Positions 1-64,000 of a DNA stretch of 64,000 nucleotides are shown piece by piece. A program made the position numbers and the translations under genes. The stretch is from Odiellus spinosus (taxonomy: Eukaryota; Arthropoda; Arachnida; Opiliones; Phalangiidae), in NCBI GenBank assembly GCA_963920705.1, contig OY987226.1, positions 28,032,706-28,096,705 on the forward strand, written 5' to 3'. The stretch's first letter is position 1. Each line of letters starts with the position of its first letter. Below the pieces are notes generated by a model, which worked only from the letters and a program-made list of their open reading frames with translations, did not search any database and was not told the origin of the DNA.

Positions 1-910
1 TTATTTTCCATTGAAGAGTTATTTTCAATTGAAGAGTTATTTTCGATTGAGATTTATTTTCAGTTGAAGAGTTTTTTTAAATTGTAAGGTTATTTTCCAT
101 TGAAGAGTTATTTTCAATTGAAGAGTTATTTTCGATTGAGAGTTATTTTGCATTGAAGAGTTATTTTCAATCGAAGAGTTATTTTCGATTAAGAGTTATT
201 TTCAGTTGAAAATTTATTTTCAATTGAAAGGTTATTTTCCATTGAAGAATTATTTTCCATTGAAGAGTTATTTTCCGTTGAAGAGTTATTTTTGATTGAG
301 AGTTATTTTCAGTTGAAGAGTTATTTTCAATCGAAGAGTTATTTTCAATTGAAGAGTTATTTTCAATTGAAGAGTTATTTTCAATTGAAAGGTTATTTTC
401 AATTAAAGAGATATTTTCAATTGAAAGGTTATTTTCCATTGAAGAGTTATTTTCAATTGAAGAGTTATTTTCAATTGAAAGGTTATTTTCAATTAAAGAG
501 ATATTTTCAATTGAAAGGTTATTTTCCATTGAAGAGTTATTTTCCATTGAAGAGTTATTTTCAATTGAAAGGTTATTTTCCATTGAAGAGTTATTTTCAT
601 TTGAAGAGTTATTTTCAATTAAAGAGATATTTTCAATTGAAAGGTGATTTTCCATTGAAGAGTTATTTTCGATTGAGAGTTATTTTCAATTGAGGAGTTA
701 TTTTTGATTGAGAGTTATTTTCAGTTGAAGAGTTATTTTCAATCGAAGAGTTATTTTCAATTGAAGAGTTATTTTCAATTGAAGAGTTATTTTCAATTGA
801 AGAGTTATTTTCAATTGAAAGGTTATTTTCAATTGAAGAGTTGTTTTCGATTGAGAGTTATTTTCAGTTGAAGAGTTATTTTCAATTGAAGAGTTATTTT
901 CAATTGAAGA
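1..910 (+). repeat. Block A, truncated left-hand HOR segment
   Basis: Contains a 7-T junction (72-78) followed by the segment 179-655, which reappears at 1965-2441 and in shortened form at 5021-5461. It then joins directly to the next HOR copy without the two sub-units found at 2679-4680. It is therefore an internally shortened copy, or the tail of a copy that continues to the left of the window. Confidence 0.7.
72..78 (+). repeat. T-run junction of block A (7 T), first of eight
   Basis: A homopolymer sits between a TTTTCAGTTGAAGAG monomer and AAATTG. The eight copies have lengths 7 (72-78), 7 (1360-1366), 6 (1859-1864), 8 (4059-4066), 7 (4914-4920), 8 (7025-7032), 7 (7862-7868) and 6 (8361-8366). 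Length goes with position in the HOR, so each is an inherited sub-unit marker rather than random slippage. Confidence 0.9.
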
Positions 911-3900
911 GATATTTTCGATTGAGTGTTATTTTACATCGAAGAGTTATTTTCAATCGAAGAGTTATTTTCAGTCGAAGAGTTATTTTCAATTGAAGAG
1001 TTATTTTCAATTGAAGAGTTATTTTCAATTGAAGAGTTATTTTCAATTGAAGAGTTATTTCCAATTGAAGAGTTATTTTCAATTGAAGAGTTATTTTCAA
1101 TTGAAGAGTTATTTTCAATTGAAGAGTTATTTTCAATTGAAGAGTTATTTTCAATTGAAGAGTTATTTTCAATTGAAAAGTTATTTTCAATTGAAGAGTT
1201 ATTTTCAATTGAAGAGTTATTTTCAATTGAAGAGTTATTTTCAATTGAAGAGTTATTTTCAATTGAAAGGTTATTTTCCATTGAAGAGTTATTTTACATT
1301 GAAGAGTTATTTTCAATTGAAGAGTTATTTTCGATTGAGATTTATTTTCAGTTGAAGAGTTTTTTTAAATTGAAAGGTTATTTTCCATTGAAGAGTTATT
1401 TTCAATTGAAGAGTTATTTTCGATTGAGAGTTATTTTACATTGAAGAGTTATTTTCAATCGAAAAGTTATTTTCGATTAAGAGTTATTTTCAGTTGAAAA
1501 TTTATTTTCAATTGAAAGGTTATTTTCCATTGAAGAATTATTTTCCATTGAAGAGTTATTTTCCGTTGAAGAGTTATTTTTGATTGAGAGTTATTTTCCG
1601 TTGAAGAGTTATTTTTGATTGAGAGTTATTTTCAGTTGAAGAGTTATTTTCAATCGAAGAGTTATTTTCAATTGAAGAGTTATTTTCAATTGAAGAGTTA
1701 TTTTCAATTGAAGAGTTATTTTCCATTGAAGAGTTATTTTCAATTGAAGAGTTATTTTCAATTGAAAGGTTATTTTCCATTGAAGAGTTATTTTCCATTG
1801 AAGAGTTATTTTCAATTGAAGAGTTATTTTCGATTGAGATTTATTTTCAGTTGAAGAGTTTTTTAAATTGAAAGGTTATTTTCCATTGAAGATTTATTTT
1901 CAATTGAAGAGTTATTTTCGATTGAGAGTTATTTTACATTGAAGAGTTATTTTCAATCGAAGAGTTATTTTCGATTAAGAGTTATTTTCAGTTGAAAATT
2001 TATTTTCAATTGAAAGGTTATTTTCCATTGAAGAATTATTTTCCATTGAAGAGTTATTTTCCATTGAAGAATTATTTTCCATTGAAGAGTTATTTTCCGT
2101 TGAAGAGTTATTTTTGATTGAGAGTTATTTTCAATTGAAGAGTTATTTTCAATTGAAGAGTTATTTTCAATTGAAAGGTTATTTTCAATTAAAGAGATAT
2201 TTTCAATTGAAAGGTTATTTTCCATTGAAGAGTTATTTTCAATTGAAGAGTTATTTTCAATTGAAAGGTTATTTTCAATTAAAGAGATATTTTCAATTGA
2301 AAGGTTATTTTCCATTGAAGAGTTATTTTCCATTGAAGAGTTATTTTCAATTGAAAGGTTATTTTCCATTGAAGAGTTATTTTCATTTGAAGAGTTATTT
2401 TCAATTAAAGAGATATTTTCAATTGAAAGGTGATTTTCCATTGAAGAGTTATTTTCGATTGAGAGTTATTTTCAATTGAAGAGTTATTTTTGATTGAGAG
2501 TTATTTTCAGTTGAAGAGTTATTTTCAATCGAAGAGTTATTTTCAATTGAAGAGTTATTTTCAATTGAAGAGTTATTTTCAATTGAAAGGTTATTTTCAA
2601 TTGAAGAGTTGTTTTCGATTGAGAGTTATTTTCAGTTGAAGAGTTATTTTCAATTGAAGAGTTATTTTCAATTGAAGAGATATTTTCGATTGAGTGTTAT
2701 TTTACATCGAAGAGTTATTTTCAATCGAAGAGTTATTTTCAGTTGAAGAGTTATTTTCAATTGAAGAGTTATTTTCAATTGAAGAGTTATTTTCAATTGA
2801 AGAGTTATTTTCAATTGAAGAGTTATTTTCAATTGAAGAGTTATTTTCAATTGAAGAGTTATTTTCAATTGAAGAGTTATTTTCAATTGAAGAGTTATTT
2901 TCAATTGAAGAGTTATTTTCAATTGAAGAGTTATTTTCAATTGAAAAGTTATTTTCAATTGAAGAGTTATTTTCAATAGAAAGGTTATTTTCCATTGAAG
3001 AGTTATTTTCAATTGAAGAGTTATTTTCGATTGAGAGTTATTTTCAGTTGAAGAGTTATTTTAAATCGAAGAGTTATTTTCAATTGAAGAGTTATTTTCA
3101 ATTGAAGAGTTATTTTCAATTGAAGAGTTATTTTCAATTGAAAGGTTATTTTCCATTGAAGAGTTATTTTCCATTGAAGAGTTATTTTCAATCGAAGAGT
3201 TATTTTCAATTGAAGAGTTATTTTCAATTGAAGAGTTATTTTCAATTGAAAGGTTATTTTCAATTAAAGAGATATTTTCAATTGAAAGGTGATTTTCCAT
3301 TGAAGAGTTATTTTCGATTGAGAGTTATTTTCAGTTGAAGAGTAATTTTCAATCGAAGAGTTATTTTCAATTGAAGAGTTATTTTTAATTGAAGAGTTAT
3401 TTTCAATTGAAAGGTTATTTTCAATTGAAGAGTTGTTTTCGATTGAGAGTTATTTTCAGTTGAAGAGTTATTTTCAATTGAAGAGTTATTTTCAATTGAA
3501 GAGATATTTTCGATTGAGTGTTATTTTACATCGAAGAGTTATTTTCAATCGAAGAGTTATTTTCAGTTGAAGAGTTATTTTCAATTGAAGAGTTATTTTC
3601 AATTGAAGAGTTATTTTCAATTGAAGAGTTATTTTCAATTGAAGAGTTATTTTCAATTGAAGAGTTATTTTCAATTGAAGAGTTATTTTCAATTGAAGAG
3701 TTATTTTCAATTGAAAAGTTATTTTCAATTGAAGAGTTATTTTCAATAGAAAGGTTATTTTCCATTGAAGAGTTATTTTCAATTGAAGAGTTATTTTCGA
3801 TTGAGAGTTATTTTCAGTTGAAGAGTTATTTTAAATCGAAGAGTTATTTTCAATTGAAGAGTTATTTTCAATTGAAGAGTTATTTTCAATTGAAGAGTTA

Positions 3901-4680
3901 TTTTCAATTGAAGAGTTATTTTCAATTGAAGAGTTATTTTCAATTGAAGAGTTATTTTCAATTGAAAGGTTATTTTCCATTGAAGAGTTATTTTCCATTG
4001 AAGAGTTATTTTCAATTGAAGAGTTATTTTCGATTGAGATTTATTTTCAGTTGAAGAGTTTTTTTTAAATTGAAAGGTTATTTTCCATTGAAGAGTTATT
4101 TTCAATTGAAGAGTTATTTTCGATTGAGAGTTATTTTACATTGAAGAGTTATTTTCAATCGAAGAGTTATTTTCGATTAAGAGTTATTTTCAGTTGAAAA
4201 TTTATTTTCAATTGAAAGGTTATTTTCCATTGAAGAATTATTTTCCATTGAAGAGTTATTTTCCGTTGAAGAGTTATTTTTGATTGAGAGTTATTTTCAG
4301 TTGAAGAGTTATTTTCAATCGAAGAGTTATTTTCAATTGAAGAGTTATTTTCAATTGAAGAGTTATTTTCAATTGAAAGGTTATTTTCAATTAAAGAGAT
4401 ATTTTCAATTGAAAGGTTATTTTCCATTGAGTTATTTTCAATTGAAGAGTTATTTTCAATTGAAAGGTTATTTTCAATTAAAGAGATATTTTCAATTGAG
4501 TGTTATTTTACATCGAAGAGTTATTTTCAATCGAAGAGTTATTTTCAGTTGAAGAGTTATTTTCAATTAAAGAGATATTTTCAATTGAAAGGTGATTTTC
4601 CATTGAAGCGTTATTTTCGATTGAGAGTTATTTTCAGTTGAAGAGTTATTTTCAATTGAAGAGTTATTTTCAATTGAAGA
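911..4680 (+). repeat. Block A HOR copy 1 (3,770 bp)
   Basis: Has three sub-units starting at the GATATTTTCGATTGAGTG markers 911, 2679 and 3503. It carries T-run junctions of 7, 6 and 8 T at 1360-1366, 1859-1864 and 4059-4066. Compared with the next copy it is 822 bp longer. A run of near-canonical monomers after 973 accounts for 216 bp (12 monomers), a segment of about 498 bp containing the 6-T junction is present here only, and about 108 bp (6 monomers) is spread over the other sub-units. These differences add up to the observed length difference. Confidence 0.8.
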
Positions 4681-7628
4681 GATATTTTCGATTGAGTGTT
4701 ATTTTACATCGAAGAGTTATTTTCAATCGAAGAGTTATTTTCAGTTGAAGAGTTATTTTCAATTGAAGAGTTATTTTCAATTGAAGAGTTATTTTCAATT
4801 GAAGAGTTATTTTCAATTGAAAGGTTATTTTCCATTGAAGAGTTATTTTACATTGAAGAGTTATTTTCAATTGAAGAGTTATTTTCGATTGAGATTTATT
4901 TTCAGTTGAAGAGTTTTTTTAAATTGAAAGGTTATTTTCCATTGAAGAGTTATTTTCAATTGAAGAGTTATTTTCGATTGAGAGTTATTTTACATTGAAG
5001 AGTTATTTTCAATCGAAAAGTTATTTTCGATTAAGAGTTATTTTCAGTTGAAAATTTATTTTCAATTGAAAGGTTATTTTCCATTGAAGAATTATTTTCC
5101 ATTGAAGAGTTATTTTCCATTGAAGAATTATTTTCCATTGAAGAGTTATTTTCCGTTGAAGAAATATTTTTGATTGAGAGTTATTTTCAATTGAAGAGTT
5201 ATTTTCAATTGAAGAGTTATTTTCAATTGAAAGGTTATTTTCAATTAAAGAGATATTTTCAATTGAAAGGTTATTTTCCATTGAAGAGTTATTTTCAATT
5301 GAAGAGTTATTTTCAATTGAAAGGTTATTTTCCATTGAAGAGTTATTTTCCATTGAAGAGTTATTTTCAATTGAAAGGTTATTTTCCATTGAAGAGTTAT
5401 TTTCATTTGAAGAGTTATTTTCAATTAAAGAGATATTTTCAATTGAAAGGTGATTTTCCATTGAAGAGTTATTTTCGATTGAGAGTTATTTTCAATTGAA
5501 GAGTTATTTTTGATTGAGAGTTATTTTCAGTTGAAGAGTTATTTTCAATCGAAGAGTTATTTTCAATTGAAGAGTTATTTTCAATTGAAGAGTTATTTTC
5601 AATTGAAAGGTTATTTTCAATTGAAGAGTTGTTTTCGATTGAGAGTTATTTTCAGTTGAAGAGTTATTTTCAATTGAAGAGTTATTTTCAATTGAAGAGA
5701 TATTTTCGATTGAGTGTTATTTTACATCGAAGAGTTATTTTCAATCGAAGAGTTATTTTCAGTTGAAGAGTTATTTTCAATTGAAGAGTTATTTTCAATT
5801 GAAGAGTTATTTTCAATTGAAGAGTTATTTTCAATTGAAGAGTTATTTTCAATTGAAGAGTTATTTTCAATTGAAGAGTTATTTTCAATTGAAGAGTTAT
5901 TTTCAATTGAAGAGTTATTTTCAATTGAAAAGTTATTTTCAATTGAAGAGTTATTTTCAATAGAAAGGTTATTTTCCATTGAAGAGTTATTTTCAATTGA
6001 AGAGTTATTTTCGATTGAGAGTTATTTTCAGTTGAAGAGTTATTTTAAATCGAAGAGTTATTTTCAATTGAAGAGTTATTTTCAATTGAAGAGTTATTTT
6101 CAATTGAAGAGTTATTTTCAATTGAAGAGTTATTTTCAATTGAAAGGTTATTTTCCATTGAAGAGTTATTTTCCATTGAAGAGTTATTTTCAATCGAAGA
6201 GTTATTTTCAATTGAAGAGTTATTTTCAATTGAAGAGTTATTTTCAATTGAAAGGTTATTTTCAATTAAAGAGATATTTTCAATTGAAAGGTGATTTTCC
6301 ATTGAAGAGTTATTTTCGATTGAGAGTTATTTTCAGTTGAAGAGTAATTTTCAATCGAAGAGTTATTTTCAATTGAAGAGTTATTTTTAATTGAAGAGTT
6401 ATTTTCAATTGAAAGGTTATTTTCAATTGAAGAGTTGTTTTCGATTGAGAGTTATTTTCAGTTGAAGAGTTATTTTCAATTGAAGAGTTATTTTCAATTG
6501 AAGAGATATTTTCGATTGAGTGTTATTTTACATCGAAGAGTTATTTTCAATCGAAGAGTTATTTTCAGTTGAAGAGTTATTTTCAATTGAAGAGTTATTT
6601 TCAATTGAAGAGTTATTTTCAATTGAAGAGTTATTTTCAATTGAAGAGTTATTTTCAATTGAAGAGTTATTTTCAATTGAAGAGTTATTTTCAATTGAAG
6701 AGTTATTTTCAATTGAAAAGTTATTTTCAATTGAAGAGTTATTTTCAATAGAAAGGTTATTTTCCATTGAAGAGTTATTTTCAATTGAAGAGTTATTTTC
6801 GATTGAGAGTTATTTTCAGTTGAAGAGTTATTTTAAATCGAAGAGTTATTTTCAATTGAAGAGTTATTTTCAATTGAAGAGTTATTTTCAATTGAAGAGT
6901 TATTTTCAATTGAAGAGTTATTTTCAATTGAAAGGTTATTTTCCATTGAAGAGTTATTTTCCATTGAAGAGTTATTTTCAATTGAAGAGTTATTTTCGAT
7001 TGAGATTTATTTTCAGTTGAAGAGTTTTTTTTAAATTGAAAGGTTATTTTCCATTGAAGAGTTATTTTCAATTGAAGAGTTATTTTCGATTGAGAGTTAT
7101 TTTACATTGAAGAGTTATTTTCAATCGAAGAGTTATTTTCGATTAAGAGTTATTTTCAGTTGAAAATTTATTTTCAATTGAAAGGTTATTTTCCATTGAA
7201 GAATTATTTTCCATTGAAGAGTTATTTTCCGTTGAAGAGTTATTTTTGATTGAGAGTTATTTTCAGTTGAAGAGTTATTTTCAATTGAAGAGTTATTTTC
7301 AATTGAAGAGTTATTTTCAATTGAAAGGTTATTTTCAATTAAAGAGATATTTTCAATTGAAAGGTTATTTTCCATTGAGTTATTTTCAATTGAAGAGTTA
7401 TTTTCAATTGAAAGGTTATTTTCAATTAAAGAGATATTTTCAATTGAGTGTTATTTTACATCGAAGAGTTATTTTCAATCGAAGAGTTATTTTCAGTTGA
7501 AGAGTTATTTTCAATTAAAGAGATATTTTCAATTGAAAGGTGATTTTCCATTGAAGCGTTATTTTCGATTGAGAGTTATTTTCAGTTGAAGAGTTATTTT
7601 CAATTGAAGAGTTATTTTCAATTGAAGA
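4681..7628 (+). repeat. Block A HOR copy 2 (2,948 bp)
   Basis: Sub-units start at 4681, 5699 and 6505. The T-run junctions are 7 T (4914-4920) and 8 T (7025-7032); the 6-T junction and its segment of about 0.5 kb are missing. The order of variant monomers otherwise follows copy 1, for example the rare GAAGCG ending near 4,610 and again near 7,556. One private variant is GAAGAAATATTTTTG at about 5,160 where copy 1 has GAAGAGTTATTTTTG. Confidence 0.8.
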
Positions 7629-8440
7629 GATATTTTCGATTGAGTGTTATTTTACATCGAAGAGTTATTTTCAATCGAAGAGTTATTTTCAGTTGAAGAG
7701 TTATTTTCAATTGAAGAGTTATTTTCAATTGAAGAGTTATTTTCAATTGAAGAGTTATTTTCAATTGAAAGGTTATTTTCCATTGAAGAGTTATTTTACA
7801 TTGAAGAGTTATTTTCAATTGAAGAGTTATTTTCGATTGAGATTTATTTTCAGTTGAAGAGTTTTTTTAAATTGAAAGGTTATTTTCCATTGAAGAGTTA
7901 TTTTCAATTGAAGAGTTATTTTCGATTGAGAGTTATTTTACATTGAAGAGTTATTTTCAATCGAAAAGTTATTTTCGATTAAGAGTTATTTTCAGTTGAA
8001 AATTTATTTTCAATTGAAAGGTTATTTTCCATTGAAGAATTATTTTCCATTGAAGAGTTATTTTCCGTTGAAGAGTTATTTTTGATTGAGAGTTATTTTC
8101 CGTTGAAGAGTTATTTTTGATTGAGAGTTATTTTCAGTTGAAGAGTTATTTTCAATCGAAGAGTTATTTTCAATTGAAGAGTTATTTTCAATTGAAGAGT
8201 TATTTTCAATTGAAGAGTTATTTTCCATTGAAGAGTTATTTTCAATTGAAGAGTTATTTTCAATTGAAAGGTTATTTTCCATTGAAGAGTTATTTTCCAT
8301 TGAAGAGTTATTTTCAATTGAAGAGTTATTTTCGATTGAGATTTATTTTCAGTTGAAGAGTTTTTTAAATTGAAAGGTTATTTTCCATTGAAGAGTTATT
8401 TTCAATTGAAGAGTTATTTTCGATTGAGAGTTATTTTACA
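7629..8440 (+). repeat. Block A HOR copy 3, partial
   Basis: Starts at the 7629 marker and matches the first sub-unit of the previous copies, including a 7-T junction (7862-7868) and the 6-T segment (8361-8366) present in copy 1 but absent from copy 2. The match ends near 8,440, where the sequence changes to the other subfamily. Confidence 0.75.
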
Positions 8441-8821
8441 TTGAAGAGTTATTTTCAATTGAAGAGTTATTTTCCATTGAAGAGTTATTTTCAATTGAAG
8501 AGTTATTTTCAATTGAAAGGTTATTTTCCATTGAAGAGTTATTTTCCATTGAAGAGTTATTTTCAATTGAAGAGTTATTTTCAATTGAAGAGTTATTTTC
8601 CATTAAAGAGTTATTTTCAATTGAAGAGGTATTTTCGATTGAGAGTTATTTTCAATTGAAGAGTTATTTTCAATTGAAGAGTTATTTTCAATTGAAGAGT
8701 TATTTTCAATTGAAGAGTTATTTTCAATTGAAGAGTTATTTTCAATTGAAGAGTAATTTTCAATTGAAGAGTTATTTTCAATTGAAGAGTTATTTTCGAT
8801 TGAGAGTTATTTTCAATTGAA
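8441..8821 (+). repeat. Transition between block A and the right-hand subfamilies
   Basis: A mixture of TTTTCCATTG and canonical monomers up to about 8,625, then the GAGGTATTTTCGATTGAGAG marker typical of the right-hand part, then seven or so canonical monomers with one TAATTTTC variant near 8,752. No non-satellite DNA marks the boundary. Confidence 0.7.
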
Positions 8822-8991
8822 GAGCTATTTTCAATTGAGTTATTTTCAATAGAAGAGCTATTTTCAATTGAGTTATTTTCAATTGAAGAGTTATTTGAAG
8901 AGTTATTTTCGATTGAGAGTTATTTTCAATTGAAAGGTTATTTTCGATTGAGAGTTATTTTCAATTGAGGAGTTATTTTCAAATTAAAGAG
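8822..8991 (+). repeat. Landmark block L1 (170 bp), first copy
   Basis: A fixed order of short monomers: GAGCTATTTTCAATT, GAGTTATTTTCAATAGAA, GAGCTATTTTCAATT again, the first 12-bp monomer of the window (8891-8902), two CGATTGAGAG 17-mers, a GGAG-ended monomer and a CAAATTAAAGAG monomer. The same block or a close variant starts at 13799, 15137, 17098, 18400, 22744, 26409, 28786, 30136, 32109, 34504, 38093, 40716, 41333, 42189, 43822, 46120, 48064, 51437, 54044, 54774, 57830 and 60301. It is usually preceded by a TAATTTTCAATTG monomer about 70 bp upstream. L1 is the best ruler for the right-hand 55 kb. Confidence 0.9.
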
Positions 8992-11259
8992 TTATTTTCA
9001 ATTGAAGAGTTATTTTCAATTGAAGAGTTATTTTCAATTGAAAGGTTATTTTCCATTGAAGAGTTATTTTCGATTGAAGAGTTATTTTCAATTGAAGAGT
9101 TATTTGAAGAGTTATTTTCAATTGAAGAGTTATTTGAAGAGTTATTTTCAATTGAAGAGTTATTTTCAATTGAAAGGTGATTTTCCATTGAAGAGTTATT
9201 TTCAATTGAAGAGTTATTTTCCATTAAAGAGTTATTTTCAATTGAAGAGTTATTTTCGATTGAGAGTTATTTTCAATTGAAGAGTTATTTTCAATTGAAG
9301 AGTTATTTTCGATTGAAGAGTTATTTTCCATTGAAGAGTTATTTTCAATCGAAGAGTTATTTTCAATCGAAGGGTTATTTTCAATTGAAGAGTTATTTTT
9401 CATTGAAGAGTTATTTTCCATTGAAGAGTTATTTTCAATTGAAGAGTTATTTTTCATTGAAGAGTTATTTTCCATTGAAGAGTTATTTTCAATTGAAGAG
9501 TTATTTTCAATTGAAGAGTTATTTTCAATTGAAGAGTTATTTTCGATTGAGTTATTTTCAATTGAAGAGTTATTTGAAGAGTTATTTTCAATTAAAGAGT
9601 TATTTTCAATTGAAGAGTTATTTTCAATTGAAGAGTTATTTGAAGAGTTATTTTCAATTGAAGAGTTATTTGAAGAGTTATTTTCAATTGAAGAGTTATT
9701 TGAAGAGTTATTTTCAATTGAAGAGTTATTTTCGATTGAGAGTTATTTTACGTTGAAGAGCTTTTTCAGTTGAAGAGTTATTTTCAGTTGAAGAGTTATT
9801 TTCAATTGAAGAGTTATTTTCCATTGAAGAGTTATTTTCAATTAAAGAGTTTATTTCAATTGAAGAGTTATTTTCAATTGAAGAGTTATATTCAATTGAT
9901 GAGTTATTTTCAATTGAAGAGTTATTTTCAATTGAAGAGTTATTTTCAATTGAAGAGTTATTTTCAGTTGAAGAGTTATTTTCAATTGAAGAGTTATTTT
10001 CCAATGAAGAGTTATTTTCAATTAAAGAGTTATTTTCAATTGAAGAGTTATTTTCAATTGAAGAGTTATTTTCAATTGAAAGGTTATTTTCCATTGAAGA
10101 GTTATTTTCGATTGAAGAGTTATTTTCAATTGAAGAGTTATTTGAAGAGTTATTTTCAATTGAAGAGTTATTTGAAGAGTTATTTTCAATTGAAGAGTTA
10201 TTTGAAGAGTTATTTTCAATTGAAGAGTTATTTGAAGAGTTATTTTCAATTGAAGAGTTATTTTCAATTGAAAGGGGATTTTCCATTGAAGAGTTATTTT
10301 CAATTGAAGAGTTATTTTCGATTGAGAGTTATTTTCAATTGAAGAGTTATTTTCAATTGAAGAGTTATTTTCGATTGAAGAGTTATTTTCCATTGAAGAG
10401 TTATTTTCAATCGAAGAGTTATTTTTCATTGAAGAGTTATTTTCCATTGAAGAGTTATTTTCAATTGAAGAGTTATTTTTCATTGAAGAGTTATTTTCAA
10501 TTGAAGAGTTATTTTTCATTGAAGAGTTATTTTCCATTGAAGAGTTATTTTCAATTGAAGAGTTATTTTCAATTGAAGAGTTATTTTCAATTGAAGAGTT
10601 ATTTTCGATTGAGTTATTTTCAATTGAAGAGTTATTTGAAGAGTTATTTTCAATTAAAGAGTTATTTTCAATTGAAGAGTTATTTTCAATTGAAGAGTTA
10701 TTTGAAGAGTTATTTTCAATTGAAGAGTTATTTGAAGAGTTATTTTCAATTGAAGAGTTATTTTCGATTGAGAGTTATTTTACGTTGAAGAGCTTTTTCA
10801 GTTGAAGAGTTATTTTCAGTTGAAGAGTTATTTTCAATTGAAGAGTTATTTTCCATTGAAGAGTTATTTTCAATTAAAGAGTTTATTTCAATTGAAGAGT
10901 TATTTTCAATTGAAGAGTTATATTCAATTGATGAGTTATTTTCAATTGAAGAGTTATTTTCAATTGAAGAGTTATTTTCAATTGAAGAGTTATTTTCAGT
11001 TGAAGAGTTATTTTCAATTGAAGAGTTATTTTCCAATGAAGAGTTATTTTCAATTAAAGAGTTATTTTCAATTGAAGAGTTATTTTCAATTGAAGAGTTA
11101 TATTCAATTGAAGAGTTATTTTGAATTGAAGAGTTATTTTGAATTGAAGAGTTATTTTCAATTGAAGAGTTATTTTCAATTGAAGAGTTATTTTCAATTG
11201 AAGAGTTATTTTCAATTGAAGAGTTATTTTCAATTGAAGAGTTATTTTGAATTGAAGAG

Positions 11260-11457
11260 TTATTTTCAATTGAAGAGTTATTTTCAATTGAAGAGTTATT
11301 TTCAATTGAAGAGTTATTTTCAATTGAAGAGTTATTTTCAATTGAAGAGTTATTTTCAATTGAAGAGTTATTTTCAATTGAAGAGTTATTTTCAATTGAA
11401 GAGTTATTTTCAATTGAAGAGTTATTTTCAATTGAAGAGTTATTTTCAATTGAAGAG
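11260..11457 (+). repeat. Run of 11 identical canonical monomers
   Basis: Eleven consecutive perfect copies of TTATTTTCAATTGAAGAG, preceded by a TTTTGAATTG monomer and followed by a TTTTCCATTG monomer. It is bounded like the longer run one unit downstream. Confidence 0.95.
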
Positions 11458-12316
11458 TTATTTTCCATTGAAGAGTTATTTTCAATTGAAGAGTTATTTT
11501 CAATTGAAGAGTTATTTTCAATTGAAGAGTTATTTTCGATTGAGTTATTTTCAATTGAAGAGTTATTTGAAGAGTTATTTTCAATTAAAGAGTTATTTTC
11601 AATTGAAGAGTTATTTTCAATTGAAGAGTTATTTGAAGAGTTATTTTCAATTGAAGAGTTATTTGAGGAGTTATTTTCAATTGAAGAGTTATTTTCGATT
11701 GAGAGTTATTTTACGTTGAAGAGCTTTTTCAGTTGAAGAGTTATTTTCAGTTGAAGAGTTATTTTCAATTGAAGAGTTATTTTCCATTGAAGAGTTATTT
11801 TCAATTAAAGAGTTTATTTCAATTGAAGAGTTATTTTCAATTGAAGAGTTATATTCAATTGATGAGTTATTTTCAATTGAAGAGTTATTTTCAATTGAAG
11901 AGTTATTTTCAATTGAAGAGTTATTTTCAGTTGAAGAGTTATTTTCAATTGAAGAGTTATTTTCCAATGAAGAGTTATTTTCAATTAAAGAGTTATTTTC
12001 AATTGAAGAGTTATTTTCAATTGAAGAGTTATATTCAATTGAAGAGTTATTTTGAATTGAAGAGTTATTTTGAATTGAAGAGTTATTTTCAATTGAAGAG
12101 TTTATTTCAATTGATGAGTTATTTTCAATTGAAGAGTTATTTTCAATTGAAGAGTTATTTTCAGTTGAAGAGTTATTTTCAATTGAAGAGTTATTTTCCA
12201 ATGAAGAGATATTTTCAATTAAAGAGTTATTTTCAATTGAAGAGTTATTTTCAATTGAAGAGTTATATTCAATTGAAGAGTTATTTTGAATTGAAGAGTT
12301 ATTTTGAATTGAAGAG

Positions 12317-12568
12317 TTATTTTCAATTGAAGAGTTATTTTCAATTGAAGAGTTATTTTCAATTGAAGAGTTATTTTCAATTGAAGAGTTATTTTCAATT
12401 GAAGAGTTATTTTCAATTGAAGAGTTATTTTCAATTGAAGAGTTATTTTCAATTGAAGAGTTATTTTCAATTGAAGAGTTATTTTCAATTGAAGAGTTAT
12501 TTTCAATTGAAGAGTTATTTTCAATTGAAGAGTTATTTTCAATTGAAGAGTTATTTTCAATTGAAGAG
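12317..12568 (+). repeat. Run of 14 identical canonical monomers
   Basis: Fourteen perfect 18-bp copies in a row, the longest uninterrupted run I counted. It has the same flanking monomers as the 11-copy run at 11260, so the two are alleles of one site in adjacent 1-kb units that differ by three monomers. Confidence 0.95.
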
Positions 12569-15136
12569 TTATTTTCCATTGAAGAGTTATTTTCAATTGA
12601 AGAGTTATTTTCAATTGAAGAGTTATTTTCAATTGAAGAGTTATTTTCGATTGAGTTACTTTCAATTGAAGAGTTATTTGAAGAGTTATTTTCAATTAAA
12701 GAGTTATTTTCAATTGAAGAGTTATTTTCAATTGAAGAGTTATTTGAAGAGTTATTTTCAATTGAAGAGTTATTTGAGGAGTTATTTTCAATTGAAGAGT
12801 TATTTTCGATTGAGAGTTATTTTACGTTGAAGAGCTTTTTCAGTTGAAGAGTTATTTTCAGTTGAAGAGTTATTTTCAATTGAAGAGTTATTTTCCATTG
12901 AAGAGTTATTTTCAATTAAAGAGTTATTTTCAATTAAAGAGTTTATTTCAATTGAAGAGTTATATTCAATTGAGTTATTTTCAATTGAAGAGTTATTTTC
13001 AATTGAAGAGTTATTTTCAATTGAAGAGTTATTTTCAGTTGAAGAGTTATTTTCAATTGAAGAGTTATTTTCCAATGAAGAGTTATTTTCAATTAAAGAG
13101 TTATTTTCAATTGAAGAGTTATTTTCAATTGAAGAGTTATTTTCAATTGAAGAGTTATTTTGAATTGAAGAGTTATTTTCAATTGAAGAGTTATTTTCAA
13201 TTGAAGAGTTATTTTCAATTGAAGAGTTATATTCAATTGATGAGTTATTTTCAATTGAAGAGTTATTTTCAATTGAAGAGTTATTTTCAATTGAAGAGTT
13301 ATTTTCAGTTGAAGAGTTATTTTCAATTGAAGAGTTATTTTCCAATGAAGAGTTATTTTCAATTAAAGAGTTATTTTCAATTGAAGAGTTATATTCAATT
13401 GAAGAGTTATTTTGAATTGAAGAGTTATTTTGAATTGAAGAGTTATTTTCAATTGAAGAGTTATTTTCAATTGAAGAGTTATTTTCAATTGAAGAGTTAT
13501 TTTCAATTGAAGAGTTATTTTCAATTGAAGAGTTATTTTCAATTGAAGAGTTATTTTGAATTGAAGAGTTATTTTGAATTGAAGAGTTATTTTGAATTGA
13601 AGAGTTATTTTCAATTGAAGAGTTATTTTCAATTGAAGAGTTATTTTCAATTGAAGAGTTATTTTCAATTGAAGAGTTATTTTCAATTGAAGAGTTATTT
13701 TCAATTGAAGAGTTATTTTCAATTGAAGAGTAATTTTCAATTGAAGAGTTATTTACAATTGAAGAGTTATTTTCGATTGAGAGTTATTTTCAATTGAAGA
13801 GCTATTTTCAATTGAGTTATTTTCAATAGAAGAGCTATTTTCAATTGAGTTATTTTCAATTGAAGAGTTATTTGAAGAGTTATTTTCGATTGAGAGTTAT
13901 TTTCAATTGAAAGGTTATTTTCGATTGAGAGTTATTTTCAATTGAGGAGTTATTTTCAAATTAAAGAGTTATTTTCAATTGAAGAGTTATTTTCAATTGA
14001 AGAGTTATTTTCAATTGAAAGGTTATTTTCCATTGAAGAGTTATTTTCGATTGAAGAGTTATTTTCAATTGAAGAGTTATTTGAAGAGTTATTTTCAATT
14101 GAAGAGTTATTTTCAATTGAAAGGTGATTTTCCATTGAAGAGTTATTTTCAATTGAAGAGTTATTTTCCATTAAAGAGTTATTTTCAATTGAAGAGTTAT
14201 TTTCCATTAAAGAGTTATTTTCAATTGAAGAGTTATTTTCGATTGAGAGTTATTTTCAATTGAAGAGTTATTTTCAATTGAAGAGTTATTTTCGATTGAA
14301 GAGTTATTTTCCATTGAAGAGTTATTTTCAATCGAAGAGTTATTTTCAATCGAAGGGTTATTTTCAATTGAAGAGTTATTTTTCATGGAAGAGTTATTTT
14401 CCATTGAAGAGTTATTTTCAATTGAAGAGTTATTTTTCATTGAAGAGTTATTTTCCATTGAAGAGTTATTTTCAATTGAAGAGTTATTTTCAATTGAAGA
14501 GTTATTTTCGATTGAGTTATTTTCAATTGAAGAGTTATTTGAAGAGTTATTTTCAATTAAAGAGTTATTTTCAATTGAAGAGTTATTTTCCATTGAGGAG
14601 TTATTTTCAATTAAAGAGTTATTTTCAATTGAAGGGTTATTTTCAATTGAAGAGTTATTTTCAATTGAAAGGTGATTTTCCATTGAAGAGTTATTTTCAA
14701 TTGAAGAGTTATTTTCAATTGAAATGTTATTTTCAATTGAAGAGTTATTTTACGTTGAAGAGCTATTTTCAGATGAAGAGTTATTTTCAGTTGAAGAGTT
14801 ATTTTCAATTGAAGAGTTATTTTCAATTGAAGAGTTATTTTCAATTGAAGAGTTATTTTCAATTGAAGAGTTATATTCAATTGAAGAGTTATTTTCAATT
14901 GAAGAGTTATTTTCAATTGAAGAGTTATTTTCAATTGAAGAGTTATTTTCAATTGAAGAGTTATTTTCAATTGAAGAGGTATTTTCGATTGAGAGTTATT
15001 TTCAATTGAAGAGTTATTTTCAATTGAAGAGTTATTTTCAATTGAAGAGTTATTTTCAATTGAAGAGTTATTTTCAATTGAAGAGTTATTTTCAATTGAA
15101 GAGTTATTTTCAATTGAAGAGTTATTTTCAATAGAA

Positions 15137-15273
15137 GAGCTATTTTCAATTGAGTTATTTTCAATTGAAGAGTTATTTGAAGAGTTATTTTCGATTGAGA
15201 GTTATTTTCAATTGAAAGGTTATTTTCGATTGAGAGTTATTTTCAATTGAGGAGTTATTTTCAAATTAAAGAG
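15137..15273 (+). repeat. Shortened landmark block L1 (137 bp)
   Basis: Same as the 170-bp L1 but lacking the first GAGCTATTTTCAATT plus GAGTTATTTTCAATAGAA pair (33 bp). An identical short form is at 18400-18536. The opposite change, a gain of one 33-bp pair, is seen at 30136. Confidence 0.9.
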
Positions 15274-16372
15274 TTATTTTCAATTGAAGAGTTATTTTCA
15301 ATTGAAGAGTTATTTTCAATTGAAAGGTTATTTTCCATTGAAGAGTTATTTTCGATTGAAGAGTTATTTTCAATTGAAGAGTTATTTGAAGAGTTATTTT
15401 CAATTGAAGAGTTATTTTCAATTGAAAGGTGATTTTCCATTAAAGAGTTATTTTCAATTGAAGAGTTATTTTCGATTGAGAGTTATTTTCAATTGAAGAG
15501 TTATTTTCAATTGAAGAGTTATTTTCGATTGAAGAGTTATTTTCCATTGAAGAGTTATTTTCAATCGAAGAGTTATTTTCAATCGAAGAGTTATTTTTCA
15601 TTGAAGAGTTATTTTCCATTGAAGAGTTATTTTCAATTGAAGAGTTATTTTTCATTGAAGAGTTATTTTCCATTGAAGAGTTATTTTCAATTGAAGAGTT
15701 ATTTTCAATTGAAGAGTTATTTTCAATTGAAGAGTTATTTTCGATTGAGTTATTTTCAATTGAAGAGTTATTTGAAGAGTTATTTTCAATTAAAGAGTTA
15801 TTTTCAATTGAAGAGTTATTTTCCATTGAGGAGTTATTTTCAATTAAAGAGTTATTTTCAATTGAAGAGTTATTTTCAATTGAAGAGTTATTTTCAATTG
15901 AAAGGTGATTTTCCATTGAAGAGTTATTTTCAATTGAAGAGTTATTTTCAATTGAAATGTTATTTTCAATTGAAGAGTTATTTTACGTTGAAGAGCTATT
16001 TTCAGATGAAGAGTTATTTTCAGTTGAAGAGTTATTTTCAATTGAAGAGTTATTTTCAATTGAAGAGTTATTTTCAATTGAAGAGTTATATTCAATTGAA
16101 GAGTTATTTTCAATTGAAGAGTTATTTTCGATTGAGAGTTATTTTCAATTGAAGAGTTATTTTCAATTGACGAGTTATTTTCAATCGAAGAGTTATTTTC
16201 AGTTGAAGAGTTATTTTCAATTGAAGAGTTATTTTCGATTGAAGAGTTATTTTCCATTGAAGAGTTATTTTCAATTGAAGAGTTATTTTTCATTGAAGAG
16301 TTATTTTCCATTGAAGAGTTATTTTCAATTGAAGAGTTATTTTCAATTGAAGAGTTATTTTCAATTGAAGAG

Positions 16373-16471
16373 TTATTTTCGATTGAGTTATTTTCAATTG
16401 AAGAGTTATTTTCGATTGAGTTATTTTCAATTGAAGAGTTATTTTCGATTGAGTTATTTTCAATTGAAGAG
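16373..16471 (+). repeat. 33-bp composite repeat, 3 units
   Basis: Three units, each a 15-mer TTATTTTCGATTGAG plus a canonical 18-mer. The same tract has 5 units at 19654-19818 and at 21334-21498, and 2 units at 27660-27725, 33378-33443, 35880-35945 and 49404-49469. Confidence 0.95.
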
Positions 16472-17097
16472 TTATTTTCGATTGAAGAGTTATTTTCAAT
16501 TGAAGAGTTATATTCAATTGATGAGTTATTTTCAATTGAAGAGTTATTTTCAATTGAAGAGTTATTTTCAATTGAAGAGTTATTTTCAGTTGAAGAGTTA
16601 TTTTCAATTGAAGAGTTATTTTCCAATGAAGAGTTATTTTCCAATGAAGAGTTATTTTCAATTAAAGAGTTATTTTCAATTGAAGAGTTATATTCAATTG
16701 AAGAGTTATTTTGAATTGAAGAGTTATTTTGAATTGAAGAGTTATTTTCAATTGAAGAGTTATTTTCAATTGAAGAGTTATTTTCAATTGAAGAGTTATT
16801 TTCAATTGAAGAGTTATTTTCAATTGAAGAGTTATTTTCAATTGAAGAGTTATTTTGAATTGAAGAGTTATTTTGAATTGAAGAGTTATTTTGAATTGAA
16901 GAGTTATTTTCAATTGAAGAGTTATTTTCAATTGAAGAGTTATTTTCAATTGAAGAGTTATTTTCAATTGAAGAGTTATTTTCAATTGAAGAGTTATTTT
17001 CAATTGAAGAGTTATTTTCAATTGAAGAGTAATTTTCAATTGAAGAGTTATTTACAATTGAAGAGTTATTTTCGATTGAGAGTTATTTTCAATTGAA

Positions 17098-19750
17098 GAG
17101 CTATTTTCAATTGAGTTATTTTCAATAGAAGAGCTATTTTCAATTGAGTTATTTTCAATTGAAGAGTTATTTGAAGAGTTATTTTCGATTGAGAGTTATT
17201 TTCAATTGAAAGGTTATTTTCGATTGAGAGTTATTTTCAATTGAGGAGTTATTTTCAAATTAAAGAGTTATTTTCAATTGAAGAGTTATTTTCAATTGAA
17301 GAGTTATTTTCAATTGAAAGGTTATTTTCCATTGAAGAGTTATTTTCGATTGAAGAGTTATTTTCAATTGAAGAGTTATTTGAAGAGTTATTTTCAATTG
17401 AAGAGTTATTTTCAATTGAAAGGTGATTTTCCATTGAAGAGTTATTTTCAATTGAAGAGTTATTTTCCATTAAAGAGTTATTTTCAATTGAAGAGTTATT
17501 TTCCATTAAAGAGTTATTTTCAATTGAAGAGTTATTTTCGATTGAGAGTTATTTTCAATTGAAGAGTTATTTTCAATTGAAGAGTTATTTTCGATTGAAG
17601 AGTTATTTTCCATTGAAGAGTTATTTTCAATCGAAGAGTTATTTTCAATCGAAGGGTTATTTTCAATTGAAGAGTTATTTTTCATGGAAGAGTTATTTTC
17701 CATTGAAGAGTTATTTTCAATTGAAGAGTTATTTTTCATTGAAGAGTTATTTTCCATTGAAGAGTTATTTTCAATTGAAGAGTTATTTTCAATTGAAGAG
17801 TTATTTTCGATTGAGTTATTTTCAATTGAAGAGTTATTTGAAGAGTTATTTTCAATTAAAGAGTTATTTTCAATTGAAGAGTTATTTTCCATTGAGGAGT
17901 TATTTTCAATTAAAGAGTTATTTTCAATTGAAGGGTTATTTTCAATTGAAGAGTTATTTTCAATTGAAAGGTGATTTTCCATTGAAGAGTTATTTTCAAT
18001 TGAAGAGTTATTTTCAATTGAAATGTTATTTTCAATTGAAGAGTTATTTTACGTTGAAGAGCTATTTTCAGATGAAGAGTTATTTTCAGTTGAAGAGTTA
18101 TTTTCAATTGAAGAGTTATTTTCAATTGAAGAGTTATTTTCAATTGAAGAGTTATTTTCAATTGAAGAGTTATATTCAATTGAAGAGTTATTTTCAATTG
18201 AAGAGTTATTTTCAATTGAAGAGTTATTTTCAATTGAAGAGTTATTTTCAATTGAAGAGTTATTTTCAATTGAAGAGGTATTTTCGATTGAGAGTTATTT
18301 TCAATTGAAGAGTTATTTTCAATTGAAGAGTTATTTTCAATTGAAGAGTTATTTTCAATTGAAGAGTTATTTTCAATTGAAGAGTTATTTTCAATAGAAG
18401 AGCTATTTTCAATTGAGTTATTTTCAATTGAAGAGTTATTTGAAGAGTTATTTTCGATTGAGAGTTATTTTCAATTGAAAGGTTATTTTCGATTGAGAGT
18501 TATTTTCAATTGAGGAGTTATTTTCAAATTAAAGAGTTATTTTCAATTGAAGAGTTATTTTCAATTGAAGAGTTATTTTCAATTGAAAGGTTATTTTCCA
18601 TTGAAGAGTTATTTTCGATTGAAGAGTTATTTTCAATTGAAGAGTTATTTGAAGAGTTATTTTCAATTGAAGAGTTATTTTCAATTGAAAGGTGATTTTC
18701 CATTAAAGAGTTATTTTCAATTGAAGAGTTATTTTCGATTGAGAGTTATTTTCAATTGAAGAGTTATTTTCAATTGAAGAGTTATTTTCGATTGAAGAGT
18801 TATTTTCCATTGAAGAGTTATTTTCAATCGAAGAGTTATTTTCAATCGAAGAGTTATTTTTCATTGAAGAGTTATTTTCCATTGAAGAGTTATTTTCAAT
18901 TGAAGAGTTATTTTTCATTGAAGAGTTATTTTCCATTGAAGAGTTATTTTCAATTGAAGAGTTATTTTCAATTGAAGAGTTATTTTCAATTGAAGAGTTA
19001 TTTTCGATTGAGTTATTTTCAATTGAAGAGTTATTTGAAGAGTTATTTTCAATTAAAGAGTTATTTTCAATTGAAGAGTTATTTTCCATTGAGGAGTTAT
19101 TTTCAATTAAAGAGTTATTTTCAATTGAAGAGTTATTTTCAATTGAAGAGTTATTTTCAATTGAAAGGTGATTTTCCATTGAAGAGTTATTTTCAATTGA
19201 AGAGTTATTTTCAATTGAAATGTTATTTTCAATTGAAGAGTTATTTTACGTTGAAGAGCTATTTTCAGATGAAGAGTTATTTTCAGTTGAAGAGTTATTT
19301 TCAGTTGAAGAGTTATTTTCAATTGAAGAGTTATTTTCAATTGAAGAGTTATTTTCAATTGAAGAGTTATATTCAATTGAAGAGTTATTTTCAATTGAAG
19401 AGTTATTTTCGATTGAGAGTTATTTTCAATTGAAGAGTTATTTTCAATTGACGAGTTATTTTCAATCGAAGAGTTATTTTCAGTTGAAGAGTTATTTTCA
19501 ATTGAAGAGTTATTTTCGATTGAAGAGTTATTTTCCATTGAAGAGTTATTTTCAATTGAAGAGTTATTTTTCATTGAAGAGTTATTTTCCATTGAAGAGT
19601 TATTTTCAATTGAAGAGTTATTTTCAATTGAAGAGTTATTTTCAATTGAAGAGTTATTTTCGATTGAGTTATTTTCAATTGAAGAGTTATTTTCGATTGA
19701 GTTATTTTCAATTGAAGAGTTATTTTCGATTGAGTTATTTTCAATTGAAG
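17098..19750 (+). repeat. 3.3-kb higher-order unit, copy 2
   Basis: Repeats 13799 onward at +3,299 bp, including the rare TTTTTCATGGAAGAG monomer (near 14,390 and 17,690) and the shortened L1 (18400-18536). The interval between the full and short L1 is 36 bp (two monomers) smaller than in copy 1: 1,302 against 1,338 bp. Similarity is lost in the 33-bp tract at 19654, which is longer here. Confidence 0.85.
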
Positions 19751-20917
19751 AGTTATTTTCGATTGAGTTATTTTCAATTGAAGAGTTATTTTCGATTGAG
19801 TTATTTTCAATTGAAGAGTTATTTGAAGAGTTATTTTCAATTAAAGAGTTATTTTCAATTGAAGAGTTATTTTCAATTGAGGAGTTATTTTCAACTAAAG
19901 ATTTATTTTCAATTGAAGAGTTATTTTCAATTGAAGAGTTATTTTCAATTGAAACGTGATTTTCCATTGAAGAGTTATTTTCCATTGAAGAGTTATTTTC
20001 AATCGAAGAGTTATTTTCAATCGAAGGGTTATTTTCAATTGAAGAGTTATTTTTCATTGAAGAGTTATTTTCCATTGAAGAGTTATTTTCAATTGAAGAG
20101 TTATTTTTCATTGAAGAGTTATTTTCCATTGAAGAGTTATTTTCAATTGAAGAGTTATTTTCAATTGAAGAGTTATTTTCAATTGAAGAGTTATTTTCGA
20201 TTGAGTTATTTTCAATTGAAGAGTTATTTGAAGAGTTATTTTCAATTAAAGAGTTATTTTCAATTGAAGAGTTATTTTCAATTGAAGAGTTATTTGAAGA
20301 GTTATTTTCAATTGAAGAGTTATTTGAAGAGTTATTTTCAATTGAAGAGTTATTTTCAATTGAAGAGTTATTTGAAGAGTTATTTTCAATTGAAGAGTTA
20401 TTTGAAGAGTTATTTTCAATTGAAGAGTTATTTTCGATTGAGAGTTATTTTACGTTGAAGAGCTTTTTCAGTTGAAGAGTTATTTTCAGTTGAAGAGTTA
20501 TTTTCAATTGAAGAGTTATTTTCCATTGAAGAGTTATTTTCAATTAAAGAGTTTATTTCAATTGAAGAGTTATTTTCAACTGAAGAGTTATATTCAATTG
20601 ATGAGTTATTTTTAATTGAAGAGTTATTTTCAATTGAAGAGTTATTTTCAATTGAAGAGTTATTTTCAATTGAAGAGTTATTTTCAATTGAAGAGTTATT
20701 TTCGATTGAGTTATTTTCAATTGAAGAGTTATTTGAAGAGTTATTTTCAATTAAAGAGTTATTTTCAATTGAAGAGTTATTTTCCATTGAGGAGTTATTT
20801 TCAATTAAAGAGTTATTTTCAATTGAAGAGTTATTTTCAATTGAAGAGTTATTTTCAATTGAAAGGTGATTTTCCATTGAAGAGTTATTTTCAATTGAAG
20901 AGTTATTTTCAATTGAA
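19220..20917 (+). repeat. 1.6-1.7-kb tandem duplication, copy 1
   Basis: The monomer order from 19,220 is repeated from 20,918: offset 1,698 bp at the left side and 1,602 bp at the TACGTTG...CTTTTTC marker (20451 against 22053). The offset shrinks in whole-monomer steps. Both copies hold the 5-unit 33-bp tract, a TTTTCAACTAAAG monomer and a GAAACG-ended monomer. Confidence 0.8.
19654..19818 (+). repeat. 33-bp composite repeat, 5 units
   Basis: Five 33-bp units (15-mer plus 18-mer), followed directly by a 12-mer at 19819. It is the expanded counterpart of the 3-unit tract at 16373. Confidence 0.95.
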
Positions 20918-22743
20918 ATGTTATTTTCAATTGAAGAGTTATTTTACGTTGAAGAGCTATTTTCAGATGAAGAGTTATTTTCAGTTGAAGAGTTATTTTC
21001 AATTGAAGAGTTATTTTCAATTGAAGAGTTATTTTCAATTGAAGAGTTATATTCAATTGAAGAGTTATTTTCAATTGAAGAGGTATTTTCGATTGAGAGT
21101 TATTTTCAATTGAAGAGTTATTTTCAATTGACGAGTTATTTTCAATCGAAGAGTTATTTTCAGTTGAAGAGTTATTTTCAATTGAAGAGTTATTTTCGAT
21201 TGAAGAGTTATTTTCCATTGAAGAGTTATTTTCAATTGAAGAGTTATTTTTCATTGAAGAGTTATTTTCCATTGAAGAGTTATTTTCAATTGAAGAGTTA
21301 TTTTCAATTGAAGAGTTATTTTCAATTGAAGAGTTATTTTCGATTGAGTTATTTTCAATTGAAGAGTTATTTTCGATTGAGTTATTTTCAATTGAAGAGT
21401 TATTTTCGATTGAGTTATTTTCAATTGAAGAGTTATTTTCGATTGAGTTATTTTCAATTGAAGAGTTATTTTCGATTGAGTTATTTTCAATTGAAGAGTT
21501 ATTTGAAGAGTTATTTTCAATTAAAGAGTTATTTTCAATTGAAGAGTTATTTTCAATTGAGGAGTTATTTTCAACTAAAGATTTATTTTCAATTGAAGAG
21601 TTATTTTCAATTGAAGAGTTATTTTCAATTGAAACGTGATTTTCCATTGAAGAGTTATTTTCCATTGAAGAGTTATTTTCAATCGAAGAGTTATTTTCAA
21701 TCGAAGGGTTATTTTCAATTGAAGAGTTATTTTTCATTGAAGAGTTATTTTCCATTGAAGAGTTATTTTCAATTGAAGAGTTATTTTTCATTGAAGAGTT
21801 ATTTTCCATTGAAGAGTTATTTTCAATTGAAGAGTTATTTTCAATTGAAGAGTTATTTTCAATTGAAGAGTTATTTTCGATTGAGTTATTTTCAATTGAA
21901 GAGTTATTTGAAGAGTTATTTTCAATTAAAGAGTTATTTTCAATTGAAGAGTTATTTTCAATTGAAGAGTTATTTGAAGAGTTATTTTCAATTGAAGAGT
22001 TATTTGAAGAGTTATTTTCAATTGAAGAGTTATTTTCGATTGAGAGTTATTTTACGTTGAAGAGCTTTTTCAGTTGAAGAGTTATTTTCAGTTGAAGAGT
22101 TATTTTCAATTGAAGAGTTATTTTCCATTGAAGAGTTATTTTCAATTAAAGAGTTTATTTCAATTGAAGAGTTATTTTCAACTGAAGAGTTATATTCAAT
22201 TGATGAGTTATTTTTAATTGAAGAGTTATTTTCAATTGAAGAGTTATTTTCAATTGAAGAGTTATTTTCAGTTGAAGAGTTATTTTCAATTGAAGAGTTA
22301 TTTTCCAATGAAGAGTTATTTTCAATTAAAGAGTTATTTTCAATTGAAGAGTTATTTTCAATTGAAGAGTTATATTCAATTGAAGAGTTATTTTGAATTG
22401 AAGAGTTATTTTGAATTGAAGAGTTATTTTGAATTGAAGAGTTATTTTCAATTGAAGAGTTATTTTCAATTGAAGAGTTATTTTCAATTGAAGAGTTATT
22501 TTCAATTGAAGAGTTATTTTGAATTGAAGAGTTATTTTCAATTGAAGAGTTATTTTCAATTGAAGAGTTATTTTCAATTGAAGAGTTATTTTCAATTGAA
22601 GAGTTATTTTCAATTGAAGAGTTATTTTCAATTGAAGAGTTATTTTCAATTGAAGAGTTATTTTCAATTGAAGAGTAATTTTCAATTGAAGAGTTATTTT
22701 CAATTGAAGAGTTATTTTCGATTGAGAGTTATTTTCAATTGAA
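20918..22743 (+). repeat. 1.6-1.7-kb tandem duplication, copy 2
   Basis: Second copy of the segment starting at 19,220, continuing into TTTTGAATTG and canonical monomers up to the L1 block at 22744. Part of it (about 21,577-22,690) is found again at 29,040-30,120, at an offset of 7,463 bp (marker 22053 against 29516). Confidence 0.8.
21334..21498 (+). repeat. 33-bp composite repeat, 5 units
   Basis: Same unit and copy number as the tract at 19654-19818, as expected for a tract carried within the 1.6-1.7-kb duplication. Confidence 0.95.
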
Positions 22744-25700
22744 GAGCTATTTTCAATTGAGTTATTTTCAATAGAAGAGCTATTTTCAATTGAGTTATTT
22801 TCAATTGAAGAGTTATTTGAAGAGTTATTTTCGATTGAGAGTTATTTTCAATTGAAAGGTTATTTTCGATTGAGAGTTATTTTCAATTGAGGAGTTATTT
22901 TCAAATTAAAGAGTTATTTTCAATTGAAGAGTTATTTTCAATTGAAGAGTTATTTTCAATTGAAAGGTTATTTTCCATTGAAGAGTTATTTTCGATTGAA
23001 GAGTTATTTTCAATTGAAGAGTTATTTGAAGAGTTATTTTTAATTGAAGAGTTATTTTCAATTGAAAGGTGATTTTCCATTGAAGAGTTATTTTCAATTG
23101 AAGAGTTATTTTCCATTAAAGAGTTATTTTCAATTGAAGAGTTATTTTCCATTAAAGAGTTATTTTCAATTGAAGAGTTATTTTCGATTGAGAGTTATTT
23201 TCAATTGAAGAGTTATTTTCAATTGAAGAGTTATTTTCGATTGAAGAGTTATTTTCCATTGAAGAGTTATTTTCAATCGAAGAGTTATTTTCAATCGAAG
23301 GGTTATTTTCAATTGAAGAGTTATTTTTCATGGAAGAGTTATTTTCCATTGAAGAGTTATTTTCAATTGAAGAGTTATTTTTCATTGAAGAGTTATTTTC
23401 CATTGAAGAGTTATTTTCAATTGAAGAGTTATTTTCAATTGAAGAGTTATTTTCGATTGAGTTATTTTCAATTGAAGAGTTATTTGAAGAGTTATTTTCA
23501 ATTAAAGAGTTATTTTCAATTGAAGAGTTATTTTCCATTGAGGAGTTATTTTCAATTAAAGAGTTATTTTCAATTGAAAGGTGATTTTCCATTGAAGAGT
23601 TATTTTCAATTGAAGAGTTATTTTCAATTGAAATGTTATTTTCAATTGAAGAGTTATTTTACGTTGAAGAGCTATTTTCAGATGAAGAGTTATTTTCAGT
23701 TGAAGAGTTATTTTCAATTGAAGAGTTATTTTCAATTGAAGAGTTATTTTCAATTGAAGAGTTATATTCAATTGAAGAGTTATTTTCAATTGAAGAGTTA
23801 TTTTCAATTGAAGAGTTATTTTCAATTGAAGAGTTATTTTCAATTGAAGAGTTATTTTCAATCGAAGAGTTATTTTCAATCGAAGGGTTATTTTCAATTG
23901 AAGAGTTATTTTTCATGGAAGAGTTATTTTCCATTGAAGAGTTATTTTCAATTGAAGAGTTATTTTTCATTGAAGAGTTATTTTCCATTGAAGAGTTATT
24001 TTCCATTGAAGAGTTATTTTCCATTGAAGAGTTATTTTCAATTGAAGAGTTATTTTCAATTGAAGAGTTATTTTCGATTGAGTTATTTTCAATTGAAGAG
24101 TTATTTGAAGAGTTATTTTCAATTAAAGAGTTATTTTCAATTGAAGAGTTATTTTCCATTGAGGAGTTATTTTCAATTGAAGAGTTATTTTCAATTGAAA
24201 GGTGATTTTCCATTGAAGAGTTATTTTCAATTGAAGAGTTATTTTCAATTGAAGAGTTATTTTCAATTGAAGAGTTATTTGAAGAGTTATTTTCAATTGA
24301 AGAGTTATTTGAGGAGTTATTTTCAATTGAAGAGTTATTTTCGATTGAGAGTTATTTTACGTTGAAGAGCTTTTTCAGTTGAAGAGTTATTTTCAGTTGA
24401 AGAGTTATTTTCAATTGAAGAGTTATTTTCCATTGAAGAGTTATTTTCAATTAAAGAGTTATTTTCAATTAAAGAGTTTATTTCAATTGAAGAGTTATAT
24501 TCAATTGATGAGTTATTTTCAATTGAAGAGTTATTTTCAATTGAAGAGTTATTTTCAATTGAAGAGTTATTTTCAGTTGAAGAGTTATTTTCAATTGAAG
24601 AGTTATTTTCCAATGAAGAGTTATTTTCAATTAAAGAGTTATTTTCAATTGAAGAGTTATTTTCAATTGAAAGGTTATTTTCCATTGAAGAGTTATTTTC
24701 GATTGAAGAGTTATTTTCAATTGAAGAGTTATTTGAAGAGTTATTTTTAATTGAAGAGTTATTTTCAATTGAAAGGTGATTTTCCATTGAAGAGTTATTT
24801 TCAATTGAAGAGTTATTTTCCATTAAAGAGTTATTTTCAATTGAAGAGTTATTTTCCATTAAAGAGTTATTTTCAATTGAAGAGTTATTTTCGATTGAGA
24901 GTTATTTTCAATTGAAGAGTTATTTTCAATTGAAGAGTTATTTTCGATTGAAGAGTTATTTTCCATTGAAGAGTTATTTTCAATCGAAGAGTTATTTTCA
25001 ATCGAAGGGTTATTTTCAATTGAAGAGTTATTTTTCATGGAAGAGTTATTTTCCATTGAAGAGTTATTTTCAATTGAAGAGTTATTTTTCATTGAAGAGT
25101 TATTTTCCATTGAAGAGTTATTTTCAATTGAAGAGTTATTTTCAATTGAAGAGTTATTTTCGATTGAGTTATTTTCAATTGAAGAGTTATTTGAAGAGTT
25201 ATTTTCAATTAAAGAGTTATTTTCAATTGAAGAGTTATTTTCCATTGAGGAGTTATTTTCAATTAAAGAGTTATTTTCAATTGAAAGGTGATTTTCCATT
25301 GAAGAGTTATTTTCAATTGAAGAGTTATTTTCAATTGAAATGTTATTTTCAATTGAAGAGTTATTTTACGTTGAAGAGCTATTTTCAGATGAAGAGTTAT
25401 TTTCAGTTGAAGAGTTATTTTCAATTGAAGAGTTATTTTCAATTGAAGAGTTATTTTCAATTGAAGAGTTATATTCAATTGAAGAGTTATTTTCAATTGA
25501 AGAGTTATTTTCAATTGAAGAGTTATTTTCAATTGAAGAGTTATTTTCAATTGAAGAGTTATTTTCAATCGAAGAGTTATTTTCAATCGAAGGGTTATTT
25601 TCAATTGAAGAGTTATTTTTCATGGAAGAGTTATTTTCCATTGAAGAGTTATTTTCAATTGAAGAGTTATTTTTCATTGAAGAGTTATTTTCCATTGAAG

Positions 25701-26408
25701 AGTTATTTTCCATTGAAGAGTTATTTTCAATTGAAGAGTTATTTTCAATTGAAGAGTTATTTTCGATTGAGTTATTTTCAATTGAAGAGTTATTTGAAGA
25801 GTTATTTTCAATTAAAGAGTTATTTTCAATTGAAGAGTTATTTTCCATTGAGGAGTTATTTTCAATTGAAGAGTTATTTTCAATTGAAAGGTGATTTTCC
25901 ATTGAAGAGTTATTTTCAATTGAAGAGTTATTTTCAATTGAAATGTTATTTTCAATTGAAGAGTTATTTTACGTTGAAGAGCTATTTTCAGATGAAGAGT
26001 TATTTTCAGTTGAAGAGTTATTTTCAATTGAAGAGTTATTTTCAATTGAAGAGTTATTTTCAATTGAAGAGTTATATTCAATTGAAGAGTTATTTTCAAT
26101 TGAAGAGTTATTTTCAATTGAAGAGTTATTTTCAATTGAAGAGTTATTTTCAATTGAAGAGTTATTTTCAATTGAAGAGTTATTTTCAATTGAAGAGTTA
26201 TTTTCCATTAAAGAGTTATTTTCAATTGAAGAGGTATTTTCGATTGAGAGTTATTTTCAATTGAAGAGTTATTTTCAATTGAAGAGTTATTTTCAATTGA
26301 AGAGTTATTTTCAATTGAAGAGTTATTTTCAATTGAAGAGTAATTTTCAATTGAAGAGTTATTTTCAATTGAAGAGTTATTTTCGATTGAGAGTTATTTT
26401 CAATTGAA
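22744..26408 (+). repeat. Higher-order unit with internal 1,707-bp duplication
   Basis: Opens with L1 (22744-22913). Positions from about 23,205 are repeated from about 24,912 (offset 1,707 bp), including the TTTTTCATGGAAGAG monomer and the TTTTACGTTGAAGAGCTATTTTCAGATG marker. The second half is the part that is repeated again at +5,700 bp, beginning near 30.6 kb. Confidence 0.8.
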
Positions 26409-28785
26409 GAGCTATTTTCAATTGAGTTATTTTCAATAGAAGAGCTATTTTCAATTGAGTTATTTTCAATTGAAGAGTTATTTGAAGAGTTATTTTCGAT
26501 TGAGAGTTATTTTCAATTGAAAGGTTATTTTCGATTGAGAGTTATTTTCAATTGAGGAGTTATTTTCAAATTAAAGAGTTATTTTCAATTGAAGAGTTAT
26601 TTTCAATTGAAGAGTTATTTTCAATTGAAAGGTTATTTTCCATTGAAGAGTTATTTTCGATTGAAGAGTTATTTTCAATTGAAGAGTTATTTGAAGAGTT
26701 ATTTTCAATTGAAGAGTTATTTTCAATTGAAAGGTGATTTTCCATTGAAGAGTTATTTTCAATTGAAGAGTTATTTTCCATTAAAGAGTTATTTTCAATT
26801 GAAGAGTTATTTTCGATTGAGAGTTATTTTCAATTGAAGAGTTATTTTCAATTGAAGAGTTATTTTCGATTGAAGAGTTATTTTCCATTGAAGAGTTATT
26901 TTCAATCGAAGAGTTATTTTCAATCGAAGGGTTATTTTCAATTGAAGAGTTATTTTTCATTGAAGAGTTATTTTCCATTGAAGAGTTATTTTCAATTGAA
27001 GAGTTATTTTTCATTGAAGAGTTATTTTCCATTGAAGAGTTATTTTCAATTGAAGAGTTATTTTCAATTGAAGAGTTATTTTCAATTGAAGAGTTATTTT
27101 CGATTGAGTTATTTTCAATTGAAGAGTTATTTGAAGAGTTATTTTCAATTAAAGAGTTATTTTCAATTGAAGAGTTATTTTCCATTGAGGAGTTATTTTC
27201 AATTAAAGAGTTATTTTCAATTGAAGAGTTATTTTCAATTGAAGAGTTATTTTCAATTGAAAGGTGATTTTCCCTTGAAGAGTTATTTTCAATTGAAGAG
27301 TTATTTTCAATTGAAATGTTATTTTCAATTGAAGAGTTATTTTACGTTGAAGAGCTATTTTCAGATGAAGAGTTATTTTCAGTTGAAGAGTTATTTTCAA
27401 TTGAAGAGTTATTTTCAATTGAAGAGTTATATTCAATTGAAGAGTTATTTTCAATTGAAGAGGTATTTTCGATTGAGAGTTATTTTCAATTGAAGAGTTA
27501 TTTTCAATTGACGAGTTATTTTCAATCGAAGAGTTATTTTCAGTTGAAGAGTTATTTTCAATTGAAGAGTTATTTTCGATTGAAGAGTTATTTTCCATTG
27601 AAGAGTTATTTTCAATTGAAGAGTTATTTTTCATTGAAGAGTTATTTTCAATTGAAGAGTTATTTTCGATTGAGTTATTTTCAATTGAAGAGTTATTTTC
27701 GATTGAGTTATTTTCAATTGAAGAGTTATTTGAAGAGTTATTTTCAATTAAAGAGTTATTTTCAATTGAAGAGTTATTTTCAATTGAGGAGTTATTTTCA
27801 ACTAAAGAGTTATTTTCAATTGAAGAGTTATTTTCAATTGAAGAGTTATTTTCAATTGAAACGTGATTTTCCATTGAAGAGTTATTTTCAATTGAAGAGT
27901 TATTTTCAATTGAAGAGTTATTTTACGTTGAAGAGCTATTTTCAGTTGAAGAGTTATTTTCAGTTGAAGAGTTATTTTCAATTGAAGAGTTATTTTCCAT
28001 TGAAGAGTTATTTTCAATTAAAGAGTTATTTTATATTGAAGAGTTATTTTCAATTGAAGAGTTATTTTCAATTGAAGAGTTATTTTTCATTGAAGAGTTA
28101 TTTTCCATTGAAGAGTTATTTTCAATTGAAGAGTTATTTTCAATTGAAGAGTTATTTTCGATTGAGTTATTTTCAATTGAAGAGTTATTTGAAGAGTTAT
28201 TTTCAATTAAAGAGTTATTTTCAATTGAAGAGTTATTTTCCATTGAGGAGTTATTTTCAATTGAAGAGTTATTTTCAATTGAAAGGTGATTTTCCATTGA
28301 AGAGTTATTTTCAATTGAAGAGTTATTTTCAATTGAAATGTTATTTTCAATTGAAGAGTTATTTTACGTTGAAGAGCTATTTTCAGATGAAGAGTTATTT
28401 TCAGTTGAAGAGTTATTTTCAATTGAAGAGTTATTTTCAATTGAAGAGTTATTTTCAATTGAAGAGTTATATTCAATTGAAGAGTTATTTTCAATTGAAG
28501 AGTTATTTTCAATTGAAGAGTTATTTTCAATTGAAGTGTTATTTTCAATTGAAGAGTTATTTTCAATTGAAGAGTTATTTTCCATTAAAGAGTTATTTTC
28601 AATTGAAGAGGTATTTTCGATTGAGAGTTATTTTCAATTGAAGAGTTATTTTCAATTGAAGAGTTATTTTCAATTGAAGAGTTATTTTCAATTGAAGAGT
28701 TATTTTCAATTGAAGAGTAATTTTCAATTGAAGAGTTATTTTCAATTGAAGAGTTATTTTCGATTGAGAGTTATTTTCAATTGAA
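24860..28785 (+). repeat. 5.7-kb-offset duplication, copy 1
   Basis: This interval matches 30,578-34,503. Offsets between equivalent landmarks are 5,718 falling to 5,700 bp (L1 at 26409 against 32109), then back to 5,718 by the end of the unit (28786 against 34504). Every shift is one 18-bp monomer. A private base separates the copies: C at 27274 (TTTTCCCTTG) where the other copy has A at 32974. Confidence 0.85.
27660..27725 (+). repeat. 33-bp composite repeat, 2 units
   Basis: Two 15-mer plus 18-mer units. The equivalent tract in the other copy of the 5.7-kb duplication is 33378-33443, also two units. Confidence 0.95.
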
Positions 28786-30135
28786 GAGCTATTTTCAATT
28801 GAGTTATTTTCAATAGAAGAGCTATTTTCAATTGAGTTATTTTCAATTGAAGAGTTATTTGAAGAGTTATTTTCGATTGAGAGTTATTTTCAATTGAAAG
28901 GTTATTTTCGATTGAGAGTTATTTTCAATTGAGGAGTTATTTTCAAATTAAAGAGTTATTTTCAATTGAAGAGTTATTTTCAATTGAAGAGTTATTTTCA
29001 ATTGAAAGGTTATTTTCCATTGAAGAGTTATTTTCGATTGAAGATTTATTTTCAATTGAAGAGTTATTTTCAATTGAAGAGTTATTTTCAATTGAAACGT
29101 GATTTTCCATTGAAGAGTTATTTTCCATTGAAGAGTTATTTTCAATCGAAGAGTTATTTTCAATCGAAGGGTTATTTTCAATTGAAGAGTTATTTTTCAT
29201 TGAAGAGTTATTTTCCATTGAAGAGTTATTTTCAATTGAAGAGTTATTTTTCATTGAAGAGTTATTTTCCATTGAAGAGTTATTTTCAATTGAAGAGTTA
29301 TTTTCAATTGAAGAGTTATTTTCAATTGAAGAGTTATTTTCGATTGAGTTATTTTCAATTGAAGAGTTATTTGAAGAGTTATTTTCAATTAAAGAGTTAT
29401 TTTCAATTGAAGAGTTATTTTCAATTGAAGAGTTATTTGAAGAGTTATTTTCAATTGAAGAGTTATTTGAAGAGTTATTTTCAATTGAAGAGTTATTTTC
29501 GATTGAGAGTTATTTTACGTTGAAGAGCTTTTTCAGTTGAAGAGTTATTTTCAGTTGAAGAGTTATTTTCAATTGAAGAGTTATTTTCCATTGAAGAGTT
29601 ATTTTCAATTAAAGAGTTTATTTCAATTGAAGAGTTATTTTCAACTGAAGAGTTATATTCAATTGATGAGTTATTTTTAATTGAAGAGTTATTTTCAATT
29701 GAAGAGTTATTTTCAATTGAAGAGTTATTTTCAGTTGAAGAGTTATTTTCAATTGAAGAGTTATTTTCCAATGAAGAGTTATTTTCAATTAAAGAGTTAT
29801 TTTCAATTGAAGAGTTATTTTCAATTGAAGAGTTATATTCAATTGAAGAGTTATTTTGAATTGAAGAGTTATTTTGAATTGAAGAGTTATTTTCAATTGA
29901 AGAGTTATTTTCAATTGAAGAGTTATTTTCAATTGAAGAGTTATTTTCAATTGAAGAGTTATTTTCAATTGAAGAGTTATTTTGAATTGAAGAGTTATTT
30001 TCAATTGAAGAGTTATTTTCAATTGAAGAGTTATTTTCAATTGAAGAGTTATTTTCAATTGAAGAGTTATTTTCAATTGAAGAGTTATTTTCAATTGAAG
30101 AGTTATTTTCAATTGAAGAGTTATTTTCAATTGAA
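28786..30135 (+). repeat. 1.35-kb segment between the 5.7-kb duplicates
   Basis: Starts with L1 (28786-28955) and then follows the order of 21.6-22.7 kb, including the GAAACG-ended monomer, the TACGTTGAAGAGCTTTTTC marker at 29516 and a series of TTTTGAATTG monomers. It looks like a copy of the segment upstream of 22744 placed in a new context, most simply by unequal exchange at L1. Confidence 0.75.
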
Positions 30136-30338
30136 GAGCTATTTTCAATTGAGTTATTTTCAATAGAAGAGCTATTTTCAATTGAGTTATTTTCAATAGA
30201 AGAGCTATTTTCAATTGAGTTATTTTCAATTGAAGAGTTATTTGAAGAGTTATTTTCGATTGAGAGTTATTTTCAATTGAAAGGTTATTTTCGATTGAGA
30301 GTTATTTTCAATTGAGGAGTTATTTTCAAATTAAAGAG
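30136..30338 (+). repeat. Expanded landmark block L1 (203 bp)
   Basis: Contains three GAGCTATTTTCAATT-led pairs instead of two, so it is 33 bp longer than the standard 170-bp block. It is followed by the same rare TTTTTAATTG monomer as the L1 at 22744, which shows that this segment descends from that copy. Confidence 0.9.
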
Positions 30339-30577
30339 TTATTTTCAATTGAAGAGTTATTTTCAATTGAAGAGTTATTTTCAATTGAAAGGTTATTTTC
30401 CATTGAAGAGTTATTTTCGATTGAAGAGTTATTTTCAATTGAAGAGTTATTTGAAGAGTTATTTTTAATTGAAGAGTTATTTTCAATTGAAAGGTGATTT
30501 TCCATTGAAGAGTTATTTTCAATTGAAGAGTTATTTTCCATTAAAGAGTTATTTTCAATTGAAGAGTTATTTTCCAT

Positions 30578-33500
30578 TAAAGAGTTATTTTCAATTGAAG
30601 AGTTATTTTCGATTGAGAGTTATTTTCAATTGAAGAGTTATTTTCAATTGAAGAGTTATTTTCGATTGAAGAGTTATTTTCCATTGAAGAGTTATTTTCA
30701 ATCGAAGAGTTATTTTCAATCGAAGGGTTATTTTTCATGGAAGAGTTATTTTCCATTGAAGAGTTATTTTCAATTGAAGAGTTATTTTTCATTGAAGAGT
30801 TATTTTCCATTGAAGAGTTATTTTCAATTGAAGAGTTATTTTCAATTGAAGAGTTATTTTCGATTGAGTTATTTTCAATTGAAGAGTTATTTGAAGAGTT
30901 ATTTTCAATTAAAGAGTTATTTTCAATTGAAGAGTTATTTTCCATTGAGGAGTTATTTTCAATTAAAGAGTTATTTTCAATTGAAAGGTGATTTTCCATT
31001 GAAGAGTTATTTTCAATTGAAGAGTTATTTTCAATTGAAATGTTATTTTCAATTGAAGAGTTATTTTACGTTGAAGAGCTATTTTCAGATGAAGAGTTAT
31101 TTTCAGTTGAAGAGTTATTTTCAATTGAAGAGTTATTTTCAATTGAAGAGTTATTTTCAATTGAAGAGTTATATTCAATTGAAGAGTTATTTTCAATTGA
31201 AGAGTTATTTTCAATTGAAGAGTTATTTTCAATTGAAGAGTTATTTTCAATTGAAGAGTTATTTTCAATCGAAGAGTTATTTTCAATCGAAGGGTTATTT
31301 TCAATTGAAGAGTTATTTTTCATGGAAGAGTTATTTTCCATTGAAGAGTTATTTTCAATTGAAGAGTTATTTTTCATTGAAGAGTTATTTTCCATTGAAG
31401 AGTTATTTTCCATTGAAGAGTTATTTTCAATTGAAGAGTTATTTTCAATTGAAGAGTTATTTTCGATTGAGTTATTTTCAATTGAAGAGTTATTTGAAGA
31501 GTTATTTTCAATTAAAGAGTTATTTTCAATTGAAGAGTTATTTTCCATTGAGGAGTTATTTTCAATTGAAGAGTTATTTTCAATTGAAAGGTGATTTTCC
31601 ATTGAAGAGTTATTTTCAATTGAAGAGTTATTTTCAATTGAAATGTTATTTTCAATTGAAGAGTTATTTTACGTTGAAGAGCTATTTTCAGATGAAGAGT
31701 TATTTTCAGTTGAAGAGTTATTTTCAATTGAAGAGTTATTTTCAATTGAAGAGTTATTTTCAATTGAAGAGTTATATTCAATTGAAGAGTTATTTTCAAT
31801 TGAAGAGTTATTTTCAATTGAAGAGTTATTTTCAATTGAAGAGTTATTTTCAATTGAAGAGTTATTTTCAATTGAAGAGTTATTTTCAATTGAAGAGTTA
31901 TTTTCCATTAAAGAGTTATTTTCAATTGAAGAGGTATTTTCGATTGAGAGTTATTTTCAATTGAAGAGTTATTTTCAATTGAAGAGTTATTTTCAATTGA
32001 AGAGTTATTTTCAATTGAAGAGTTATTTTCAATTGAAGAGTAATTTTCAATTGAAGAGTTATTTTCAATTGAAGAGTTATTTTCGATTGAGAGTTATTTT
32101 CAATTGAAGAGCTATTTTCAATTGAGTTATTTTCAATAGAAGAGCTATTTTCAATTGAGTTATTTTCAATTGAAGAGTTATTTGAAGAGTTATTTTCGAT
32201 TGAGAGTTATTTTCAATTGAAAGGTTATTTTCGATTGAGAGTTATTTTCAATTGAGGAGTTATTTTCAAATTAAAGAGTTATTTTCAATTGAAGAGTTAT
32301 TTTCAATTGAAGAGTTATTTTCAATTGAAAGGTTATTTTCCATTGAAGAGTTATTTTCGATTGAAGAGTTATTTTCAATTGAAGAGTTATTTGAAGAGTT
32401 ATTTTCAATTGAAGAGTTATTTTCAATTGAAAGGTGATTTTCCATTGAAGAGTTATTTTCAATTGAAGAGTTATTTTCCATTAAAGAGTTATTTTCAATT
32501 GAAGAGTTATTTTCGATTGAGAGTTATTTTCAATTGAAGAGTTATTTTCAATTGAAGAGTTATTTTCGATTGAAGAGTTATTTTCCATTGAAGAGTTATT
32601 TTCAATCGAAGAGTTATTTTCAATCGAAGGGTTATTTTCAATTGAAGAGTTATTTTTCATTGAAGAGTTATTTTCCATTGAAGAGTTATTTTCAATTGAA
32701 GAGTTATTTTTCATTGAAGAGTTATTTTCCATTGAAGAGTTATTTTCAATTGAAGAGTTATTTTCAATTGAAGAGTTATTTTCAATTGAAGAGTTATTTT
32801 CGATTGAGTTATTTTCAATTGAAGAGTTATTTGAAGAGTTATTTTCAATTAAAGAGTTATTTTCAATTGAAGAGTTATTTTCCATTGAGGAGTTATTTTC
32901 AATTAAAGAGTTATTTTCAATTGAAGAGTTATTTTCAATTGAAGAGTTATTTTCAATTGAAAGGTGATTTTCCATTGAAGAGTTATTTTCAATTGAAGAG
33001 TTATTTTCAATTGAAATGTTATTTTCAATTGAAGAGTTATTTTACGTTGAAGAGCTATTTTCAGATGAAGAGTTATTTTCAGTTGAAGAGTTATTTTCAA
33101 TTGAAGAGTTATTTTCAATTGAAGAGTTATTTTCAATTGAAGAGTTATATTCAATTGAAGAGTTATTTTCAATTGAAGAGGTATTTTCGATTGAGAGTTA
33201 TTTTCAATTGAAGAGTTATTTTCAATTGACGAGTTATTTTCAATCGAAGAGTTATTTTCAGTTGAAGAGTTATTTTCAATTGAAGAGTTATTTTCGATTG
33301 AAGAGTTATTTTCCATTGAAGAGTTATTTTCAATTGAAGAGTTATTTTTCATTGAAGAGTTATTTTCAATTGAAGAGTTATTTTCGATTGAGTTATTTTC
33401 AATTGAAGAGTTATTTTCGATTGAGTTATTTTCAATTGAAGAGTTATTTGAAGAGTTATTTTCAATTAAAGAGTTATTTTCAATTGAAGAGTTATTTTCA

Positions 33501-34503
33501 ATTGAGGAGTTATTTTCAACTAAAGAGTTATTTTCAATTGAAGAGTTATTTTCAATTGAAGAGTTATTTTCAATTGAAACGTGATTTTCCATTGAAGAGT
33601 TATTTTCAATTGAAGAGTTATTTTCAATTGAAGAGTTATTTTACGTTGAAGAGCTATTTTCAGTTGAAGAGTTATTTTCAGTTGAAGAGTTATTTTCAAT
33701 TGAAGAGTTATTTTCCATTGAAGAGTTATTTTCAATTAAAGAGTTATTTTCAATTGAAGAGTTATTTTCAATTGAAGAGTTATTTTCAATTGAAGAGTTA
33801 TTTTTCATTGAAGAGTTATTTTCCATTGAAGAGTTATTTTCAATTGAAGAGTTATTTTCAATTGAAGAGTTATTTTCGATTGAGTTATTTTCAATTGAAG
33901 AGTTATTTGAAGAGTTATTTTCAATTAAAGAGTTATTTTCAATTGAAGAGTTATTTTCCATTGAGGAGTTATTTTCAATTGAAGAGTTATTTTCAATTGA
34001 AAGGTGATTTTCCATTGAAGAGTTATTTTCAATTGAAGAGTTATTTTCAATTGAAATGTTATTTTCAATTGAAGAGTTATTTTACGTTGAAGAGCTATTT
34101 TCAGATGAAGAGTTATTTTCAGTTGAAGAGTTATTTTCAATTGAAGAGTTATTTTCAATTGAAGAGTTATTTTCAATTGAAGAGTTATATTCAATTGAAG
34201 AGTTATTTTCAATTGAAGAGTTATTTTCAATTGAAGAGTTATTTTCAATTGAAGTGTTATTTTCAATTGAAGAGTTATTTTCAATTGAAGAGTTATTTTC
34301 CATTAAAGAGTTATTTTCAATTGAAGAGGTATTTTCGATTGAGAGTTATTTTCAATTGAAGAGTTATTTTCAATTGAAGAGTTATTTTCAATTGAAGAGT
34401 TATTTTCAATTGAAGAGTTATTTTCAATTGAAGAGTAATTTTCAATTGAAGAGTTATTTTCAATTGAAGAGTTATTTTCGATTGAGAGTTATTTTCAATT
34501 GAA
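30578..34503 (+). repeat. 5.7-kb-offset duplication, copy 2
   Basis: Second copy of 24,860-28,785. It lacks one 18-bp monomer near 30,730 and has one more in the last part. The rare TTTTATATTG monomer at about 28,030 in copy 1 is a canonical monomer here. Confidence 0.85.
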
Positions 34504-35879
34504 GAGCTATTTTCAATTGAGTTATTTTCAATAGAAGAGCTATTTTCAATTGAGTTATTTTCAATTGAAGAGTTATTTGAAGAGTTATTTTCGATTGAGA
34601 GTTATTTTCAATTGAAAGGTTATTTTCGATTGAGAGTTATTTTCAATTGAGGAGTTATTTTCAAATTAAAGAGTTATTTTCAATTGAAGAGTTATTTTCA
34701 ATTGAAGAGTTATTTTCAATTGAAAGGTTATTTTCCATTGAAGAGTTATTTTCGATTGAAGAGTTATTTTCAATTGAAGAGTTATTTGAAGAGTTATTTT
34801 CAATTGAAGAGTTATTTTCAATTGAAAGGTGATTTTCCATTGAAGAGTTATTTTCAATTGAAGAGTTATTTTCCATTAAAGAGTTATTTTCAATTGAAGA
34901 GTTATTTTCGATTGAGAGTTATTTTCAATTGAAGAGTTATTTTCAATTGAAGAGTTATTTTCGATTGAAGAGTTATTTTCCATTGAAGAGTTATTTTCAA
35001 TCGAAGAGTTATTTTCAATCGAAGGGTTATTTTCAATTGAAGAGTTATTTTTCATTGAAGAGTTATTTTCCATTGAAGAGTTATTTTCAATTGAAGAGTT
35101 ATTTTTCATTGAAGAGTTATTTTCCATTGAAGAGTTATTTTCAATTGAAGAGTTATTTTCAATTGAAGAGTTATTTTCAATTGAAGAGTTATTTTCAATT
35201 GAAGAGTTATTTTCGATTGAGTTATTTTCAATTGAAGAGTTATTTGAAGAGTTATTTTCAATTAAAGAGTTATTTTCAATTGAAGAGTTATTTTCCATTG
35301 AGGAGTTATTTTCAATTAAAGAGTTATTTTCAATTGAAGAGTTATTTTCAATTGAAGAGTTATTTTCAATTGAAAGGTGATTTTCATTGAAGAGTTATTT
35401 TCAATTGAAGAGTTATTTTCAATTGAAATGTTATTTTCAATTGAAGAGTTATTTTACGTTGAAGAGCTATTTTCAGATGAAGAGTTATTTTCAGTTGAAG
35501 AGTTATTTTCAATTGAAGAGTTATTTTCAGTTGAAGAGTTATTTTCAATTGAAGAGTTATTTTCAATTGAAGAGTTATTTTCAATTGAAGAGTTATATTC
35601 AATTGAAGAGTTATTTTCAATTGAAGAGGTATTTTCGATTGAGAGTTATTTTCAATTGAAGAGTTATTTTCAATTGACGAGTTATTTTCAATCGTAGAGT
35701 TATTTTCAGTTGAAGAGTTATTTTCAATTGAAGAGTTATTTTCGATTGAAGAGTTATTTTCCATTGAAGAGTTATTTTCAATTGAAGAGTTATTTTTCAT
35801 TGAAGAGTTATTTTCCATTGAAGAGTTATTTTCAATTGAAGAGTTATTTTCAATTGAAGAGTTATTTTCAATTGAAGAG

Positions 35880-35945
35880 TTATTTTCGATTGAGTTATTT
35901 TCAATTGAAGAGTTATTTTCGATTGAGTTATTTTCAATTGAAGAG
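35880..35945 (+). repeat. 33-bp composite repeat, 2 units
   Basis: Two 15-mer plus 18-mer units in super-repeat copy 1. The counterpart in copy 2 is 49404-49469. Confidence 0.95.
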
Positions 35946-38092
35946 TTATTTGAAGAGTTATTTTCAATTAAAGAGTTATTTTCAATTGAAGAGTTATTTT
36001 CAATTGAGGAGTTATTTTCAACTAAAGAGTTATTTTCAATTGAAGAGTTATTTTCAATTGAAGAGTTATTTTCAATTGAAACGTGATTTTCCATTGAAGA
36101 GTTATTTTCAATTGAAGAGTTATTTTCAATTGAAGAGTTATTTCACGTTGAAGAGCTATTTTCAGTTGAAGAGTTATTTTCAGTTGAAGAGTTATTTTCA
36201 ATTGAAGAGTTATTTTCCATTGAAGAGTTATTTTCAATTAAAGAGTTATTTTCAATTGAAGAGTTATTTTCAATTGAAGAGTTATATTCAATTGATGAGT
36301 TATTTTCAATTGAAGAGTTATTTTCAATTCAAGAGTTATTTTCAATTGAAGAGCTATTTTCAATTGAAGAGTTATTTTCAATTGAAAGGTTATTTTCCAT
36401 TGAAGAGTTATTTTCAATTGAAGAGTTATTTTCTATTGTAGAGTTATTTTCAATTGAAAGGTTATTTTCCATTGAAGAGTTATTTTCAATTAAAGAGTTA
36501 TTTTCAATTGAAGAGTTATTTTCAATTGAAGAGTTATTTTCAATTGAAGAGTTATTTTCAATTGAAGAGTTATTTTCAATGTAAAGGTGATTTTCCATTG
36601 AAGAGTTATTTTCAATTGAAGAGTTATTTTCAATTGAAGAGTTATTTTCAATTGAAGAGTTATTTTCAATTGAAAGGTTATTTTCCATTGATGAGTTATT
36701 TTCGATTGAAGAGTTATTTTCAATTGAAGAGTTATTTTCAATTGAAGAGTTATTTTCAATTGAAGAGTTATTTTCAATTGAAGAGTTATTTTCAATTGAA
36801 GAGTTATTTTCAATTGAAGAGTTATTTTCAATTGAAGAGTTATTTTCAATTGAAGAGTTATTTTCAATTGAAAGGTGATTTTCCATTGAAGAGTTATTTT
36901 CAATTGAAGAGGTATTTTCCATTAAAGAGTTATTTTCAATTGAAGAGTTATTTTCGATTGAGAGTTATTTTCAATTGAAGAGTTATTTTCAATCGAAGGG
37001 TTATTTTCAATTGAAGAGTTATTTTTCATTGAAGTATTATTTTCCATTGAAGAGTTATTTTCAATTGAAGAGTTATTTTCCATTGAAGAGTTATTTTCAA
37101 TTGAAAGGTTATTTTCCATTGAAGAGTTATTTTCGATTGAAGAGTTATTTTCAATTGAAGAGTTATTTTACGTTGAAGAGCTATTTTCAGTTGAAGAGTT
37201 ATTTTCAGTTGAAGAGTTATTTTCAATTGAAGAGTTATTTTCCATTGAAGAGTTATTTTCAATTAAAGAGTTATTTTCAATTGAAGAGTTATTTTCAATT
37301 GAAGAGTTATATTCAATTGATGAGTTATTTTCAATTGAAGAGTTATTTTCAATTGAAGAGTTATTTTCAATTGAAGAGTTATTTTCAATTGAAGAGTTAT
37401 TTTCAATTGAAAGGTTATTTTCCATTGAAGAGTTATTTTCAATTGAAGAGTTATTTTCAATTGAAGAGTTATTTTCAATTGAAAGGTTATTTTCCATTGA
37501 AGAGTTATTTTCAATTGAAGAGTTATTTTCAATTGAAGAGTTATTTTCAATGTAAAGGTGATTTTCCATTGAAGAGTTATTTTCGATTGAAGAGTTATTT
37601 TCAATTGAAGAGTTATTTTCAATTGAAGAGTTATTTCAATTGAAGAGTTATTTTCAATTGAAAGGTGATTTTCCATTGAAGAGTTATTTTCAATTGAAGA
37701 GTTATTTTCCATTAAAGAGTTATTTTAAATTGAAGAGTTATTTTCGATTGAGAGTTATTTTCAATTGAAGAGTTATTTTCAATCGAAGGGTTATTTTCAA
37801 TTGAAGAGTTATTTTCAATTGAAAGGTTATTTTCAATTTAAGAGTTATTTTACGTTGAAGAGCTATTTTCAGTTGAAGAGTTATTTTCAATTGAAGAGTT
37901 ATTTTCAATTGAAGAGTTATTTTCAATTGAAGAGTTATTTTCAATTGAAGAGTTATTTTCAATTGAAGAGTTATTTTCAATTGAAGAGTTATTTTCAATT
38001 GAAGAGTTATTTTCAATTGAATATTTATTTTCAATTGAAGAGTTATTTTCAATTGAAGAGTTATTTTCGATTGAGAGTTATTTTCAATTGAA

Positions 38093-38246
38093 GAGCTATT
38101 TTCAATTGAGTTATTTTCAATTGAAGAGCTATTTTCAATTGAGTTATTTTCAATTGAAGAGCTATTTTCAATTGAGTTATTTTCAATTGAAGAGTTATTT
38201 GAAGAGTTATTTTCGATTGAGAGTTATTTTCAATTGAAAGGTTATT
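38093..38246 (+). repeat. Divergent L1 landmark variant
   Basis: Three GAGCTATTTTCAATT-led pairs in which the usual CAATAGAAG is CAATTGAAG, and the CAAATTAAAGAG end is missing. The equivalent at 51437 has two pairs, so this block has also changed by one 33-bp pair since the super-repeat duplicated. Confidence 0.85.
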
Positions 38247-38457
38247 TTCCATTGAAGAGTTATTTTCAATTAAAGAGTTATTTTCAATTGAAGAGTTATT
38301 TTCAATTGAAGAGTTATTTTCAATTGAAGAGTTATTTTCAATTGAAAGGTGATTTTCCATTGAAGAGTTATATTCAATTGAAGAGTTATTTTCAATTGAA
38401 AGGTTATTTTCAATTGAAGAGTTATTTTACGTTGAAGAGCTATTTTCAGTTGAAGAG

Positions 38458-38673
38458 TTATTTTCAATTGAAGAGTTATTTTCAATTGAAGAGTTATTTT
38501 CAATTGAAGAGTTATTTTCAATTGAAGAGTTATTTTCAATTGAAGAGTTATTTTCAATTGAAGAGTTATTTTCAATTGAAGAGTTATTTTCAATTGAAGA
38601 GTTATTTTCAATTGAAGAGTTATTTTCAATTGAAGAGTTATTTTCAATTGAAGAGTTATTTTCAATTGAAGAG
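38458..38673 (+). repeat. Run of 12 canonical monomers
   Basis: Twelve perfect monomers between a TTTTCAGTTG monomer and a TTTTCCATTAAAGAG monomer. The same site in the second super-repeat copy (51769-52002) has thirteen. Confidence 0.95.
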
Positions 38674-39253
38674 TTATTTTCCATTAAAGAGTTATTTTCA
38701 ATTGAAGAGGTATTTTCGATTGAGAGTTATTTTCAATCGAAGGGTTATTTTCAATTGAAGAGTTATTTTTCATTGAAGAGTTATTTTCCATTGAAGAGTT
38801 ATTTTCAATTGAAGAGTTATTTTCAATTGAAGAGTTATTTTCGATTGAGTTATATTCAATTGAAGAGTTATTTGAAGAGTTATTTTCAATTGAAGAGTTA
38901 TTTTCAATTGAAGAGTTATATTCAATTGAAGAGTTATTTTCAATTGAAGAGTTATTTTCATTTGAAGAGTTATTTTCAATTGAAGAGTCATTTTCAATTG
39001 AAGAGTTATTTTCAATTGAAGAGTTATTTTCAATTGAAGAGTTATTTTCAATTGAAGAGTTATTTTCCATTAAAGAGTTATTTTCAATTGAAGAGGTATT
39101 TTCGATTGAGAGTTATTTTCAATTGAAGAGTTATTTTCAATCGAAGGGTTATTTTCAATTGAAGAGTTATTTTTCATTGAAGAGTTATTTTCCATTGAAG
39201 AGTTATTTTCAATTGAAGAGTTATTTTCAATTGAAGAGTTATTTTCGATTGAG

Positions 39254-39852
39254 TTATATTCAATTGAAGAGTTATTTGAAGAGTTATTTTCAATTGAAGA
39301 GTTATTTGAAGAGTTATTTGAAGAGTTATTTGAAGAGTTATTTGAAGAGTTATTTGAAGAGTTATTTTCAATTGAAGAGTTATTTGAAGAGTTATTTTCA
39401 ATTGAAGAGTTATTTGAAGAGTTATTTTCAATTGAAGAGTTATTTTCAATTGAAGAGTTATTTTCAATTGAAGAGTTATTTGAAGAGTTATTTTCAATTG
39501 AAGAGTTATTTGAAGAGTTATTTTCAATTGAAGAGTTATTTGAAGAGTTATTTTCAATTGAAGAGTTATTTGAAGAGTTATTTTCAATTGAAGAGTTATT
39601 TTCAATTGAAGAGTTATTTAAAGAGTTATTTTCAATTGAAGAGTTATTTGAAGAGTTATTTTCAATTGAAGAGTTATTTGAAGAGTTATTTCAATTGAAG
39701 AGTTATTTGAAGAGTTATTTTCAATTGAAGAGTTATTTGAAGAGTTATTTTCAATTGAAGAGTTATTTGAAGAGTTATTTTCAATTGAAGAGTTATTTGA
39801 AGAGTTATTTTCAATTGAAGAGTTATTTGAAGAGTTATTTTCAATTGAAGAG
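39254..39852 (+). repeat. 30-bp composite tract with pure 12-mer core
   Basis: Alternating canonical 18-mers and 12-mers (TTATTTGAAGAG). Positions 39302-39361 are five 12-mers in direct succession, the longest pure 12-mer run I found. One 12-mer variant reads TTATTTAAAGAG (near 39,612), and a 17-mer TTATTTCAATTGAAGAG near 39,688 shifts the phase by one base. The counterpart at 52583-53198 has only two 12-mers in a row at the equivalent place. Confidence 0.95.
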
Positions 39853-39904
39853 TTATTTTCGATTGAGAGTTATTTTCAATTGAAGAGTTATTTTCGATTG
39901 AGAG

Positions 39905-40090
39905 TTATTTTCAATTGAAGAGTTATTTGAAGAGTTATTTTCAATTGAAGAGTTATTTGAAGAGTTATTTTCAATTGAAGAGTTATTTTCAATTGAAGAG
40001 TTATTTGAAGAGTTATTTTCAATTGAAGAGTTATTTGAAGAGTTATTTTCAATTGAAGAGTTATTTGAAGAGTTATTTTCAATTGTCGAG
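39905..40090 (+). repeat. 30-bp tract ending at TCGAG marker (5 units + extra 18-mer)
   Basis: Five 18+12 units with one additional 18-mer in the middle, ending in TTATTTTCAATTGTCGAG. It has the same length (186 bp) and the same interruption as 53251-53436. Confidence 0.95.
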
Positions 40091-40715
40091 TTATTTTCGA
40101 TTGAGAGTTATTTTACGTTGAAGAGCTATTTTCAGTTGAAGAGTTATTTTCAGTTGAAGAGTTATTTTCAATTGAAGAGTTATTTTCCATTGAAGAGTTA
40201 TTTTCAATTAAAGAGTTTATTTCAATTGAAGAGTTATTTTCAATTGAAGAGTTATATTCAATTGATGAGTTATTTTCAATTGAAGAGTTATTTTCAATTG
40301 AAGAGTTATTTTCAATTGAAGAGTTATTTTCAGTTGAAGAGTTATTTTCAATTGAAGAGTTATTTTCCAATGAAGAGTTATTTTCAATTAAAGAGTTATT
40401 TTCAATTGAAGAGTTATTTTCAATTGAAGAGTTATATTCAATTGAAGAGTTATTTTCAATTGAAGAGTTATTTTCAATTGAAGAGTTATTTTCAATTGAA
40501 GAGTTATTTTCAATTGAAGAGTTATTTTCAATTGAAGAGTTATTTTCAATTGAAGAGTTATTTTCAATTGAAGAGTTATTTTCAATTGAAGAGTTATTTT
40601 CAATTGAAGAGTTATTTTCAATTGAAGAGTTATTTTCAATTGAAGAGTAATTTTCAATTGAAGAGTTATTTTCAATTGAAGAGTTATTTTCGATTGAGAG
40701 TTATTTTCAATTGAA

Positions 40716-41503
40716 GAGCTATTTTCAATTGAGTTATTTTCAATAGAAGAGCTATTTTCAATTGAGTTATTTTCAATTGAAGAGTTATTTGAAGAGTTAT
40801 TTTCGATTGAGAGTTATTTTCAATTGAAAGGTTATTTTCCATTGAAGAGTTATTTTCAATTAAAGAGTTATTTTCAAATTAAAGAGTTATTTTCAATTGA
40901 AGAGTTATTTTCAATTGAAGAGTTATTTTCAATTGAAGAGTTATTTTCAGTTGAAGAGTTATTTTCAATTGAAGAGTTATTTTCCAATGAAGAGTTATTT
41001 TCAATTAAAGAGTTATTTTCAATTGAAGAGTTATTTTCAATTGAAGAGTTATATTCAATTGAAGAGTTATTTTCAATTGAAGAGTTATTTTCAATTGAAG
41101 AGTTATTTTCAATTGAAGAGTTATTTTCAATTGAAGAGTTATTTTCAATTGAAGAGTTATTTTCAATTGAAGAGTTATTTTCAATTGAAGAGTTATTTTC
41201 AATTGAAGAGTTATTTTCAATCGAAGAGTTATTTTCAATTGAAGAGTTATTTTCAATTGAAGAGTAATTTTCAATTGAAGAGTTATTTTCAATTGAAGAG
41301 TTATTTTCGATTGAGAGTTATTTTCAATTGAAGAGCTATTTTCAATTGAGTTATTTTCAATAGAAGAGCTATTTTCAATTGAGTTATTTTCAATTGAAGA
41401 GTTATTTGAAGAGTTATTTTCGATTGAGAGTTATTTTCAATTGAAAGGTTATTTTCCATTGAAGAGTTATTTTCAATTAAAGAGTTATTTTCAAATTAAA
41501 GAG
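40716..41503 (+). repeat. 617-bp L1-bounded tandem duplication (super-repeat copy 1 only)
   Basis: L1 occurs at 40716-40886 and again at 41333-41503, both in a 171-bp form where a TTTTCCATTG monomer replaces the second 17-mer. The second super-repeat copy has a single L1 here (54044). The spacing fits unequal exchange between L1 blocks. Confidence 0.8.
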
Positions 41504-41935
41504 TTATTTTAAATTGAAGAGTTATTTTCAATTGAAAGGTTATTTTCCATTGAAGAGTTATTTTCGATTGAAGAGTTATTTTCAATTGAAGAGTTATTTT
41601 ACGTTGAAGAGCTATTTTCAGTTGAAGAGTTATTTTCAGTTGAAGAGTTATTTTCAATTGAAGAGTTATTTTCAGTTGAAGAGTTATTTTCAATTGAAGA
41701 GTTATTTTCAATTGAAGAGTTATTTTCAATTGAAGAGTTATTTTCAATTGAAGAGTTATTTTCAATTGAAGAGTTATTTTCAATTGAAGAGTTATTTTCA
41801 ATTGAAGAGTTATTTTCAATTGAAGAGTTATTTTCAATTGAAGAGTTATTTTCAATTGAAGAATTATTTTCAATTGAAGAGTTATTTTCAATTGAAGAGT
41901 TATTTTCAATTGAAGAGTTATTTTCAATTGAAGAG

Positions 41936-42120
41936 TTATTTTCAATTGAAGAGTTATTTGAAGAGTTATTTTCAATTGAAGAGTTATTTGAAGAGTTATT
42001 TTCAATTGAAGAGTTATTTTCAATTGAAGAGTTATTTGAAGAGTTATTTCAATTGAAGAGTTATTTGAAGAGTTATTTTCAATTGAAGAGTTATTTGAAG
42101 AGTTATTTTCAATTGAAGAG
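41936..42120 (+). repeat. Short 30-bp composite tract
   Basis: Mixed 18-mers and 12-mers, with one 17-mer TTATTTCAATTGAAGAG near 42,045, ending at a TAATTTTC monomer. The counterpart in copy 2 (54611-54705) is less than half as long. Confidence 0.9.
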
Positions 42121-42773
42121 TAATTTTCAATTGAAGAGTTATTTTCAATTGAAGAGTTATTTTCGATTGAGAGTTATTTTCAATTGAAGAGCTATTTTCA
42201 ATTGAGTTATTTTCAATAGAAGAGCTATTTTCAATTGAGTTATTTTCAATTGAAGAGTTATTTGAAGAGTTATTTTCGATTGAGAGTTATTTTCAATTGA
42301 AAGGTTATTTTCCATTGAAGAGTTATTTTCAATTAAAGAGTTATTTTCAATTGAAGAGTTATTTTCAATTGAGGAGTTATTTTCAAATTAAAGAGTTATT
42401 TTAAATTGAAGAGTTATTTTCAATTGAAGAGTTATTTTCAATTGAAAGGTTATTTTCCATTGAAGAGTTATTTTCGATTGAAGAGTTATTTTCAATTGAA
42501 GAGTTATTTTACGTTGAAGAGCTATTTTCAGTTGAAGAGTTATTTTCAGTTGAAGAGTTATTTTCAATTAAAGAGTTATTTTCCATTGAAGAGTTATTTT
42601 CAATTAAAGAGTTATTTTCAATTGAAGAGTTATTTTCAATTGAAGAGTTATATTCAATTGAAGAGTTATTTTCAATTGAAGAGTTATTTTCAATTGAAGA
42701 ATTATTTACAATTGAAGAGTTATTTTCAATTGAAGAGTTATTTTCAATTGAAGAGTTATTTTCAATTGAAGAG

Positions 42774-43060
42774 TTATTTTCAATTGAAGAGTTATTTGAA
42801 GAGTTATTTTCAATTGAAGAGTTATTTGAAGAGTTATTTTCAATTGAAGAGTTATTTTCAATTGAAGAGTTATTTGAAGAGTTATTTCAATTGAAGAGTT
42901 ATTTGAAGAGTTATTTTCAATTGAAGAGTTATTTGAAGAGTTATTTGAAGAGTTATTTTCAATTGAAGAGTTATTTGAAGAGTTATTTTCAATTGAAGAG
43001 TTATTTGAAGAGTTATTTTCAATTGAAGAGTTATTTGAAGAGTTATTTTCAATTGAAGAG
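42774..43060 (+). repeat. 30-bp composite tract
   Basis: 18+12 units with one doubled 12-mer near 42,928 and one 17-mer near 42,884. The counterpart 55359-55645 has the same length (287 bp) and carries a private TTTTCTATTG monomer near 55,425. Confidence 0.95.
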
Positions 43061-43112
43061 TTATTTTCGATTGAGAGTTATTTTCAATTGAAGAGTTATT
43101 TTCGATTGAGAG

Positions 43113-43340
43113 TTATTTTCAATTGAAGAGTTATTTGAAGAGTTATTTTCAATTGAAGAGTTATTTGAAGAGTTATTTTCAATTGAAGAGTTATTTGAAG
43201 AGTTATTTTCAATTGAAGAGTTATTTGAAGAGTTATTTTCAATTGAAGAGTTATTTGAAGAGTTATTTTCAATTGAAGAGTTATTTGAAGAGTTATTTTC
43301 AATTGAAGAGTTATTTGAAGAGTTATTTTCAATTGTCGAG
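43113..43340 (+). repeat. 30-bp tract ending at TCGAG marker, 7 units
   Basis: Seven perfect 18+12 units closed by TTATTTTCAATTGTCGAG. The tract lies between a 17-mer pair and the TTTTACGTTGAAGAG monomer. Confidence 0.95.
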
Positions 43341-44221
43341 TTATTTTCGATTGAGAGTTATTTTACGTTGAAGAGCTATTTTCAGTTGAAGAGTTATTTT
43401 CAGTTGAAGAGTTATTTTCAATTGAAGAGTTATTTTCCATTGAAGAGTTATTTTCAATTAAAGAGTTTATTTCAATTGAAGAGTTATTTTCAATTGAAGA
43501 GTTATATTCAATTGATGAGTTATTTTCAATTGAAGAGTTATTTTCAATTGAAGAGTTATTTTCAGTTGAAGAGTTATTTTCAATTGAAGAGTTATTTTCC
43601 AATGAAGAGATATTTTCAATTAAAGAGTTATTTTCAATTGAAGAGTTATATTCAATTGAAGAGTTATTTTGAATTGAAGAGTTATTTTCAATTGAAGAGT
43701 TATTTTCAATTGAAGAGTTATTTTCAATTGAAGAGTTATTTTCAATTGAAGAGTAATTTTCAATTGAAGAGTTATTTTCAATTGAAGAGTTATTTTCGAT
43801 TGAGAGTTATTTTCAATTGAAGAGCTATTTTCAATTGAGTTATTTTCAATAGAAGAGCTATTTTCAATTGAGTTATTTTCAATTGAAGAGTTATTTGAAG
43901 AGTTATTTTCGATTGAGAGTTATTTTCAATTGAAGAGTTATTTTCAATTGAAGAGTTATTTTCAATTGAAGAGTTATTTTCAATTGAAGAGTTATTTTCA
44001 ATTGAAAAGTTATTTTCAATTGAAGAGTTATTTTCCATTAAAGAGTTATTTTCAATTGAAGAGGTATTTTCGATTGAGAGTTATTTTCAATTGAAGAGTT
44101 ATTTTCAATCGAAGGGTTATTTTCAATTGAAGAGTTATTTTTCATTGAAGAGTTATTTTCCATTGAAGAGTTATTTTCAATTGAAGAGTTATTTTCAATT
44201 GAAGAGTTATTTTCGATTGAG

Positions 44222-44791
44222 TTATATTCAATTGAAGAGTTATTTGAAGAGTTATTTTCAATTGAAGAGTTATTTGAAGAGTTATTTTCAATTGAAGAGT
44301 TATTTGAAGAGTTATTTGAAGAGTTATTTGAAGAGTTATTTTCAATTGAAGAGTTATTTGAAGAGTTATTTGAAGAGTTATTTGAAGAGTTATTTGAAGA
44401 GTTATTTTCAATTGAAGAGTTATTTTCAATTGAAGAGTTATTTGAAGAGTTATTTTCAATTGAAGAGTTATTTTCAATTGAAGAGTTATTTTCAATTGAA
44501 GAGTTATTTTCAATTGAAGAGTTATTTGAAGAGTTATTTTCAATTGAAGAGTTATTTGAAGAGTTATTTTCAATTGAAGAGTTATTTGAAGAGTTATTTT
44601 CAATTGAAGAGTTATTTGAAGAGTTATTTTCAATTGAAGAGTTATTTGAAGAGTTATTTTCAATTGAAGAGTTATTTGAAGAGTTATTTTCAATTGAAGA
44701 GTTATTTGAAGAGTTATTTTCAATTGAAGAGTTATTTGAAGAGTTATTTTCAATTGAAGAGTTATTTGAAGAGTTATTTTCAATTGAAGAG
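44222..44791 (+). repeat. 30-bp composite tract with 12-mer runs
   Basis: Starts with a TATATTCAATTG monomer and includes runs of three and then four 12-mers near 44,300-44,400, followed by a long regular 18+12 series. Related tracts are at 58051-58326 and 58557-59442. Confidence 0.95.
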
Positions 44792-44843
44792 TTATTTTCG
44801 ATTGAGAGTTATTTTCAATTGAAGAGTTATTTTCGATTGAGAG

Positions 44844-45250
44844 TTATTTTCAATTGAAGAGTTATTTGAAGAGTTATTTTCAATTGAAGAGTTATTTGAA
44901 GAGTTATTTTCAATTGAAGAGTTATTTGAAGAGTTATTTTCAATTGAAGAGTTATTTGAAGAGTTATTTTCAATTGAAGAGTTATTTGAAGAGTTATTTT
45001 CAATTGAAGAGTTATTTGAAGAGTTATTTTCAATTGAAGAGTTATTTGAAGAGTTATTTTCAATTGAAGAGTTATTTGAAGAGTTATTTCAATTGAAGAG
45101 TTATTTGAAGAGTTATTTTCAATTGAAGAGTTATTTGAAGAGTTATTTTCAATTGAAGAGTTATTTGAAGAGTTATTTTCAATTGAAGAGTTATTTGAAG
45201 AGTTATTTTCAATTGAAGAGTTATTTGAAGAGTTATTTTCAATTGAAGAG
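44844..45250 (+). repeat. 30-bp composite tract
   Basis: Regular 18+12 units, with one 17-mer TTATTTCAATTGAAGAG near 45,087 that shifts phase by one base. Flanked on both sides by CGATTGAGAG 17-mers. Confidence 0.95.
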
Positions 45251-45302
45251 TTATTTTCGATTGAGAGTTATTTTCAATTGAAGAGTTATTTTCGATTGAG
45301 AG

Positions 45303-45530
45303 TTATTTTCAATTGAAGAGTTATTTGAAGAGTTATTTTCAATTGAAGAGTTATTTGAAGAGTTATTTTCAATTGAAGAGTTATTTGAAGAGTTATTTTC
45401 AATTGAAGAGTTATTTGAAGAGTTATTTTCAATTGAAGAGTTATTTGAAGAGTTATTTTCAATTGAAGAGTTATTTGAAGAGTTATTTTCAATTGAAGAG
45501 TTATTTGAAGAGTTATTTTCAATTGTCGAG
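45303..45530 (+). repeat. 30-bp tract ending at TCGAG marker, 7 units
   Basis: Seven 18+12 units closed by TTATTTTCAATTGTCGAG, the same length (228 bp) as the tract at 43113. Confidence 0.95.
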
Positions 45531-46722
45531 TTATTTTCGATTGAGAGTTATTTTACGTTGAAGAGCTATTTTCAGTTGAAGAGTTATTTTCAGTTGAAGA
45601 GTTATTTTCAATTGAAGAGTTATTTTCCATTGAAGAGTTATTTTCAATTAAAGAGTTTATTTCAATTGAAGAGTTATTTTCAATTGAAGAGTTATATTCA
45701 ATTGATGAGTTATTTTCAATTGAAGAGTTATTTTCAATTGAAGAGTTATTTTCAATTGAAGAGTTATTTTCAGTTGAAGAGTTATTTTCAATTGAAGAGT
45801 TATTTTCCAATGAAGAGTTATTTTCAATTAAAGAGTTATTTTCAATTGAAGAGTTATTTTCAATTGAAGAGTTATATTCAATTGAAGAGTTATTTTCAAT
45901 TGAAGAGTTATTTTCAATTGAAGAGTTATTTTCAATTGAAGAGTTATTTTCAATTGAAGAGTTATTTTCAATTGAAGAGTTATTTTCAATTGAAGAGTTA
46001 TTTTCAATTGAAGAGTTATTTTCAATTGAAGAGTTATTTTCAATTGAAGAGTAATTTTCAATTGAAGAGTTATTTTCAATTGAAGAGTTATTTTCGATTG
46101 AGAGTTATTTTCAATTGAAGAGCTATTTTCAATTGAGTTATTTTCAATAGAAGAGCTATTTTCAATTGAGTTATTTTCAATTGAAGAGTTATTTGAAGAG
46201 TTATTTTCGATTGAGAGTTATTTTCAATTGAAAGGTTATTTTCCATTGAAGAGTTATTTTCAATTAAAGAGTTATTTTCAATTGAAGAGTTATTTTCAAT
46301 TGAGGAGTTATTTTCAAATTAAAGAGTTATTTTAAATTGAAGAGTTATTTTCAATTGATGAGTTATTTTCAATTGAAAGGTTATTTTCCATTGAAGAGTT
46401 ATTTTCGATTGAAGAGTTATTTTCAATTGAAGAGTTATTTTACGTTGAAGAGCTATTTTCAGTTGAAGAGTTATTTTCAGTTGAAGAGTTATTTTCAATT
46501 AAAGAGTTATTTTCCATTGAAGAGTTATTTTCAATTAAAGAGTTATTTTCAATTGAAGAGTTATTTTCAATTGAAGAGTTATATTCAATTGAAGAGTTAT
46601 TTTCAATTGAAGAGTTATTTTCAATTGAAGAGTTATTTTCAATTGAAGAGTTATTTTCAATTGAAGAGTTATTTTCAATTGAAGAGTTATTTTCAATTGA
46701 AGAGTTATTTTCAATTGAAGAG

Positions 46723-47171
46723 TTATTTTCAATTGAAGAGTTATTTGAAGAGTTATTTTCAATTGAAGAGTTATTTGAAGAGTTATTTTCAATTGAAGAG
46801 TTATTTGAAGAGTTATTTTCAATTGAAGAGTTATTTGAAGAGTTATTTTCAATTGAAGAGTTATTTGAAGAGTTATTTTCAATTGAAGAGTTATTTGAAG
46901 AGTTATTTTCAATTGAAGAGTTATTTTCAATTGAAGAGTTATTTGAAGAGTTATTTTCAATTGAAGAGTTATTTTCAATTGAAGAGTTATTTGAAGAGTT
47001 ATTTTCAATTGAAGAGTTATTTGAAGAGTTATTTTCAATTGAAGAGTTATTTGAAGAGTTATTTCAATTGAAGAGTTATTTTCAATTGAAGAGTTATTTT
47101 CAATTGAAGAGTTATTTGAAGAGTTATTTTCAATTGAAGAGTTATTTGAAGAGTTATTTTCAATTGAAGAG
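46723..47171 (+). repeat. 30-bp composite tract
   Basis: 18+12 units interrupted twice by a doubled 18-mer (near 46,920 and 46,970), with a 17-mer near 47,060. The related tract at 62352-62824 has the same two interruptions. Confidence 0.95.
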
Positions 47172-47223
47172 TTATTTTCGATTGAGAGTTATTTTCAATT
47201 GAAGAGTTATTTTCGATTGAGAG

Positions 47224-47421
47224 TTATTTTCAATTGAAGAGTTATTTGAAGAGTTATTTTCAATTGAAGAGTTATTTGAAGAGTTATTTTCAATTGAAGA
47301 GTTATTTGAAGAGTTATTTTCAATTGAAGAGTTATTTGAAGAGTTATTTTCAATTGAAGAGTTATTTGAAGAGTTATTTTCAATTGAAGAGTTATTTGAA
47401 GAGTTATTTTCAATTGTCGAG
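47224..47421 (+). repeat. 30-bp tract ending at TCGAG marker, 6 units
   Basis: Six 18+12 units closed by the TCGAG monomer. Confidence 0.95.
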
Positions 47422-49403
47422 TTATTTTCGATTGAGAGTTATTTTACGTTGAAGAGCTATTTTCAGTTGAAGAGTTATTTTCAGTTGAAGAGTTATTTTC
47501 AATTGAAGAGTTATTTTCAATTGAAGAGTTATTTTCAATTGAAAGGTGATTTTCCATTGAAGAGTTATTTTCAATTGAAGAGTTATTTTCAATTGAAAGG
47601 TTATTTTCCATTGAAGAGTTATTTTCAATTAAAGAGTTTATTTCAATTGAAGAGTTATTTTCAATTGAAGAGTTATATTCAATTGATGAGTTATTTTCAA
47701 TTGAAGAGTTATTTTCAATTGAAGAGTTATTTTCAATTGAAGAGTTATTTTCAGTTGAAGAGTTATTTTCAATTGAAGAGTTATTTTCCAATGAAGAGTT
47801 ATTTTCAATTAAAGAGTTATTTTCAATTGAAGAGTTATTTTCAATTGAAGAGTTATTTTCCATTAAAGAGTTATTTTCAATTGAAGAGGTATTTTCGATT
47901 GAGAGTTATTTTCAATTGAAGAGTTATTTTCAATTGAAGAGTTATTTTCAATTGAAGAGTTATTTTCAATTGAAGAGTTATTTTCAATTGAAGAGTAATT
48001 TTCAATTGAAGAGTTATTTTCAATTGAAGAGTTATTTTCGATTGAGAGTTATTTTCAATTGAAGAGCTATTTTCAATTGAGTTATTTTCAATAGAAGAGC
48101 TATTTTCAATTGAGTTATTTTCAATTGAAGAGTTATTTGAAGAGTTATTTTCGATTGAGAGTTATTTTCAATTGAAAGGTTATTTTCGATTGAGAGTTAT
48201 TTTCAATTGAGGAGTTATTTTCAAATTAAAGAGTTATTTTCAATTGAAGAGTTATTTTCAATTGAAGAGTTATTTTCAATTGAAAGGTTATTTTCCATTG
48301 AAGAGTTATTTTCGATTGAAGAGTTATTTTCAATTGAAGAGTTATTTGAAGAGTTATTTTCAATTGAAGAGTTATTTTCAATTGAAAGGTGATTTTCCAT
48401 TGAAGAGTTATTTTCAATTGAAGAGTTATTTTCCATTAAAGAGTTATTTTCAATTGAAGAGTTATTTTCGATTGGGAGTTATTTTCAATTGAAGAGTTAT
48501 TTTCAATTGAAGAGTTATTTTCGATTGAAGAGTTATTTTCCATTGAAGAGTTATTTTCAATCGAAGAGTTATTTTCAATCGAAGGGTTATTTTCAATTGA
48601 AGAGTTATTTTTCATTGAAGAGTTATTTTCCATTGAAGAGTTATTTTCAATTGAAGAGTTATTTTTCATTGAAGAGTTATTTTCCATTGAAGAGTTATTT
48701 TCAATTGAAGAGTTATTTTCAATTGAAGAGTTATTTTCAATTGAAGAGTTATTTTCAATTGAAGAGTTATTTTCGATTGAGTTATTTTCAATTGAAGAGT
48801 TATTTGAAGAGTTATTTTCAATTAAAGAGTTATTTTCAATTGAAGAGTTATTTTCCATTGAGGAGTTATTTTCAATTAAAGAGTTATTTTCAATTGAAGA
48901 GTTATTTTCAATTGAAGAGTTATTTTCAATTGAAAGGTGATTTTCATTGAAGAGTTATTTTCAATTGAAGAGTTATTTTCAATTGAAATGTTATTTTCAA
49001 TTGAAGAGTTATTTTACGTTGAAGAGCTATTTTCAGATGAAGAGTTATTTTCAGTTGAAGAGTTATTTTCAATTGAAGAGTTATTTTCAATTGAAGAGTT
49101 ATTTTCAATTGAAGAGTTATATTCAATTGAAGAGTTATTTTCAATTGAAGAGGTATTTTCGATTGAGAGTTATTTTCAATTGAAGAGTTATTTTCAATTG
49201 ACGAGTTATTTTCAATCGTAGAGTTATTTTCAGTTGAAGAGTTATTTTCAATTGAAGAGTTATTTTCGATTGAAGAGTTATTTTCCATTGAAGAGTTATT
49301 TTCAATTGAAGAGTTATTTTTCATTGAAGAGTTATTTTCCATTGAAGAGTTATTTTCAATTGAAGAGTTATTTTCAATTGAAGAGTTATTTTCAATTGAA
49401 GAG

Positions 49404-49469
49404 TTATTTTCGATTGAGTTATTTTCAATTGAAGAGTTATTTTCGATTGAGTTATTTTCAATTGAAGAG
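49404..49469 (+). repeat. 33-bp composite repeat, 2 units
   Basis: Counterpart of 35880-35945 in the second super-repeat copy, with unchanged copy number. Confidence 0.95.
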
Positions 49470-51768
49470 TTATTTGAAGAGTTATTTTCAATTAAAGAGT
49501 TATTTTCAATTGAAGAGTTATTTTCAATTGAGGAGTTATTTTCAACTAAAGAGTTATTTTCAATTGAAGAGTTATTTTCAATTGAAGAGTTATTTTCAAT
49601 TGAAGAGTTATTTTCAATTGAAACGTGATTTTCCATTGAAGAGTTATTTTCAATTGAAGAGTTATTTTCAATTGAAGAGTTATTTCACGTTGAAGAGCTA
49701 TTTTCAGTTGAAGAGTTATTTTCAGTTGAAGAGTTATTTTCAATTGAAGAGTTATTTTCCATTGAAGAGTTATTTTCAATTAAAGAGTTATTTTCAATTG
49801 AAGAGTTATTTTCAATTGAAGAGTTATATTCAATTGATGAGTTATTTTCAATTGAAGAGTTATTTTCAATTCAAGAGTTATTTTCAATTGAAGAGCTATT
49901 TTCAATTGAAGAGTTATTTTCAATTGAAGAGTTATTTTCAATTGAAAGGTTATTTTCCATTGAAGAGTTATTTTCAATTGAAGAGTTATTTTCTATTGTA
50001 GAGTTATTTTCAATTGAAAGGTTATTTTCCATTGAAGAGTTATTTTCAATTAAAGAGTTATTTTCAATTGAAGAGTTATTTTCAATTGAAGAGTTATTTT
50101 CAATTGAAGAGTTATTTTCAATTGAAGAGTTATTTTCAATGTAAAGGTGATTTTCCATTGAAGAGTTATTTTCAATTGAAGAGTTATTTTCAATTGAAGA
50201 GTTATTTTCAATTGAAGAGTTATTTTCAATTGAAAGGTTATTTTCCATTGAAGAGTTATTTTCGATTGAAGAGTTATTTTCAATTGAAGAGTTATTTTCA
50301 ATTGAAGAGTTATTTTCAATTGAAGAGTTATTTTCAATTGAAGAGTTATTTTCAATTGAAGAGTTATTTTCAATTGAAGAGTTATTTTCAATTGAAGAGT
50401 TATTTTCAATTGAAGAGTTATTTTCAATTGAAAGGTGATTTTCCATTGAAGAGTTATTTTCAATTGAAGAGGTATTTTCCATTAAAGAGTTATTTTCAAT
50501 TGAAGAGTTATTTTCGATTGAGAGTTATTTTCAATTGAAGAGTTATTTTCAATCGAAGGGTTATTTTCAATTGAAGAGTTATTTTTCATTGAAGTATTAT
50601 TTTCCATTGAAGAGTTATTTTCAATTGAAGAGTTATTTTCCATTGAAGAGTTATTTTCAATTGAAAGGTTATTTTCCATTGAAGAGTTATTTTCGATTGA
50701 AGAGTTATTTTCAATTGAAGAGTTATTTTACGTTGAAGAGCTATTTTCAGTTGAAGAGTTATTTTCAATTGAAGAGTTATTTTCAATTGAAGAGTTATTT
50801 TCAATTGAAAGGTTATTTTCCATTGAAGAGTTATTTTCAATTGAAGAGTTATTTTCAATTGAAGAGTTATTTTCAATGTAAAGGTGATTTTCCATTGAAG
50901 AGTTATTTTCGATTGAAGAGTTATTTTCAATTGAAGAGTTATTTTCAATTGAAGAGTTATTTCAATTGAAGAGTTATTTTCAATTGAAAGGTGATTTTCC
51001 ATTGAAGAGTTATTTTCAATTGAAGAGTTATTTTCCATTAAAGAGTTATTTTAAATTGAAGAGTTATTTTCGATTGAGAGTTATTTTCAATTGAAGAGTT
51101 ATTTTCAATCGAAGGGTTATTTTCAATTGAAGAGTTATTTTCAATTGAAAGGTTATTTTCAATTTAAGAGTTATTTTACGTTGAAGAGCTATTTTCAGTT
51201 GAAGAGTTATTTTCAATTGAAGAGTTATTTTCAGTTGAAGAGTTGTTTTCAATTGAAGAGTTATTTTCAATTGAAGAGTTATTTTCAATTGAAGAGTTAT
51301 TTTCAATTGAAGAGTTATTTTCAATTGAAGAGTTATTTTCAATTGAAGAGTTATTTTCAATTGAATATTTATTTTCAATTGAAGAGTTATTTTCAATTGA
51401 AGAGTTATTTTCGATTGAGAGTTATTTTCAATTGAAGAGCTATTTTCAATTGAGTTATTTTCAATTGAAGAGCTATTTTCAATTGAGTTATTTTCAATTG
51501 AAGAGTTATTTGAAGAGTTATTTTCGATTGAGAGTTATTTTCAATTGAAAGGTTATTTTCCATTGAAGAGTTATTTTCAATTAAAGAGTTATTTTCAATT
51601 GAAGAGTTATTTTCAATTGAAGAGTTATTTTCAATTGAAGAGTTATTTTCAATTGAAAGGTGATTTTCCATTGAAGAGTTATTTTCAATTGAAGAGTTAT
51701 TTTCAATTGAAAGGTTATTTTCAATTGAAGAGTTATTTTACGTTGAAGAGCTATTTTCAGTTGAAGAG

Positions 51769-52002
51769 TTATTTTCAATTGAAGAGTTATTTTCAATTGA
51801 AGAGTTATTTTCAATTGAAGAGTTATTTTCAATTGAAGAGTTATTTTCAATTGAAGAGTTATTTTCAATTGAAGAGTTATTTTCAATTGAAGAGTTATTT
51901 TCAATTGAAGAGTTATTTTCAATTGAAGAGTTATTTTCAATTGAAGAGTTATTTTCAATTGAAGAGTTATTTTCAATTGAAGAGTTATTTTCAATTGAAG
52001 AG
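51769..52002 (+). repeat. Run of 13 canonical monomers
   Basis: Thirteen perfect monomers at the site that has twelve in the first super-repeat copy (38458-38673). The nearby monomer TTATATTC at about 38,370 is TTATTTTC in this copy. Confidence 0.95.
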
Positions 52003-52582
52003 TTATTTTCCATTAAAGAGTTATTTTCAATTGAAGAGGTATTTTCGATTGAGAGTTATTTTCAATCGAAGGGTTATTTTCAATTGAAGAGTTATTTTTC
52101 ATTGAAGAGTTATTTTCCATTGAAGAGTTATTTTCAATTGAAGAGTTATTTTCAATTGAAGAGTTATTTTCGATTGAGTTATATTCAATTGAAGAGTTAT
52201 TTGAAGAGTTATTTTCAATTGAAGAGTTATTTTCAATTGAAGAGTTATATTCAATTGAAGAGTTATTTTCAATTGAAGAGTTATTTTCATTTGAAGAGTT
52301 ATTTTCAATTGAAGAGTCATTTTCAATTGAAGAGTTATTTTCAATTGAAGAGTTATTTTCAATTGAAGAGTTATTTTCAATTGAAGAGTTATTTTCCATT
52401 AAAGAGTTATTTTCAATTGAAGAGGTATTTTCGATTGAGAGTTATTTTCAATTGAAGAGTTATTTTCAATCGAAGGGTTATTTTCAATTGAAGAGTTATT
52501 TTTCATTGAAGAGTTATTTTCCATTGAAGAGTTATTTTCAATTGAAGAGTTATTTTCAATTGAAGAGTTATTTTCGATTGAG

Positions 52583-53198
52583 TTATATTCAATTGAAGAG
52601 TTATTTGAAGAGTTATTTTCAATTGAAGAGTTATTTGAAGAGTTATTTGAAGAGTTATTTTCAATTGAAGAGTTATTTGAAGAGTTATTTTCAATTGAAG
52701 AGTTATTTTCAATTGAAGAGTTATTTTCAATTGAAGAGTTATTTGAAGAGTTATTTTCAATTGAAGAGTTATTTGAAGAGTTATTTTCAATTGAAGAGTT
52801 ATTTGAAGAGTTATTTTCAATTGAAGAGTTATTTGAAGAGTTATTTTCAATTGAAGAGTTATTTGAAGAGTTATTTTCAATTGAAGAGTTATTTTCAATT
52901 GAAGAGTTATTTGAAGAGTTATTTTCAATTGAAGAGTTATTTTCAATTGAAGAGTTATTTGAAGAGTTATTTTCAATTGAAGAGTTATTTGAAGAGTTAT
53001 TTTCAATTGAAGAGTTATTTCAATTGAAGAGTTATTTGAAGAGTTATTTTCAATTGAAGAGTTATTTCAATTGAAGAGTTATTTGAAGAGTTATTTTCAA
53101 TTGAAGAGTTATTTGAAGAGTTATTTTCAATTGAAGAGTTATTTGAAGAGTTATTTTCAATTGAAGAGTTATTTGAAGAGTTATTTTCAATTGAAGAG
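52583..53198 (+). repeat. 30-bp composite tract
   Basis: Counterpart of 39254-39852 with a different internal order: only one doubled 12-mer, several doubled 18-mers, and two 17-mers TTATTTCAATTGAAGAG (near 53,010 and 53,065). Confidence 0.95.
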
Positions 53199-53250
53199 TT
53201 ATTTTCGATTGAGAGTTATTTTCAATTGAAGAGTTATTTTCGATTGAGAG

Positions 53251-53436
53251 TTATTTTCAATTGAAGAGTTATTTGAAGAGTTATTTTCAATTGAAGAGTT
53301 ATTTGAAGAGTTATTTTCAATTGAAGAGTTATTTTCAATTGAAGAGTTATTTGAAGAGTTATTTTCAATTGAAGAGTTATTTGAAGAGTTATTTTCAATT
53401 GAAGAGTTATTTGAAGAGTTATTTTCAATTGTCGAG
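53251..53436 (+). repeat. 30-bp tract ending at TCGAG marker (5 units + extra 18-mer)
   Basis: Same 186-bp structure as 39905-40090, so it has not changed since the super-repeat duplication. Confidence 0.95.
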
Positions 53437-55358
53437 TTATTTTCGATTGAGAGTTATTTTACGTTGAAGAGCTATTTTCAGTTGAAGAGTTATTTTCAGT
53501 TGAAGAGTTATTTTCAATTGAAGAGTTATTTTCCATTGAAGAGTTATTTTCAATTAAAGAGTTTATTTCAATTGAAGAGTTATTTTCAATTGAAGAGTTA
53601 TATTCAATTGATGAGTTATTTTCAATTGAAGAGTTATTTTCAATTGAAGAGTTATTTTCAATTGAAGAGTTATTTTCAGTTGAAGAGTTATTTTCAATTG
53701 AAGAGTTATTTTCCAATGAAGAGTTATTTTCAATTAAAGAGTTATTTTCAATTGAAGAGTTATTTTCAATTGAAGAGTTATATTCAATTGAAGAGTTATT
53801 TTGAATTGAAGAGTTATTTTCAATTGAAGAGTTATTTTCAATTGAAGAGTTATTTTCAATTGAAGAGTTATTTTCAATTGAAGAGTTATTTTCAATTGAA
53901 GAGTTATTTTCAATTGAAGAGTTATTTTCAATTGAAGAGTTATTTTCAATTGAAGAGTTATTTTCAATTGAAGAGTAATTTTCAATTGAAGAGTTATTTT
54001 CAATTGAAGAGTTATTTTCGATTGAGAGTTATTTTCAATTGAAGAGCTATTTTCAATTGAGTTATTTTCAATAGAAGAGCTATTTTCAATTGAGTTATTT
54101 TCAATTGAAGAGTTATTTGAAGAGTTATTTTCGATTGAGAGTTATTTTCAATTGAAAGGTTATTTTCCATTGAAGAGTTATTTTCAATTAAAGAGTTATT
54201 TTCAAATTAAAGAGTTATTTTAAATTGAAGAGTTATTTTCAATTGAAGAGTTATTTTCAATTGAAAGGTTATTTTCCATTGAAGAGTTATTTTCGATTGA
54301 AGAGTTATTTTCAATTGAAGAGTTATTTTACGTTGAAGAGCTATTTTCAGTTGAAGAGTTATTTTCAGTTGAAGAGTTATTTTCAATTGAAGAGTTATTT
54401 TCAATTGAAGAGTTATTTTCAATTGAAGAGTTATTTTCAATTGAAGAGTTATTTTCAATTGAAGAGTTATTTTCAATTGAAGAGTTATTTTCAATTGAAG
54501 AGTTATTTTCAATTGAAGAGTTATTTTCAATTGAAGAGTTATTTTCAATTGAAGAGTTATTTTCAATTGAAGAATTATTTTCAATTGAAGAGTTATTTTC
54601 AATTGAAGAGTTATTTTCAATTGAAGAGTTATTTGAAGAGTTATTTCAATTGAAGAGTTATTTTCAATTGAAGAGTTATTTGAAGAGTTATTTTCAATTG
54701 AAGAGTAATTTTCAATTGAAGAGTTATTTTCAATTGAAGAGTTATTTTCGATTGAGAGTTATTTTCAATTGAAGAGCTATTTTCAATTGAGTTATTTTCA
54801 ATAGAAGAGCTATTTTCAATTGAGTTATTTTCAATTGAAGAGTTATTTGAAGAGTTATTTTCGATTGAGAGTTATTTTCAATTGAAAGGTTATTTTCCAT
54901 TGAAGAGTTATTTTCAATTAAAGAGTTATTTTCAATTGAAGAGTTATTTTCAATTGAGGAGTTATTTTCAAATTAAAGAGTTATTTTAAATTGAAGAGTT
55001 ATTTTCAATTGAAGAGTTATTTTCAATTGAAAGGTTATTTTCCATTGAAGAGTTATTTTCGATTGAAGAGTTATTTTCAATTGAAGAGTTATTTTACGTT
55101 GAAGAGCTATTTTCAGTTGAAGAGTTATTTTCAGTTGAAGAGTTATTTTCAATTAAAGAGTTATTTTCCATTGAAGAGTTATTTTCAATTAAAGAGTTAT
55201 TTTCAATTGAAGAGTTATTTTCAATTGAAGAGTTATATTCAATTGAAGAGTTATTTTCAATTGAAGAGTTATTTTCAATTGAAGAATTATTTTCAATTGA
55301 AGAGTTATTTTCAATTGAAGAGTTATTTTCAATTGAAGAGTTATTTTCAATTGAAGAG

Positions 55359-55645
55359 TTATTTTCAATTGAAGAGTTATTTGAAGAGTTATTTTCAATT
55401 GAAGAGTTATTTGAAGAGTTATTTTCTATTGAAGAGTTATTTTCAATTGAAGAGTTATTTGAAGAGTTATTTCAATTGAAGAGTTATTTGAAGAGTTATT
55501 TTCAATTGAAGAGTTATTTGAAGAGTTATTTGAAGAGTTATTTTCAATTGAAGAGTTATTTGAAGAGTTATTTTCAATTGAAGAGTTATTTGAAGAGTTA
55601 TTTTCAATTGAAGAGTTATTTGAAGAGTTATTTTCAATTGAAGAG
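55359..55645 (+). repeat. 30-bp composite tract
   Basis: Counterpart of 42774-43060, identical in length and in the positions of the doubled 12-mer and the 17-mer. Confidence 0.95.
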
Positions 55646-55697
55646 TTATTTTCGATTGAGAGTTATTTTCAATTGAAGAGTTATTTTCGATTGAGAG

Positions 55698-55895
55698 TTA
55701 TTTTCAATTGAAGAGTTATTTGAAGAGTTATTTTCAATTGAAGAGTTATTTGAAGAGTTATTTTCAATTGAAGAGTTATTTGAAGAGTTATTTTCAATTG
55801 AAGAGTTATTTGAAGAGTTATTTTCAATTGAAGAGTTATTTGAAGAGTTATTTTCAATTGAAGAGTTATTTGAAGAGTTATTTTCAATTGTCGAG
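55698..55895 (+). repeat. 30-bp tract ending at TCGAG marker, 6 units
   Basis: Six 18+12 units. The equivalent tract in super-repeat copy 1 (43113-43340) has seven. Confidence 0.95.
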
Positions 55896-56325
55896 TTATT
55901 TTCGATTGAGAGTTATTTTACGTTGAAGAGCTATTTTCAGTTGAAGAGTTATTTTCAGTTGAAGAGTTATTTTCAATTGAAGAGTTATTTTCCATTGAAG
56001 AGTTATTTTCAATTAAAGAGTTTATTTCAATTGAAGAGTTATTTTCAATTGAAGAGTTATATTCAATTGATGAGTTATTTTCAATTGAAGAGTTATTTTC
56101 AATTGAAGAGTTATTTTCAGTTGAAGAGTTATTTTCAATTGAAGAGTTATTTTCCAATGAAGAGATATTTTCAATTAAAGAGTTATTTTCAATTGAAGAG
56201 TTATTTTCAATTGAAGAGTTATATTCAATTGAAGAGTTATTTTGAATTGAAGAGTTATTTTCAATTGAAGAGTTATTTTCAATTGAAGAGTTATTTTCAA
56301 TTGAAGAGTTATTTTCGATTGAGAG

Positions 56326-56583
56326 TTATTTTCAATTGAAGAGTTATTTGAAGAGTTATTTTCAATTGAAGAGTTATTTGAAGAGTTATTTTCAATTGAA
56401 GAGTTATTTGAAGAGTTATTTTCAATTGAAGAGTTATTTGAAGAGTTATTTTCAATTGAAGAGTTATTTGAAGAGTTATTTTCAATTGAAGAGTTATTTG
56501 AAGAGTTATTTTCAATTGAAGAGTTATTTGAAGAGTTATTTTCAATTGAAGAGTTATTTGAAGAGTTATTTTCAATTGTCGAG
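56326..56583 (+). repeat. 30-bp tract ending at TCGAG marker, 8 units
   Basis: Eight 18+12 units, the largest count among the TCGAG-closed tracts. Confidence 0.95.
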
Positions 56584-57102
56584 TTATTTTAGATTGAGAG
56601 TTATTTTACGTTGAAGAGCTATTTTCAGTTGAAGAGTTATTTTCAGTTGAAGAGTTATTTTCAATTGAAGAGTTATTTTCCATTGAAGAGTTATTTTCAA
56701 TTAAAGAGTTTATTTCAATTGAAGAGTTATTTTCAATTGAAGAGTTATATTCAATTGATGAGTTATTTTCAATTGAAGAGTTATTTTCAATTGAAGAGTT
56801 ATTTTCAGTTGAAGAGTTATTTTCAATTGAAGAGTTATTTTCCAATGAAGAGATATTTTCAATTAAAGAGTTATTTTCAATTGAAGAGTTATTTTCAATT
56901 GAAGAGTTATATTCAATTGAAGAGTTATTTTGAATTGAAGAGTTATTTTCAAGTGAAGAGTTATTTTCAATTGAAGAGTTATTTTCAATTGAAGAGTTAT
57001 TTTCAATTGAAGAGTAATTTTCAATTGAAGAGTTATTTTCAATTGAAGAGTTATTTTCGATTGAGAGTTATTTTCAATTGAAGAGTTATTTTCGATTGAG
57101 AG

Positions 57103-57330
57103 TTATTTTCAATTGAAGAGTTATTTGAAGAGTTATTTTCAATTGAAGAGTTATTTGAAGAGTTATTTTCAATTGAAGAGTTATTTGAAGAGTTATTTTC
57201 AATTGAAGAGTTATTTGAAGAGTTATTTTCAATTGAAGAGTTATTTGAAGAGTTATTTTCAATTGAAGAGTTATTTGAAGAGTTATTTTCAATTGAAGAG
57301 TTATTTGAAGAGTTATTTTCAATTGTCGAG
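57103..57330 (+). repeat. 30-bp tract ending at TCGAG marker, 7 units
   Basis: Seven 18+12 units closed by the TCGAG monomer. Confidence 0.95.
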
Positions 57331-58050
57331 TTATTTTCGATTGAGAGTTATTTTACGTTGAAGAGCTATTTTCAGTTGAAGAGTTATTTTCAGTTGAAGA
57401 GTTATTTTCAATTGAAGAGTTATTTTCCATTGAAGAGTTATTTTCAATTAAAGAGTTTATTTCAATTGAAGAGTTATTTTCAATTGAAGAGTTATATTCA
57501 ATTGATGAGTTATTTTCAATTGAAGAGTTATTTTCAATTGAAGAGTTATTTTCAGTTGAAGAGTTATTTTCAATTGAAGAGTTATTTTCCAATGAAGAGA
57601 TATTTTCAATTAAAGAGTTATTTTCAATTGAAGAGTTATTTTCAATTGAAGAGTTATATTCAATTGAAGAGTTATTTTGAATTGAAGAGTTATTTTCAAT
57701 TGAAGAGTTATTTTCAATTGAAGAGTTATTTTCAATTGAAGAGTTATTTTCAATTGAAGAGTAATTTTCAATTGAAGAGTTATTTTCAATTGAAGAGTTA
57801 TTTTCGATTGAGAGTTATTTTCAATTGAAGAGCTATTTTCAATTGAGTTATTTTCAATAGAAGAGCTATTTTCAATTGAGTTATTTTCAATTGAAGAGTT
57901 ATTTGAAGAGTTATTTTCGATTGAGAGTTATTTTCAATTGAAGAGTTATTTTCAATTGAAGAGTTATTTTCAATTGAAGAGTTATTTTCAATTGAAGAGT
58001 TATTTTCAATTGAAGAGTTATTTTCAATTGAAGAGTTATTTTCGATTGAG

Positions 58051-58326
58051 TTATATTCAATTGAAGAGTTATTTGAAGAGTTATTTTCAATTGAAGAGTT
58101 ATTTGAAGAGTTATTTTCAATTGAAGAGTTATTTGAAGAGTTATTTTCAATTGAAGAGTTATTTGAAGAGTTATTTGAAGAGTTATTTGAAGAGTTATTT
58201 TCAATTGAAGAGTTATTTGAAGAGTTATTTGAAGAGTTATTTGAAGAGTTATTTGAAGAGTTATTTTCAATTGAAGAGTTATTTTCAATTGAAGAGTTAT
58301 TTGAAGAGTTATTTTCAATTGAAGAG
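58051..58326 (+). repeat. 30-bp composite tract with 12-mer runs
   Basis: Starts with a TATATTCAATTG monomer and repeats the order of 44222 onward, including runs of three and four 12-mers. It is followed within 250 bp by a second, longer copy of the same tract (58557), so this is a local duplication absent from super-repeat copy 1. Confidence 0.9.
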
Positions 58327-58556
58327 TTATTTTCAATTGAAGAGTTATTTTCAATTGAAGAGTTATTTTCCATTAAAGAGTTATTTTCAATTGAAGAGGT
58401 ATTTTCGATTGAGAGTTATTTTCAATTGAAGAGTTATTTTCAATCGAAGGGTTATTTTCAATTGAAGAGTTATTTTTCATTGAAGAGTTATTTTCCATTG
58501 AAGAGTTATTTTCAATTGAAGAGTTATTTTCAATTGAAGAGTTATTTTCGATTGAG

Positions 58557-59442
58557 TTATATTCAATTGAAGAGTTATTTGAAGAGTTATTTTCAATTGA
58601 AGAGTTATTTGAAGAGTTATTTTCAATTGAAGAGTTATTTGAAGAGTTATTTGAAGAGTTATTTGAAGAGTTATTTTCAATTGAAGAGTTATTTGAAGAG
58701 TTATTTGAAGAGTTATTTGAAGAGTTATTTTCAATTGAAGAGTTATTTTCAATTGAAGAGTTATTTGAAGAGTTATTTTCAATTGAAGAGTTATTTTCAA
58801 TTGAAGAGTTATTTTCAATTGAAGAGTTATTTTCAATTGAAGAGTTATTTGAAGAGTTATTTTCAATTGAAGAGTTATTTGAAGAGTAATTTTCAATTGA
58901 AGAGTTATTTGAAGAGTTATTTTCAATTGAAGAGTTATTTGAAGAGTTATTTTCAATTGAAGAGTTATTTGAAGAGTTATTTTCAATTGAAGAGTTATTT
59001 GAAGAGTTATTTTCAATTGAAGAGTTATTTGAAGAGTTATTTTCAATTGAAGAGTTATTTGAAGAGTTATTTTCAATTGAAGAGTTATTTGAAGAGTTAT
59101 TTCAATTGAAGAGTTATCTGAAGAGTTATTTTCAATTGAAGAGTTATTTGAAGAGTTATTTTCAATTGAAGAGTTATTTGAAGAGTTATTTTCAATTGAA
59201 GAGTTATTTGAAGAGTTATTTTCAATTGAAGAGTTATTTGAAGAGTTATTTTCAATTGAAGAGTTATTTGAAGAGTTATTTCAATTGAAGAGTTATTTGA
59301 AGAGTTATTTTCAATTGAAGAGTTATTTGAAGAGTTATTTTCAATTGAAGAGTTATTTGAAGAGTTATTTTCAATTGAAGAGTTATTTGAAGAGTTATTT
59401 TCAATTGAAGAGTTATTTGAAGAGTTATTTTCAATTGAAGAG
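58557..59442 (+). repeat. Longest 30-bp composite tract (886 bp)
   Basis: Starts with TATATTCAATTG and runs through 12-mer triplets into a long 18+12 series. It has two 17-mers (near 59,100 and 59,278), a 12-mer with one substitution (TTATCTGAAGAG near 59,115) and a TAATTTTC monomer near 58,887. It corresponds to 44222-45250 of super-repeat copy 1, but without the 17-mer pair that splits that region. Confidence 0.95.
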
Positions 59443-59459
59443 TTATTTTCGATTGAGAG

Positions 59460-59657
59460 TTATTTTCAATTGAAGAGTTATTTGAAGAGTTATTTTCAAT
59501 TGAAGAGTTATTTGAAGAGTTATTTTCAATTGAAGAGTTATTTGAAGAGTTATTTTCAATTGAAGAGTTATTTGAAGAGTTATTTTCAATTGAAGAGTTA
59601 TTTGAAGAGTTATTTTCAATTGAAGAGTTATTTGAAGAGTTATTTTCAATTGTCGAG
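59460..59657 (+). repeat. 30-bp tract ending at TCGAG marker, 6 units
   Basis: Six 18+12 units closed by the TCGAG monomer. It follows a single 17-mer, rather than the usual 17-mer pair. Confidence 0.95.
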
Positions 59658-60016
59658 TTATTTTCGATTGAGAGTTATTTTACGTTGAAGAGCTATTTTC
59701 AGTTGAAGAGTTATTTTCAGTTGAAGAGTTATTTTCAATTGAAGAGTTATTTTCCATTGAAGAGTTATTTTCAATTAAAGAGTTTATTTCAATTGAAGAG
59801 TTATTTTCAATTGAAGAGTTATATTCAATTGATGAGTTATTTTCAATTGAAGAGTTATTTTCAATTGAAGAGTTATTTTCAATTGAAGAGTTATTTTCAG
59901 TTGAAGAGTTATTTTCAATTGAAGAGTTATTTTCCAATGAAGAGTTATTTTCAATTAAAGAGTTATTTTCAATTGAAGAGTTATTTTCAATTGAAGAGTT
60001 ATATTCAATTGAAGAG

Positions 60017-60232
60017 TTATTTTCAATTGAAGAGTTATTTTCAATTGAAGAGTTATTTTCAATTGAAGAGTTATTTTCAATTGAAGAGTTATTTTCAATT
60101 GAAGAGTTATTTTCAATTGAAGAGTTATTTTCAATTGAAGAGTTATTTTCAATTGAAGAGTTATTTTCAATTGAAGAGTTATTTTCAATTGAAGAGTTAT
60201 TTTCAATTGAAGAGTTATTTTCAATTGAAGAG
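60017..60232 (+). repeat. Run of 12 canonical monomers before TAATTTTC
   Basis: Twelve perfect monomers after a TATATTC monomer. The equivalent run at 40450-40647 has eleven. Confidence 0.95.
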
Positions 60233-60885
60233 TAATTTTCAATTGAAGAGTTATTTTCAATTGAAGAGTTATTTTCGATTGAGAGTTATTTTCAATTGAA
60301 GAGCTATTTTCAATTGAGTTATTTTCAATAGAAGAGCTATTTTCAATTGAGTTATTTTCAATTGAAGAGTTATTTGAAGAGTTATTTTCGATTGAGAGAT
60401 ATTTTCAATTGAAAGGTTATTTTCCATTGAAGAGTTATTTTCAATTAAAGAGTTATTTTCAATTGAAGAGTTATTTTCAATTGAGGAGTTATTTTCAAAT
60501 TAAAGAGTTATTTTAAATTGAAGAGTTATTTTCAATTGAAGAGTTATTTTCAATTGAAAGGTTATTTTCCATTGAAGAGTTATTTTCGATTGAAGAGTTA
60601 TTTTCAATTGAAGAGTTATTTTACGTTGAAGAGCTATTTTCAGTTGAAGAGTTATTTTCAGTTGAAGAGTTATTTTCAATTAAAGAGTTATTTTCCATTG
60701 AAGAGTTATTTTCAATTAAAGAGTTATTTTCAATTGAAGAGTTATTTTCAATTGAAGAGTTATATTCAATTGAAGAGTTATTTTCAATTGAAGAGTTATT
60801 TTCAATTGAAGAGTTATTTTCAATTGAAGAGTTATTTTCAATTGAAGAGTTATTTTCAATTGAAGAGTTATTTTCAATTGAAGAG

Positions 60886-61053
60886 TTATTTTCAATTGAA
60901 GAGTTATTTGAAGAGTTATTTTCAATTGAAGAGTTATTTGAAGAGTTATTTTCAATTGAAGAGTTATTTGAAGAGTTATTTTCAATTGAAGAGTTATTTG
61001 AAGAGTTATTTTCAATTGAAGAGTTATTTGAAGAGTTATTTTCAATTGAAGAG
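60886..61053 (+). repeat. 30-bp composite tract
   Basis: Five regular 18+12 units plus a closing 18-mer, then a 17-mer pair. It is shorter than the matching tract at 46723-47171 and lacks its doubled 18-mers. Confidence 0.95.
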
Positions 61054-61105
61054 TTATTTTCGATTGAGAGTTATTTTCAATTGAAGAGTTATTTTCGATT
61101 GAGAG

Positions 61106-61333
61106 TTATTTTCAATTGAAGAGTTATTTGAAGAGTTATTTTCAATTGAAGAGTTATTTGAAGAGTTATTTTCAATTGAAGAGTTATTTGAAGAGTTATT
61201 TTCAATTGAAGAGTTATTTGAAGAGTTATTTTCAATTGAAGAGTTATTTGAAGAGTTATTTTCAATTGAAGAGTTATTTGAAGAGTTATTTTCAATTGAA
61301 GAGTTATTTGAAGAGTTATTTTCAATTGTCGAG
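61106..61333 (+). repeat. 30-bp tract ending at TCGAG marker, 7 units
   Basis: Seven 18+12 units closed by the TCGAG monomer. Confidence 0.95.
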
Positions 61334-61865
61334 TTATTTTCGATTGAGAGTTATTTTACGTTGAAGAGCTATTTTCAGTTGAAGAGTTATTTTCAGTTGA
61401 AGAGTTATTTTCAATTGAAGAGTTATTTTCCATTGAAGAGTTATTTTCAATTAAAGAGTTTATTTCAATTGAAGAGTTATTTTCAATTGAAGAGTTATAT
61501 TCAATTGATGAGTTATTTTCAATTGAAGAGTTATTTTCAATTGAAGAGTTATTTTCAATTGAAGAGTTATTTTCAGTTGAAGAGTTATTTTCAATTGAAG
61601 AGTTATTTTCCAATGAAGAGTTATTTTCAATTAAAGAGTTATTTTCAATTGAAGAGTTATTTTCAATTGAAGAGTTATATTCAATTGAAGAGTTATTTTG
61701 AATTGAAGAGTTATTTTGAATTGAAGAGTTATTTTCAATTGAAGAGTTATTTTCAATTGAAGAGTTATTTGAAGAGTTATTTTCGATTGAGAGTTATTTT
61801 CAATTGAAAGGTTATTTTCCATTGAAGAGTTATTTTCAATTAAAGAGTTATTTTCAATTGAAGAG

Positions 61866-62153
61866 TTATTTTCGATTGAAGAGTTATTTTCAATTGAAGA
61901 GTTATTTTACGTTGAAGAGCTATTTTCAGTTGAAGAGTTATTTTCAGTTGAAGAGTTATTTTCAATTAAAGAGTTATTTTCCATTGAAGAGTTATTTTCC
62001 ATTGAAGAGTTATTTTCGATTGAAGAGTTATTTTCAATTGAAGAGTTATTTTACGTTGAAGAGCTATTTTCAGTTGAAGAGTTATTTTCAGTTGAAGAGT
62101 TATTTTCAATTAAAGAGTTATTTTCCATTGAAGAGTTATTTTCAATTAAAGAG
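61866..62153 (+). repeat. 144-bp local duplication (8 monomers, twice)
   Basis: The series TTTTCGATTGAAGAG, canonical, TTTTACGTTGAAGAGC, two TTTTCAGTTG, TTTTCAATTAAAG and TTTTCCATTG occurs twice in succession at an offset of about 144 bp. The equivalent places near 60,590 and 63,610 have it once. Confidence 0.85.
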
Positions 62154-62351
62154 TTATTTTCAATTGAAGAGTTATTTTCAATTGAAGAGTTATATTCAAT
62201 TGAAGAGTTATTTTCAATTGAAGAGTTATTTTCAATTGAAGAGTTATTTTCAATTGAAGAGTTATTTTCAATTGAAGAGTTATTTTCAATTGAAGAGTTA
62301 TTTTCAATTGAAGAGTTATTTTCAATTGAAGAGTTATTTTCAATTGAAGAG

Positions 62352-62824
62352 TTATTTTCAATTGAAGAGTTATTTGAAGAGTTATTTTCAATTGAAGAGT
62401 TATTTGAAGAGTTATTTTCAATTGAAGAGTTATTTGAAGAGTTATTTTCAATTGAAGAGTTATTTGAAGAGTTATTTTCAATTGAAGAGTTATTTGAAGA
62501 GTTATTTTCAATTGAAGAGTTATTTGAAGAGTTATTTTCAATTGAAGAGTTATTTGAAGAGTTATTTTCAATTGAAGAGTTATTTTCAATTGAAGAGTTA
62601 TTTGAAGAGTTATTTTCAATTGAAGAGTTATTTTCAATTGAAGAGTTATTTGAAGAGTTATTTTCAATTGAAGAGTTATTTGAAGAGTTATTTTCAATTG
62701 AAGAGTTATTTGAAGAGTTATTTCAATTGAAGAGTTATTTGAAGAGTTATTTTCAATTGAAGAGTTATTTGAAGAGTTATTTTCAATTGAAGAGTTATTT
62801 GAAGAGTTATTTTCAATTGAAGAG
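62352..62824 (+). repeat. 30-bp composite tract
   Basis: Related to 46723-47171 by its two doubled 18-mers and one 17-mer near 62,720. Confidence 0.95.
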
Positions 62825-62876
62825 TTATTTTCGATTGAGAGTTATTTTCAATTGAAGAGTTATTTTCGATTGAGAG

Positions 62877-63075
62877 TTATTTTCAATTGAAGAGTTATTT
62901 GAAGAGTTATTTTCAATTGAAGAGTTATTTGAAGAGTTATTTTCAATTGAAGAGTTATTTGAAGAGTTATTTTCAATTGAAGAGTTATTTGAAGAGTTAT
63001 TTTCAATTGAAGAGTTATTTGAAGAGTTATTTTTCAATTGAAGAGTTATTTGAAGAGTTATTTTCAATTGTCGAG
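62877..63075 (+). repeat. 30-bp tract ending at TCGAG marker, 6 units with 1-bp insertion
   Basis: Six 18+12 units, but one 18-mer near 63,030 has five T instead of four (TTATTTTTCAATTG), making the tract 199 bp instead of 198. The extra base is not shared with any other tract of this class. Confidence 0.95.
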
Positions 63076-64000
63076 TTATTTTCGATTGAGAGTTATTTTA
63101 CGTTGAAGAGCTATTTTCAGTTGAAGAGTTATTTTCAGTTGAAGAGTTATTTTCAATTGAAGAGTTATTTTCCATTGAAGAGTTATTTTCAATTAAAGAG
63201 TTTATTTCAATTGAAGAGTTATTTTCAATTGAAGAGTTATATTCAATTGATGAGTTATTTTCAATTGAAGAGTTATTTTCAATTGAAGAGTTATTTTCAA
63301 TTGAAGAGTTATTTTCAGTTGAAGAGTTATTTTCAATTGAAGAGTTATTTTCCAATGAAGAGTTATTTTCAATTAAAGAGTTATTTTCAATTGAAGAGTT
63401 ATTTTCAATTGAAGAGTTATATTCAATTGAAGAGTTATTTGAATAGAAGAGTTATTTTGAATTGAAGAGTTATTTTCAATTGAAGAGTTATTTTCAATTG
63501 AAGAGTTATTTGAAGAGTTATTTTCGATTGAGAGTTATTTTCAATTGAAAGGTTATTTTCCATTGAAGAGTTATTTTCAATTAAAGAGTTATTTTCAATT
63601 GAAGAGTTATTTTCGATTGAAGAGTTATTTTCAATTGAAGAGTTATTTTACGTTGAAGAGCTATTTTCAGTTGAAGAGTTATTTTCAGTTGAAGAGTTAT
63701 TTTCAATTAAAGAGTTATTTTCCATTGAAGAGTTATTTTCAATTAAAGAGTTATTTTCAATTGAAGAGTTATTTTCAATTGAAGAGTTATATTCAATTGA
63801 AGAGTTATTTTCAATTGAAGAGTTATTTTCAATTGAAGAGTTATTTTCAATTGAAGAGTTATTTTCAATTGAAGAGTTATTTTCAATTGAAGAGTTATTT
63901 TCAATTGAAGAGTTATTTTCAATTGAAGAGTTATTTTCAATTGAAGAGTTATTTTCAATTGAAGAGTTATTTTCAATTGAAGAGTTATTTGAAGAGTTAT

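Follow-up and report, generated by a model that had tools for sequence, protein, structure and literature searches.

How a block of about 13.56 kb came to stand twice, head to tail, in an array of 18-bp satellite monomers is the question raised by this locus of Odiellus spinosus: the two copies might belong to a giant higher-order repeat (HOR), stem from one duplication, or be an artefact of assembly. The array (consensus TTATTTTCAATTGAAGAG) spans about 0.7 Mb of a 443-Mb genome. The window, by which we mean the whole 64,000-nucleotide stretch analysed, lies within it, the array continuing past both window ends on contig C2; among the matches listed, the satellite is also found on contig C1. 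Cyclic-alignment segmentation divides the window, whose sequence contains no N bases, into 3,694 monomers of 108 types, with variant monomers of 12, 15, 17 and 19 bp occurring among those of 18 bp. The region analysed comprised 264 kb, that is, the window together with 70 kb to its left and 130 kb to its right.

1..64000, + strand: 18-bp satellite array, consensus TTATTTTCAATTGAAGAG (TRF period 18 over 1-63,990, and flank sequence)

One 2-kb query each against phage and plasmid relatives gave no match, in a search that filters low-complexity sequence and hence says little; one exact 36-mer gave none against viral contigs, and a search of published papers for the monomer letter strings found no mention.

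Two adjacent copies and how they differ

The two tandem copies of about 13.56 kb described by the sequence-only reading are present, with limits that exact extension and alignment correct to 34,256-47,815 (copy A) and 47,816-61,678 (copy B). They are adjacent and head to tail, with monomer phase kept across the junction.

34256..47815, + strand: copy A of the tandem duplication, 13,560 bp, 797 monomers (left limit by exact extension at offset 13,560; alignment to B)
47816..61678, + strand: copy B of the tandem duplication, 13,863 bp, 817 monomers (limits by exact extension; alignment to A)
47816..47856, + strand: A/B junction, about 40 bp, a little over two consensus monomers (exact extension of identity at both ends)

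The 13,560-bp offset proposed earlier is indeed the most frequent spacing among exact 40-, 60- and 100-mers found exactly twice in the window. Of six rare variants said to occur in both halves, five are found exactly twice in the 264 kb, in the same order and at spacings of 13,524, 13,542, 13,542, 13,560 and 13,560 bp, but the sixth, CAATGTAAAGG, is non-diagnostic and was discarded as a unit marker, since it occurs at 29 places in the 264 kb. In context, the latter variant is present at 30 places genome-wide, all inside about 161 kb of contig C2, and variants therefore stay local. All six are clustered in about 1.9 kb towards the beginning of the unit, and the remainder of the unit is supported by monomer alignments.

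Under three of four gap settings these alignments show 679 of 690 aligned monomers to be identical, with 30 gap events; the fourth setting gives 673 of 684 and 28 gaps, and across methods the gap count varies from 28 to 43. When A was aligned with three monomer shuffles of the B side, 3, 9 and 0 pairs were recovered, against 697 in the real order. The local alignment contains 681 pairs, of which 13 are not identical: 11 carry a single substitution, one has lost 1 base and one shows a complex change. Both base changes quoted previously (34915/48475 and 36692/50252) are there, and the accompanying statement that base changes are rare and monomer-number changes common holds across the unit, with about 11 of the former and about 30 whole-monomer gains or losses. 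An in-register tandem origin was found for 4 of the 18 multi-monomer gaps, the other 14 not being in-register tandem copies of a neighbour.

55628..57032, + strand: block of 83 monomers present only in B, part of which (36/36 monomers) matches rightward sequence at offset 1,435 (A/B alignments)
40594..41228, + strand: block of 36 monomers present only in A, two parts of which match neighbours at offset 617 (16/16 and 18/18 monomers; A/B alignments)
37199..37432, + strand: block of 13 monomers (234 bp) shared by A and a fragment 112 kb to the left but lacking in B (A/B alignments; comparison with the fragment)

Origin of the duplication

Segment-wise searches of the 264 kb revealed that such duplication is widespread in the array. 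When the sequence from -62,905 to 188,879 (window coordinates) was searched as 36 segments, each of 400 monomers, every one matched elsewhere over 70-364 of its monomers, and 35 have a local match within 14 kb. Besides A and B, the 264 kb contain six tandem duplications of about 5-6 kb that are just as little diverged; in all, many tandem duplications shorter than A/B (offsets 1.7-6.3 kb) show divergence equal to that of A and B. Base divergence across 11 duplicated pairs, A/B included, is 0-0.15%, a low value that is partly selected, as the pairs were hand-picked as strong matches and local alignment ends at diverged sequence. A 5.63-kb duplication includes a 1.06-kb THAP-type element within a 1,564-bp exact match, and blocks are thus copied as segments.

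24639..35287, + strand: another tandem duplication, offset 5,718 bp at its start (24,639-29,414 and 30,357-35,287), overlapping the head of A (265/269 monomers identical)

We conclude that A and B probably go back to a single tandem segmental duplication of fairly recent date, produced by out-of-register homologous exchange or by break-induced replication, after which copy numbers drifted. Sister chromatids would have exchanged homologously out of register, or break-induced replication would have restarted about 780 monomers behind the fork, at sites that may have been short runs of identical monomers; subsequent exchange and slippage would then have altered monomer number in either copy. The adjacent head-to-tail arrangement in monomer phase is that of a tandem segmental duplication, and about 40 bp recurring where A starts, at the junction and where B ends provide breakpoint identity, which is weak evidence because consensus dimers are abundant throughout the array. 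The unit also straddles two kinds of sequence, its head resembling leftward blocks (26.2-28.0 kb) and its body the diverged rightward sequence (62.4-75.2 kb), as is expected if one event doubled whatever was present. Cellular function is not needed to explain the duplication itself, which is a real but fairly ordinary outcome of repeat-array growth and shrinkage.

Both routes have been described for satellites, unequal exchange (the Smith 1976 model) and break-induced replication (the Rice model) being reviewed by Talbert and Henikoff 2022 (PMC8997354). The question whether template switching or gene conversion (break-induced replication) outweighs unequal crossing-over in the copying of blocks in this array overlaps with the explanation just given and does not compete with it exclusively; we regard such a predominance as possible, yet on balance doubtful. 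In its favour, the break-induced-replication model in that review was published for alpha satellite, and a segment of A has an ungapped copy 112 kb to the left.

36705..37515, + strand: part of A that recurs as an ungapped 811-bp copy with 3 mismatches at C2:27,957,334-27,958,144 (marker scan and sequence comparison)

The flanks of the distant copy differ from those in A, and the one private marker that was scanned genome-wide occurs only in A, in B and in this 811-bp fragment. Chance recurrence of the marker was ruled out, as its pattern is matched twice at the distant site, 136 bp apart as in A, within the 811-bp copy. This copy hints at a contribution from template switching or gene conversion, because an isolated block is not easily relocated by simple unequal crossing-over. 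In addition, 110 exact matches of at least 300 bp in the 264 kb lie more than 30 kb apart and 883 closer, counts of overlapping, non-independent matches from which 100-mers with more than 60 copies were left out. Against this, weaker resemblances link the 811-bp fragment to other places too, and its history may be less simple; moreover, the 13.56-kb pair has the form of a plain head-to-tail duplication, within reach of either route, and the sequence does not separate the two.

Another reading is a false duplication, the assembler having placed the two haplotypes of a single locus, A and B, one after the other in head-to-tail order. About 0.1% substitutions together with copy-number differences are what two satellite alleles could show, and the assembly contains no separate second haplotype of the locus, since the private marker is found elsewhere only in the 811-bp fragment. 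A typical long read is about as long as the 13.56-kb unit, which also counts in favour of an artefact. However, the sequence is free of N, the junction shows neither a seam nor a break in monomer phase, and the many shorter tandem duplications of equal divergence (offsets 1.7-6.3 kb) would be spanned by single long reads, implying that real tandem duplication is common in the array. These points are not decisive, but misassembly is quite unlikely.

The unit compared with higher-order repeats

A higher-order repeat requires a unit reiterated at a regular period. Distinct monomers have here been copied together in order, and many reiterations at a regular period are lacking: a third full copy of the 13.56-kb unit is absent from the 264 kb (70 kb left and 130 kb right of the window). 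The suggestion that further copies might lie to the right led, over 130 kb, to a diverged partial relative just beyond B but to no full copy.

62352..64000, + strand: start of a partial, diverged relative of the unit (its right two-thirds), continuing to about 75.2 kb in window coordinates (cheap-gap alignment)

With cheap gaps, A 39,350-47,362 aligns to 62,370-75,170 with 373 of 408 monomers identical and a score of 581, compared with 1,924 for A against B at equal costs and a median of 46 for 40 targets. This partial relative leaves room for an older, decayed third copy as a possible reading of the sequence, and it is evidence contrary to our rejection of a giant HOR, a rejection made for the absence of further full copies. 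On the other side, the unit head (34.3-39.3 kb) is absent from the matches right of B, the offset is not constant but moves from 23.0 to 27.7 kb, and the alignment falls into pieces when gaps are penalised more strictly. A score of 391 is reached by the following stretch, 72.3-87.5 kb, as well, so that the right-hand relative looks like a local sequence type and not like a copy of the unit. With the private marker confined to A, B and the 811-bp fragment, and the spacings of other blocks irregular, it is highly improbable that the window holds the two best copies, adjacent and with variants in order, of a genuine HOR with a 13.56-kb unit (about 780 monomers) and a decayed third copy to the right; the earlier proposal of a giant HOR of about 750 monomers, of which there are two full copies, is not supported.

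The A/B duplication by itself establishes no new type of repeat organisation. As in the satellite segmental duplications treated in PMC8997354, blocks lie head to tail in monomer phase with high identity, copy-number change outpaces substitution, and variants are locally private; the differences are the 18-bp monomer, side-by-side blocks of very different size, and the lack of a fixed period. Alpha-satellite HORs likewise consist of ordered monomer variants copied as a block, whereas the longest human HOR given in that review has 34 monomers and HORs there are reiterated many times, compared with about 800 monomers and two full copies here. The contrast in unit size with alpha satellite, drawn by the sequence-only reading, loses some of its force, given that kilobase-scale units are known in satellites of very short monomers. 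The human HSat3/DYZ1 satellite, thought to be pentamer-derived, has a 3.6-kb unit (PMC4022460), which by our own arithmetic (3.6 kb / 5 bp) is about 720 monomers and so, as here, several hundred very short ones; unlike the full 13.56-kb unit, found twice, DYZ1 is reiterated over megabases, in arrays of 7-98 Mb according to the same source. Saltatory amplification as described for human centromeres (PMC11062924) is similar in that structural changes are interleaved among older sequence over a short time, although new HORs there spread over more than 1 Mb and here single blocks are doubled.

Size distribution of block changes

A power law taken from the 30 A/B gaps, a tail-sensitive extrapolation from only 30 events in which duplications and deletions are mixed, predicts 9.0 blocks of at least 235 monomers per 264 kb (bootstrap 3.1-18.2) and 4.6 of at least 780 (bootstrap 1.3-10.6), or 5.7 and 2.6, respectively, without the two largest gaps. 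Seven of the 11 duplicated pairs reach at least 235 aligned monomers and one reaches about 780; in size, the 13.56-kb block agrees with the heavy-tailed distribution shown by the A/B gaps. Two separate processes for small and large changes are possible, because the power law depends on its tail and, were sizes distributed exponentially, next to no large blocks would be expected.

With dated block pairs from one and the same array, the rate and size spectrum of structural change become measurable against substitution. We tentatively put forward, as a speculative and rather improbable reading, that structural mutation here is one heavy-tailed process, acting on 1 to about 800 monomers, exceeding substitution by about 3:1 per event, and also copying isolated blocks across distances above 100 kb. 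Such a single process, if true, would point to array growth by replication restart (template switching) over simple unequal crossing-over.

A head-to-tail pair in the 18-bp satellite

The array holds a block of 13.56 kb in two adjoining copies, A and B, whose starts were set by extending identity leftwards at an offset of 13,560.

Limits of the two copies (window coordinates)
34,256-47,815: copy A, 13,560 bp, 797 monomers
47,816-61,678 (end of homology): copy B, 13,863 bp, 817 monomers

Homology ends at 47,856 in the terms of A and at 61,678 in B, so that the junction shares about 40 bp. Global alignment of monomers gave 679 identical pairs out of 690 under three gap settings, with 30 gap events of 1-83 monomers, and 673 out of 684 with 28 gaps under a fourth; a local alignment whose extent differed slightly yielded 668 out of 681 with 43 gap events, and the gap count thus varies with the method. 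The 13 unlike pairs in the local alignment comprise 11 single substitutions, one loss of a single base and one complex change, substitutions amounting to about 0.1% over 11,613 bases. When the monomers of the B side were shuffled, A paired with 3, 9 and 0 of them in three trials; in their real order the number paired in that run was 697.

The two tandem copies are confirmed in the sequence, and they had been correctly seen and well described in the sequence-only reading, which quoted two base changes (34915/48475 and 36692/50252) that are both present in the A/B alignment. Of six rare variants that it placed at matching positions in both copies, five are private to A and B and lie in order within 264 kb of contiguous array (the window with 70 kb to its left and 130 kb to its right), while one is not private. 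Two of the variants were scanned in context across the genome: CAATGTAAAGG has 30 matches, all at C2 28.069-28.231 Mb (C2 being the contig of the window), and the private variant GAAGTATTATTTTCC occurs at three places in the whole assembly, namely A, B and C2:27,957,656. The last is an ungapped 811-bp copy of A 36,705-37,515; it shows 3 mismatches, its flanks do not match, and other places resemble it less closely. As it includes a 234-bp block absent from B, either the block was lost in B or A was the source of the fragment.

Matches to the unit elsewhere

In a segment-wise search of the 264 kb, the best match to A is B (score 1,831), followed by 1.8 kb of A's head in duplicated blocks to the left (score 312). 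To the right, A 40,504-46,326 matches 67,807-74,034 in 258 of 276 monomers, which counts against the unit stopping at two. A and B were also aligned to 40 stretches outside the pair, each of 900 monomers; with cheap gaps A 39,350-47,362 aligns to 62,370-75,170 over 408 monomers, 373 of them identical, with a score of 581 (median of the 40 targets, 46; A against B at the same costs, 1,924). Along this alignment the offset wanders from 23.0 to 27.7 kb; stricter gap costs split the match into pieces at other offsets, the best scoring 242; the next stretch to the right (72.3-87.5 kb) has a score too, of 391; and the unit's head (34.3-39.3 kb) is not matched right of B among the top ten matches of any setting. 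From these comparisons we read 62,370-75,170 as probably a local, older sequence type common to the unit's body and to the sequence on the right of the unit; that it is a decayed third copy is improbable. In other parts of the array, repeated 45-mers stand in blocks without regular spacing.

The array and its surroundings

The assembly comprises 443 Mb in 286 contigs, of which C2 measures 34.49 Mb; the window takes up its bases 28,032,706-28,096,705. The window is a single tandem array of period 18, whose 3,694 monomers, as segmented, fall into 108 types with lengths of 12, 15, 17, 18 and 19. The satellite was found at all places sampled from C2:27,956,801 to 28,630,200, short insertions excepted, and is no longer there at 28.66 Mb, giving an array of about 0.7 Mb; its exact dimer occurs 34,489 times genome-wide, on C1 and C2 at least. 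Left of the array stands another satellite, whose unit is 23 bp long (AGTATAGATCCACAAATTTCCCA, from TRF at C2 27.95 Mb); it was observed as far as 27.956 Mb and, by eye, at 27.70-27.90 Mb. A further one, with a 22-bp unit (TTGAAACTTTTTCATTTTTCAA), lies at C2 30.0 Mb.

Judged from the strand at sampled places, the C2 array runs forward at 28.265, has turned to reverse at 28.280 and is so at 28.300, is forward again at those from 28.320 to 28.580, and is reverse at 28.600 and 28.630 Mb; its orientation changes within 28.265-28.280, 28.302-28.320 and 28.580-28.600 Mb. Another 18-bp array switches orientation on C1 near 14.521 Mb (about 1,387-1,413 of the stretch L001), where the arms have some 30-mers in common and no perfect palindrome longer than 10 bp is found. 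PMC13081366 (2026) describes macro-dyad symmetries of satellite arrays as documented so far in Tribolium only. A forward frame of the satellite can be open for hundreds of codons (for example 846 aa with KSYFQL-type repeats at 2901-5441 (+) of L037, a stretch right of the window), most likely as a by-product of the 18-bp unit.

TTAGG repeats lie less than 4 kb from the right end of C1, and no TTAGGG x5 is found. The mitochondrial COX1 frame leads directly to COX2, with no space for a tRNA in between. This gene order, taken with TTAGG telomeres, suits an arthropod that does not belong to the insect-crustacean group. Nuclear matches to COX1 lie on C17 (about 1.11, 2.96, 3.13, 4.24 and 4.38-4.39 Mb) and C14 (16.64 Mb).

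Duplications at other scales and their origin

All 36 segments of 400 monomers (window coordinates -62,905 to 188,879) match elsewhere locally, with 70-364 monomers covered, and 35 of the 36 matches lie within 14 kb. Base divergence was 0-0.15% in each of 11 duplicated pairs that we aligned, a low range that is partly selected since they were chosen as strong matches; seven, A/B among them, have at least 235 aligned monomers. One pair, with an offset of 6,013, agrees in every one of its 295 monomers, and another, at 5.63 kb, carries a 1.06-kb element within a 1,564-bp exact match.

Elements and insertions in the array (window coordinates)
171,093-172,154 and 176,723-177,784 (beyond the window, offset 5,630): 1.06-kb element, two copies with satellite flanks; inverted ends (by eye); THAP-like frame, slightly under the Pfam cut-off (E 9.9e-5)
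84,296-86,907: inserted part of a retrotransposon, whose reverse-transcriptase frame matches Pfam RVT_1 (E 3.3e-38)
122,485-123,141 (beyond the window): insertion of 0.66 kb, its long inverted arms noted by eye

It is improbable that the assembler has put two haplotypes end to end as A and B; a real tandem duplication is more likely, because shorter tandem duplications of equal divergence abound in the same array. A power law fitted to the 30 A/B gaps (duplications and deletions pooled, and set against pairs of our own choice) gives, for 264 kb and an equal span of time, 9.0 (3.1-18.2) events of at least 235 monomers and 4.6 (1.3-10.6) of at least 780, or 5.7 and 2.6 without the two largest gaps; an exponential law gives essentially zero events of these sizes. 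By this extrapolation, a consistency check and not proof, the 13.56-kb block is compatible with the large end of a process seen at all scales.

Out-of-register homologous exchange and break-induced replication are published models for satellites, as PMC8997354 sets out, and the anatomy of A/B is that of one or the other: the copies lie head to tail and in phase, with identity at the breakpoints, and copy number outpaces sequence change. Exact matches of at least 300 bp number 883 within 30 kb and 110 beyond; the latter, like the 811-bp copy at a distance of 112 kb, suggest some one-sided copying in the array as well. The monomer contains a 10-bp palindrome (TTCAATTGAA), and the dimer a 10-bp hairpin stem (z -6.0; as stable in 0 of 200 shuffles), and both could stall forks. 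The 750-monomer higher-order repeat that had been proposed was not borne out: A/B is a single tandem duplication within a satellite that changes fast, an event of an ordinary kind.
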